A DNA stretch of 64,000 nucleotides, from NCBI GenBank assembly GCA_017506865.1, contig JAFCMP010000168.1, positions 372,001 through 436,000 on the forward strand. Direction: 5' to 3'. Source of the DNA: Tribonema minus. Taxonomy: Eukaryota; Sar; Xanthophyceae; Tribonematales; Tribonemataceae. The first letter of the stretch is position 1. Every line of letters begins with the position of its first letter. The translations under genes and the position numbers were made by a program. The notes beneath the pieces are model-generated. The model ran no database searches, was not told where the DNA came from, and saw only the letters and a list, made by a program, of their open reading frames with translations. This document shows, in pieces, positions 1 to 64,000 of this stretch.

Positions 1-850
1 TAGGCCCCCTGTGTGTGGGGAATGTTGCATTTCTGCCTTGCAGCCTAGGCCATGATGTCAGAGGCAGTTACTTGTTCTGCAAGCGCACTGTTGGTAAACT
101 TCATGCTGCTCCAGCAGCGGAAGGGCAATGAGGTAGCAGAAAACAAACAAAAAACGAATAGCAGGTGAGGTCACAAAAATGTGGACTCCGCTCCATGCTC
201 ACACATGCTTGGTCATTTGTGACCATTTGCATGTTGGAAAGCTGCCCATGCCGGCAGGCACATCGTCACCAAATTGAATGCATAGCAACAGATGAAAGCA
301 GGGGCGCTGGCGGCAGCACTTATGTGTGCGGAAAATGATGATCAATTTAAGCTGAAACAGAACAACCTCAGTGTTTGACACAACACTCAGTGTTTGACGC
401 AACAGCTGTCGCTGTCAGAACCTGCAAGAAGTTTCTGGAACAAAGAATGCTCCCAAAGACTCCTTGCTGATGACCAGTAATCTACATTCCTACTGCATAG
501 CGGTCAGCAGACTGTCAAACATGTCGCGTTCTATCAACTGCACCTGTCACTCTTCCAGTCACACACGCTTGCTTACTGTCATGAAACCTTGCTCTATTGG
601 CAGAGCTGTCTCGCTGCACAAGCAGTTGACGACACCATGCCAGCTGCTCATCAGGGGCGAGATGCCGGACTATCGAGCGCTCAGCGCCACTGCGCCTGCC
701 TCTGCATTGCTGCAGGAAACCTCACTTTCAAAAGTGAGAACCTGATGCAGTGGACGCCTGCTTGCGTTCCCTCTACAGTTCTCTCTTGAACTGCTCAGGT
801 CAAAGTACAGCATCTTATGCATGATGATGACAGTGAAGGACAGTAATGCC
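1..850. other. No gene recognised
   Basis: Only short overlapping reading frames without family resemblance are present. AT content is higher than in the coding blocks. I see no RNA gene or mobile element. Confidence 0.5.
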
Positions 851-2061
851 CTATGCCCTGGGGCCAGCAGCAACCGCTGCAGGTTGGGGACCCCCCCCAT
901 TGCTGCCTAAGCCAACATGGCCTGCTTCTGTATCTGCCCTTGTGGCACCACCTCCATTGTGTGTCCCTTTGCCCCCTGTTTGCGCATCCCCGCCGGCGTG
1001 CCCGCCTGACGCATGCGAAAGGATCGCGTGCACCTTGTCTGGGCCGAGCTGCTCCGCCTTGTGCGCGACCTCGGTCGTGCAGAGCATGCTGTACATGCCG
1101 ACGTACGCTGAATTCGACGCCGCGAGCAGCGCCACAAAGGCGGTGTACACGTCCGACTGGCCCGAGAGCAGCGCGCCGAGCATCTGCTGAGCGCTGCTTT
1201 CACCCTCTGTCGTGGGCGCCGCAGTCGCGTGCGGCGGCGGCGGTGCCGCCGCCGCCGCCGCCGCTGCTGCTGAAGTGTTGCCCGGCTGAGTGTACAGCAC
1301 GGCGGTGAGGCAGCTGAAGAGCATGCAGATCACCCACAGCGCTGCCACCACCGTGAGGTACGGCCCTACGTCATTGCGACAGGCAGACAATGGGGAGTGC
1401 ATCATCCAGATGACCATCAAAGTGGCCGCAGGGAGCCGTTAACACAATTGCGGTGGGCACGCCGTGTGCAACACTGATGATGTGTTGAGCGACGCCGTCA
1501 TTGTTTGTATCGGATAGCAGCATGCAAGGGGACCCGGAGTGATGTGCATATGTGCTTATATTTGCATATACTCACATTGGATTGACTGCTGTTGGAAAGC
1601 AGCATCTAGTCGTGAATCATGACGCACCACCTTTTCGCAACCTACATTGGCGTGGCATTGTTTTGCAACAACAAGTCCCGAACCGAGCAAGGTCGACCGG
1701 CGATGTAAGTCGACATGTGTAAGTAGTGCATTATGTACCTACCTGGATTCCGGACCATGCGACTGCTGCCGGCGCACTGCATGACCGTGATTACAGTGCC
1801 AACGAGCTGCCCAAGCAGTGCGATGAGACCGCTTTGACGAGCCAGCACACTATCATCGCCGTAGTTGTCGACGAGTACCACGATGATAGGCAGCCATATG
1901 ATGATTGCGCTGACCATAAAGGCCCCGGCCCCGGCACCTCTGTCAAGCCACTGCTGAAACCGCGTGTGCGCATCGCGAATGCGCCTCCAACGGCCCCGCG
2001 CGCCAGGATTATCGACGCTGTCGGCGGCCCCACCAGTACCTGCGGGCTCTTGATCTGACAT
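851..2061 (-). CDS. Small multi-pass membrane protein, function unknown
   Basis: Two exons, 2061-1743 and 1365-851, give 277 residues. The intron has a CAG/GTAGGT donor and a TAG acceptor, and both exons meet in phase 1, restoring a glycine codon. The start chosen is the ATG at 2061 (MSDQEPAG); an upstream in-frame start near 2154 is possible. Four hydrophobic segments are visible: about residues 50-67 (SAIIIWLPIIVVLV), 80-100 (LIALLGQLVGTVITVM), an exon 2 segment (LTVVAALWVICMLFSCLTAV), and a weaker one starting YTAFVALLAASNSAYVGMYS. An alanine/proline linker separates the last two, and the C-terminal tail is Gly/Ala-rich. The N-terminus is acidic and Gly-rich with a basic stretch before the first helix. 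I do not recognise the family. The exon structure is well supported, the function is not. Confidence 0.6.
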
Positions 2062-2135
2062 GTGCTTTCCTTTTTGAATTGGCACACGTCTCTCGCTGTG
2101 TGCTGCACCGCTGCAGCGGGTCCGAAAGCAGCAGT

Positions 2136-2201
2136 TGAGCGTTTTTGGTCTCATGATCAGTTCAGGTGAGCTTTTTTGGTCTCATGATCAATTCAGGAGA
2201 G
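2136..2201. repeat. Two-copy 31-bp tandem repeat
   Basis: The core TTTTTGGTCTCATGATCA occurs at about 2142 and again 31 bp downstream, with near-identical flanks. It lies just upstream of the membrane-protein start on the opposite strand, so it could be promoter sequence. That is inference. Confidence 0.7.
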
Positions 2202-2830
2202 CTTTGTGAAGCATACTCTGCATACAGAAGCATCCTGCCGCTACATGCTGCCTGATACTCAAGTCAGCAGTTCGGTTGCAACGCATCACGCGTGCTCACT
2301 GCACTCGAGCACACCGCGCAGATACTCGGCGAGACGCAATCTCCGAGAATAGTGCGAGAAAAATCTTATGCGCGCGAGTTGCGACGACGATCACCCCGGG
2401 TAAGCCCCGACGAACTAATGAGCATCTGACCATGCGCATTGCTCGCGGCCGTTGGTGGCGTCACAATATCTCGTTGGCTTCAAATATTAGTCGAAGAAGT
2501 GAAGTTGAAGTTCAAAGTTGTGGTTTACAAAACTGCTTTGTGTGTTCAACCTCATTGAACATGCTTTGTCATGACCATGACAAGAACCCCGCTTTGCAAA
2601 ATGACTCTCGAGGACGCATGCTTCAACAATATGAGAGTGGTGAGTGCAGCAATGCAGAGAAAGCAAAAGACCCTGAATGGTGTGTGTCGGAACAAGAAGT
2701 GTATGTAATGGGCATTAATGGTATGTTACATCACGCAACTGTCTTCACAGGGGTTGGGGCTGGTGGTAAAGCATGGCCTCCAGAGTCCAACGTAGAGGGG
2801 GGGGGGCAGTCACAAATAATAAAAAGGCAT

Positions 2831-5800
2831 TTAGTTCCAGATGGCGGAGATGTTGTCCAGCGCGCCCTGCACACACAAGTCACGGACAACGGCAGAGAGA
2901 GAGGGAGAGAGCGGTGTGAGATTACAGATGCAAACACGGCATCAGAAGTTCATTCGTGGAGTGGGTGCATGGTCACACTGCTCGCTCGAGTGCAGTCGCA
3001 TAAAAACGCTCCACATTCTTCATCTGCATGACTGTGCATATGGGCACTGTCACGATAGTAGTACTGTTTTGCACCACTTACATGCGCTTGCACACACACA
3101 GTGTTCAAACCAAGTGCAATTAAATTCTCTGCAAACTTCAACTGCAACTGACACAGCCCAACTCCTCGCTTTCACGATGCAGCATCTCGCGCTTGCCACA
3201 TTGACACAAAGGCCAGGTGATTCAGCTGCACTTGGGATTGCTTCCCCTTGCCCGTTAACCACCTGCAGTTCAGGTGTGTACCAGGCACTGAACTTCAAGC
3301 CCTCCGGCCGTCAACCGCGCTCCGCATCACCTCGCACTGCACCACCAGCTTCAGCCCAACCCAGCACTACACAATAGCTGTACTGCGACTGAGGCGTGCT
3401 GCACGCAGCGCGCGCTCACCTCTCGTGCGTGGACATGCCCTGTGCGATTACGCCCCATGGACGCGAACGTGGCCAGCCTACGAGCACTACAAGCACAGAA
3501 GCATGCTGAAGGCAGCCCGCTCGAGCACCACAAGGTGTACTGCCACTGAGGCGTGCTGCACACAGCGCAGCGCGCTCACCTCGTGCGTCGTCATGCCCTG
3601 TGCGATCATGCCCATGGACGCGAGCATGGCCAAGCGGCCGTTCTTGATCTCCTGCAGCTGCGCGGTGGCCTTCTTGGCGGGGTCGGCGCGCACGTTGAAG
3701 GGGTCCAGGTTGAAGTCGCCCGCCTCGCGGCTGCCGTCCTTGCGCCCCGCGGTGATCGCAATGCCGGAGATGACTGCGTTTCGACGCGAGAAAAAGAGAG
3801 TGGCGCGGCGCCGCGGTTTACAGTGAGTTGATAAGAAGTCATCTATAACTTGCTTGTTTGCAAGTGGGCACTTCGCCTCTGAGCGGGTGAAGGTCCTCCA
3901 ACGACAGCACTGGTTATTCACCATGTTTAATGACTTCAACTATTATAAAAAGTGATTAGTTGAGGTTGGTCGCGTTTTTCATTCCTCATCATTTCATATA
4001 CACGAACCAGACGTAGAGCTGTAGGTGACAAGGTGTGGTGAGCGCAAGTGCCTTCATACGTGTGTGTGCGTGCGGCGCAGCGATGGTCGCGCCAGAGGTG
4101 ACCGCTGCATGGAAGTGCTCAAGCCGCCGTGCGTGAAGCATGGTGATGGATTCAAACACAGCCGTTAGCCTAATGCTAGCAGCACACTGGTGGACGCCCG
4201 CGGGGTGCAGGCGCTGGTGCACAGGCTGCCTGAAGTTGAAGTGCACCTGTACCTAAGCTGATCGCTGCTCTCCTAAGAGAAGGACGTCCTGACGTCACGC
4301 CGAGCCGCTTCATCCAGTGGGCTGGAGCCCGCAGCATTGGGGTCCGTCTTATAGCTCAACATAGTAAACCGTAAATGTATGCATGTACATGACCGGAGCT
4401 ATCAGATGAGAAATGACACAAAAGTGTCAGTATATCCAGTGCGCGTGTCAACACCTCTCACGTGCGCGACACATGCCAGCGCCGTACAATCACACGGCAG
4501 CGCTCGGCAGCCCGTGCGAACCTACACGACACATTGCCCAACACATTCACGTTTGCAAGTATAGCACGACACGTTGCACAATGCTCACATTGATGTTCAC
4601 AAGTACAGCTTTGTCACCATTCCAATGCCGCGCTTTCGACCTTGGACCGCCGTCTGAAGAAATGTGCTTGTACACGAATGTGAGCACTGACAGAGAGCCT
4701 TGCCCGCATCACATTCGAGGATAGAGACTCCTACACTATGTGAGCACTGACAGCACGTCCTACTCGCACTCACATTCGAGGACAGATAATGCTACACTAT
4801 GCAAGCACTGACAGCGCGCCTTTGCCAGCACTCACATTCGAGGATAGAGACTGCTACGACGCCCGCGCCCACCACGTTGGGCTTCTCCGCGAACACCTGC
4901 CAGAACAGGTCCATCTGGTCCTTGCCAGAGGGGAATCCTGGGAGGGAGCCGACCTGCGCGTGCGTACCGAGACAGCGGCGCGGCAGTTCATAGGAGGGCA
5001 TGAGATGCGTGTTTGCTCATTGTGCGCCTGTCGTTGCGGCGCTCGCACATTGAACAAGTGCAACTACTGTCCAGTAGTGTGAGACGTGTGTATCATGGAC
5101 AGAGAGAGCGCGGGACATCAGCGCAAGACAACAGTGCTCGTGCGCCAGTCGTGCTGATGCGGCGTCTCTGACCGACTGTGCTGCATGATACCATCTGCCA
5201 AGGCACTAGCATCACGCAACACAGCAAGGGGCACACATGCCTTTACACTCAAGTGCCCATGTACTGCCTGCCAATAAACATGGAATCCCCGCTTCTTCCA
5301 GCACAAAGTCCCCCTGCTCAATATATGCCTTCTCCTCTCCAGGCAGCACTCAACTCCCCCCCCTCCCCAAAGTATGCAATCGCCATGGCCCTCCGGTGCG
5401 TACCTGGTCGCAGAAGAGCACACCCGCGACGGCAAGCATGGCAATACGCCCGTGCTTGACCTCTGCCTCCCGGAACCAGTACAGGTCCAGGCCCAGCTCG
5501 TCCGTCGCCGACAGGTTTAGTGGGTCGAAGCCCACGTCGCCGGGGAGGGAGCCGTCCAGCTGCGATGCACCCAGACACAAACGTTGTTGTTAGATGACCT
5601 GACGCGAAGATAGTCGGCCGAATGAAACAGAATTGGCAAGCGTGTACTCATTGATGGCACTCTGGCCTCGCCGAGTCTCCTGATGACTGCTATCAGCTGC
5701 CAGAAACTCCATCCCCCCTCTGCAGCAGCAGCTCTCCCTCCCGTGCTCCATGCCTCCTGGCTCGCTCCACGCACGCGAGGATGCACCGTGCCCCACGCTC

Positions 5801-6191
5801 ACTTCAGGCGGCATGCAGATGTCCGCAACGCCTGCAGCACTTTTGCTCTCGCCAGGCGGCGCCGCTCTCACCTTCTCGGGCTTGGGCAGGAAGGGCAGGG
5901 ACTTTGATGCAACCATGCTCATGGTGCTGCTGCTCTTCACGGCGCCGGCCAGGGGGGTGGCGGGCATGAATGCCGCAGCGCCACCGGCGAGAGCGAGTAC
6001 TGCTGCTGCCTGCAAGCAATGAGCACATCCCAGCCGGTAGCACGTGAGACACTCGCTAGAAATCATGCTGTCTCGCACCTGTTGCATGACGAGCAGCGTG
6101 ACAGGCGAGCGGCCATGGAACCGGGGTGCGCTCCTGTTTGCGGCAATAGCAAAGCACTCCAGTCTAGCGTCAACACACCCACCTTCATCAT
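2831..6191 (-). CDS. Fucoxanthin-chlorophyll a/c-binding light-harvesting protein
   Basis: Six exons: 6191-6183, 6009-5872, 5559-5404, 4953-4836, 3773-3580 and 2866-2831. All junctions are GT-AG and phase-consistent, giving 216 residues, normal for the family. Residues 1-25 form a signal-peptide-like leader ending GGAAAFMP, the AAAF motif of bipartite plastid targeting across the membranes of a complex red-derived plastid. Helix 1 carries [12 protein letters not shown] (80-91) and helix 3 [10 protein letters not shown] (182-191), the paired Glu/Arg chlorophyll-ligand motifs of LHC proteins; LPGDVGFDP and DFNLDPF precede the two helices. The mature protein would sit in the thylakoid membrane, binding chlorophyll a/c and carotenoid and passing energy to the photosystems. 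The first exon is only nine bases (MMK) and the last encodes eleven residues plus stop. Introns 4 and 5 hold degraded copies of the upstream exon edge (see repeats). The last exon is the least certain. Confidence 0.9.
3386..3640 (-). repeat. Exon-edge duplication in LHC intron 5
   Basis: The 3' end of LHC exon 5 plus its GTGAGC donor (about 3548-3635) is repeated 157 bp downstream in the intron (about 3391-3478). The copy has substitutions and indels and reads [10 protein letters not shown] where the exon reads [10 protein letters not shown]. Intron flanks are duplicated with it. Confidence 0.8.
4672..4852 (-). repeat. 60-bp tandem array at LHC exon 4 donor
   Basis: Three copies, 60 bp apart, of a unit containing the last bases of exon 4 and its donor (CTCGAAT/GTGAGT on the minus strand). 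The true junction is at 4836. The copy near 4775 keeps an intact donor; the copy near 4714 has lost it (GTGATG). Confidence 0.85.
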
Positions 6192-8089
6192 GGTGGCTGG
6201 TTGATGGGTCAGCTGGAGTACTAGCAGTAGACAGCGAACACATAGCCAACATGAAGAAGGGGGTACAGAAGATCTCGGGGGCAGGGGCTGCCAAAAATGG
6301 CTTATTAACGGAGGTCAAGAAGCACGTGGGTTCGGTTGGCTTGGACTCAGCTTACTGGTAGTATCGTGCTTGGCAAGAAGGTATAGACGCATCACTTCAT
6401 GCATTCGCTACTGGATTTCTAATGGTAACGTAAGCTCATGCAACATGAATTTTTTCAACAACACTTTTTTGTACAAGGTCGAGAGGTCCAGTGCAGTTCA
6501 ACACCAACAGACACACATAAGAACACAAAACACAAAGCAGTTCATGTGGTCAAGATATGTATTGGCATTCTGTGTAGAGGGGGAGGGGGGGGGTATGTAT
6601 TCCCCTCCCTGATCCTGGGTCCGACCGCGTTTGCGCCTATGCTTTCTCCCGCCCCCCCCCCCTTTCTCCACTCCCCCCGTGTCCACACCTACTCTTGACC
6701 GAGAAAATAGGCGTGGGTGGGTGGGTATTTTTCTCGCTGTACGGCTACTTGCTACGTTATCCTCCGTTGGCTTCCTTGCCGACAGAGATAATGAATGCTA
6801 CTACCCACGTACAGATCGCTGAGCACTGGCACTCTCTGTGTCCAAAAAGGGCCTTTCTGTCCACTACTTGTCTAGAAATGCCGACCTTTGAATGAATGCA
6901 AACAAGGGTGACGGGAAAAGCAAAATATTCGCAACAGACACCAGGGATGCTGTACTGTTGAGGACAAAAAGCAGCTTACCATGCATCAGTCGTGACATGC
7001 AGCGACTGCTGAAGGTGCTGCACACTAAGTTTTTCAAGTAGCTAAGTGATCACGAGCCGCCATTGTTGCAACTACTCCACAATTCCATGGCACACATTAC
7101 AAGTTCTCCTCAATATCTGGGCACTGTGCCTGCTACACCACTGATCTGGTTGCATACTCGTTGCTTTTTGAGGCAATAATCACAGTCAGTAAAAGAACCA
7201 GCGGGTGTCTTGACATCTGCGCACTAGGCACACATTTGGCATCAATGTGCCACCGCATGCCGCCCTGAGCTGGCAACAGACCCCCATGCCACGTGGGCCC
7301 TGATACCGCGTGTTGCATGCAGTGCAGTCAGCAGCGCCGCGTCCTCTCTTGCAGGGATGATCGTTCAAAGGTGGCAACTAATCTGTCACTGTACACATCT
7401 AGCCCTGCTGCGTACCTCCGCTGTCATGCGCCTCTTGCACCTGGATGAGGAGCTTGCGCTGACACACGACACAACACAGGTCTGCTGGATTGTAACACTT
7501 GACGCGCATGCAGTCCAGCTGCTAGCATGCCCAACTAAATGTGAAAATCGGCTGCATGCTGCCGCAAATGCTGACTGCAGCTGGGCGACTTGGCTATGAA
7601 AATTTCTGCATTCTTGTGGTCGTCTGAGACGTGATGCACAAACGAGCAACAGTGAAGGCGCAGCAAAGGAGGTACACAAAGCTGCATTCGGTGTGCAACA
7701 GCACTGGCTTCAGCTGTGGCGCTGCTGCTGTCGTGTGCATCATATTACCCGGCACAAACTCAGTGTGCAAGAGGGATTACTGCCAGTTGGTTGGCACCCG
7801 CATTCTATACAGTCATCATACTGATTTCTGTGCGCCTTGGCGCTCAATGACATGCTAGTGCCGCTCTGCCTCTGATCGCAACGCTGCGTCCACCGATCTG
7901 CGCCTTCCACGTCCGAGCGCCGAGCGCTGCTGTCGGCACTGCACACACGTGGCCATTGCTCGTCTTTGCTCGAACCTTCCACATTCCGCAGTACATTATT
8001 GCAGGTACAGAGCGTGCAGCTTGCGCAACACTCAACAGCTGCGCGGCCTGCACGCGGGCCAGCTCCGGTGTTCTGCCACCACTGCGGCG
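6192..8089. other. Intergenic, no gene recognised
   Basis: A stretch between two minus-strand genes. It contains purine/pyrimidine-rich tracts (about 6585-6675) and only short frames without recognisable domains. The left part is presumably the promoter of the light-harvesting gene; the right part would hold the 3' end of the next gene. Confidence 0.5.
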
Positions 8090-8866
8090 TCATCTAGCGC
8101 GCCACAGCCCGCCGTAGCGGTAGTGCGGGTGGTCCGCGTCGCCGTCCGTCACGCCGCCGCTCACGCCATTCCAGCACTTGCCACAGACCTGTGCGGAGCA
8201 AGCAGCGATGGTAGCAATGTGTGTCAGCGTGCGGGCAGGAGGTTCAGATGCCCCAGGTGTACGTGTTGGCGGCGATGACGATGCGATTGGGTGGCCTGGG
8301 GCGCGCAGGCGGGATGCAAATGGAGCACGGGTTACCTGCCTCGTCCCCTCACGTGTTTTGTGCACAGTGCTTTGCAGCTGCAGTTGTTGATGCAGTTCAA
8401 CGAGTGTCCGAATTGCTTTGTGTGTTGCAGCGCATCACGTGCGCATGCACATCAAGCGGTCTGAGCGAACATGTGCGCGCTCTCGGTGCTGCTTCACCAT
8501 GCCACCAAGACCAAGGTGAACTCGTGAAACAATACTGCTACTGGTATGAGGACATAAGGCAGGTAGCAGACAGGGCGTGAACAGGCTCACCATGTGCCAT
8601 GTGCCAGTATCATCGATCTGGCAGCGTATGAGCATCGTCTTGTCGCCCCCGCACACCGTGCACTGTTTGGTCTTGCCACCTATCTTCCCCTCCCGCTTGA
8701 GGCGCTTCTGCTGCTTCAGCTGCTGCTTCTCAAGCTTCCGTCTCTGCTTGTCATTCAGAGGCTGCTCCTGTTCTGGTTCGCAATCGTCTGCGACTCCTGC
8801 GGCAGTGTTTGCTGCTGCCACCTGCGCTTGTAGAGTATCATCCGGCCCGTTGTCGGTGGCCGCCAT
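8090..8866 (-). CDS. Small conserved zinc-binding protein (plant/algal type)
   Basis: Two exons, 8866-8591 and 8188-8090, joined in phase 0 (ATG/GTGAGC donor, CACAG acceptor), give 124 residues. Residues 38-62 are a highly basic, Gln/Lys-rich helix. Cysteines at 69, 72, 82, 94 and 97 (CTVC, RCQ, VCGKC) look like a zinc site; the intron falls between the second and third groups. The C-terminus (VSGGVTDGDADHPHYRYGGL and WRAR) is very like a plant protein of unknown function I know by its WHxVCGKCW and HPxYRYGGLWKAR signature. No catalytic role is evident. The gene is head-to-head with the secreted-protein gene starting at 9463, about 600 bp away. Confidence 0.82.
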
Positions 8867-9462
8867 GGCACCGGATGCCCCGTCTGCACGATCCTCCTGC
8901 TGTTAGAATTTTGGAGTGGCAGCATCAGTTCATGTTGGCATTGGTCTGGGTGAGCCAGCGCAGCTGCAGACCAACTATGTAGAATGCGGAAACCTTCACT
9001 GCTGCGATTATACAGGCGTCACAGCGGCATGTTTGCTGCAACGGCGGCATTTATTGCTGCTTTGCTCTAGCACAAGTGAGGGCCTTATTAGAACAACCAT
9101 GGTGCGCACCTGCTGGGGGCTCTGCATCATAAGAGCAGTACAGAGTCGAAGGCATGGAGGAGCCTGACGCAGATGCCGTGTAGACGAAGCCGTACGGTCA
9201 GCATGAACCAGCGCTCGCCCCAAGTTCAGTGCGCAGTACACCGAGGGGCCCAAGGCTGGCAGAGCGCACACCGTGCGCAACGTTAGCATGCACCAGAAGC
9301 TTGGGGCGCTCACTTTTTCGGTGACTCACCCTCTGGCGAAAACTTCAAGCTTGAAGTGATAGTGTAATTTGCATCGTACGCCTCCTGGGTGAGCCTGCTG
9401 GCGCAAGCTCCAGCAAAAGCATTTGACAGCGGCAGCTACAGCAGTAACTCCAGGTGAACGCA
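8867..9462. promoter_or_regulatory. Divergent intergenic region
   Basis: About 600 bp between two genes transcribed away from each other, so it likely holds both promoters. I identify no core promoter motif. Confidence 0.35.
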
Positions 9463-11092
9463 ATGAGCTGGGTCAGCGTGGTGCTGCTGGCTTGTCTCGC
9501 CGTCTGCGTAGGTGCAGCAGCAGAAGTGCGAGACACCCTCCGTGAGCAGCCACCTTATCCAGTATGGCCCGATCGCTTTCATGCAGTATCACAACAGAAG
9601 AGAGGGGAAGATTTGGGGATTGTGGATTTGTACTACGACTGGCCGAGGGGTGGCAACCTTAACCTGATCAGGCAAGTTGAACACTCGCCTTGGTTTCCTT
9701 TGAGAGTTTGAGCATCTGTACAGATCTCTCATACTAGTATGTTAACAACTTGTTCCCCTCTACAAATTGACCCCACAACGCGCCTGGAAACTTCAAACCC
9801 ACATCATGGGGCAACTTGCAAGAAGCGGCGGCAGCAGCTGCCTGGCAGCTGGCCGTGTCGGAACTCAGCTTCGTGAGCAGTGCCTCGTCATGAATCTTGT
9901 GTGCCTGCGTCCTGCTCTGCGCCGCCAGATCACAAAGCGGCGAGGCAGATGGGCCAATATTTGACATGGAGTGGGGCAACGGCACGTCTTATGTGTACAC
10001 GCCCGCCACACAAAAGTGCAAGGTATGCCCGTGTCCGTGCGTATTTATTGTCTTGCCTCGTGTATGTAATGATGGTCAGCAGCACCTGTGTCAATGGCGC
10101 GTCACCAGCAGCCGTGTGTTGCGTAAATGGCAGCCGCCTTCACCTGTTGTACTCATTGAGATGGTGGTGATGAGCGCGTTCAGCCTGAGCATAGCGTTCT
10201 TGGCATTGTCACTGCAGACACTTGAGCTTTTGTGCTTCGAAGTGCAAAGTGTCTGTCAGCTGTTCATACCTTAAAATCATGTCGGTTGTACTCCACAAAA
10301 CTGTCTATATGTTGAGTCACTCATTGAAGCTGGCTTCTGCCGTCAAATCAACCATTTAAGCTGGACATGGCATTTCATGTGAGCGCCAGCAGCATTTGGG
10401 CAGGTCAGTGCACATGCGCTTCTCCTGCGGGCACATGCAGGAGCGCAAACAGACAGAGCATAGCATCAACTTTCCAGTAATCTGCGTTCGGATGCCTGTG
10501 GCAATGTTGCGGGGGGGCGTAATCAGCACGTGCCTGCTGCCGCCACCACACCGGCGCTGCGGTGTCCGTGCATGCAGCTGCACGAAGCATCGACGTTCGC
10601 CGCACCATCCTACTTCCACAGCAGCGCTGCGCGACCGGCGCTTGCGGAGGCCGCGTATGTTAAGCAGCAGCACGTCCCCCTTGCCCGCAATGAAAGCCCC
10701 ACCTGAGCGCTGCGCAACACCCTCTTCTCTCTCTCGTGCGCGCGCTCACACAGGTGGTCAAGTTCGGCGTGGGCCTGCTGCCGCCGGACTGGCTGCACGG
10801 CGCGCAGTACCTCGGCCGCGAGACGGTCGGCCTGTTCGAGTGCCACAAGTGGCAGAAGGGGGACAGCGACGCGCCGGGCGTCCCCTTTGTCGTGTACTGG
10901 GACGCGGTCGCGGAGGACGCGGCGCAGGCGCAGCGGCGCCCCGTGCAGTGGCGCTTCTTCGACGGCATGCAGTTCAACGTGGTGTACTTCACGCCGCACG
11001 AGGCGGTGCCCGAGAGCGTGTGGCAGACGCCCGCGTACTGCTTCGAGCAGGGGGAGGGGGAGGGCGGGGGGCGCGCCGAGGCGGCGCGGTGA
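9463..11092 (+). CDS. Secreted protein of the plant At4g14100-like family
   Basis: Three exons, 9463-9671, 9929-10022 and 10754-11092, give 213 residues. The ATG at 9463 begins a clear signal peptide (VVLLACLAVCVGAAA). Family landmarks follow in order: PVWPDRFHAV, VDLYYDWPRGGNLNLI, FDMEWGNGTSYVY, KFGVGLLPPDWLHGA, QYLGRETVGLFECHKW, RRPVQWRFFDG and the C-terminal Cys of TPAYCFEQ. These match a plant family from memory (At4g14100/At3g23760), sometimes labelled glycosyltransferase but without proven activity. The protein should enter the secretory pathway. Conserved cysteines (TQKCK, LFECHKW, AYCF) may form disulfides. Intron 1 appears to use a GC donor (AG/GCAAGT); this choice alone keeps the family alignment. 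The Gly/Glu-rich tail is lineage-specific. Confidence 0.85.
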
Positions 11093-11731
11093 CGCCGCCG
11101 GTCGTGTTGCGTGGGTGTACGGGGGCCGATCATCACACATACTCGAGGGCAGTTTCATCCTGTGTAGATCCGTCGCATGTGTAAGTAAACGCCACATAGA
11201 CCCTTCTGTGCAGCCTGATCTAGTGACGTACACGTTTCTGCGGCTTACATTTCGATGTCTCCTGAACGCTCCGCGGTTGCTTGAACTGCTTGCATGCAGA
11301 GCTGTCGCTGAATGGCGTACCAAAGCGTCGGGCGCTCACATGTCTGCCGTTGTGGTCAACACCTGCGCTGACGGCGTCGGTCGAATTGAGCATACGTAGG
11401 TATAGGTGGGGACCCACACGCTGCCGCAGGGAACAACAAGTGCCTCAGCAAGCTGCGCACATTGAGCTTGCTCCAATCGTCAGTAAACTTCCCTGCACCC
11501 GCCCTTGGGCATCATTCCTGCTCAGTCTTCGGAGAATTCGTACGGCCAAAAAGTCTCCCCTGCCGGGGGTTCTCTGTTCCGAAACCCATTTATTTGTGTC
11601 ATGAGTACTCAAGCTTGGTTGTAAAAAAAAAAAAAACGTTGATCGCGCTGCTGTGCGATGCGATCGGCTGCTGTGCACTCGCGCTACTGGTTCTAGCCAG
11701 CCCGACCAGTCTCAGCTCTGGCTCAAGAGTC
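11093..11731. other. Intergenic, no gene recognised
   Basis: It contains a 14-base poly-A run near 11621-11634. There is no convincing coding or RNA signal. Confidence 0.4.
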
Positions 11732-12358
11732 ATGGCAGCCAACCCGGTTTTGAGCGTCGCGCCCCGAGACCTAAGCTTCCTGCCTCCGTCGCTCATGACC
11801 AGGAGCACCTGCCACGCCTTCCACGATGTGCTGGAGCACTAGCCGGCCCCACGAAGGCATCAGACGGTGGCGGCGGATGCCCTCGGCAGCTCTTGCCTGA
11901 TCATGTGGGCGGTGCAGAATGGCATGACTGTCGCCGTGGCGCAGGCCTCATGCGTCCTCAGGGGCGACCTGGGAGCGCTGCAACTGCTCGGCCGCACACA
12001 TCCAACAGAAAAGTTGTCACAAGAGCACACGTACCTCGCCGCTGAGAGCGGGCATCTGCAGCTGCTGCAGTGGCTACGGGGGCATGTACGCAGCCGTGGC
12101 ATCGATGGCGGAGGTAGATGGACGTGCTGCGCCGCTGCGAAAGGCAGCTACCTCGAAGTGCTGCAAGGGCTGCGCGGGGTCGGCAGCACCTGGGATGAGA
12201 ATGCCACTGCGGCTGCTGCAGAGGGCGGGCATCTCGCGGTGCTGCAGTGGCTGCGCGCCAATGGCTGCCCCTGGGACTCACGAACGTGCACATCTGCGGC
12301 CGAAGGCAGACACCTTGCGGTGCTGCAGTGGGCGCGTGCCCACGGCTGCCCATGGGTC

Positions 12359-12637
12359 TGACGGAACTATAACACCGTGGCAGAGTAGGACACCCAAGGT
12401 GGACCCAATGCAAAGTGCAGAACAGCACTAGACCAGGGCAGGCTGGTATTGCAAAGAAGTGATATTATGTAGATGCTTGTGCAAGTGGAGAAACAATCCT
12501 GACGCAGGGTCGGAATGGTGCTGAACTGGTGCTGGACCAGTACATGGTGGACTAACAACAGTAACTCCACTGTGGTGAGAACCTGTGCAGGTATGTAGGC
12601 ACATGCAAGTAGGGTATGTAAGTTTCATACTCCGTCA
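12359..12637 (-). repeat. LTR, left copy
   Basis: 279 bp. It is the 3' LTR if the element is read on the minus strand, as the adjacent purine tract suggests. Short frames inside it are not genes. Confidence 0.93.
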
Positions 12638-13590
12638 CCCTCCCTCAGTACGAAGCCGTGTGCTGTAGTACTGGAAAGCAAACATGTGCAGGTATGAGCC
12701 GGGTGTGCTCCTTGTTGAAGTGCAATGGTGTGTGTGCTAACTGGTGTGGAACACTGTATGTGCAAGTGTGCTTCCTCCCACGGTGAATGCTCTCAGGTGT
12801 GAGCCGGGTGCACTTCCTGATACTATGCTGTGGTGTTTCATGCGAGCTGGTATGGATCCCCAGCGTACTCTGTAACTGGATTAGGCACCAGTGTATACAG
12901 GTGTAGACAGCTGTGGGAAGGCTCGATTGGCTGATGTTGGCCGTTGATGTGAGCCGTGATGCGGGCCCCTCAGGCGGTGGTCTCGATGCTGCTGAAGAAG
13001 GCGTTGATGCTCCAAGGCATTTGATGCCTGCTTCTGCTGTAAGCTGGCGTTGCCGCTGTTGATGCAGTTGTAGCTCCTGCTGTGTATGTGGAGCTAAATG
13101 GAGGTGTGCTCCATTGTGGTGAAGTCATCACCCTGGCTGAGTCTGCCATGTCACTGATGGCAATGATGTTGACGAAGATGCCATGTCGCTGATGGCAATG
13201 ATGTGGACGAAAATGCCAATGATGCTGGCATGATGCTGGTGATGTCGAATCCCAGTTGTGGTTATGTGCAGACGACCTCGTTTAGGCGTTCACCTGTATA
13301 GGTAGAGCCCTGTATGAAACCTCTCTGAATTCGCTAGGCCGCTCTCCTGTGTAGGCCGAACCCTGTATAGAGCCTCTGCCGGTCCTGTATAGGCCACTCC
13401 TGTCGTAGGAGCCCTGTGTAGGACCTGGTCTGCTGATGCCGTGTTGTGACGCTCGCAGGTGGATCCCTCCCTATTCCCGCTGTTCCTGTACTAGGACGTG
13501 CGCGGTATTGTGCCTGCCGCTCACGTATACGTGCTCTCAGCTCCCTTGCGCCCGGCGCACGCGATCACTGTTTTTAGACAGGTCGCACGA

Positions 13591-13965
13591 TCACTGAAAA
13601 GTGCATCGGATTTGGTGTCGCACTGATGCTGTGCGGATTTTCCTCGGCTGCGGCCTGCAGGCCGGACGCGCACTTGACTGTGCGGATTTGATGTCGCACT
13701 GATGCTGTGCGGATTTGGTGACGCACTGCTCTGTGCGGACTCCCTTGGGGGTGTGTGCCAGGTCCCTTGAAGTTGCAGAATTGAACCGAACCGGAGCGAA
13801 TGCCTGCTCCTGCGCCATGACCATGATGGCTTGGCGGTAGCGGTGAAAGAACTGACTGAAGCTCTCATGCTGTACTTCGTGGACCCTTACGCCATGACCG
13901 TGATGGCTGAGTAGCGATGGAAGAACTGACTGCGAGTTCTCGTGCCCATCGAACTCTGGCGACAC
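13591..13965 (-). CDS. Possible gag remnant inside the LTR element
   Basis: An open frame of about 124 codons starts just inside the right LTR on the element's coding strand. It lacks an ATG (first codon GTG). A segment such as ESFSQFFHRYRQAIMVMAQE is helix-like and could be a capsid-type fragment, followed by low-complexity repeats. There is no zinc knuckle, protease or polymerase motif. It could equally be non-coding. Confidence 0.3.
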   Translation of the reverse strand: MSPEFDGHENSQSVLPSLLSHHGHGVRVHEVQHESFSQFFHRYRQAIMVMAQEQAFAPVRFNSATSRDLAHTPKGVRTEQCVTKSAQHQCDIKSAQSSARPACRPQPRKIRTASVRHQIRCTFQ

Positions 13966-14000
13966 ACCTTGGTGTGCCCCGCATCTAGGCCGTCATAACC

Positions 14001-14279
14001 TGACGGAACTATAACACCGTGGCAGAGTAGGACACCCAAGGTGGACCCAATGCAAAGTGCAGAACAGCACTAGACCAGGGCAGGCTGGTATTGCAAAGAA
14101 GTGATATTATGTAGATGCTTGTGCAAGTGGAGAAACAATCCTGACGCAGGGTCGGAATGGTGCTGAACTGGTGCTGGACCAGTACATGGTGGACTAACAA
14201 CAGTAACTCCACTGTGGTGAGAACCTGTGCAGGTATGTAGGCACATGCAAGTAGGGTATGTAAGTTTCATACTCCGTCA
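14001..14279 (-). repeat. LTR, right copy
   Basis: 279 bp and, by eye, base-for-base the same as the left copy. It is followed by the second GGGTC target-site copy. Confidence 0.93.
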
Positions 14280-15120
14280 GGGTCGATGACGTCTGCTGCT
14301 ATGCTGCCCAGGGCGCGCACCTGGGCGTGCTGCAGTGGGCGCGCGCCAACGGCTGCCCCTGGGACGAGTCGACGTGCAGCTTTCCTGCGGAGCGGGGGCA
14401 CCTCGCGGTGGTGCAGTGGGCGCGCGCCAACGGGGGCCCCTGGGACGAGCAGACGTGCTGGCGCGCCGCGAGCAACGGTCACCTGGCGGTGCTGCACTGG
14501 GCGCGCGCCGCCGGCTGCCCCTGGGACGTGCAGCACCGCGGCCGGGGGAGGGCACGTTCAGGTGCTCCAGTGGGCGCGCGCCAACGGGTGCGCGTGGGAT
14601 GCGCGAACGTGCGCCAGCACTGCGATCGAGGGGCACTTTGAGGTGCTGCAGTGGGCGCGCGCCGCCGGGTGCCCCTGGGACGCGCACACAGCCGCGTCCG
14701 CCGCGCACGTGGGGGACCTCGCGATACTGCAGTGGGCGCGCGCCGGCGGGTGCCCGTGGGACGCGGAGACGTGCAGCTACGCGGCAGTCAAGGGGCGCCT
14801 TCACGTGCTCCAGTGGGCACGCGCCAACGGCTGCCCCTGGGACGAGCGCACGTGCTCGTCTGCTGCCGCGTCTGGGCACCTGGAGGTGCTGCAGTGGGCC
14901 CGCGCCAACGGGTGCCCCTGGGACTGCGATACCACGTACCTGGCAAAGCAAGAGCACTGGCAGCACGTCCTGGACTGGGCGCGCGCCAACGGGTGCCCCG
15001 AGCACGCCCCTTCCTGGGATAGGTACATTCCTGATGCGGAGGGCATGAGCGACAAGGACTGTGGCAGCTCTGACCAGGAAAGCGGCGACTCCGGTGAGTC
15101 AACAGTTGCTGCTGCAACAG

Positions 15121-17416
15121 TGGTGTGTAGACATTGCAAATGCCCTGTAGGTGCTGTAGCAGCACTTTTCATATGTGATAAGTCAGCGCTCACGCCTTTT
15201 TCAGCGCTCGCCTGCTCAATCAACAAAACCATGAGGGTGTGCGCGTTCGCTTGCTCGCAACGAATGAATGCGTGTCTGTGCCTAGAGATGGAGACGTGTC
15301 AGAGTTGCGTCGTCGCTGCTTCTGCTGGTACTGCCGCTGCCGCTCCTGCTGCTGCTGTTTGCGACGCTGCTGCAGTCAGCAACCCCTGCGACGGATGGTA
15401 AGTAGAGGCGTAGCCATGCTTTTCTGGCCCAAGAGTTGAAAACGTCGGCTGCGACAGGTACAACTCAGGACTGGGTGCTGCTATGTCTGCCCCCCTATTG
15501 CTCTAGTACAGGCATAGAGCACAGGGCCCTCAGGGCCCATCCGCAATACATATTTGCACATGGTCTCGTCCACTACAGCACACCTTCTAAAGACGAGACC
15601 GCAAGTACAAAGGGGACATCGGAGTGCTGTGGATGTTCATGAATTATGAATTACAAGTGCATGATCGGCGGCTGCATGAGATGTGTGTGGTGCTGCTGCA
15701 ATTGCTCACATGCTGCGATGCAATGCATCCCGCATGATCTGTGACTGTCATCAAGGTTTTGCGCAGCTAGTGCATGGCATATATTCAGCTTACTTCAATG
15801 CACGTCACCACAAAGCATTGGGTGCCCTGTTTTGGTTGTCAAGCCGATTGCATCGGGCCCGGTGAGAAATGGGTGAGAACTGGTGCAACGCAGAGTTTGT
15901 GCATTGATTGATTAACCTCCAGGTTATTTGACGTGTGTTGCTAGGCAGCCTGGCAAGCTGCTGTCGCCAGACTGTGGCTGTGCACCGTCACCAGTTCTAG
16001 TACTGTAGATGTCAAGGCGACGACAGAAGACGAATGCCAGCCGTGTGCTGACAGTGAATGGATTCAAGTTGCGGCAAGCACAACGGAAATCAGCTGCAAC
16101 TGCCACGCCCCATGGCATGAACATACTTTTATGTACAGCAGTGCTGCAGTTCCACTTGGTTTTTACACGGACTGTAAAGAGTCCATGTACAGTCCTGTTT
16201 GCTGTCTCTCATCAGCACGCAGTTTGCAAGGTTTTTCTGTTTGCGTTGGGCTAAAGTCCTACCCTGGACACAGTGAACAGCGATAGCCACCCTGGAGGGC
16301 TGGAGCTTTCCGTTCTGCAAACGCTGGCTGGGCAGGCGTCTCCTGCGCTTGCATGGGTAGTCAGGTAATCCCACTTTGTTGCCCTCTGCGTCTCCCTGCG
16401 GTATTGGCTCGTATGATGTACTGCAAAGCTGCAAAACTTAGTAGGGTTTGCAACACGGTCAAGGACGGTTTCAGCGCCTCAGCGGGCAGTGCAGTTCAGC
16501 TTGCCCATCAGCACACACACACAGCTGCGGTCCCAGCCAGCACGCACGCTCAGCTCACTGTTGATGATCATGATGCTTGGCAACATCAGCGTCGATGTCT
16601 GCGGTGGGTTATAGCAACTGGAACTGCACTCATTTATTCTCATGCGAACTTGAACTTCGCTAGTTGGTTGCATCACATGTGTGTGCAGAGTTTGGGCAGA
16701 GCGTGAAAGAGAGCCGTACAGCGGCACGCTTCAGGCCGTCACCGGCCAAGTAAGTGAGTGTTGCTTAAGAAGAGAAATCACAATTTGTCACATGTGTGCA
16801 GCACAAGAGCTTTGTCAAAATATGCAAGTGCGAATCACACTACGCCTACATTCTATGAACGAGCAGGGACGTATCTGCCCTGCGGACTTTGCGAGCTTAA
16901 TCCTCAACTGCTCTGGCAAGCTCCCAGAGCACCAATCAGTACTGCCAACGCAGCACTTGCCATTTCCGAATCGTTGCTGCCGAAGTATGATGCACTTTCA
17001 CTGCTGCAGCAGCTGCAACCAGTACAGTGTGTGCAGTGATCACAACACGCAGCACTTGCCATTCAGTATCGTTGCTGCCGGAGTACGATTCACTTTCGCT
17101 GCTTCCGCAGCTGCAATCCAGCTCAGTCCGCTGTGGTTGATAAAGAGCTGATGTCGACCACTGCACAGCACTTGCCCCAGCTGCGAAATTGGCGTGGACA
17201 CCACTGCTCTGATGTGCTCTCGTTTCAGGTGTTTTGGCAGTTCATGATCACTTTGACGTGTGCACACACGCACACACACACACGCACGCACACCCTTACA
17301 CCCTTGCACACGTCCAGAGCTGCAGACACCTGAGGCGCAGACACGCCATTCATCCAGCCATCCCCACGGAACCTGCACGCCTCGTCGACACCGCATTGAC
17401 TGCGCCACGCTGCAGC
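15121..17416. other. Intergenic, no gene recognised
   Basis: It begins with possible 3' sequence of the ankyrin-type gene (a GTGAGT at 15093 could be a donor to an unseen exon). The rest has only short frames, the tandem repeat at 16951 and a CA/CG-rich microsatellite at about 17259-17293. Confidence 0.4.
16951..17148. repeat. Two-copy tandem repeat, about 99 bp
   Basis: CAGCACTTGCC recurs at 16951 and 17050, with diverged copies of the sequence that follows (ATCGTTGCTGCCG, GCAGCTGCAA). The copies differ by several substitutions. Confidence 0.65.
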
Positions 17417-20400
17417 ATGACGAGTGTGGCCAGCGCTGCCGCGACACCGAGCTCCCCAACTGCATTGGGCGAATCGCGTGCCGTGGATGACACTGCCGGC
17501 GACCAGGACCGCGAGGCTGCATTTTACGAGGTACGTTGTTGTGTAAGCAAAGACGCCGTAAGGCAATCATTTCACACTTCTATGACGTGCTCGAGCATTG
17601 TGTTGTGACATGACCGAGAAACATTTTGCGCCACACGTCATACTGATTATCAGGGGGTCTTTGCGCGCCCTCGGCAAGAACTCAACACGAGGTGTGCGTG
17701 ATCTTTGGTACACAGTGAGGAGGCAATTGCAGCGCGCCGCGGCCCCAGAACTTTCAGTCGTGTAAGAGTGTGTGCTACAAAGGAGCGTGCGTCCAACACC
17801 ATGGGGTGTGCGCAAGCGGTTTGCTGCATGAATCTCCTGCCAGATTTCTAGGACGGAAGCACTTGTGGTTGTACCAGAAAGTATGCGCACTACACCGGTC
17901 GGACTTCCCGACCATGTGGCCATTCGCATCGCGCGTGCACCCTGCACCCTTAGCAGGAGGTGCTGCAAGCACTGCCACGCACGTCTTCAGCAGCAGTCGC
18001 TGGCAGAGCGCTGATGCGCTGTTGTCCCGCTGGCATAGATTTCATCGTTGAGCCGGTGTCGAAAGCAGACTGTGGCCACGGCAACCTACTAACCCTAAGC
18101 CTAACCCTAACCCTAACCCTAACCCTAACCCTACCCCTCCGCACGGTACACCCAGCCCTGACCCCGCCCGTACGGTGCACATCATCGCTGACGCGCACGC
18201 AGGGAGCGCGGCGTAAAATGGCACAAGCACCCTCGTGCGAGCGCCCTTGCACAATTGCACCTGCGCGCCATGCAACCACAGGAAGAATGCGCGCCAAACG
18301 CGCGTGTGCGCGTGCTCCCCGCCTTCCTCCGTGCCTGCTCACATGCCGCGAATCACGCGCCCCGCTGCCGCCGCCACCGCCGCCGCCGTCGCGCCGCGCC
18401 GCCGCAGATGCTGGCGTGGCTGCGCGCGGGCGGCGCGGCGTTCCCGCCGCTCGCGACGCGCGCGGACGCGGCCAGCGGCTGGGGCGTGTACGCGCTGGAG
18501 GCGGTGCCGCCCGGCGCGCTGCTCATCACCATCCCCAAGCACCTGCTCATCACCCTCGAGGTCGGTGGCGCGCGTCGCTGCGGAGGCCGCCCTCGGTCGA
18601 GAGCATGTATGCGCGCGCCTGCGTTATGGAGGACACGCCGCCTGTAGAAGACTGCGAATACGTAGTGGAGTGTGAATTGCTCTGGACGGTAAGGTGATGC
18701 ATCGCCTGTAGAAGCCGTGGGGGTGCGGTGTGCTGTCTCGCATGACCGGTGCGCTGAGCGTGCTGCGTGTGGGTCGCTGTTTGTTGCCTGTTGGCGCACC
18801 GCATGACACGTCAGGTAGGTATGTAAATGGTATAAGTAATACGCTGTTTTTCATCAGGTGCTCACAGTTCATCTTCGAGGCGGATGCGACCGCGTGCGGC
18901 CCGCTCTACGGCAGAGACCCCTGTACCCGCTGCGCACATGGCTGATGTGATCATCCGCACATGACACTGGGTTTGCGTGTATGTCTGAAGCTCACAGTGT
19001 GTGCAGTCGCGTGGACACGCTGTGATACTCCGTGACACAGTCTGCGGTTTCCGTTGCTCAACAGCCTTCGCAATGTGCGGACTCACATGGACAGCTGTGG
19101 ACCCTGTCATCAGCTGCCTGCATGTGTCCACCATCTTGGGCGGCGATGTTTCGGGAATGTGCAGTGAAGTTGATGTCCTGTTCAAGTACACAGGAGCATC
19201 TGAGACACGTAATTCCTCGTGAACATCAGTACTGCTTCCGAGTATGTGACGCATCGCATGGGCATGTGAAGCATCGCATGGCTGTCAAAACACGTCGCCA
19301 TGTCACCAAATGGCAGCGGCGTGACTCCGCCACTGTTTCGTGCGTGCTCGCCGTTCTCAGGTCGCCAAGGAGAGCGAGATAGGCCGCAAGGTGCGCCAGC
19401 CATAAGGCCCAGTACCACTAAAAACAAGTGTACAAGTTACATGTCATCTCAAGCATGAAAGTAGACATATTCTGGACCTGATTCTTCAGTGCAGTCCTCT
19501 TGACACGCCCCCTCCCACTGCCGCTGAAATGGTAGAAGTGATGCACGTGCAGGTGTCCGCAAGGTGCGCGCCAGCCATGTGGCCCAGTACGGTGTCATGC
19601 CGACAGTGCTGCGCTGAGCACTGCAAACAGCCACGCCCCGTCCTCTGCGCTACACCTGTGTAGACAGCGTCAGCATCGCGCCAGGCAGAAATCCCGCCCT
19701 GCGATGATCCTGTCCCGGCACTGCGCGCATGCAGGTCCAGCAACCGTCAGAGAGGACGTGAAGCCGTTGAGGCTGCGTACATCTTGTTCGCTTTGCAGAA
19801 ACTGACTGCCGCTAGCTTTGCTGTCTGCGCGCGTGCACTTCCAGAAGAGCAGGAAAGACTGCGTGTACAGCTGCTGGGCGCCGCAGCGCCGTGACGTCAC
19901 CATGCGCCTTCAGCCTCAAATGCCGTCGGGATGGGATGCACGCACATTGCGTGCGTACGCTCGCGCACGCGCATTAGAACACGCGAAAACAACTGTCAGT
20001 GCTCTGCACATGCTCCTTCGCGCATACCCCCCCCCCCCCCCCCCCCCACGCAAACCCACCCCCACCCGCCCGCAGCCCATGAACTTTTGTTTCGGTCTCC
20101 TAGTAGTAGAGGGGGGCAAAAGGCGGGCGTTAAGGGCGGAACCTCGGTTGTCACTTGAGGCACAGCTTCCGCCGCATGTGATCCCCCCCCCCACCCCCCC
20201 GTGCGCGCGACAGATCTGCGAAGCTAACTCCAAAAAACTCAGCTCGACTGCTCTGCGCATACTTCTTCACGCACAGCCCCGCCGACTGTGTGCGACAGAT
20301 CTGCGAAGCCGACGTCGAGCTCGGCGCGACGCGCCTCACGCTGCTGAGCATCTTCCTGCTGACGGACCGGCGCCGCGCCGAGTCGGCCTACCTGCCGTAC

Positions 20401-23400
20401 TACGCGACGCTGCCGCCCGCACACGCCGCGTCGCCGCTGTTCTGGCCCGCGGCGCGGCGCGAGGCGCTGCTGGAGGGCTCGTACACGCTCGTCCAGGCAA
20501 GAACCTCAACTTGAACTAGTCAACTCAGGGGCGCAGGCCATACACACACGCCACGCACCATTGGCGCTCCGCGTGAGCGCACCGTAGCCATCCTACGTTG
20601 CCCTTCATTGCAGGTGCCACCGAGTCCGCGCCGCCTTCTTTTCTGCATGACACCTGCAGCTGAACTTTCCGCATCCAATTTCGAATGACATCTAGAATGT
20701 TCAGGGTCATCATCGGTGGCCAAGGGTCAGCCTGGTGGAAAGCCTTAGATTTCCGCCGTTTTATTCTGGAGCAGAGCTTCAGGTTCCGTAATCCTGTGGC
20801 AACAAATTCTGCCGTTGTAACCAACCAGCGTCTGTCGTGTCGTCACGCATGAGCGGCGAGCTTTCAGCTTCTCTGGCAACTATGTCGTTCACCGCGCGTC
20901 GCTGTGCGCCATACTTGTGCTGTACTGCTGGCGCAGATACAAGACTGGGAGGAGGACCTGGAGGCCGACTACGACGACGTGTGCGCCGCCGTGCCAGAGT
21001 TGAAGACGGACCACGGCATTACGCTGGCCGACTTCAAGTGGGCCAGGTGCGCAGCTGGCGGCGCGCGGTTTGCTGCAGTGATGAGCAATCCGCTGAGCTT
21101 CATCACACTTCAACAATCATGCTTCAACGATCAAGAACTGCACGAGATTGCATTTTTTCCCAATTGTTCAGATGACGGACCAGCACTGCCCCTGCAACAC
21201 TCTTGCATGAACACGCCTTGTGTGCAAGCTGCAGTACGCATGAACGCATTTGCATCATGCCTCCGCCAACGCCCCCCCGCCCCCCTTCCCCTGCCCCTGC
21301 TGATGCTGCGCGCCGCCGCCACTGCCGCCAACACCGCGCTGCCGCCGCTGCTGCTGCTGCCGCCGCCGCTGCCGCTGCCGCCGCCGCTGCCGCTGCCGCC
21401 GCCGCTGCCGCTGCCGCCACCGCTGCCGCCGCCGCCAACACCGCGCCGCCGCCGCCGCCGCCGCGCGCAGCGCAGGATGAGCGTGGCGAGCCGCAACTTC
21501 ACACTGGGCGTCGGCGCTGCGCACACGAGCGCGCTTGTGCCGCTGGCGGACATGATCAACCACGCGCGGCCGCGCCAGACGCGCTGGTCGTACAGCGCGG
21601 CGCGCGGCGCGTTCGCCGTGACGGCGATCCGCGGCATCAGCACGGGGGAGCAGGTACGCTTGCACGCTGCTGCTCTGCTGAGCGGCTGATGCGCGATGCT
21701 GCAGCAGCACGCTCTCGTGGCATTTGGGCGCCGCCGCGGCGGCGCGGAGTGGCGAGCGTTCCGACGTGCGTGCGCGCTGCAGGCTGTTACGGCAGGCCGC
21801 CGCAGTGGAGCCCGTGAAACCGTGTAGGCGTGTGGCACTTTATACATTGACTGCACAGGTATCGTAAGACTTACACTTGAAGGTGCACTCGGCCTGGTGC
21901 TGACCAGCGGCGGCCACGCTGCGCGGCACTCGCTGCGGTTCCCGTTGCCGCAATGCGTGGCGACGGCGCTGGAGAAAGCGGGCATGCCCTTGCCTCAGCA
22001 ATCGTGGCGCGTGTATCGATGGTGAAATGTTAACTTTTGATACGATTGATGGTGAGGCACTGACATGCTGCTGCAATCCACCGACGTTGCGCCGCGCGCA
22101 TGCGTGCGACATCCAACCCAATAAGAGCTCATGGTGCTGTCCTGGTATACACAAGCACATGTGGACACGCATGCACAAAGGGGGATCGCATCCAGGAAAG
22201 ACATGCACCTGAATGTAGGCAAGACGTGCACCTGAGGCACCTATAGTGCAAGTTGCTGTGGCAAGTGAAAGTAACAGCTGCACGGTGCGCACACTCACTT
22301 CGTGCGTGCGCTGCTGCCGCCACTGCGCCAGGTGTATGACAGCTACGGCAACAAGTGCAACAGCCGCCTCCTCGTCAACTACGGCTTCACGCTGCGCGAC
22401 AACTGTGACGAGGACGGCGAGACGTTCAACACCATACGCCTCTGGCTGCCGCTGCCGCGCGACGACGCGGCCTACGAGCTGAAGGCACGTGCACCTCATT
22501 GGAGCACTGCTGCTGCGCCAGTCGTTGCGTCGGGCAGCACTGTTGCATCTGCCACCGCGCACGCGCAGAGCGCGGCGAGCGGCGGTGCTCGCTGGTAGCT
22601 GAGGCCTTTGATGCAGCCGGTGTCGCAACGGCGCCGTGTGATGATGTGTAGGGGCACAGGTACGCAGCTCGTTTCGGATGAGGGTGGGGGTTGGCTAATC
22701 CTAACGGTGACGCCGTGAGCGACGCAATGCGTGCGCACGTGGGCTGCGCAATTTACAACGCCTGCAGCTCCACGAGCCCTCAGCACCGCCCTCGCACCGC
22801 GAAGAGCGCGCAGGCACGCGCTGCTGCCGCCGGCGGCGTCTGTACGGCAAACCCCGTTGGTTACCTCATATTCACATGTGACATGTGCCAGTTGCGGTGG
22901 CAGGCTTGCCAATCGTCAGCAAGCTTGTTCAAGTGTTCCGACGCAGTGACTGTAAGATCGCTCGCCTGCACAGTCCCCCAGTGTGCCACGTCATGCCACC
23001 ATCCGTGCCCCAGACCGTAGCCTGCCGGGCTCCGCCTGGACCGTGGCTTTGTGAGGCGTCGCTACAATGTGCACATGCAGCAGTCAGACCGGCGGTTTGA
23101 AGTGCCGACTCAGAGGCTGACTCACGACCCGCTCGCTTCTGACCGACGCGCAGTGGCAGCTGCTGGGCGGCGACGACGCCCTCGAGCCCGACGCCATGGC
23201 TGCCGACGCCGCCTCCAGCAGCAGCGGCAGCAGCAGCAGCGGCGGCAGCAGCAGCCGCGAAGGCGCCCACGGCCACGGCAAACCTTTTTCTGCGCCGCAG
23301 CGCGCGGCGCGCGGGCTCGTCGGGCGCGAGTGCCGCCTCAGCGGCGCCTACGACTCCGCGCTGAGCGCTGACGCCCTCAGCGCGGCGCGCGTGCTTGCCG

Positions 23401-24812
23401 CGGCGGCGCCGGAAGAGGTTGCAGCGCTGCCGACGCCGCCGCTGCGCCGCGACTTCTCCGCGCGGCCGCTGCCGCCGCTGGGCTGCGCCGCAGAGGCTGC
23501 CGCGCTGGACGCGCTCGCCGCCGCCGCGCGCGCGGCGCTGGCGCGCTACCCGCGCGCCACCGCGGAGGGGGCGGACGCGGGGGTCTGGGAGGTTCCCGGG
23601 GGGGAGGTGAGGCTGCTATTGTGATCATCGTGGCGGCGCGCATGTGTCATGGATTGACAACTGCGTCCTGGCATTTATATCAGTAGCGCCCTCGCTGGCG
23701 TGGTGTCAGCGTCAGCGCTCCCTGATGTTGCTGGACAATGTGTGCGCGGCGGAGGGGGCGGAGGCGGGTGTCGGGGAGGTCCCCGGGGGGGAGGTGAGGC
23801 AACGCTATCGCCGTACACATTTGTGTGTGATGTCAGCAGTGGCGCGCGTTTGCCATGCATGCGCGGGCGGCGCCCGGCATCCTTGCCTAGCAGCGCCGCT
23901 GCGCAGATTTCACAGTGTCGCTGGAGCCTCGTGGTGTTGAAGCGCACGCCGTTGAGATACCGCTGTTGCAGACCCGCCATGTGGGTGCGCCGCCTCTGCT
24001 TTTCGCAGGTGGAGATTGTGCTCTAAGTTGGGGCTTGGCGCGCTGAGTTCTTATCTCGTAAGTGTGTACGCGCACTGCGGCTGCGCGGCGTCTGGTGCCG
24101 CGTGCGGAGCGCTGCAGCATGACTGCATGGCGCATTTGCGGGCTCAGAAACCTCTGCGCGTGGTGGTGGACCCCTCAATGGCGGCCATAGCGGTGGGGGC
24201 GCCGCCGCAATGTGGCAGCAGCGCGCCGTACGCGTTGCAGCGATTGCTCTCGCATCACAACGCAGGACTGCTGGAATATGAGCCTCACTCGTAGCCTAGA
24301 GTTTGATTCAGTATCAGCACTCATCGGTTGTCTGGTACGTGACGGCGTACTCGCAACCAAGCATTGATAACGGCCGTTACCTCGCGGTTACGTTTCTCTT
24401 GATTCTCCTAGAAATTACTGCTGTTCAACGCGAATGCGCTCTACACTCACTCAGTAGGCTCGCGCTTGGGCCGCCACTGTCATGTGCTGCTGCTTGTGCA
24501 GCGCTCCGCAGGCTTTCACGTGCGCTTAGCCTAATGCCGTTGAGCACTGCTACTGCTCGCGCGCAGGAGCTGTCGCGGCTCGACGTGCACAACGCTCAGA
24601 CGCTGATCTCCGGCGAGATCCGCTTGTGCCGCCAGTGGATCGCGACGGCGGAGCGCGCGGCGCCGCTGCTGCGCATCGCCGCGGCCGGCGGCGCCGGTGC
24701 GATTATGGGCATCAATTTTGGTGCTGCAGAGGAAAAAGATCGATACGTGCGAGAAGTCGTGTGGCCGCTGATACAGGCAGCGCCCCCGCGCCCGACGGTG
24801 CCTCCTGAATAA
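17417..24812 (+). CDS. SET-domain lysine methyltransferase, SETD6/Rubisco-LSMT class
   Basis: Nine phase-consistent exons: 17417-17530, 18408-18560, 19361-19390, 20299-20496, 20937-21046, 21476-21653, 22332-22484, 23154-23606 and 24567-24812; 544 residues. The split-SET order is clear: GWGVYALEAVPPGALLITIP (first SET part), VAKESEIGRK in a 30-base microexon, the long inserted helical domain, then LVPLADMINHARP (NHx, about 222-233) and LVNYGF (277-280), which form the S-adenosylmethionine and lysine-channel site. A helical Rubisco-LSMT C-terminal substrate-binding domain follows. Targets in this class include Rubisco, aldolase and non-histone nuclear proteins; this sequence does not say which. 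No plastid leader is evident. Exons 4 and 7 appear to end at GC donors (CAG/GCAAGA, AAG/GCACGT). Introns carry copies of exon edges. The last two junctions are the least certain. Confidence 0.85.
18088..18137 (+). repeat. Interstitial telomere-type repeat (CCCTAA)n
   Basis: Several head-to-tail CCCTAA units lie within intron 1 of the SET-domain gene. Confidence 0.9.
19376..19595 (+). repeat. Copied donor of SET gene exon 3
   Basis: The exon 3 end and donor (GGCCGCAAG/GTGCGC) with about 25 bp of intron recur about 177 bp downstream (near 19557-19592) with few changes, in the same orientation. Confidence 0.8.
20206..20310 (+). repeat. Copied acceptor of SET gene exon 4
   Basis: The acceptor and first exon bases (GCGACAG/ATCTGCGAAGC) occur twice, about 83 bp apart. 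The downstream copy opens the real exon; the upstream copy loses the frame after CGAAGC. Confidence 0.8.
23560..23805 (+). repeat. Copied donor of SET gene exon 8
   Basis: About 50 bp covering the end of exon 8 and its GTGAGG donor (to about 23612) recurs about 188 bp downstream (to about 23803). Both copies keep the donor, so either could be used. Confidence 0.8.
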
Positions 24813-26247
24813 CATTCATTGCAGTCAATCAAGGATGTGCGTTCTCAGAGCTGTGATTGTTGTGCTCTGGTGCTGATCGCTGCTGCGAGGACGCACGAGC
24901 TGGTTCGCGTGCGCAGCACCATTAGCAGCATCTCACTGGCGTCGGTGCCCTCAGGTCGCTGCCTTGTAGCCGTGAATCTGCTGAGAGTCTGACACCATCT
25001 ATCTCTGTTGCCATCACATGTGCCACATGGCCAACTGTCCATTGGTCCTGGCGGCGCTCCCGCAAGGCTGATGTGTGTGCGTCCCACCTCCTGAGCTCCT
25101 CACCATGGCGGAGCAGAGCACACGACTACTTGCACAGGGGACATGCGCCAGGATGACAACATGCACGAGGAGCATGGCGGGCAAAGCGAGCCGAGTTTGT
25201 GCCCTCGTCGAGGGCCACGCTTTCAAGCTCTGAAGAACGAGTGCGCCAGATTTTGTAGCTATTTAAACGTGCTTCAGCGCGGCGCTGTGTGCATAGCGAG
25301 CCGAGTGCAGGTTGCAACGTCTCGAGCGCGTCTCACACGGCGCCGCACGAAACGAGCCAAAGGTACCTTCTCCGAGGGCCATTGGTCAGAATGAGCGGAC
25401 TCGAACGTGATCTAGCGGACTCGGACGTGACCTAGCGTCCGTGGAAACAATGCCCTTGCCGACCAGGCGCCACTGGCACCATGGGAAGCACATCAGCGCC
25501 ACGTGTCATCGGCAAGCGTGTTTTCGTTTCAGCATATGCATGCGCTGCTCGGCGCCGCACAGCGTATGGGATGCGCTGAGCATTGAATGTGTCAGCAGAA
25601 TGCAGGCTAGTATGTCTGAGATTATGGCTTCACTCCATGAACGACTGTGTGCAAATACTCTCCAATGATTCTAGCGGCATACCCGAGAGGCTGATGCGTG
25701 TGTGGCCCTTCTGTCCTGAACTTGTCACCATGCTGGACAGCAGCTTGAACTTGCTGCTTCAAACTGCACATGCAGCCAGGGTGACATCGTTGTTGCCAGC
25801 TCACGGCAAACACGGCGATTGAGTTTTGCGCTTTCAGAGTGCAAATGCAGCAGCCCTGAGTGCAAAGCGAGCCGAGTGGGCCCTTGGGAGCCACCCCCCA
25901 ATCCTTGGTGGAATGAGCATCATATGTTAACAGTGAGCGAAGCTGAATTCTGCCTCAGTGCCGTGTGGAGCGCGCGTGCACGGCATCAGCATCAACCTTC
26001 GACAGCATCAGCAGCTCATGGCAGACACGACAAGGAGCTTTGCCTTCAGAACGAAAACCTCCGCAGGTTGCAACGTCTAGAGCGCGTCTCACCCCGCGCC
26101 ACACGATGCAAGGCCCGTACCATCTCGTTGCTTCGTACCATCTCGTTGCATGGTTGGTTCGTCTCGTTGCAGATGATTTCCCGCTGTGACTCGCCAACTG
26201 CAAGTGACAGTTGAAGATCCGGGTCCAAAGTGATATCGGAGGTGATC
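24813..26247. other. Intergenic with diverged internal duplications
   Basis: Segments near 25066-25345 and 25689-26110 share short blocks in the same order (GGCTGATGTGTGTG-like, CAAAGCGAGCCGAGT, GCAGGTTGCAACGTCT), indicating an old direct duplication. I see no gene. Confidence 0.5.
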
Positions 26248-27754
26248 ATGGCAGCCAACCCCATCTTGAGCGTCGCGCCCCATATCCTAAGCTTCCTGCC
26301 TCCGTCGCTCATGACCAGGAGCACCTGCCACGCCTTTCACGACGTGCTGCAGCACTCGCCGGCCCCACGAAGGCATCAGACGGTGGCGGCGGATGCCCTC
26401 GGCAGCTCTTGCCTGATCATGTGGGCGGTGCAGAATGGCATGACTGCCGCCGTTGCACTAACATCATGCACTCGCAGGGGCGATGTGGGAGCATTGCGTC
26501 TGCTCTTCCGCACCCATGCGACAGACGTGCTGACCGACCACCTCAAGATTGCTGCCGAGAAGGGGCATCTGCAGATGGTGCAGTGGCTGCGACGGCGTCG
26601 ATTCCTGAAGCCTGGCTACAAAAGAGACGGTAAATGCACGTGCTACGCCGCTGCAAAAGGCGGTCAGTTTGAAGTGCTGCAGTGGCTGCGGGGGGTCGGT
26701 TGCGCCTGGGACGTGGGCGTATCCATCGTTGCCGCTGCAGGCGGGCATCTCGCGGTGCTGCAGTGGGCGCATGCCAGTGGCTGCTCCTGGGATCAGAGCA
26801 CCTGCGTGGCAGCGGCGGCGGGGGGACACCTCGAGGTGCTGCAGTGGGCGCGTGCACACGGCTGCCCTTGGGACTCGGTGACCTGCAGCAACGCCGCGAG
26901 CGGTGCGCACCTAGATGTGCTGCAGTGGGCGCGCGCGCGCCAACGGCTGCCCTTGGGATGCGGTGACGTGCAGAGGCGCCGCCGGCAGCGGTCATATTCA
27001 CGTGCTGCAGTGGGCGCGCGCCAACGGCTGCCCCTGGGACCAGGAGACGTGCAGCTTCGCTGCGAGGAACGCTCACCTGGCGGTGCTGCAGTGGGCGCGT
27101 GCCAACGGATGCCCGTGGGACGCACAAACGTGCAGCGCCGCGGCTGGAGGAGGGCACGTTCAGGTGCTCCAGTGGGCGCACGCGAACGGGTGTGCGTGGA
27201 ATGCGCGAACGTGCGCCAGCGCTGCGTATAACGGGCGCTTGCAGGTGCTGCAGTGGGCACGCGCCGCCGGCTGCCCCTTAGATGAGACGACGTGCAGCTT
27301 TGCTGCGGACTGGGGGCACCTCGCGGTACTGGAGTGGGCGCGCGCCAGCGGGTGCCCGTGGGACGAGGAGACGTGCAGCTATGCGGCAGGCGCGGGGCAC
27401 CTTCACGTGCTCCAGTGGGCACGCGCCAACGGCTGCCCCTGCGACGTGCGCACATGCACGTCTGCTGCTGAGTCTGGGTACCTGGGGGTGCTGCAGTGGG
27501 CCCGCGCCAACGGGTGTCCCTGGAGCAGCAGCACCACATCACGCGCGCTGAAGTCAGGCATGTATTATATGCTCGACTGGGCGTGCGCCAACGGGTGCCC
27601 CGAGCCGGAGGAGGTTTACAGTTCCGATGACGACTCGTACGCGTCTAGTGACGACGGTCAAAAGGACTTGAGCATGGTAGAGGCGTCCGATGAGAGCGCT
27701 TCCGGCTCAGACCAGGATAGCGAGGGCTCTGGTGAGTCCGACATGTGTGGGTAG
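26248..27754 (+). pseudogene. Ankyrin-type WARANGCPWD repeat gene with one frameshift
   Basis: The ATG at 26248 starts the same F-box-like N-terminus as the copy at 11732. About fifteen repeats of roughly 25-26 residues follow, most ending in WARANGCPWD or a variant, then an acidic Ser/Asp tail (SDQDSEGSGES) and a stop at 27752-27754. A four-base GCGC excess in the run TGGGCGCGCGCGCGCC near 26928-26943 shifts frame; both sides are otherwise open. The defect is in a simple GC run, so it may be a sequencing error and the gene may be intact (about 500 residues). Likely a protein-interaction scaffold. It is the intact reference for the disrupted copy 14 kb upstream. Confidence 0.82.
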
Positions 27755-28634
27755 ACGCTGCAGCAACTTGGAGTGCGGCATGTCAGCGAGCACGCGCTTG
27801 CCTGCTCCTTCAATCAAATTGTGCGCTTGTATCATTGTGTACAGGTGCTTGCAGTTCTGTCGAGGCGGACTCATGTCCAGGTCATGCGCTGCTGTTGCTG
27901 GTGCCGCCGCTGGTGCTGCTGATGCTGTTGCTCATGATGTTGCTCGCCTGGGTATTGCGTATTTTTGTGTTCCATAAGTGTTGTGCAGATGGATGGCGGC
28001 AGGCAGCGGCGGGTGACTTCGGTGCCGCTCGCGCGTCTGGATCGCATTTCGCTAGCAATACTTTGTGTGACACGGTGATTTGCAATGCATTCCATATCTG
28101 TGCATGCTCTTGACTTGCATTCACGTACACAAAAACGGCCAGCCCGGAAGAAGCAACAGGAGAGAACGAATAGCTCTGTGTTCTGCAAGGAAGCATCACT
28201 GTAGAGCATGGGATGGTTTTTTTCAGCCACCCCCCGCCCCCACAGCCTACTAGCATCAGTGAAGTGCCGCCTTGGGCGGAGGGCGTTTTCCAAGGTCGGT
28301 CATCATACGTATATTGAGGCACAGACGAATGAGCAGCGCAGAAGCGGGTGACGATGCCTTGATCTTCCATGCTACATACAGTAGAAGTCATCACATCATC
28401 AAGAAGCAAGTGTCATCGAAGTCGTTGTGCACCTTTGCTCAGCAGGTCCAGCAAAGTTGAGATTTGCTAGCTCCACATGGCGAGTACAGTGTTTCAATGC
28501 AACCAAACTCTGCATCTTTTTTCTGTGCACCGAGTTGCACACACATGCTCACATGATGGTGTTGAAGATGGGAAAGCTCAATATCAACTTGAACTTCTGA
28601 CTAATCTTGTGTGCTGCGCTGCCAGTGCACGTAC
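27755..28634. other. Intergenic, no gene recognised
   Basis: Short frames only. The right end presumably carries the promoter of the oxidoreductase-SelD gene. Confidence 0.4.
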
Positions 28635-31600
28635 ATGCTCGGCTCTGCCGTCTCGCCTTCTTCACTGCTAGTGGTAGGCGTTGTGTTGCAGCTGGCAGCA
28701 GCTCTGGTGATTGTCAGGAGCTGCCGAAGGAACCCTAACAAATCCGTAAGTCCGTCAGACTCCGGTATCCAGGCTTCTACTGCCACCATGCTACCGCAAC
28801 CATATCTGCCGCCTGTGAGGGACCTAGTACTCATAGGCGGAGGGCACAGCCATGTGTACGTACTGAAGGCCATCGGCATGAAGCCAATACCCGGTGTTCA
28901 AGTCACTCTGGTCGCCAAAGATATCGACACGCCCTACAGCGGCATGCTGCCTGGTCATATCGCTGGGCACTACACGCGGGAGCAGTGCCACATCGACCTG
29001 GGCAAGTTGGCGAGGTTCGCTGGAGCCAGGCTCATCCATGCCTCGGCGACGGGCTTGGATCGGGCAGCGAAACTGGTGCAGTGCGACGATGGACGTCCGC
29101 CTCTGAGGTACAGAATTGTTGTCATGGTCTTTCGTATGCAATTGTGGTGCTGAACATGGGATGCTGCAGCTGTGTCACTGGCGGCATCATTAATGTCTGC
29201 TTCCACACAGCTTGCACCCAGACCACGGTCACACGGGTTTTTCAGTGCAGGAACCCCCGCATGCAGCTGGCCAAACCGGCTGCCGTGAGCTGGTGCATCC
29301 GTGCTCGTGCACGGCAGCTGCATCTGCGCCATCGTAAAGCCAGTACCGTGCTCCTGCACTACGCCGCCGGTGCGTCTGTGCCATCGCAAAAACAGTGCTT
29401 CCATGGACTGCCTGCACCATCCCTTAGCCATCACCAGATATCTCTGTGGCCCCCCCGCGCCGCCGCTCTCACCCGCAGATATGACGTGTGCAGCATCGAC
29501 GTCGGCTCCACGCCGCAGCTGCTGCCCGGCGCCGCGGCGCGGGCGCATGTGCACGTCACGCCCGTCAAGCCGATCAACGGCCTCAGCCGCCGCTGGGAGG
29601 CCATCCTGGCGCGCATCACCGCTGCTGCCGCTGACGGTGCCGCGGCCGACGCCGCCGCTGCCGCTGCTGATGCCGAGAGCAAGGATGCGGGCGAGCACGG
29701 CAGCGGCGGCAGCGGCAGCGCGCGGCGCGGCGCCATGAGGGTTGTGGTGGTCGGCGGCGGCGCCGGCGGCGTGGAGCTCGCGCTGTCCATGCAGCACCGG
29801 CTGCGGCGCGAGGCGCGCGCGGCGGGCGCTGGCGAGGGCAGCGTCGCCGTCGCGCTCGTCTCGCGCGCCGCCGCGCCGCTGCCGGGCAGCGATGCCGCCG
29901 CGCAGCGCCTCTTTGCGCGCATCCTGGAGGAGCGCGGCATCGAGACGCACTTCGGCAGCGGCGTGGTGGACGTGGTGGCTGCGCGCGCCGGCGGCGGCGG
30001 CGGCGGTAGCGGTGGCGGCAGCAGCGGCAGCAGCGGCGCAGACGGTCCTGATGGCGAGAGCGGCAGCGCAGGCAGCGCCGCCGCTGGCGAAGCCGCAAGC
30101 ACTACTGCCGGCGGCGGCGGAGGCAAAAGCGGCGGCGGCGGCGGCGGCAGCGCGCTGCTCCTCGAGAGCGGCGCCGCCGTGCCCTTCGACGAGGCGATCT
30201 GGTGCACAAATAGCGGCGCGGCGCCGTGGCTCGCGCGCACGGGCCTCGCGCTGAGCGCTGACGGCTTCATCGCGGTGCGGCCGACGCTGCAGAGCGTGTG
30301 CGACGACAGCGTGTTTGCGGCGGGCGACTGCGCGCACATGGCCGCGTCGCCGCGCCCCAAGGCGGGCGTCTTCGCGGTGCGCCAGGGGCCGCCGCTCGCG
30401 CGCAACCTGCGCGCCGCGCTCGAGGGCGCGCCGCCGCGGCGGCTCGAGGCGTACGCGCCGCAGCGCGACTTCCTGAGCATCATCGGTGAGAGGCGCTGGC
30501 GGGGGGGGGGGGCTTTCATGACGGGGGGGGGGGGGGGCAAGACCCTTGCGCAGACAGTCAGGTCTCTCATTCTGCCTGCGGTGTACTGCTGTTTGCTGGA
30601 GTACTGCTTTGTGACACAGTGCCCCACCAGAAGGTTGTGTGAGGTGGCTGCACCACAAGGTGCTGAGCGTCATCAGTGAGGGGGAGCGCTGCTGCCGCCG
30701 CCGCCGCCCAATCCGTCACCGATGAAGTGCAGCGGCAGCAGCGGTGCAGGGCGCGGCGCGCACATACGTGCGACCGCTACGTCTCGCAGGCCAACCTCAA
30801 CATCTCCTCACCCCGAACCTTGCCGCCGCTGCCGCGCCGCGCCAGGCCTCGGCGACGAGGACGCCGTCGTCGTGCGCGGCGCCATCGCGTGGCGCGGCGC
30901 GTGGGCGTGGGCGTGGAAGCGCCACATCGACGTCACCTGGATGCGCGGCTTCCAGGAGCTGCCCGGGATGAGCGACGCGGCGGCGGCAGCGGCAGCGGCA
31001 GCGGCGGCGGCAGCGGCGCCGCCGCCCGCGTACGTGGCGGCGGGCCGCGCCGCTGTCGCGACGCTGTCGGAGGCGAGCATGCGCTGCGGCGGCTGCGGCT
31101 CCAAGGTCGGCCCGGGCGTGCTGCGCGAGGTGCTGCGCGGGCTGCGCGCGGCGGCGGCGCCGGCGCCCGGCAGCAGCAGCGGCAGCGGCGGCGGCGGGGG
31201 CGACCTTGACAGCACAGGCGGCAGCGACAGCGCCAACGGCGACAGCAGTGGCATTAGCGGCGGCGGCGGCGGCAGCGACACTGCCAACGGCGGCGGCGGT
31301 GGCGGTAGTGGCGGCGGCGGCGGCGGCGGCGGCGCCATTCTGGTGGGCCTGGACGCGCCGGACGACGCGGCGGTGGTGCTGCCGCCGACGCGCGCGGGCG
31401 CGGCGCTGGTGCACACGGTGGACTTCTTCCGCGCGCACGTCTCGGACCCGTACGCGTTTGGGCGCGTCGCGGCGAACCACGCGCTGTCGGACGCGCACGC
31501 CATGGGCGCCGCGCCGGCGACGGCGCTCGCCATCGCGGTCGTGCCGCACTGCGGCGAGGCGCAGGTGAGCGCGCGGTTTGTTGTTTATGGGGGTTTAGGG

Positions 31601-34600
31601 TTAGGGGTGGGGTCAGGCCTAGCCCCAAGAGTAGTGGATCGCCTTTGGGGGGGGGGCTACCTGTCGCCTTCGCGCAGCACACGCGTGCCCCAGTCGGCTC
31701 CGCCGTGCCGCCTGTGGCACACGCTACCAATGGGCGTGTTCGTGCGTCCGCGCCTGCTGTCTACGTTCCGCCATGCCACCTCTCAGTGCGCCGTCCGCTG
31801 GCGTGCTTCATGTCGCACACGTGGCGCTGCAGCGGCTCACTCCCCTCAGCACTCAGCGCGCGGCGATGCAGGCGGCGGCGCTGCTGACGCAGACGACGCC
31901 TCTCAACATGCGCAGACAGCTGGCATGTCCCATGGCGGCGCAGACACAGCGCAGCGCGGCGCCACGGCAGCTCACTCCCCTCAGCGCCTGCGACACTCCG
32001 CCCCGTGCGGCACTGAACATGAAGGTTACTCCATTGACATAGCCACGTATGAGAACCAATCACTGGGGTTCTTGAAATCTGCGCAGGCGGCGGCGCTGCT
32101 GACGCAGACGACGCCTCTCAACACGCGCAGACAGCTGGCATGTTCAGGGCGCGGACGCAATGTCACTTGGCGCCGCGGCAGCTCACTCTCCTCGGTGCAC
32201 ATCCGCTCCTCCCTCTGCCTGCGGCGCGCAGGCGGTGGCGCTGCTGACGCAGATGATGGCGGGCGCGCTGCGCGCGCTGCGCGAGGCGGGGTGCGAGCTG
32301 GTGGGCGGGCACACGTCGGAGGGCGCGGAGCTCGCGCTGGGGTTCGCCGTCAACGCCGTCGTGCAGCGCGATGAGATCCTGCGCAAGGTGAGTCAGCGAG
32401 CAGGGGTTAGGGTTAGGGTTGAGTTAGGTCAGGGCGTTGGAGGGCGTGGAGCTCGCGCTGGGGTTCGCCGTCAACGCCGTCGTGCAGCGCGACGAGATCC
32501 TGTGCAAGGTGAGCCAACGCGCGAGATGGGGTTAGATGATGGGTAGGGTTAGGGTTAGGGTTAGGGTTTGAGCAAAAGAGGAGCCATACACACGCGTGTA
32601 CGCGTGCTGTGACTCGCGCGTGCTGTGGCGCGATGGGAACTCGCGCGGGCTCTGGGCACGATGGGCGTGCACCGCCTGCCGCTGCTAGTGCGTGATATCG
32701 TTTTATTGTTCTGAGCCGGCGCTCATGTGCAGCCAGCTGCGCCGATGCATCTCAGGCGTACGCACTCTACTGCCGTATGTTCCAAGTCCGCCGTTGCCTG
32801 CGCCAGCGTATTGGGAGGCGCAGAGCCCATCGATGCCGTTGCATGACTCGATCCCCGTGTCTGCAATCTGCACACGTTGCACGCATCTGCCAGGCAGCTA
32901 GCTGCGCACAAGTTCGTCACTGTTGCGTGGCGCTGCTCAGCGCTGGACGCAATGGCAGCACGTGCATGGCTGTCTGATGTGAGTCCTGTGCGGACCGGAG
33001 AGCCGTGCGCGTGCGTCGTCGCGGCGCGCAACAGTCCTACGCGTTGCGTGACAGATCAGGCACAAGCGCGTAATGCAGCAGCGCTCGACGTGTGCGCATC
33101 GCACGGCGGCGGCGCGCGTGCCACGGCCGCAACGTCAAGTGCGCGTGGGCGTCGTCGCAATGCAGCGCGCCAGACCTCTACCACGACACACATGGTCGCA
33201 TGCGGCAGCGCTCCGTTGCGCTCTTGCCGCGACAACGGCGGGCACGACGCGTCCACCGCCGCTGCCGCGCCGCCGCCGCCGCCGCCGTGCCGCTGCGATC
33301 CTGCTAGCGCGTGTCCGATAGGTCGGATCACCAACCTTTCTCCTCACTCTATTGGCCGTTGACGATCTTGGTCGCGTGCAGGGCGGCATGCGCGCCGGCG
33401 ACGCGCTCATCCTGACCAAGCCGCTGGGCACAGGCGCGGTGCTGGCGGCGGACATGCGCGGGCGCGCCGCAGGCGCGTGGACGGCGGCGGCGCTTGACGG
33501 CATGCTGCGCAGCAACGCGGCGGCGGCGGCGGCGCTGCGCGCGCACGGCGCGACCGCCGCAACGGACGTCACCGGCTTCGGGCTCGCGGGGCACCTGCTG
33601 GAGATGGTGAGGGGGGGGGGGGGGGGGGGGGGGAGCAGCGGCGCTCAGCGTGCAGCAGCACGCAGCGCGCGCAGTCTTTCTTTCGTCAGTGCGCAGTCTT
33701 TCAGCGGCGAGCAGCTTCAGTGAGTTTTGACTCTGATGAGTGCGTGGACGGTGTTGGCTTTATGTGCGGCGACAGCAGCGGGCAGCGGGCCTGAAATGGA
33801 CGCTCCGGCAGCGCCGACGTTGGCGGCGGCGGCGGCGTGCTGCACAACCACCCGGCCGCATGCATGCGGCACGTCACCGTGCGTGTGGTGGCAGGACACC
33901 TAGCTGAGATGGCGCGATTAGCCATAATGTGCAGCCACAGTGCCCACCACTCAGGCAAATTGCCGTCAATGACAGGAAGGTGCCTGGCTGGAACGTCTGC
34001 AGCGTGCCTGTCACCAGCATGTGTGACAACGCTGGCTCCTCTTGCGCCATTCCATATGCCCCCCCCCCCCCCCTTCTCTCCCGGCCGATTCTACTGCAAC
34101 AGGTGCGCGCCACCAACGCCGACAAAACCGCGGCGGCGGAGCCCGTGGCGGCGCGCCTGCGCCTGGATGCGGTGCCGCTGCTGCCCGGCGCCGCGCAGTG
34201 CGCCGCCGCCGGCACGGCGTCGTCGCTCTACCCCGCCAACGTGCGCGCCGCAGCGGGCGCGGTGACTCCCGCGCTGTCCGTCGCGGAAGCGGCGGCGGCG
34301 GCGGCAGCGGCGGCGGCGCTTCACGGTGACGGCGGCAGCGCGCACGGCGTTCCGCACGGCGGCAGCGGCGGCGGCGCCGCCAACGGCAGCAGCAAGAAGG
34401 GCGCCAGCGGCGGCAGCAGCGGCGGCGCCGTCGCGCTGGCCAGGGCGGCGGCGGCGGCGGCGCACGCGCTGCTGTTCGACCCGCAGACGGCGGGCGGGCT
34501 GCTGGCGGCGGTGCCGGCGGAGCGCGCCGCGGCGTGCGTGGCGGCGCTGCGCAGCGCCGGGTACGCGCACGCCGCGCGCATCGGGACGGCGGTCGCAGCG

Positions 34601-34690
34601 GGCGCAGACGGCGGCAGCGACGAGGAGGTGCAGTGCACGTGGGGGGAGGAGGAGGAGGGGGGCGGCGGCGAGGGCGACGGTGCCAGCTGA
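28635..34690 (+). CDS. selD: FAD/NAD oxidoreductase-selenophosphate synthetase fusion
   Basis: Six exons: 28635-29107, 29479-30485, 30846-31564, 32232-32387, 33382-33606 and 34103-34690; all GT-AG and in phase, 1055 residues. Residues 11-27 are a membrane anchor or signal. The N-terminal half is a type II NADH-dehydrogenase-like flavoprotein: GGGHSH (68-73), [17 protein letters not shown] (second dinucleotide fold) and [10 protein letters not shown] (FAD). The C-terminal half is selenophosphate synthetase, making selenophosphate from selenide and [12 protein letters not shown] with catalytic Cys (about 577) and Lys (580), [48 protein letters not shown] and [13 protein letters not shown]. The active site is Cys, not selenocysteine. 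Such fusions are known in bacteria and some algae. Long Gly/Ser and Ala inserts interrupt both halves. An alternative start is ATG 28788. Confidence 0.93.
31855..32260 (+). repeat. Copied acceptor of SelD exon 4
   Basis: The start of exon 4 with its acceptor (GCAG/GCGGTGGCGCTGCTG) is preceded in the intron by two copies, near 31870 and 32085. They read GCAGGCGGCGGCGCTGCTG and are followed by near-identical downstream sequence (ACGCAGACGACGCCTCTCAA). Confidence 0.88.
32318..32522 (+). repeat. Copied donor of SelD exon 4
   Basis: About 80 bp of exon 4 end plus donor (to 32398) recurs exactly 121 bp downstream, ending GTGCAAG/GTGAGC at 32509. Only a few bases differ. Telomere-type GGGTTA units lie between and after the copies. 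Confidence 0.92.
32527..32572 (+). repeat. Interstitial telomere-type repeat (GGGTTA)n
   Basis: Four or so tandem units in SelD intron 4. Shorter ones lie at 32404-32421 and 31598-31612. Confidence 0.88.
33611..33633 (+). repeat. Poly-G tract, about 23 bases
   Basis: It lies directly after the donor of SelD exon 5. Confidence 0.85.
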
Positions 34691-35649
34691 GCATCAGCGA
34701 TGCGTGTCTTGTGCAGAGACGCCTCGTGCCTCGGCACTGGGGCTGTGTGCGCCGCCGACGGACGCGTCGGGAGGGGCGAGCGTGCAAGGAATGGCACAGG
34801 CGCGGCGGTGGCGCTGCACGGCGGCAGCGTGTTGTGTGGGCGCCGCCGTGCAGCTCAGCGGGCCACGCGGCCATGGCGGCGGCGACCGGCGCGCCGCCTC
34901 CTGTAGACCGCACGGCCAGCAGCGGGCGCTGCATGCTGCGGAAGCTTCGCAACCACCCCTCGCATGGGCACTCCTGCCGACCGCCAGGCGGGGTGCTGCA
35001 TGCGGGCGCACATGCGCTATGTTTGCACCGGCGCAGTGACGACCTTCAAGCGCGATGCTCCGGCAGCAGCGGGACACGTACGCACAGTGCCGTTGGCGGT
35101 GCGCGGCGCTCGTGGAGACTGCGGCGAGGGGGGACTGCAGTAGGGCTTCAAGCCTGAGCAGGGACACGATGGCTAGGCGGCACCCCTGGCGTGCGTGCGC
35201 GGGCGCCGCTCGGCACCCTCCCTGGCGCCGCATGCCGCGCGCTCTCAGACTGACTGAGCACAGCTGCGGCCGCCGCGCCCCAGCAGCGAGCGCTGCTTCC
35301 GACGTCGAGCACTGCCGCTTCCGGAGCCGCGCTGCTGCCGCTGCTGCTGCTGCCGTGTCCGGCGCGCTCTGCAGCGGCGCACGCGTGCGCGGCCGCTGCG
35401 CTCAGCCCTCTAGAACGGGCTATGCTGGTGCGGCGGTGCGTGACCCTGGCGCGTGAAGGTTAGGGTTAGGACCTCCACACTACGACCTCAGACTCGTCCG
35501 CGCGAGCCGAGCATCACCATCGCCGCCGCGTAACGGCAAAAGTTGCCACCGGTGGCGTCAGCACCACATCCTTCGGACGCGTGACCGTCGCTGCAGCGCG
35601 CCTCAAGCGCGGTACAAGCGCTCACGAGTAGACATTGCATGGCGCATCG

Positions 35650-35910
35650 TCCTGGGAAAGTCCAAAGCTGAACATCGATGTGGACATGTTCGCGCTCTAA
35701 GCGAGAATCAATCAAGAAGTACCAGAGTCCGCATGGAGGAGGACGTAGGGGAGGACCCCGAGATGCCATTTGGCGGCGGCGGCGCATGAGTGGTTGTCGT
35801 TGCGACACTTTCAGACTGTCATACGACATGTAGATTCCTTACAGCTAGATGCCAATCATCTGGGCTTTTTCGCGCCCTGAGCGAGAACTAATAAAAAGTA
35901 CCAGAGTCCG
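35650..35910 (+). mobile_element. Tandem non-LTR retroelement 3' tails
   Basis: Two consecutive units end in the signature CGCGCCCTGAGCGAGAA followed by an AATAAAAAGTAC-like tail. The second matches the 3' flank of the retroelement frame at 57.4-58.9 kb over about 180 bp. Confidence 0.8.
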
Positions 35911-36084
35911 CCACCCGTACACTCGTGTGCCTGTCCACGCCCTCGCACATGGTGTTTGTTGAAACCCCAGGCGGGCGTGCCGCGCCTGCGCGCGAGCCGC
36001 CTTCGTGTACTCTCACTTCAATGCGTTCGCTGACACGGCGGGTGTACATGTGTTCATGCTCGCTCTCGTGTGCTCCTTGTTTGA

Positions 36085-36108
36085 GGGGGGGGGGGGGGGG
36101 GGGGGGGG
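36085..36108 (+). repeat. Poly-G tract, 24 bases
   Basis: An uninterrupted guanine run in intergenic DNA. Confidence 0.85.
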
Positions 36109-37040
36109 CATTCATGTGGTCACAACAATGAAATGCTGGTCCACCATGATCCTTCAAGAGCAGCGGTTGCCTGGTTCAATACACACTTCAAACGCACTGT
36201 AAACACATACCTTGGGCTGGATGTGGCAAAACTTGCCTTCATCCTTTGTGGGATTCAACATGGGGGCTCTGCCATGCGCACAACTTGCACATCCCGATTG
36301 CAGGCACACTGTTGCACATGCAGTTGCCTGATAGTGGCTGGCTGGTGAGGTCACGCAAGCACCACAGGTATGCTGTAGCAATAATACCGGTCCACATCAC
36401 CTGCCTCGTACTTGAATTCTCGCTTAGGGCGCAAAAAAAAAAAAAAAGACAGCTACGCTACCAGAATCTACATGCATCTTGTGAAGACTCCAAAGTATTC
36501 ACATGCGCATTGACGATCGCTTTGATGACATTGCCAAGTGGCATCTGCCCCGCTTAAGTCAGGCCTTGTACTCCTCACGACGATGTTGAGGCAAAAGGCA
36601 ACCATGTGCACACACGGCCATCCCCAGTGTAGAGGCAGCAGCAGCACGCACACCGAGAAACACAAAGGTCTTGCATATGCGCAGGTGGCATCTTACTTGG
36701 GGTGAGGCACGGCACTGCAGTGCAAGTGCCACCGGTCTATGTCTGCACCTGAAATCGTCAAAGTAGGTCATAAACAGTGCTGCCCACGGGCGGGCGGGCC
36801 AGCGCTGGGAGGGGGGGGAGGGTATGTAGCAAGAGTACAACTATGGAAGAGGGGGGGGGGGGGGAGGGGGCAGCCGCCGCCGCCGCTGGTGCACATGCCT
36901 CCGTGAGGTTGCAGCCAGAGCACCTGCCTACAGGTGGCGTCCGGCCGCATCGCAAGCGTGCGCGAGCGCGCGCTCCGCATCGGCGCTCAACGTCAGCCCG
37001 CGACCCCTTCAACCCCCCGCACGGGCACCTACGCTGCCGC

Positions 37041-40000
37041 TCAGCGCGGCGGCCGCGCCACGCCCGACGCCACCTTGACCACCATGACGGACGGCAGCAG
37101 GCTGTTGCTGCGCGAGGGGCCCGCGGAGCCGCCGCCGCGCGCGCCCCTGCCCGCGCCGCCGCCCTTAGCGGCGGCGGCGGGCGCGGCGGGCGCAGCGGCG
37201 GCGGGCGGGCCGCGCGCCGCCGCCGCCGCCGCCGCCGTCGCCTTGGCGGAGCGCGCCAGGTGCATGACGGGCTGCGCGGCGTCGTCGCTCGTGACGGCGA
37301 GGTCCGCGTTGAGGCGCACCGTCAGCTTGGTCTCGAGCAGCATGCTGCCGCGCGGCGACGAGCCGCCGTAGCCGCCGAGCCCGCCGTAGCCGCCGAGGCC
37401 GTCGCCGCCGTGCGCGCCGCCGCTGCCGCCGCCGCTGGCGGAGGCGTCGCCGGGCAGCGGCGGCGCCTGCGCGGCGACGAGCGTGACGCGCTTGGCGGCG
37501 GTGCCCTCCTGCGGCGCATGTGCGGCGGACGAAGCGGCGTCAGCAGTGATCAGAAGGCGCCTGAATGGGTCCGCCCTGCGCACACACGTCTGTCGTGTAC
37601 GGAACTGCTGCAGCGCCACGTGTGCGGGCTTTGTTGTTGACCGCGCTGCTCAGCCGTCGCCGCAGCGCTACCTTCTGCGCAACTTGCGCACACACTGCGG
37701 ACGTGGAGGCGTCCAAGATCAGCAGCGCCTGGTCGCGGGGCTCACCTCTGGGTCGTCGCCGCCGCTGAGGCCGCGCCGCAGCGACACCTGCCGCTGCAGG
37801 CCGGCGGCGGAGAACGCGGCGCTCGCGCCGAGCGCCGCCGCTGCGGCGCGCCAGCCGCTGACGCCGCTGTGCAGCGCGCGCATCTCCACGCCCGCAACGG
37901 CGGCGTCGCGGCACGCCTGCAGCAGGTTGGCGCGGTCGGCGGCGCTGGTGATGCCTGCGGCGGCGGCAGCGGCGGCGGCGGCGGCGGCGGCAGTTGCGCA
38001 TGAGGAACGCAGAACAAGTGTGTTGCTGCAGCGGGCAAGGAAGCTCGGCGAACGCGGCCTTCAAATCAATGAAATCGCTACCTGCGGCTCTGCAGTGATC
38101 AGGGCAAAGGTGGGGCGCGGCTGCCAAGCCAGCTCGCCCGCCCGCTTTGCTCGCCGCAGATCAGAAGGCGCTGCAACCCGTGCCCCCCCCCTGCACTTTT
38201 GGGTTAATGTTACGATCAGGGTTAGGGTCAGGTGCAGAACACGCACGGGCGGCGAGGTCCGACTCTTGCTCAGCTGCTTCGCGTCCGCCCTGCCTAATCC
38301 CGATTCAGGCAAACCGACGGCCGCTTGGCATCCAACAACAGCTTTCAGCGGTGCTGCACATCAAGCCTTCGCATGGCGACTCCATCTGCGCCTCACTCGC
38401 CCTTTTCCGGCCGTCGCCGGTGAGGGCGGGGTTATGCCAGCGTGGCTCTACCTCTAGCGCACCCAGAAACTTCAACTCATGGTCCCACCTTCAAGGCAGC
38501 GCCATTTGCATCCGCCGCACCCACCCGCTCCTCGCAGGGCGTCAGGGTCTGCGAGCCGCCCCAGAAGTACAACTTCAGTAACTCGGCGTCAGACTATAAA
38601 AGTGCACTCACCAGCTTCTTGCAGGTCGTCGCCAGTGAGGTGGGGGTCCGCGAGCGTGGCGCTGCGCCGCCCCCCGCAGCAGAAAGTTCAGCATCAACTT
38701 CAACAAGTCAGCATCAGTCAAGTGCAATTCAACAACTCAGCATCAGACTTCAAGTGCACTCACCCGCTTCTTGCAGGTCGTCGCCAGTCAAGTCGGGGTC
38801 CGCGAGTGTGGCGCCGTCAACGCCCGCATCCGCCAGCGCGTCCGCCCAGAAGCCCAGCCGCAGGTAGCGCAGGAACGCTGTCACCTGCTCAGGGGGGGCA
38901 CGCGAGTCGAGTCAGGGGTCAGGGTCAGAGTCGAGGTAGCGCAGAAACGCCGTCACCTGCTCAGCGGCGTGCGAGTCGAGTCGGGGTTCAGGGTCAGAGT
39001 CAGTGCTCAGGTAGCGCAGGAACGCCGTCACCTGCTCACGGGGCGCGTGCGAGGCGAGTCAGGGGTCAGGGTCAGAGTCAGAGTCAAGGTAGCGCAGGAA
39101 GGCTGTCACCTGCGCAGGGGGGGTGCACGAGTCAAGTCAGGGGGCAGAGTCAGAGTCAAGGCGCAGGTAACGCAGGAACGCTGCCACCTGCTCAGGGGGG
39201 CGCGTGCGTCGCGTCGGGGGTCAGGTTCAGCGTCAAGGGGCCGGTGCGCAAGTCGAGTCGGGACTCAAGGTCAGAGTCATCCGGCGGGAGGGCCAGTCGA
39301 GTTGGGGGTCAGGGTAAGAGTCAAGGGGCTGCGTCACGCCAGGCTGCGTGCAGGTGCACGAGGGGCTCACGGTGAATTGCTCCTAGTTTCAACTGCAAGT
39401 GTGATGTGCTCCGAATGATGTGGCATACACGCGGTTGAATGCTGCGTTGCTGGGTCCAGTGCTCGATCGCCCTGGGGTGGTGTCAAGGCTACATGACAGC
39501 AGCGAACGCGCAAGGTTCGTTGAACTCCTCTTACCCCCCCCCCCCCCCCACACACACACACACACGCAGCACTGAGTAAATGATGCCTACCACCCTCGGA
39601 GCCGCAGCGTCAATGCCCCCCTGCGCGCAGACACTGAGCCTTCAGCGCGCAGACACTGAGCCTAGAGGCAGACGTCAGTGCCGGAAAGCACAGCATATAC
39701 GCCTGAGCGCTGCTTCACTAACCCTAACCTTAACCCTAACCCGACCGCAAACCCTAACCCCCTACCCCTGACCCTACCCTTGACTCAACGCAAAGCACAC
39801 CCGAGCGTGTGGCGCGTTGGCGCATGCGTGCATGTGCAGTCGTAACCCCTAGTCCTTGACCCTAGCGCTAGCCCTAATCCCGAGGGGGGACATCTCCCAA
39901 GTGACGTCCCTGCACTGTCTCTGGTCGATGGCACGCTCCTGAGCGCTAATATTAACCCTAACCCTAGCCCGTGACACGTGCTCCGCACGCCAGGCGCGTG

Positions 40001-40783
40001 CAGGTGCGCGCTGCCCCCCCTGGCGTAACGCTTGGGGCTCGCCGTGCACGCGCTGAGCCTGAGCAGCGCTCAGTGCATGCCCCGACGCAGCAGCAGCGGC
40101 GCACCCGAAGAGGGCGCGCACAATATCAATGACACTGCAGCGTCTTACAGTAGTCCTTCTACATGTTTCATCATCACCACGTATGCACAGTTCTTCACCT
40201 CATCTTGGCACAGGCCGCTGAGCGGTATGCGCCGCTCCACGCGGACCGCCGCCGCTGCCGCTGCCGCCGCCGCTGCCGCCGCCGCAGCGAACGGTCCTGC
40301 TGCCGCCGCCGCTGGCGCAGCCACCGGCGCTGCTGCTGCTGCCACTGCTTGTGCAAACACCAGCGCGGCCATTGGCACTGGTGCTGCTGCTGCCACCGCT
40401 GGCGCAGCCACTGGCGCGGCCATTGCCGCCACGGGCGTGGCCATCGGCGCTTGTGCTGCTGCCTCAACCACAGGCTGCGCCGCCGCGGCGGGCGCCGGCG
40501 CCGCTGCCGCCGCCACCGCCGCCGCCATCGCTGCCATCAGCGACGCCTCCCCCTGCTGCGTGATGAACACGCTGTCCGGCTGCCCTCCGCGCCCCCCCTC
40601 GGGGGGCTTAGCAGGGGTTGCTTGAGGACGATGCGCAGCGTCGCCGCCGACGCCGGTCTTGCTTTCGCGCTGTTCAGGCGCGCCGCCGTGACTCGGGTGG
40701 CGGCTGGCGGCAGCGCCGGAGGCTTCGCCGCCGCCGCCCCCCGCCGCGTGGCTGCCGCGCCCGCCGTTGTGCTGGACCTCGCT

Positions 40784-40835
<52 letters not shown>

Positions 40836-41094
40836 TGGGGCTCAGCGCTGCTCAGCGACGCAGCGCTCAATCTGCCGCGCGCCTCCGGCCCCGGCGACAC
40901 CGACGACGAGCTGCGCGCCATCATGGACTGCCGCGTCAGCGCCGGCGCCGCCGCCGGCGCGACAACAGAAGCGCTGCGCGCGAGCATCAGCGACTGCCGC
41001 GCCGGCGCCGGCGGCGCCGCCGCCTTCGCCGGCGCGGCGGCGGGCAGCGCCGCGCGCTGCTGCGGCGGCGGCGGCTGTGCGCCCAGTTTTGCTG

Positions 41095-41125
<31 letters not shown>

Positions 41126-44100
41126 CCGGTGTCCGCCGCCGCTGGCGCCGGCAGAGGCGCCGCCGCTGCTGTTGGCGGAGGCGGCGCTGTTGAGGCGCGT
41201 CAGCGCGCTCTTGGCGGCGGCGCCGGCGAGGGCGGGGTCGTCGGGGTCGAGGAGGAACGCCGCGAGCGCGTTGAGGTGCGCGGCGAAGTGCGCCGCCTGG
41301 CGTGCGCGCACCGGCATGACGCCAGTGTCGATCGGCAGCGGCAGGGGGAGCGGAGGGGAGGGGCGGTCAGCAGCTCGAACATGAGGGCGGTTGCGGAAGG
41401 TCCCCTGAGCGTGTAGAGCAGTCGGGAGTGTACAGCGCCCTGGACGTCAGCGATGCGCTGCACGCGCAAGTCTCTAGCCGCAACCAGAAAATGCGCGTTC
41501 CGCGCAGCTGTACGTTGGGCTGGAGGGGCCCCAATGGACTCTACATGATGTGGAAACTCAAAGCCTTCTGGCAGCCGGCGGCGCTGCAAATGATCTGACC
41601 TCGCTACGCGTCGACTTGCGCACCGCACCGCACACTTCCCTGTGCCCCCCCCCCCCTGTCGCCCCCTCTCCGCCCCCTCTGGTACCACAGCGAAGTCCCT
41701 CTGCACTCTCTGAGCGCTGCTGCACTCTCTGAGCGCTGCTGCACGGCACCCACCTCGTCCATCATGGCGTTCACGGCGCGCGTGCTGTCGCGCCCGCGCA
41801 CGCTCGCCGCCAGCTGCACCAGCGGCTCGTGCAGCCGCGGCGGCGCCGCAAGCGCCTCGCGCAGCGCCGCGTGCGGCGGCGCCGCGAGGCCCGGCCGCGC
41901 GAGCGCCGCCGCCGCCGCCGCCACCGCCGCGCGCAGCGCCGCCGCCGCCGCCACCGACACGCGCTCGACGCGCGCCAGCAGCGGCGTGCCGGCCAGGACG
42001 AGGAGCGCCGCCGCACTGCCGCGCGCGTCCGCGAGGCAGCGCAGCAGCGCGGGGCCGCGGCGCGCGCGCGAGACGCGGCCGCGCTGCGCAGCGCAGCGCG
42101 CGGGCGGCGTGCAGCAGGGGGGGGGGGGCGGGGGGCAAATGGCAGGCATCGAAAGTCATCGTGTTTTGAAAACCGTGACAGCGCGGCGCGGTCTGCTGAT
42201 GCTGCTGCGCGTTGTGCGCAGGGCGGTTCCGCGGTGTGTCTGGGCAGTCGCGGTTGGCGCAGCAGCCCAGCGTGACGCGAGCTGAGGCCGCGCGAGTTGG
42301 AGATGCACCATCCCAGGGCCGCGGTCTGCCGCTGTTCACACACACCCCAGCCCTGACCTTAGGGTCAGGACTAATCAGTGCTCAGCCCCAATGTACCGGG
42401 CCCGCCGCACATGCAGGGCGCGCATTCCACGTCCGGAAAAGCGTGACGCACCGCAACAGTCACACGCTCGTGCTTAGCACCGACTCTGACTTCTAGTGCA
42501 TGCCTCATCTTGCCACAATCGCCATGGTTCTGGCCGCCGCACCTGCAGAGCCTGTATTCGCGCGGACGCCGCCTGCCGCCGCCGCACCGCCGCCAGCGCG
42601 CGCTCGTCCCTGGCGGCGCGTGCGCGCCGCCGTATCGCCGCCGCCTCCAGGTGCCTGCGCGCACGCGCATGGGGCGCATCAGCACGGCGCGCTGGCACAG
42701 AGAGAGGACACGTCTACGAACAGCAGCATGCCACCCCTGCGTTGCGACTGTCATTCAGCATGCACAAGCACATACGCAGCGCAGTCATCCGGCGCAGGCA
42801 CGGACGCTTGCCGTTTCCACCAGGCCTCCTGCGGCGGCTGAGCTTGAGCTTGGGGCCTGCTCACAGCGAGCGCTGCCACTGCCGCCGACGCCCGCTGACT
42901 GCTGCGTCCGTGCCAAACAGCGGCGCCGCGGGCTCCCGTCATCCGCCGTCAGCACTGCTGCTGCCTGCCTGTTTCTGTACCAGCGCTGCCGCGCACACGA
43001 CACCGCCACTCATCGCCTGCGCGCAGATCGGCCCCTCCAGCTAACCTACCTCGAGGTCGCCAGGCCCAGCCGCTGCAGCGCGCGCCGCCGCCGCGCCGCG
43101 CGCCGCCGCCGCGGCAGCGCCACGCCGCGCGCGTGCGCGCCGCGCGCGAGCGCCTGGATGGCCACCGCCGCGCGCTCGCGCCGCGCCGCCTGCAGCGCGA
43201 GCTCCGCCGCCGAGAAGACGCGGTCGCCGCGCCGGAACCGGTCCAGCTCCTCGTGGAACTGCCTCTGGACCATGCGCCGCCGCACCTGCGCCTACGCGGT
43301 GGTGGCGGCGGCGGGGGGGAGCGCGCGTGATGTGCGCAGCGTCAGGTGCGCTGGCTTTGTGGACGTGCGTTGCGCATGCAGCGTGTGTGCGCTCGCCCGG
43401 TGCGTGCATTGCGTCCGCGGCCTGTCCGGCTGCTGCCGCCGCCGCCGCCGCTGCCGCCGCCTGCGCCTGCGCACCGCGCCGCCGCTGCCTGCGCCGCTTC
43501 ACGTCATGCACCACACTGTACGACTGCGTGTATTTGCGTGAGCAGCCCGTTTCTGGTCGAACTCATGGCTGAGGACGAACGCGGATCGCTTCTGCCAAGC
43601 CTGGGCGTTGTCGGTGGGTCAGCACGGATCAGAAGCAGCGCGGGGCGCGTGTGATCGACACACACACGACACGCATCCCAGCCAAGTCCCCTCCTCTCCG
43701 ATACTGTGGGGAAGGCGTCGGTGCACTCAGGTGTCGTATGCTTTAACAACAGATGCACAGATTGAGCCTGTGCAACTGCGATATGCCATCACTGGCCGAT
43801 CAGCATTTGCGTTGCTGCAGGTGCTGCCGCTGGTCACCGCAGCAGCGCTGCGACGCGCTGCCGGCATCTCCATCGAAGGCGGATGGCGTACCGCCGCTGA
43901 TCACAGGAGACTGCGCAGAACAGCAGCAGGTGGTGCGCGCCCGCCTCGCTGCTGCCGGCGCCTTGTGGTGCCCCTACCACATTACGTACCTGCATTGTAC
44001 ACCGCGGCGCATGCAGCATACGCCTGGCATCCTACACTCCGTACTGCACGCCACGCAAACCATGAACGTGTTTCACCTACTCAGGCTTGCCGAAACTACA

Positions 44101-45200
44101 GCAAACACCAGTGTGCCGCAGTGTGGGCGCGGCGGCACCGCCACCGAACCCAGCCGGTGCATACACACCTGAATCCGTATTGCAGCCCGCGCCGCCTCTG
44201 CCTCGGCATCCGCGCGCCGCGCCGCGCGCGCCGCGCGCCCGCCGCGCAGCCTCTCCAGCTCGCGCTCCAGCCGCGAGATGCGGCTCACGTCCAGCCGCAC
44301 GCGCGCGTCCACTTGCTGCCGCAGCGCCGCCGCCGCCGCCGCCGGGCGCGACGACGCCGCCGATAGCGACGACGCCGCCGTCACCTGGCTGCACACGCTG
44401 CTGCCGCCGCTCAGCAGCCCGCCCTTGCGCGCCCCGCCGCCGTTGCCGCCCGCCGCTGCTGCTGCGGGCGCGCGGCGCGGCGGCGGCGAATGCTGCCGCA
44501 GCGCGTGCAGGCTGCCGGCGCTGCGCGCGTGCAGCGACGCCGACCCCGTGAACGCGGCGCTGCAGGCCGCGTGCCGCTGCTGCTGCTGCCGCTGCTGCGG
44601 CTGCAGCGGCGGTGGCGACACCGGCGCCGCGCGCTCGTGCGTGGAGCGCGACAGCGCGCTGTACTTGGCGGTGCTGCCTACGGAGGCGCACGTCCCATGG
44701 TCCGCCGTCGACGCAAACGATGTCACGCTGTGCGACGACGTGGACGCCGCAGCGAGCGAGCGCTTGTGCTTGCGCGCGTCCTCGCGCACGGCGGCGGCGA
44801 GGCCCTCGTCGCGGAAGAAGCGGCCCGCGAGGCCGTCCGTGAAGCGCGTGCGCAGCGGGAAGTCGAAGCCCGGCACGGGGCCGCACAGCTTCCGGCGCAG
44901 CTCCGCCTCCCTCTCGGCGAGCTGCTTCGCGACGTCCGCGTAGGGCAGCGCGGACACGAGAGGGGCGCGCTGCGGCTGCTGCGTGCGCAGCCGCGATTCC
45001 GGCGGCGCCGCGAGTGCCGTGGCTGCTGCTGCTGCTGCTGCCGCCGCCGCTGCTGCCGCGATTGCTTGGGGCAGGACCGTAAGAGGTGGTGTCAGAGTCC
45101 CAGGGGATACGACATGCTGCTGCGCCTGTTGTTGCTGCCCCCCCTGCAAGGGTGAAGCTGTTTGAGGTCGCATCGTGCCTCGCAGCAGCTGGGTCTGCAT
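37041..45200 (-). CDS. IQ-motif and SAM-domain protein, function unknown
   Basis: Eight exons: 45200-44169, 43285-43050, 42654-42543, 42083-41754, 41404-40199, 38884-38764, 37954-37746 and 37508-37041; every junction is GT-AG and in phase, 1237 residues. Residues 1-344 are Ala/Ser/Gln-rich with a conserved-looking PVPGFDFPLRTRF patch and a coiled-coil (SRISRLERELERL). IQ motifs span exon joins: AAIRIQ/VRRRMVQRQ, VAIQALARGAHAR, and a textbook RIQALQ/RGRVSR near 454-466, so calmodulin or light-chain binding is likely. A helical, armadillo-like stretch follows (LLRCLADARGSAAALLVLAG), then a 400-residue Ala/Gly/Pro-rich region. A SAM domain (FLRYLRLGFWADAL, DLTGDDLQEAG/ITS, RANLLQACRDA; about 973-1035) is split by intron 6. 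The C-terminus is Gly-rich. Domains suggest a cytoskeletal or signalling scaffold; I know no named homologue. Confidence 0.8.
38604..38815 (-). repeat. Copied donor of the SAM exon
   Basis: About 60 bp around the donor of the SAM exon (GAAGCGG/GTGAGTGCAC at 38764) recurs in the intron at about 38606-38665 as GAAGCTGGTGAGTGCAC, about 147 bp away. Confidence 0.85.
38862..39330 (-). repeat. 78-bp minisatellite carrying the SAM-exon acceptor
   Basis: Five units of about 72-78 bp, plus a decayed sixth. On the minus strand each contains GAGCAG/GTGACAGCGTTCCTG-like sequence, the acceptor and first codons of the SAM exon, followed by a TCGACTCTGACCCTGACCCC-like spacer. The unit next to the exon (acceptor at 38885) is the real junction. 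Confidence 0.9.
39718..39785 (+). repeat. Interstitial telomere-type repeats, degenerate
   Basis: CTAACCCTAAC units with interruptions in intron 5 of the IQ/SAM gene. A further short run lies at 39952-39970. Confidence 0.85.
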
Positions 45201-45811
45201 CTATCAGCAGCGTCAACAATGACTGGAAAATGCTGCTGCTGTGAATGCAGCAAACATTGCTCTGCTGCTCGCAGCGCTGCACGCCTAGACCAGCCACCGT
45301 CCTGCCTGCATGAACGCTCCTGAAACCATATGTGTCCTGAGTGACCAATTGCACGCCTTGGCGAGCTGTGCTCCCGCCAACAACAGCAGCTCCGTGCTCC
45401 GCTCTGATTAGTTCTGCAGCTCCTGCAGCTCGAAACCCCCCCGCCAGGTATGTCTCTCAGCCGTCTCGTGGCGGCGTCATTACATTTGCCAGGTAGCTGC
45501 TCACAGCTGCAGACACGCAGCTCTGCACTTTTCTCCTTTTTTGGCGTTACATTCTGGGAGCAGCCGTGCTCAGCTGTTTCCATGCGAATCGATCCGGGCC
45601 CTGGCTCCGGATGAGTTGCTGCAACTTACGTGCTTTGGTGCAGTACTTACTAGACACATCAACCTAACACTCAGTCCTCCTTCTGCTACACCGGCTTGCG
45701 GCGTGCTCACGTAAGAGATCTTACGTCCAGGCTGCGTGACACAGGCGCTGCTTTGGAGAGAGCGGAGTAGAGCGGCACAGAGGAGCCTCGTGTAGCACAC
45801 ACCGTCGAATC
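45201..45811. promoter_or_regulatory. Divergent intergenic region
   Basis: About 610 bp between the IQ/SAM gene and the Cys/Met enzyme gene, which start head-to-head. It presumably holds both promoters. No specific motif is identified. Confidence 0.35.
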
Positions 45812-48800
45812 ATGTCCGGCAAGGGAGCTGGCAGTTGGCCGGAGGGCGTGGAGATGGGCTACGCGACGTGAGTTATTGTAGCCTTCCTGTATGGCATGTG
45901 TTGGCGTCGGAAAAAGGCCTGATTCAGGGATCCTGCCGTCCCGTTCTCCGCTCAAGTGGCGCACAAGTGTCGGTCAGGACCCGTGTTGCTCTGGCAAATG
46001 CTCTATGCACGTGGATGTTCAGTCGGGCCCGGCATGACTGTCACGTCAGATAGCATCAGCGATCAACAGAGAGGATAAATTTTTCGTGCAAGATATGCGC
46101 TTTCTCACACGCTGTTGGGCATTGCGCGGTTCACAGGCAGCTCGTGCACGCCGGAATAGACCCGGACGAAAAGACAGGCGCCATCTTGACGCCTATATAT
46201 CAAGCAACCACCTACGTGCAGGAGTCAGTGGACAAGTATTTGGCGAAAGGCTTCAGCTACAGCCGCACCGCCAATCCGACCGTCAAGGTACCCACTTGTG
46301 TGCTGCCTACCCATCTCAGTATTACAGTACGCATCGATCTTAAATATGGTCTCATGAGCATTCATCAACTGGTGGCAATCGACTGCTGGTCTAGGAGGCT
46401 CCATAAAATAGCAGAAATGCTTTGAAATTGCAAGGTCAACTTGAGGTTGCATGCATTCGGCCTTTTGGGCAATCAGTTCTGAAGACAGATGTAAATTTGC
46501 CTTGGAACACTCAGTTGTCGTCATATGGCACTAATAATCTGCTGCATGCCAGCTGCCCCATGATGAGTCCTGCGACTCTCATGTGCACTACTACCTGAAG
46601 TCATCGGCGCATACCCAGGGGGGCACAGCTAGGTCCATCACAACTCATTGCAAACAGCATGCACGCATTGCACACAGCATGCACACCAAACGGTGTGTGA
46701 GCGAGATAATTACCCCCCCACCGCTGCGCATTTGAGCGCTGGCGTGGAGCGTCACCACTCACCCCCGTTTTACTTCAACTCACGTGCAGGCGCTGGAGGC
46801 GAAGATCGCGCAGCTGGAGAACGGCGCGGGGGCGTGCTGCGTGTGCACGGGCATGGCGGCGACGGTGACGGTCATGACGGCGACGCTCAAGGCGGGCGAC
46901 CACTGCGTCATTACGGACTGCTCGTACGGTATGTACGCCCTGCCGTTCCATGCGTAGACTCGACAACGACATGTACAAGTTTAATGTCTTATTCATCACT
47001 CACGTGGGCCCGAACTGAACGGTCATGACGGCGACGCTCAAGGCGCGCGACCACTGCGTCATCACGGACTGCTCGTACGGTACGTATGTCCTGCTGTTCC
47101 ATGCGTACATTCCTCGATGATCAACATGTACATTTTTTTTCAACAACAATGTTTTATCTGTCACCTACTTGCGCCCGAACTGAACGGTCATGACGGCGAC
47201 GCTCGAGGCTGGCGACCACTGCGTCATCACGGACTGCTCGTGCGGTGCGTCCCTGCCTCTTTCCATGTACTTCTACGGATTCCTTGATAATCATCATGTT
47301 GTGTTTATCTATGTACCTGAATTGAGCGCGCATCTGAAAATAATATGTCACGGTCACGACGGCGACGCTCAAGGCGGGCACTGCGTCATCACGGACTGCT
47401 GGTACGGTACGAACGTCCTGCTTCTCCATGCGTAGTTTATCGATAACAACGTGTACAAGTTGAATGTTGTTTATCACCCACTTGCGCCCGAACTGAACTG
47501 TACCACCGCAGTACTTTGAACCCTAACCCTAGGGTTGGCCGCACACCCACATGCAGCACACGCGCATGGAGCACACGCCGCTAACCCTGACCCTAACCTT
47601 CAGCCTCGCATTGCCACTCTGCCTGTGCTGAGTGTACCCCACGCCCAAACTCCGCGTTGAACGGTGGACGTTGCTGCCGCACACATCAGTACAGTACAGT
47701 GCAGTATAGTACATGCATGCGCACCCAGCGCCGCGCTGCGCCACTTTTGCCTCTCAGGCGACACCAACTGCGTGGCCTGCGCCATGATCTCTATATGCGT
47801 CCATTGAAGTATGGCACACACGCGCACGCAGGAGATGTAGTGCCGCCTTGCGTCGCCTTACATGCTCTACACACTACTTGAGTTTTTTTCATTTGAAGTA
47901 CGGTGTACATGCATGCACAACAACGTGCTGTCGCGCCGGTGCGCTGCAGGCGGCACCACGCGCATGGCGCGTTTTCTGTACTCCGCACTTGAAGTTCATG
48001 GAAGTAAATCATACAAGCGGCACCAACCGCGCGGCGCGCATCATGTTCTTTAGGTACACTCGTCAGTTGAACTACGACATACACGCATACCCAGAAGGTG
48101 TAGCTGAACCTTGCGTGACCCCATGCACTCTGTACTCGAAGTATATAGGTATGTTGAAGTACGATGAAACATGCGTACCCACGTCGCGTTGTCGCAATAC
48201 CCGCGCCGTGTCGCTGCGCCCGCAGGCGGCACGAGCCGCGCGGCGCGCGTCATGTTCTTGACACTTGTCCGTTCAAGTACGACACACACGCGCACCCAAC
48301 AGGGGTAGCTGAACATCGCGTGATTTCACGGCACTCCTATATACTTGAAGTGCATATATTTGAAGTACAATGAAATATGCATACATGCCTGCGCCGCGTC
48401 GCCGCACCCGCAGGCGGCACGAACCGCGCGGCGCGCGTCATGTTCTCGGACCTGGGCATCACGTTCAGCTTTGTAGACTTCCGTGACCCCGCCATCGTGG
48501 AGGCGGCGATCCGGCCCAACACCAAGCTCATCTTCAGCGAGACGCCCGCCAACCCCACGCTGACGCTCACGGATCTCGACGTGAGTGAAGGCGTTCATTT
48601 GGTCCATGTCATACATGCACTGACGCTACTGGCTTGCCCTCACGACAGATTCTGACGTGAGTGTGTGTGTGGGGTAGGGATTGCTGCATGGGGGTCGTGG
48701 CGGCGAAGCATCTGCAGCATGACGTTGAAGCTGAAGTTGACGCACCACGTTCATCTCCAGCGAGACGCCCGCCTACCCCACGCCGACGCTCACGGATCTC

Positions 48801-51800
48801 GATGTGAGTGAGGGTGGAGGATTCATACATCTGCAACATGTAACAAAATAGTGTTTGCTCCCCTTCACGGGTCTCGGCGTGGGTGAAGGGGGCGCGTTGC
48901 TGCGTTGAGGGTTCCTGGGCGGCGCATGCACGACTGCAGTGTGAAGTTGAGGTTGAAGTTGATGCACCGCTCATCTCGAACCGTGCGATGACGCTCATGG
49001 ATTTTGACGCGAGCAAGGGGAAGAGGCGTCATGTACGTTGCATGTACCTATCTGCGGGGCCTCGCGCCAATCTAGCAGGTACCTCTATGTGAGAAGGCCA
49101 GTGAATTCATGCCACGTCTGTCCTCGTTGTCTGGATAGCTCAAGTGTGCTACTTGCTTGATTCACGGCCGAAGTACTTCGAAGTATAGACCACACTTGGG
49201 CACGCTCGGGAGGTATACATTGTATTATCATGCAGGGGTTACAGGGGCGCGTGCGGCCAGCGCGTGCAGGCAGCGTATCAGCCCGTGCGCAGCATCAACT
49301 GCCTTCTCCGCGCCTGCGAAAAGGGTCAGAGAGAGAGCGAGAGCGACAGATTTGCTCAACTGCTGAGGCAGTGCACATCTTGAAGATGCGGAGAGGCAGG
49401 CGGCGGCGGTCGCCGTGCGGGGGGAGGGTGCAGCCGATATGCGACGTGTGCTGCGCTGGAGTCACACCCTAGTCTTAGGGTTAGTAACCCTAAGCGCCCT
49501 TGATAGACACCAGCGCCCACCTTCTCGAAACAGGGTGCGCGCGCCGAGAAGCGCCTGCGCAGCATGCGGCAGAACCGCAGCGCCCGTGCGACACGCGGCC
49601 AGCACGCGACATGAGCCGCACGTGCCGGCACCAAAAACCTAACACGGACCCCGTGTCTCTTCTGCGCAGGCGGTCTCGGCGATTGCCAAGGCGCACGGCA
49701 TCCTGCACGCGTGCGACAGCACCTTCAGCACGCCCATCATGGTCAAGCCCATCGACCACGGCTGCGACCTCGTCATACAGGTACGTGCGTTGGCAGGTAG
49801 GTATGCTTGCTCGCCCGATTGCACCAAGCGCGGGATGTGGGCCTGCGACCCTCCGATCACGACCTCAACAAGCTAGCAACCTGCTCTATCTTGCCTCTGT
49901 GTTTCAAGAAGCGGCTCGCGCAGCAGCGACGGCCGCTGCCCGTGCCCCTGTGCAGTGCAGTCGAACGGCGGTGGCGTCGGCGGTGGCGTCGGCGGCAGCG
50001 CCGGCGGTGGCGATGGCGGCGATGCCAGCGCCGCCGTCGCGCGCGCGCATCGAGACAGTGCCCGCTGAGCACTGCTGTGCTTGGTGTTTCCTGCGAATTG
50101 GCGCGTCATGCGCTTCCGTCCTCTGCGCGCCGTATGCCGGCAGCCGTCCGCCTGAGCGCTGTGACGGGCTGCTGCTGCTGCCCCTGGGCATGATGTGGCA
50201 ACGGTCCTTGTTCCCTGTCCCCCGCTGCTTACTGCTGCTGCTGCTGCTGCCCCCGTTCGGTCTCGCGCACAGCTGCCGCACCTCTCTCCGCCGCGTGACT
50301 TCCCTCTTTCTGTCTCGTCCTTGCCTCTCGTTGTGCGTCCTCCCAGTCGCTCACCAAGTATTACGACGGCCACAACCAGACGGTCGGCGGCGCGGTCATC
50401 AGCGCGACGAAGGAGCTCGACGAGCGCATGCACTTCTACCAGAACATACACGGCAACATCCTCAGCCCGCAGTGCTCCTTCTACGTGCTGCAGGCGACCA
50501 AGGTGAGGGTCCGCTTTGAAGTCAGTGTTGAGGTTCAGAGCTGCTGCCGTTGGTGCTGCAGGCAATTCAGGCGAGCGCCGCGCCCCGGGACGTTTGTGCG
50601 AGGGGCGGGGCCTTTTGTGCTCGCTTGAAGTCAGTATTGAAGTTCAGGGCGTCTGCTTCAGCGTGTGTGCTGGCCCGCGGGCCATTTGCGCTGATGCACG
50701 GCGCCTGGTGTCCAGGTGAAAGTTGTAGCACGCCATGCTCTTCAACTTCAGTGCCGCGTCGCTGTGGCGCGTACATGCATTTGGTATGTGCACCCGCAGA
50801 CAGATCTGGCGCCCTGAGCAGAAGAACGAGCTCGCGGCGCGGTACAACTGCAGCGTCTGTAGCGAGGGCGCGCCGTGCTCAGTGCTGCCGAAGTTCAGGG
50901 TGTGTCGGCGCCTATCGCCATCACACTCTCACAGCGCATGCACGCCGGCGTCCCTTGGTGCATGATGGCGACGCTCACGCGCTAGCCCACGGGGCTGTGT
51001 GCACTGACGCATGGCGCCTGGTGTCCAGGTGAAGTTGTAGTGCGCCACGCACTTCGACTTCGGTGCCGCGTCGTTGTACATACCGCGTATATGTTATTTT
51101 TGTATGCACCCGCAGACGGATTTGGCGCGCTGAGCAAAAGAGTGAGCTCGCGGTATAACTGTAACACCTGCAGCAAGGCTCGCTGTGCTCAGTGACCTTA
51201 ACGTCGTCAGGCCTGATGAGTATTTGCCGAGGTTCTTGTAGCGAATGGCATGTCCAACACACACCTGCCATTTGTTGATTCATGGCATCATAAAGCTGTG
51301 CTCACCCGTGCGTACCTACATACCCTCTTCGCCCTGCGCCGCAGACCATGGGCCTGCGCTTCAAGCAGCAGTGCGCGACGGCGCAGAAGGTCGCCGAGTT
51401 CCTGGAGACTCACCCTAAGGTGCGCACAGCGCGAGAACGGTGCAGTTTTGTTGAAGTTGAAGTTGCTGCTGCCCCAGCAGTGCTCGCTGATGCGTGCCAC
51501 TGATGTTTCATGCAGTGCACACTCATGACCCTGGAGACCCACCCCAAGGTACGTGCCAGCAGCGCGATGGAAGATATGGTGTTGAAGTTGAAGCTGTGGA
51601 GGGCCCTGCTCGGTCACCGACGCGAGTGTCTTGCGGGCACTAGGGGGGAGGTTGCGGAATGTTTATGGGGAGACAGGTTGGTGCTGATGCTCCGTGCGGA
51701 GCGCGCGCTCGCTTCGCTGCATGCTCAATGTGTGCACGCGCTGTCTCAACGTGATGTTGCTGCCCCATGAATGAGCTGAGCTTTGCTACGCCCAATGCGT

Positions 51801-54508
51801 GGCGCCGTGTGAACCATCATCGTGATGCGGTTGCCCGGTCTGTGCAACGCCACCACGTAGGTGAGTTGTGCTTTTTGAATGGGCACACACGGTGTTTTTG
51901 GGCCCCTGACAGAATAGTTGAAGCTGGATTCAGCGAGTGAGGGAGCACATGGTGGAGGGCACCACCGCCTGTGCATCTGTGCAGTGCGCGGCTCGCAGCA
52001 TTCATGTCAGATAAATTGTGAAAGTCAGCTGTTTGCAAGCGTTTTGACATGGGCAGTTTGCATGTTTCCAAAACCAACTTCCTTAATCAACACTTGGGCA
52101 GGACTTGATCACCTCACTTTAGTTTTCGGTCAGCATACACGCGGTCAGACGACGCCCATAGCAGTGGGTGCCTTCTGGTTTGCCATCTGTGTCTTTGACA
52201 GTGCCCATTGCTGGATTACGGAGCATTCCCTGGCAGTTCAGGAAGGACGCAGGATCCTTCACAAACCACTTCTCTCTTTTTGCGCCCCAGCTCTCCCACC
52301 TTTTCTCTGCTGCTGTGCATTGGCAACGGTTGCCTGCCCGCACAGCCAGCATTCCAACCCGCTCTTTGCTATTGAACTTGAACTTGCAGGTGCAGACGGT
52401 GCATTACCCCGGCCTGGCGTCGTTCCCGCAGAAGGAGCTCGCCGACAGGCAGCACAAGGGCGGCGTCCACGGCACCATGCTGTGGTTTGAAGTCGCCGGC
52501 GGCACCGAGGTCAGACACTCTTGAAGTTGCAGGACTTGAACTTCCCTAGCGCTGTTCCACTGCGATGATCAATGAACAAAGTGAGGCTTCGCACACGCTG
52601 GTCGATGTTCGCTGTTGTGTACGCTGACGCGAGGTGTGGCAGCGTCGTGGAGTCGTTCAAGGGCGGCGTCCACAGCACCATGTGGTTTGAAGTCGCCGGC
52701 GGCACTGAGGTCAGATAAGTTGAAGTTGTAGTACTCGAGGCAACGAGCAACTGTGCCGCGAGCCGCTTTGGGCTGACCTGAACCTAATCCTGACCCCAAA
52801 AGCGGGCCTAGCCACACTGACGTACATGCAATGTATCTAGCTGTTTGCCCACTTCAGAGATTTGCATCGGGCTGCGCTGTTGGACAGCCAACGGATGTGC
52901 GTCAGGAGTTGCACTTGACAGTTGCTTGCGTTGACAGTTGCATTGCGTCCAAAGTTGCACTGCGAGCCGTTCGCGACCTTCAAGCGAGCTGCACGCCAGT
53001 GTACTCTGTCGTTCCGAACGCTGGCACAGCACGCGCTGCCAGCGCACCTTACATGCTGTTTGCTGCACCTCAGCACGCACACTGTGCTGCAGCAGCATAC
53101 CCCGGTCCCCTCTCACGTAGCCCCCCCCCCCCCCCGTCCCCTTCTCAGGCTGGCCGCAAGCTGATGGACTCCGTGCAGCGCCCGTGGTCGCTGTGCGAGA
53201 ACCTGGGCGCCACGGAGAGCATCATCACGTGCCCCGCCGTCATGACGCACGCCAACATGCTGCAGGTACGCGCTGCGCGCCCGAAGCCGCTGCGTACTCA
53301 CGCTGTAGTCATTCCGAGTGCGCACGAGCCTGGTGTGGTGAGCGCTGACTTCTGTGCGCTCCGCTTGCGCGTGAGCTTCAAGGCCGTGTGTCATCGCATG
53401 CCCCCGTGCCAGTAACACGTACTTGAAGTAATAAGTCAGGTGTGCGCTCAGACAACACACGCGCGCGCATACGCGAGACGCGCGAGAGAATATGGGCGGT
53501 TGTTCCGAGCAGGCGCAAGCCTGGGGCGCGCGGCGCCGTGCACGGACGCAGGGTCGCCTCAGCGCATGTGCGCACTTCGAAGTACATGCTGCCGGTGAGA
53601 CACTGTCAGACTGTCACACGACATGTAGATTCCGTACAGAAGCTTCGAGTTGGATGCCATTCATCTGGGCTTTTTCGCGCCCTGAGCGAGAATTAATGAA
53701 AAGTACATAGTGCACGTACGTCGTGACGCACATCGACATGGTACAAGTACGCGCCGGCGGCCGCGTGCATGCGTTCGCGAGATGCTACTCTGCGTGTGGG
53801 CAGTTTAGTCTCCCAGGCACGAGCCCGGAAGGCGCGCCCCGCGGCGTGCACAAATACGTCAGGACCGCGTGCGTGCATGGGCGCCGCCCGCGTCCGTTGA
53901 GCTGCGCGCTTCCGCAGATGTTGTTTGAGGCGGCGCTGTGTGCTACGCGACACACTCCTCCGGGGAAGTGCGCAGCAGCGCGCACCGCAGCCTCGCGAGA
54001 CAGCGGTGGATGCGCGCGGCCTGATGGTGCCATTGAGGCGCAGATGCGGCTCAATCGTGCTGCACCAGCAGCGCGACCGTGGCGGAGCGTAGCAGACTGC
54101 CGCGTCACCAGCCCGCTCGCGCGCGACGCGTCGCCGCCTGCTCTGGTTCAGCGCGCCGCGTGCGCGCCGATGCCCCCCGCGCGCCCGCGTGCGCGCCGCG
54201 CCGAGGCCCCACTTGCGCGCGCGCGTTCCAAGTAGCACGCGACCCCTGATTCTGACTGCCAGCTGCGCGATGCCAGAGTGGATGACGCTTGTGGACTAGC
54301 GACCGCGAACGTACCTGCAGTACCCAACTCACCAGCGCCGCTGTGCTGCACGCATGCCCCCCCCCCCCCCCCCTGCCCCCCCCGCGCACGCGTGCAGGAG
54401 GACCGGCTCAAGGTGGGCATCACGGACGGCTTCGTGCGCGTGTCGTGCGGCATCGAGGACACGGATGACCTGCTGCGCGCCCTCAAGACGGCGCTCGACA
54501 ACCTCTGA
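45812..54508 (+). CDS. PLP-dependent Cys/Met metabolism enzyme (cystathionine gamma-synthase/lyase family)
   Basis: Ten exons: 45812-45867, 46137-46287, 46790-46928, 48414-48580, 49670-49780, 50347-50502, 51345-51419, 52390-52509, 53149-53265 and 54398-54508; all GT-AG and in phase, 400 residues, the usual family length. Landmarks: TPIYQATTYV, YSRTANPTV (60-68, phosphate binding), CVCTGMAATVTVM, CSYGGTNRAAR, SETPANPTL, HACDSTFSTPIM, and SLTKYYDGHN with the cofactor lysine at 212; then LGATESIITCPAVMTHANM and a C-terminal GITDGFVRVSCGIED. The fold would catalyse gamma-replacement or gamma-elimination on homoserine esters, cystathionine or methionine; sequence alone does not separate synthase from lyase. 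No clear organelle leader is seen. Introns hold many copies of exon borders, most strongly around exons 3 and 4, and make up over 85% of the gene. Confidence 0.93.
46858..47412 (+). repeat. Four tandem copies of exon 3 end with donor
   Basis: The last 61 bases of exon 3 with the donor (donor GT at 46929) recur three times downstream, with donors at 47080, 47245 and 47407 (periods 151, 165 and 162). Each copy runs from GGTCATGACGGCGACGCTC to GGACTGCTCGTACG/GT or close variants, and all four keep GT. Confidence 0.95.
47750..48450 (+). repeat. Tandem copies of exon 4 acceptor
   Basis: The real acceptor at 48413 (GCAG/GCGGCACGAACCGC) is preceded by related sequence with AG ending at 48225, 48017 (weak), 47949 and 47757, roughly 190 bp apart. 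Upstream intron motifs (ACACGCGCACCCA-like, AGGTGTAGCTGAACC-like) repeat in register. Confidence 0.85.
48520..49015 (+). repeat. Decaying copies of exon 4 donor
   Basis: The true donor is at 48581 (GATCTCGAC/GTGAGTG). Related junctions follow at 48657, 48804, 48879 and about 49009. The copy at 48804 is the best preserved (GGATCTCGAT/GTGAGTG); the last has lost the GT (GAC/GCGAGC). Confidence 0.8.
50730..51190 (+). repeat. Two-copy repeat resembling exon 7 acceptor
   Basis: Blocks at about 50735-50890 and 51045-51190 share CTTCAACTTCAGTGCCGCGT-like and GCACCCGCAGAC-like sequence about 310 bp apart. Each contains a CGCAG/AC junction loosely like that of exon 7. Confidence 0.6.
51391..51556 (+). 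repeat. Copied donor of exon 7
   Basis: CTGGAGACTCACCCTAAG/GTGCG at 51403-51424 recurs as CTGGAGACCCACCCCAAG/GTACG, with its donor GT at 51550. Confidence 0.85.
52459..52720 (+). repeat. Copied donor of exon 8
   Basis: The exon 8 end, from GGCGGCGTCCAC to GGCACCGAG/GTCAGA (to about 52516), recurs near 52660-52717 as GGCACTGAG/GTCAGA with a three-base deletion. Confidence 0.88.
53600..53706 (+). mobile_element. Non-LTR retroelement 3' tail in an intron
   Basis: About 105 bp matching the retroelement 3' end (GACACTGTCAGACTGTC... to TTCGCGCCCTGAGCGAGAAT and an AATGAAAAGTAC tail), inserted in intron 9 of the Cys/Met enzyme gene. Confidence 0.8.
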
Positions 54509-54610
54509 TGCGACGCGTTGCCGTGCGCGCTGAAGGCATCGCTCCACAGCTTTTCTGCTGAGGCGTGTGTGCTGCTCGAGACGCAGCACGCGCTCGACAA
54601 CCTCTGATGA
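54487..54610 (+). repeat. Copied end of terminal exon
   Basis: GCGCTCGACAACCTCTGATG, the last codons, stop and next two bases of the Cys/Met enzyme, is repeated about 100 bp downstream in the 3' flank. Confidence 0.85.
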
Positions 54611-54771
54611 GGCGTGTCACAGTTCCACTGCGTGACGTTGGGAGCGACCATGCCCGGTGCGTGGACGTCCTACTGGTGGTGTGACTACCGTCGTCATAAT
54701 GCGTATGCCAATGCGGCGGACACTGCAAGGCAGCGGCGCCGCTGCTGCCTTCGTTAAGCTGGCATCGACGC

Positions 54772-54798
54772 GGGGGGGGGGGGGGGGGGGGGGGGGGG
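54772..54798 (+). repeat. Poly-G tract, 27 bases
   Basis: The longest guanine run in the window, just downstream of the Cys/Met enzyme gene. Confidence 0.85.
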
Positions 54799-55528
54799 AT
54801 TGGGGGACGGAAGGGGAAATACTTCCAAGTACTATACTCACTGATCACATGAAACCGCTGGTTGCGCGCTCTGTGCTTGCTCCGGAACGCGTGTCGTTCA
54901 ATGCAACATTGCTCAACCGCCGCCGCTCGACCGCGTCAGCTTATGCTCGGTGCTGTCTGATTGGCGTCAGGGCTGCTGCCTCAAATGCCTGTTGCCAGTC
55001 ACCTGCGGTGGCTGTGCCAGACGACAGCGTCGGCTGCGCACATGGTTGTGAGCATGCCGGGCGTACACGCAAGCTGCTTTGCTATTGCTGAAGCGGCAGG
55101 AGTGCAGCGCCTAAGCATTGCCAGACTTATGCACGAGTAGCACTGAAGGAAGGTCGTCAAAGCGCATTGAGCTGCTGTTGTTGAAGAGGCGAGAGCGCGC
55201 CTCAGCAAGGAATGCCTGTTTTGATACGATTACCTGTGGCGATGATCGATAATTGATACTTCGAAGTACAATATGATGTCAATATCATCGAGCCATTTCG
55301 ATGAGATCGGAATATTTTGCATTTACCATCCGCAGCTGGATTGCTTCGCGCCCTGAGCGAGAATTAGTACAGGTACAGAAGGGGGGGGGGCACATGGAGG
55401 AGGACGTAGTGGAGGATCCCGAGATGCCATTTGGCGGCGTCGGCGTGTGAGTGGTTGTCGTTGAGACACTTTCAGAAGTCACACGACATGCAGATTCCGT
55501 ACAGCAGCATCAAGTTAGACCATCATAT

Positions 55529-56648
55529 GGGCTTTTTCGCGCCCTGAGCGAGAATTAATAAAAAGTACAGAAGGTGTTGTGGGCGGCTTGTGGCGGCGCA
55601 TGTCACCACATGGCATCCTGCACAGAGCGTGCTGCGCATATGTGGTTGAAGCCGCATGACCTGTGTGCGGGACACCAGACGTGCAATCTGTGAACAAGAG
55701 GCTCTTGTTTGCTTTTCCTGCAATCATTTCACTTCAACGTCTCCGCTGGGGTTTAGAGTATCTGTACATCATGACATTCGTGCGCGCAGCGGCACTGTCC
55801 TAGGCTTTGCAGCACAGGTGTTGCTTACCGCCCAGCTTTGGGGGCTGGCACGGCTCCAACGGCTGCATTTTGCAGGCATGGGTGTGGCCTTGTTCGGATG
55901 TGGACAGGAAGCAGTAGTGAATGCAAGATGTAACATCAATGAGCGTCAGATGACCTTCAAAAGAGGGACAGAAGCACCGCCCGTGCTGTGCAGGGCATGC
56001 GACTGTGCAAGCAGCAAGAAGTACATCACTTTCAGAAGTCACACGACATGCAGATTCCGTACAGCAGCATCAAGTTAGACCATCATCTGGGCTTTTTCGC
56101 GCCCTGAGCGAGAATTAATAAAAAGTACAGAAGGTGTTGTGGGCGGCTTGTGGCGGCGCATGTCACCACATGGCATCCTGCACAGAGCGTGCTGCGCATA
56201 TGTGGTTGAAGCCGCATGACCTGTGTGCGGGACACCAGACGTGCAATCGGTGAACAAGAGGCTCTTGTTTGCTTTTCCTGCAATCATTTCACTTCAACGT
56301 CTCCGCTGGGGTTTAGAGTATCTGTACATCATGACATTCGTGCGCGCAGCGGCACTGTCCTAGGCTTTGCAGCACAGGTGTTGCTTACCGCCCAGCTTTG
56401 GGGGCTGGCACGGCTCCAACGGCTGCATTTTGCAGGCATGGGTGTGGCCTTGTTCGGATGTGGACAGGAAGCAGTAGTGAATGCAAGATGTAACATCAAT
56501 GAGCGTCAGATGACCTTCAAAAGAGGGACAGAAGCACCGCCCGTGCTGTGCAGGGCATGCGACTGTGCAAGCAGCAAGAAGTACATCACTTTCAGAAGTC
56601 ACACGACATGCAGATTCCGTACAGCAGCATCAAGTTAGACCATCATCT
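55529..56648 (+). repeat. 560-bp direct tandem duplication
   Basis: Two nearly identical units, each ending in the retroelement tail. I see only isolated base differences (for example CAATCTGTGAAC versus CAATCGGTGAAC), so the duplication is young. The short frames inside are not convincing genes. Confidence 0.93.
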
Positions 56649-56687
56649 GGGCTTTTTCGCGCCTTGAGCGAGAATTAATAAAAAGTA

Positions 56688-57180
56688 CACCTGCATGAAA
56701 ACTTTGAGATGGAGTCTGCGTGGAGCTGGGTGGCCCTTAGAAGGGTCTGTCTGTGGGGGGAGAGTCTTGCAGCTTTGTTTGGTATCCCTGCTAGTGTGTG
56801 GGGGACAGTCGCTTGCGGATGCTTTGTTGGGGGTGATATGGGAGGCCCGGTGAACCACCGTCCCGCTCATCAAGGAGGCGATGCTTTGCTTAGTTATATA
56901 GCCTTTCTTTCTAACGTCAGCGCCTGGCGCCCAGTGACTCCCTCTGCTTATCTTTATGATATCGGGGTTCACGTAGATAGCCACAATCTCCAGTTCAGGG
57001 CCCATTATGGTGACCTTGGCCTGCATGAAAACTTTGAGATGGAGTCTGCGTGGAGCTGGGTGGCCCTAAGACGGGTCTGTCTGTGGGGGGAGAGTCTTGT
57101 AGCTTTGTTTGGTATCCCGCTAGTATGTGGGGGACAGTCGCTTGCGGGTGCTTTGTTGGGGGTGATGTGGGGGGCGGGGT
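56688..57180. repeat. 330-bp spaced direct repeat
   Basis: CCTGCATGAAAACTTTGAGA and about 150 bp after it recur about 329 bp downstream with few changes. On the minus strand a frame reads KVTIMGPELEIVAIYVNPD, vaguely like a retroelement endonuclease strand. That is weak. Confidence 0.7.
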
Positions 57181-57413
57181 GTGGCGTGCAGCTTTGCATG
57201 CTACATCCAAGAGTGAGAACAAGGCGACACACCTACAACATGGCATTTCCACAGCCACAAGTGGAATATAATAAAAGTACATCGGGAGTACACTAGGCTG
57301 CTGCGTTGACGCAAGCTTTTCGATTGCATAGGCAACCCGGCCTCCCTTGGGCCTTTATAAATACAAGTCCATACGTACATTTCGCGCCCTGAGCGAGAAT
57401 TAATAAAAATACA

Positions 57414-58885
57414 TTGCGGCAGCACATGTTGCACCTCAAGTGGCCTCGGCGGCATCACTAACTGCAGCATCAACAGCAGCGGCTGCGGGCATAGGCAACA
57501 CAGCTGCTACAGGATCTACTAGCCTAAGGGCTGCTGCAGCACCTGCAACAGGAGCAGCGTCGGCAGGCGGCGCCGCAACCGTGCCGGCTGCGACAGCGGC
57601 AATGGCGGTGGCAGCGGCCAATGCGGCAGGTGCTGCACCAACACCTGCGGCAGCAGCAACACCACTGGCAGCAGCAGCAACGGCAGGCGGCACAGCTGCA
57701 GCACCAGCGCACGCAGCAGCGGCAGCCGTCAATGCAGGCGCTGCACGTTCCACACCAGCAATGCTACAAGGCGCAGCAGCAGCAGAGGTGGCGCGCCTGC
57801 CCCTCATGCGGACGATCGCCACAGCTGCCACATCTCTACGTGCAGCAACAGGTGACAAGCTGGAACATATACTGCCACCAGCGCTAACGCCACTGCAGCA
57901 GCAACCACCTACGCAGCAGCCGCCGCTGCGGCCGACAGCAGGTGGTGGCACTGGTGCGGATGCTGCTTGCGTACTTGACGCCAGTGCTCTGCAGTTGCAG
58001 TGTAGCCTGAAGCGCCCCAATCAGAGTGCGCTTGCAGATGCCGTCGCTACCGAGCTTGCAGATAAGGTGGAGGCGGACCTGCAACAGCTGCCGCAGGGCA
58101 CGCAACGCACGCAAGCACTTGCTCGATTCCGGTCGCAGCGCCACATGCACTCGATCGGCATGGCATTCCTCAACGAGCCCATGTACTCCACAACGGCTTC
58201 GTTCGATGGCCTATCCTGGCAGCTGGCCGTCAAACGCGCCATCGAAGTAGAGGAGCAGACGGCAGGCTGCAAGCTGTGCGGGAAGTCGCCGGGCGGCACC
58301 CTGCATGCACGGCTGTGTCAAGCGCCACGCGTCAAGGCGCACGACACCATCGTCCACAATAGCGTCAAGAGGGCCACGCAGCGCATCCTGCGGCAATACC
58401 TCAAAACGGGACTGGTGGACGAGGACTACACGCCGTTTCTGGGGTCCGCCGGGCCGCCGGGGAGTCGCAGGATGGACATCGTGCTGCCTGCCGACGCCTT
58501 CCCGGTGACCGGCTATGACGACCCGACACGCCACCTACCGCTCATGGTGGACGTTACCTGCTTCGAGGCACAGGTGGCGTCGCGGGCGGCGAAGACTGCA
58601 GCAGACCCCGAGCGATGCTGCCGCGACCAAGAGGCCACCAAGACTACCCACTATTCTGGTCATTATGATCAGAATTGCTACAAACTTGCCACTTTGGCAA
58701 TAGGGTCATTTGGCAGCATCGGGGAGCAGGGGCGGAAGCTGCTGGAGGCTGTGGCAACGGAGTATGCCAGCAGGATGTCAGTGCCCGGAGGAGCGCGCCC
58801 TAAAGCTCTCAAGGCATCGCCCTGGCGCGCTTACGCTCGGCACTGTCGGCAGCGCTCCACATGGCGTACTCTGGCCGTGTCATGA
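57414..58885 (+). mobile_element. 5'-truncated non-LTR retrotransposon, C-terminal ORF part
   Basis: One open frame of about 480 codons without an ATG starts right after a preceding tail, so the copy is truncated at its 5' end. The N-terminal third is Ala/Thr/Pro low complexity. Then follow a CCHC knuckle (CKLCGKSPGGTLHARLC) and a restriction-endonuclease-like domain: RRMDIVLPAD, LPLMVDVTCFEAQVASRAA and KTTHYSGHYDQ, then LAIGSFGSIGEQG. That order is the C-terminal end of a LINE-type replicase. No reverse-transcriptase core is present. The 3' flank (58900-59085) carries the tail shared with the other copies. Confidence 0.75.
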
Positions 58886-58899
58886 CACACATGGCAGAA

Positions 58900-59266
58900 T
58901 CCAGGGGGGGGGGGCACATGGAGGAGGACGTAGGGGAGGACCCCGAGATGCCATTTGGCGGCGGCGGCGTTTGAGTGGTTGTCGTTGCGACACTTTCAGA
59001 CTGTCATACGACATGTAGATTCCTTACAGCTAGATGCCAATCATCTGGGCTTTTTCGCGCCCTGAGCGAGAATTAATAAAAAGTACATTGGAGGACATAG
59101 GGGAGGATCCCGAGATGCCATTTGGCGGCGGCGGCGTTTGAGCGGTTGTCGTTGACACACTTTCAGACTGTCACACGACATGTAGATTCCGTACAGCAAG
59201 CTTCAAGTTAGATGCCATTCATCTGGGCTTGTTCGCGCCCTGAGCGAGAATCAATAAAAAGTACAT
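58900..59266 (+). mobile_element. Two consecutive retroelement 3' tail units
   Basis: Units of about 180 bp end at about 59086 and 59266. Both contain GAGATGCCATTTGGCGGCGG, a CACTTTCAGACTGTCA-like block and the CGCGCCCTGAGCGAGAAT tail. The first is the 3' flank of the truncated element; the second repeats it head-to-tail. Confidence 0.85.
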
Positions 59267-59866
59267 TGTGAATGTATCCTGGACATGTGCGTGCGTACAG
59301 CATGGCAGTCGACCGCATATGCGACAATACCACCAGCCCACAGATGATGACGTCAAGGATGCAGACAACATGTCGCAGTCTGCTTAGCACATATGTATAT
59401 AGAATTGTGCACTGTGATCCGAATGCTGTGCAACCGACGATCGCGTCCGCTGCACGTCAAACCTCTTCAAGTACAACTGTCACTCATGACCACTACCGAG
59501 TGCCCAATAACGCGGCTCTCTGCTTGCCGTAACGGCACCTAACGTCAACATCAATAGCATCAGAGATGGCCAGATGTCGCTACATCCGCGTGGCTCCAGG
59601 ACTGCGCTGCCGCACACGCTGTCCTGCAGCGCGTCAATATGCCTCCGCGTCATGCTGCGCCGCCGCCACTGCCACACGCACCACCACCGCGGCTTTGGCC
59701 AACGCAATGCCTTCTCCGCAGCGCCGCTGCGCGTTGCTCAGCAAGAGCGCGAGGGACGCAAGGCTTGCGCCCTCATCGGCTGCGCTAGTGCCTCCTTCCC
59801 GCCGCGCGCCGCTTGTGCCGGCAAACTGCCGAAATGATACACTAAAAACCTTGTGGCGCGCAACCA
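59267..59866. other. Intergenic, no gene recognised
   Basis: It lies downstream of the minus-strand WD40 gene. Short frames only. Confidence 0.4.
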
Positions 59867-61591
59867 TCATGCGACCTGCTCCACGGCAGCCGGCCGCGCC
59901 GCGCCGCCGCCCCACAGCTGCGCCAGCGTCCGCTGCCGCGCCGGCGCGCGCCCCGTGCCGCGCGGCGCAGCGTCGCAGTCATCGCCGCTGCTGCTGCTGG
60001 CGCCGCTGCTGCTGTCGCCGCCAGCCTCGTCGCCATCTTCGCATTCGGCCCAGCGCTCGGCGTACCCCTCGAGCAAGTCCCGCGGCTGCCGCTGCCGCTG
60101 CTGCCGCCGCGCCGCCGCCGCCGGCAGCGTCCACAGCCGCAGCGTGCAGTCGTCGGAGACCGTCGCGCAGCGCGGCTCCTCCGTGGCGGCGCACCACGAG
60201 ACGCCCGTCACCTCGCCGTCGTGGCCCCGCAGCCGCAGCGGCGGCGGCGGCGGCGCCGTGCACGCGCCGCCGCCGCTGCCGCCCCCCCACGACGTGCGAC
60301 CGGTGCTGCTGCTGCTGCCGCCGCATCGCGACAGGTCCCAGATGTAAGCGCAGCCGTCGGCGCCGCCGGACAGAACCATGGCGCCGTCGCTGCTGATGCG
60401 CGCCTTGATGAAGAAGCCGTTGCTGCCCGTGCGGCAGGCGAGCGCGGTCGTGGCCGCGGCGGGCAGCTGCAGCGCCGCCACCGGCTGCGCCGCCACCGCT
60501 GCGAAGCAGCGCCGCGTGTCGTGCACTGCAATGCTGCCCGATGCGGTCGCCACGAGCAGGCGCGTGCCGTCCTCCGACACGTCGAGCGACGACACGCCGC
60601 CGCGGCCGCGGCCGCCGCCGCTGCCGCCGCCGCTGAGCGCTGCCACGCTGCTGCGCGCGCCCCAGTCCTCCGCGGCGGCGCGCGCGCGCACGCACCGCAA
60701 GTCCCACACCCTCACGCACCCCGCGGCGCTGCCGGTCACGAAGCTGTGGCCGTCGCCGAGCCACGCCGCCGCCGTCAGCGAGGGCCCCAGCAGCCGCCCG
60801 CCGTGCTGCTCGTGCGCCTCGTTCTGGCGGAAGAAGTACAGCGAGGCGTTGCGGCCGCTGCCGCCGTTGCTGCGAGAGCCGCTGCCGTCGCTGCCAGCGC
60901 CGCCGCCGCTGCTGCGGCCTGCGCCGCCGCCGTCGCTGCTGCTCCCGTGGTCCGCGCCGCTGCCGCTGGCGCTGCCGCGCGAGCGCCGCGCCCCGCCGCC
61001 GCCGCCGCCGGCCTGCTGCAGCCACCACTGCGCCGCCGGCGCCCGCGGAGCGCGCACGTCCCACAGGCAGAAGGCGCCGTCCCGCGACGCGGTGACCACG
61101 ACCTCGCCGCCGCCGCCGCCGCCGCCGCTGTCGCGCGCCACCGCAACGTGCTTGACGGACGACGCGTGGCCGCCGCGCAGGCGCGCGAGCTGCGCGCCCG
61201 TCTCGACGTCCGAGAGCGCCGCGGTGAGGTCGCCGCTCGCCGTGTAGAGGCGGCGGCACGCGCCGCCGCTGCCGCCGCTGCCGCCGCCGCCGCCGCCATC
61301 CGCCCACGCAACGGCGTAGATGATGTTGTTGTGCGCGGGCAGCGCGCGGAGGATGCGCGCGCCGGCCTCGCCGCGCGGCGCGTCGACGACGTACGCGGCA
61401 CCGCTGCTGCCAGCGACGGCAACGAGCGCGCCGCCGCCGCCGCCGCCGCGCGCGCCCCACTCGACGGCGTGCGCGGGCGCGCTGTCGTCGACGAGGAGGC
61501 CCTGCATCGCGGCGACGCGGCGGTGGAGGCAGGCAGAGCGCACGCGCATCAGGACGGGAGCGGTGCGAGCGATATATGCGCGGCGGCGCAT
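59867..61591 (-). CDS. Cdt2/DTL-like WD40 protein, CRL4 substrate receptor
   Basis: A single uninterrupted frame. The start at ATG 61591 gives 574 residues; 61549 and 61507 (MQGLLVDDSAPAH) are alternatives and the frame is open further upstream. WD40 blades appear in the order and with the phrases of Cdt2: ALPAHNNIIYAVAWADG, RLYTASGDLTAALSDVET, GHASSVKHVAV, VTASRDGAFCLWDVR, SFVTGSAAGCVRVWDLR, NGFFIKARISSDGAMVLSGG followed by CAYIWDLS, GHDGEVTGVSWC and CATVSDDCTLRLWTL. Cdt2 is the receptor by which the CUL4-DDB1 ligase destroys PCNA-bound Cdt1 and other S-phase targets. Gly/Ser-rich inserts separate blades. The C-terminus ends with QRTLAQLW, close to a PCNA-interacting box. It lacks introns, unlike most other genes here. 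Confidence 0.85.
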   Translation of the reverse strand: MRRRAYIARTAPVLMRVRSACLHRRVAAMQGLLVDDSAPAHAVEWGARGGGGGGALVAVAGSSGAAYVVDAPRGEAGARILRALPAHNNIIYAVAWADGGGGGGSGGSGGACRRLYTASGDLTAALSDVETGAQLARLRGGHASSVKHVAVARDSGGGGGGGEVVVTASRDGAFCLWDVRAPRAPAAQWWLQQAGGGGGGARRSRGSASGSGADHGSSSDGGGAGRSSGGGAGSDGSGSRSNGGSGRNASLYFFRQNEAHEQHGGRLLGPSLTAAAWLGDGHSFVTGSAAGCVRVWDLRCVRARAAAEDWGARSSVAALSGGGSGGGRGRGGVSSLDVSEDGTRLLVATASGSIAVHDTRRCFAAVAAQPVAALQLPAAATTALACRTGSNGFFIKARISSDGAMVLSGGADGCAYIWDLSRCGGSSSSTGRTSWGGGSGGGACTAPPPPPLRLRGHDGEVTGVSWCAATEEPRCATVSDDCTLRLWTLPAAAARRQQRQRQPRDLLEGYAERWAECEDGDEAGGDSSSGASSSSGDDCDAAPRGTGRAPARQRTLAQLWGGGAARPAAVEQVA

Positions 61592-63299
61592 CTGTGACAA
61601 CATGAAGATTCGCTTCCTGCACGGGAAGTATCGAGCCAGACCAGCAAACGACCGTCTGGTCAGAGGCACAAAGTGACAGACCAGCAACGACCGCCTTGTC
61701 AGAGGTATGAAGTGACCGTCTGCACAGAGGATGCGGTGTGCTGCGCAAAACAAGAAGCTCGTCTCGCTGCCATGCCTGCTGAGAGTCGAAGCTCGCTCAC
61801 CTGTGGAGAGACCAACTCCTCTGCGAGGCTTTGCCGCCAGCTGCAGCCACCTTCTCCAGACAGCCTGCGCCGCACCACATCGTGCACGGTGTTCACTCGT
61901 GGCCCATCGAAGGCTCGAGGTCGCTTCACTCCTGTGCGAGCCAGTGACATCGCCGCGTGTTGCAGGCACGTGTGGCGCCAGTGTTGTGCAGCTGCGCTGA
62001 GGTAACTTTGAGAAAGAGGCGAGCGATAATACTGCAGTACACAGCTGCTGGCACAGGCAGACGATTTTGGTTGGCGCGAAGATCCAATTTTCAAACTGAG
62101 ACCAACTGCCACTTTTTGCGAACCTTTTTGCGATCTGCAGCAAGCAAGCTTCGTGTCTGGAATGTGTAATTGTAACAACAATATTGTTTGCGGCACGTTC
62201 AGCTGCACACGCAGCGTCATGGTCAAAGCATTGCAGCCAAGCACTGCCACAAAGGCAGGCGCATATAACTTCAACTGTAGGGAGACACAACAACTTTGAA
62301 GTTCTTCTCATGAAGAGTAAGTCCTCAACAGTTGTGCTAGCAGCGAGCGAGCCTATTGAAGGTGCTGCCCCACAGAGCAAGCAAATATGCATCAGGTGCA
62401 GGAGTGGTCACACATGTTGTGGGTAGAGAAACGGGGCAGACGATGTCCTCACCACTATCCACAAAGCATCTTCATTGTTAAAAAAAGGTACAGTCACGCA
62501 GCGCAAAGGCGTGTGCACCACGGAGCACACGAAATGGCAGAGCCGCAGCACCGCCTTGGCACCGTTAGCCGTGGCGGGCCCAGAACTGCATACACATATA
62601 CACAGCGCCGCTTGCAACAACACGATGCCGGTGTGCAAGCTGCGACCACGTCTCCATAGCGCCTGAACCATGTGCACACAATGGCACCAAGACGCCATTG
62701 TTGTTAAAGCCGGCGGGGCACTGAGGATGCTGCTGCCATTGATGTACGCAGCGCAGCGGCAGCGGCGCAGCTTGCAGCGCCGGAACGGTGGCAACGAGAC
62801 GCGATTCCTTGCTGCCCGCTCGGTGATCGCGCCTGCTTTGAAGTGCTTCTCGCTGCCCCGCTCGGTGATCGCTGCTGCTTTCGTTCATCACAAAGCGGCG
62901 CGTCCCGCATCCGCCGCAGCTTGCAGAGCTCAAGCGGGGGGCAGACGCGGCGGCACTGCGCGCCATGTACTGCGCCACGGCGCTGCACCGTCATCATCAG
63001 CCGTCGAAACGCCCGGCCGGGGTCCCACCCACCGTCATCAGTTGGTGTCATGTCCGACGGAGCGTTGCTGCACGCGGCACCAGCCATGCCTTGCTGTTGC
63101 CGTCAGCCGTCAAAATGCCCCGGTCCCGCACCGCCGGCTTTTGCCGGCATCGATCGCTGCCACCACGCACGACGGGAGCACTGCTGCGCGCACCCGCATC
63201 ATTGCGGCGGCCCAAAGGCGGCCCGCTGCCGTGCACGCCGGTCCACCGGTGACATCAATCGCTGCCTTGTCCGACGGAGCGTTGCTGAGCGCCGCTGCG
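61592..63299. other. Intergenic, no gene recognised
   Basis: The WD40 promoter region is at the left. Around 62820-63300 there are GC-rich, mutually similar short blocks (GCTCGGTGATCGC twice, TGTCCGACGGAGCGTTGCTG twice) without a gene. Confidence 0.4.
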
Positions 63300-64000
63300 T
63301 CATTGCGGCTGGCCAAAGGCGGCGCGGCACAGGTCCTCCACGGACAGCAGCCCGCCCGTGAGCTCCACGTACTGGTTGCCCTCCGCGGGGTCCAGCAGCT
63401 CCGCGACGAGCGCCTGCGGCGGCGGCAGCAGCAGCAGCAGCGGCAGCAGCAGCAGCAGCGCACAGCAGAGGTGCAGCAACACGTGGTCAGTTCAGCGGCG
63501 CGTCGTGACGCTATCTGCAGATGTGACTCCAATGCGCAAGGCGTGAGTGTTGGTGCGCGGCGGCGCGTGAGTCGCAGCTCACAGGTGCATCGCAGGCGCC
63601 ATGATGATGCCGTCGAACGCTTGCCAGGTGTTTTGTCCCTGGCAGGGAGTATGGAACGTCGGCGGGGCTGCGGCCACGGTACCGCGAGCTGACAGCACCG
63701 CCACGTGTCCTCGCGCACGCGGCGGGGAAGCGCGACGGCACAGGCATGTGCCACCTGACACGCTGTTCTCTTCATCAGCATTCGCCACCAGCGGGGCCGG
63801 GCAGACGACAACACAAGCACGAGGCGCAAGCGCGTGCACCTTGCACGCCGTCACGACTGCCGCCAGCGGCGGCCGCGCCTCCTCCGCCGCGGCGGGCCGC
63901 CCTGCCGCCGCCGCCGCTGCCGCCGCCGCTGCTGCCATGGACGCTGGCGGCGTGAACACGCGCTCGCGCATGCGCCGGTAAAGCACGTCGAACGCGCAGT
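63300..64000 (-). CDS. 3' end of an unrecognised gene, cut by the window edge
   Basis: Two likely exons: 64000-63762 (open at the edge) and 63413-63300. The first reads FDVLYRRMRERVFTPP, an alanine run, then VVTACKVHALAPRACVVVCP and ADEENS. The second reads ALVAELLDPAEGNQYVEL, then TGGLLSVEDLCRAAFG and a stop. They join in phase 0, with a weak donor (GTGTCA). The last segment faintly recalls the RCK-type regions of potassium channels, but I would not assign a function on that. Confidence 0.45.

Follow-up and report, generated by a model that had tools for sequence, protein, structure and literature searches.

Why do many of the longer introns at this locus of the yellow-green alga Tribonema minus carry copies of the edges of their own flanking exons? 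Long introns are mostly attributed to transposons and drift. An initial annotation of the window, by which we mean the whole 64-kb stretch analyzed here (positions 372,001-436,000 of a contig in a 158-Mb, 554-contig T. minus assembly), had proposed that introns in this genome grow by duplications across splice junctions that leave decoy sites behind. Gene families chosen blind to their repeats support that proposal outside the window, and we conclude that short border-straddling duplications, biased to exon edges and removed by splicing, probably lengthen introns in T. minus.

Exon-edge copies in the introns of the window

Exon borders were placed with the help of homologous proteins where possible. 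The LHC gene (minus strand; exons 6183-6191, 5872-6009, 5404-5559, 4836-4953, 3580-3773, and 2831-2866) has a translation fully identical to the NCBI T. minus light harvesting complex protein P0001, and spliced alignment of the Vaucheria protein P0002 gave the same junctions. After T. minus itself, the next named matches to the LHC protein include Vaucheria and brown algae. Spliced alignment to the foreign proteins P0121 and P0123 defined a Cys/Met PLP enzyme gene (46141-54508, plus strand) with exons at 46141-46287, 46790-46928, 48414-48580, 49670-49780, 50347-50502, 51345-51419, 52390-52509, 53149-53265, and 54398-54508; its joined exons are 84% identical to the homologue P0121, with 100% of the query covered. 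Exon numbers for this gene count a possible additional first exon at 45924-45968. For the LHC and Cys/Met genes, the models are sound, as the foreign-protein spliced alignments agree with junctions read by eye. The SelD junctions come from reading the sequence alone, and SET and SAM are treated here as exon edges, under the names and exon numbers of the initial annotation.

Self-comparison, a tandem-repeat finder, and reading of the sequence located exon edges duplicated in tandem together with their splice sites, decayed and in the same orientation, at nearly all of the sites that had been named; the periods measured in the window are ~61-223 bp (initially given as about 60 to 210 bp). The arrays consist of head-to-tail units of roughly constant period and in this respect are minisatellite-like tandem repeats. 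In the LHC gene, donor copies follow both exon 4 and exon 5, as described: the end of exon 4, its donor, and two decoys downstream form three 61-bp units (4678-4857, minus strand), and the end of exon 5 with its donor (3513-3632) is followed by a decoy at 3352-3475 (82%, period ~161 bp; whole array 3352-3632, minus strand).

In the Cys/Met gene, all on the plus strand, three of the four donor arrays originally listed were recovered, those of exons 3, 4, and 8, and the fourth, at exon 7, proved weak (score 18 of 40). The end of exon 3 with its donor and three decoys occupies 46868-47501; the end of exon 4 (48580) with its donor is followed by a strong copy at 48743-48814 and a weak third at ~48978 (array 48520-49030); and the end of exon 8 (52509) with its donor is followed by a copy at 52658-52738 (86%; array 52455-52738). 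The exon-9 donor (exon end 53265; array 53221-53760) has a weak copy 444 bp downstream that scores 21 of 51. Acceptor copies claimed before exon 4 were also found, as three extra units scoring 21, 30, and 37 of 51 ahead of the real start at 48414 (47754-48446).

SelD exon 4 (plus strand) has the acceptor copies reported upstream of its start at 32232 (31868-32256) and a donor copy 121 bp away, with the exon end (32387) and donor from 32314 on copied at 32435-32559 (85%; array 32314-32559). The SAM exon (minus strand) has copies on both sides, as had been noted: its donor edge and one copy lie at 38600-38662 and 38752-38814 (92%, 152 bp apart; array 38600-38814), and its acceptor edge is present in five units, including the real one, at spacings of 72-78 bp (38820-39235). 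For SET, the exon-8 donor array held up, with the exon end and donor at 23562-23613 copied 187 bp away at 23749-23800 (92%; array 23562-23800, plus strand), and the claimed exon-4 acceptor copy came down to ~20 bp of similarity by eye; the repeat listing for the SET region had no entry at exon 3.

Copies in gene families chosen blind to repeats

Families were selected blind to repeats and comprised 30 LHC loci, ten chaperonin regions, and eight proteasome/ATP-synthase regions, the last being 8 of the 15 regions listed. Two regions, L058 and L059, were picked with knowledge of ~1.5-kb gaps between exon hits and before their repeats had been examined; L057 was picked for its sister copy, likewise before its repeats were examined, and that sister, L060, served for comparison and stands outside all counts. 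The final models came from a spliced protein aligner that had been tested on known genes; a self-training gene finder was discarded because it predicted too many exons, and homology-guided models, the source of nine of the LHC-family introns in the first tests, were later replaced by the spliced aligner. A voting list of 93 LHC-family junctions entered no count.

The final set holds 84 introns: 30 from chaperonins, 15 from the proteasome/ATP-synthase set, 23 from the LHC family, and 16 from the window. Nine loci were excluded by list (redundant LHC loci, the window's own LHC locus L011, and L001). Five candidate introns from the chaperonin and proteasome/ATP-synthase sets were dropped, as were exon pairs separated by over 30 profile positions, and L051 yielded no intron. 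Filters on site, exon length, and score kept the 23 LHC-family introns and discarded junctions with visible copies in L012, L014, L021, and L022, so the LHC-family figure is low. LHC-family introns are mostly short. Placed exons of less than 50 bp were handled as intron, and a few long introns may therefore conceal a missed exon.

A junction was counted as copied when a score of at least 19 of 51 was reached against its own exon edge and splice site; in a check of false positives, of 580 draws of 40-bp windows against shuffled flanks, 0.34% reached a score of 16. By this measure, intronic copies of the junction's own edge occur at 41 of 168 junctions (23 donor and 18 acceptor), with 81 copies in total. 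The yields were 15/60 junctions in chaperonins, 15/30 in the proteasome/ATP-synthase set, 2/46 in the LHC family, and 9/32 in the window. The largest array follows the donor at 3711 in L042, the TCP1-gamma gene, where eight copies are present and four score 42-47 of 51. The median identity of aligned pairs is 80% and the copies are spread over many contigs, which makes assembly error an unlikely source.

Repeats in the sampled introns are concentrated at exon borders

An alternative explanation is uniform neutral tandem duplication everywhere in non-coding DNA, with overlaps at junctions arising by chance and the exon half of each copy staying recognizable for longer. Local copies are indeed common, being present in 438 of the 4280 windows drawn from ten 10-kb regions, and in a first, smaller test junctions (12/58) differed only slightly from intron interiors (138/829). 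The bias emerged only with the larger set and a neutral model, because simulated interior windows mostly exceed junctions. Multiple observations then argue against uniform duplication, which we regard as improbable, and for a preference for exon borders.

First, repeat clusters that span a junction proved more frequent across the 84 introns than they should be if such repeats were no commoner than others. Spanning was seen for 34 of 47 clusters overall and 26 of 38 outside the window, with 11/19 in chaperonins, 14/16 in the proteasome/ATP-synthase set, 1/3 in the LHC family, and 8/9 in the window; the smallest periods of spanning clusters in all gene sets range from 62 to 302 bp. Neutral simulations with matched detection gave 29-36% spanning in a first set, and later simulations gave 32% when exons changed slowly and 28-31% in three settings that froze the exons and allowed more indels. 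Against these four later settings, P for 26/38 was 3.6e-6, 2.7e-6, 1.3e-6, and 2.5e-7. Placement independent of borders, the null for tandem repeats, thus predicts 28-32% by simulation and does not describe the clusters outside the window.

Second, random placement is expected to yield 9.6-14.0 spanning clusters among the 38 outside the window, where 26 were seen, and allowing a twofold detection advantage for spanning clusters raises the expectation to 14.6-19.4 with P values of 6e-5 to 0.016, the weakest outside-window result (P 0.016) being that with the period as unit and the twofold correction. The junction bias is uneven across gene families. For chaperonins alone, the aligned length as unit gave P 0.0017, or 0.059 with the twofold correction, and the period as unit gave no significant excess (P 0.066 uncorrected and 0.47 corrected).

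Third, copies were present at 29 junctions of the 58 introns that offered interior windows, compared to 16.6 expected from the interiors of the same introns (P 5e-5), and the figures outside the window were 19 junctions compared to 12.1 (P 0.0055). Acceptors taken alone showed no excess over interior windows (P 0.15). Among introns of at least 600 bp, copies were found at 15/27 donors, 9/27 acceptors, and 274/1139 interior windows. Overall, exon-border repeats in the sampled genes are about twice as frequent as expected by chance.

Finally, copying falls off steeply into the exon. In introns of at least 450 bp, the exon-terminal 45 bp was copied at 36 of 116 junctions, 28 of them strongly, whereas the next 45 bp was copied at 12/116, the next at 2/114, and the one after that at 0/112. 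Strong copies exist for 24% of exon edges compared to 2-9% of intron segments, and in simulations the rate for intron segments is 0.5 to 1.4 times that of exon edges. Among intron segments, those directly beside the junction were seldom copied strongly (8/91 and 2/113). More than 90 bp of exon was included in just 3 of 34 spanning clusters, in a search that reached 150 bp into the exon.

Decoy sites and splice-site choice

Most strong decoys look intact. Among 58 of them, GT is kept in 30 of 33 donors and AG in 21 of 25 acceptors, and the median change in site score is 0.0 for donors and -1.03 for acceptors. The protein-supported sites are the outermost ones, as judged from the T. minus proteins P0001 and P0241 and from aligned foreign proteins, and no spliced protein alignment used a decoy. 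The NCBI T. minus TCP1-gamma protein, the model of which may or may not rest on RNA, aligns at full length to L042 with all eight introns at their outermost sites, and four of these introns have copies.

The copies are internal to the intron, those of donors towards its 5' side and those of acceptors towards its 3' side. Seven introns hold copies of both kinds, and in all seven the donor copies come first, upstream of the acceptor copies; consequently no acceptor is followed by a donor and no pseudo-exon is formed. A study of alternative splice sites reports a preference, where flanking introns are long, for the sites closest across the exon (PMC9225289), which is the preference that silent decoys need. 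Exon definition may well operate in Tribonema.

Intron length and turnover of arrays

Junction copies were found in 33/60 introns of at least 450 bp, in 12/14 of at least 1000 bp, and in 1/24 of less than 450 bp. More copies are expected in long introns if copies lengthen introns, but long introns also offer more room for the search. The stretch between a junction and its farthest copy accounts for 23% of intron bases overall, 26% in introns of at least 450 bp, and 39% in the proteasome/ATP-synthase set.

Comparison of L057 and L060, two copies of one gene with a common exon that is 97.0% identical over 302 bp, suggests that arrays turn over. On the 3' side of this exon, L057 has three donor copies and L060 has none; on the 5' side, L057 has one acceptor copy and L060 has none. 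Both loci share the donor array of the exon before it and one acceptor copy of the exon after it. The difference in copy number may reflect gain in L057 or loss in L060. The real donor of L057 is followed by a spacer unlike those after decoys 1 and 3, which resemble the start of the L060 intron, and copying therefore does not always proceed as one clean tandem unit. L057 and L060 could be paralogues or haplotigs.

Could selection be keeping the decoys, perhaps as regulators of splicing or as markers of long introns? In 36 of 37 decoy-decoy pairs the exon parts resemble each other more closely than the spacers do, and most strong decoys retain GT or AG. We give this explanation little credence. 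The neutral simulation produces the same asymmetry between exon parts and spacers, also under uniform duplication, because copies are found by their similarity to exons; for this reason, conservation of decoys was dropped as a signal of selection once a simulation with the same selection step gave an equal contrast. In addition, 13 of the 58 strong decoys carry frame-shifting indels, and L060 lacks a whole array that L057 has.

A model for intron growth

In the model that we favor, local DNA duplications with periods mostly of 110-220 bp would recur across exon-intron borders. Duplication across a donor would place an extra "exon end + GT" just within the intron, and duplication across an acceptor would place an extra "AG + exon start" ahead of the real acceptor. 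If the outermost site stays in use, as we propose, then splicing removes the copy and leaves the mRNA as it was. Repetition of this event could build arrays of up to eight copies, which would decay as intron sequence and, once decayed, might form a substantial share of long introns. The duplications would not be uniform along the gene and would be concentrated where ~20-90 bp of exon is included. The copies would presumably arise at the DNA level and become fixed nearly neutrally under exon definition, and the bias could reflect break-prone exon edges or selection against other placements.

A related possibility is that copying is coupled to splicing or transcription, either by template switching on the pre-mRNA or where pausing or R-loops occur close to junctions, with the junction itself as the anchor. 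The short exon part of the copies, the scarcity of strong copies of junction-adjacent intron segments, and the variation of spacers within the L057 array would all be consistent with an anchored process. Coupled copying seems quite unlikely, however: nothing observed speaks for it directly, the copies contain intron sequence as well, and 1 of 14 CDS-stop edges has a copy, with no need of a splice site. One more CDS-stop edge scored 18.5, just under the threshold; these edges, the flanks of which are mostly short, were the 14 left from 16 ends after two were dropped for insufficient flank.

A bolder reading can be entertained tentatively, and we consider it doubtful: junction-targeted duplication, coupled to transcription, splicing, or chromatin and repeatedly copying ~20-90 bp of exon with its site into the adjoining intron, might be what chiefly drives introns to grow in this lineage, with the spliceosome routinely choosing among near-identical sites.

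Relation to other sources of introns and intron sequence

Tandem duplication is already known as a source of new introns (PMC3443670; PMC4974935), and short border repeats have been surveyed (PMC11782384). Tandem duplication of an exonic AGGT segment can create a new intron between the copies (PMC3443670). There, as here, tandem duplication with exonic sequence supplies splice sites and intron sequence, but the Tribonema copies lie inside an existing intron, in arrays, with the outermost sites kept, and the outcome is longer introns rather than more of them. In a potato RdRp gene, a tandem duplication across the intron-exon boundary gave a new intron with a donor from the former exon (PMC4974935); the duplicated segment crosses the border in both systems, although the potato gene is a single case, whereas in Tribonema several gene families and many copies are involved and no new intron is inferred. 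Rogers and Bendich (2025; PMC11782384) described direct repeats of 4-30 bp near both intron borders and read them as insertion scars. These repeats are likewise tied to intron borders, but the Tribonema copies are of one border, include ~20-90 bp of exon, and lie inside the intron.

Introners form families of similar introns, marked by inverted and short direct repeats and found at many loci, and they contribute intron sequence genome-wide in algae and protists, among them the stramenopile Aureococcus anophagefferens (PMC7789003); the Tribonema copies also supply intron sequence. Insertion of introners or other transposons into introns is virtually untenable as the origin of the arrays, since every array copies its own exon, giving sequences private to each exon, and since an all-vs-all blastn comparison of the 84 introns (E <= 1e-4) matched introns of different genes only in two intron pairs of the paralogues L005/L006; the original judgment that introners do not fit the pattern is thus upheld by the lack of similar introns at unrelated loci in this set.

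Among the matches listed from the open-access PubMed Central literature, we found no description of exon-edge-copy arrays as a common architecture of long introns and no report of the Tribonema genome. Searches of Rfam and of a phage collection gave no match. Interstitial telomere-like motifs were considered as repair scars and rejected, as array edges were no nearer to them than random points (median 272 compared to 295 bp); the motifs are denser in introns (28 in 59.6 kb) than in ten random regions (12 in 100 kb).

The pattern suggests an unusual route of intron growth in a yellow-green alga, seen in many of the longer introns examined, and in many long T. minus introns the history of this growth can still be read from the borders. 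With up to eight similar splice sites competing in one natural array, both duplication-driven intron growth and the choice between exon and intron definition become testable in natural genes. For annotators the arrays are a warning, as decoy exon edges resemble coding sequence. Decoy edges produced additional tblastn matches in the Cys/Met gene, and extra hits in a Pfam chaperonin search were read as echoes of decoy exon edges.

A copy beyond the stop codon of the Cys/Met gene

Among the 14 usable CDS ends that were tested, a copy at the stop-codon end was found in one, that of the PLP-dependent Cys/Met enzyme. This copy lies downstream of the stop-codon end (window 54463–54650) and has a match score of 22 of 51, where scores of at least 19 were counted as copies. 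When joined, the Cys/Met exons (window 46141–54508) give an open reading frame, yet the best 120 matches for the enzyme include none whose name assigns it to Tribonema minus. The public model of this gene may be missing or garbled; if garbled, decoys, the intronic copies of neighboring exon edges and their splice sites, are perhaps the cause.

Motifs enriched in introns

Telomere-like TTAGGG/CCCTAA stretches, such as those at window 47518–47600 and 32390–32440, occur 28 times in the 59.6 kb of sequence contributed by the 84 modelled introns versus 12 times in 100 kb of comparison sequence (ten random 10-kb regions), making their density in introns ~4-fold that in the random regions. In the same 84 introns, the octamers TTGAAGTT and AACTTCAA occur far more often than a dinucleotide expectation would give, as do stretches of consecutive C or G.

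Additional repeats and reading frames

In chaperonin region L051, which lies outside the window, three successive partial Pfam matches to the same chaperonin positions fall within 180–840 (C51:21979–22639). This series of matches looks like an acceptor array; it was left out of the copy counts.

At window 29441–34678, a long reading frame lies upstream of the SelD pieces on the same strand, and the two may encode a fusion protein.

Other repeats in the window include a 663-bp match of 99.5% identity with a 560-bp shift (55467–56689), a dispersed repeat of ~105 bp between 53590 and 59268, and a 280-bp pair of 100% identity (12358–12637 and 14000–14279), which is adjoined by arrays of repeats that appear in translations as the WARANGCPWD type.
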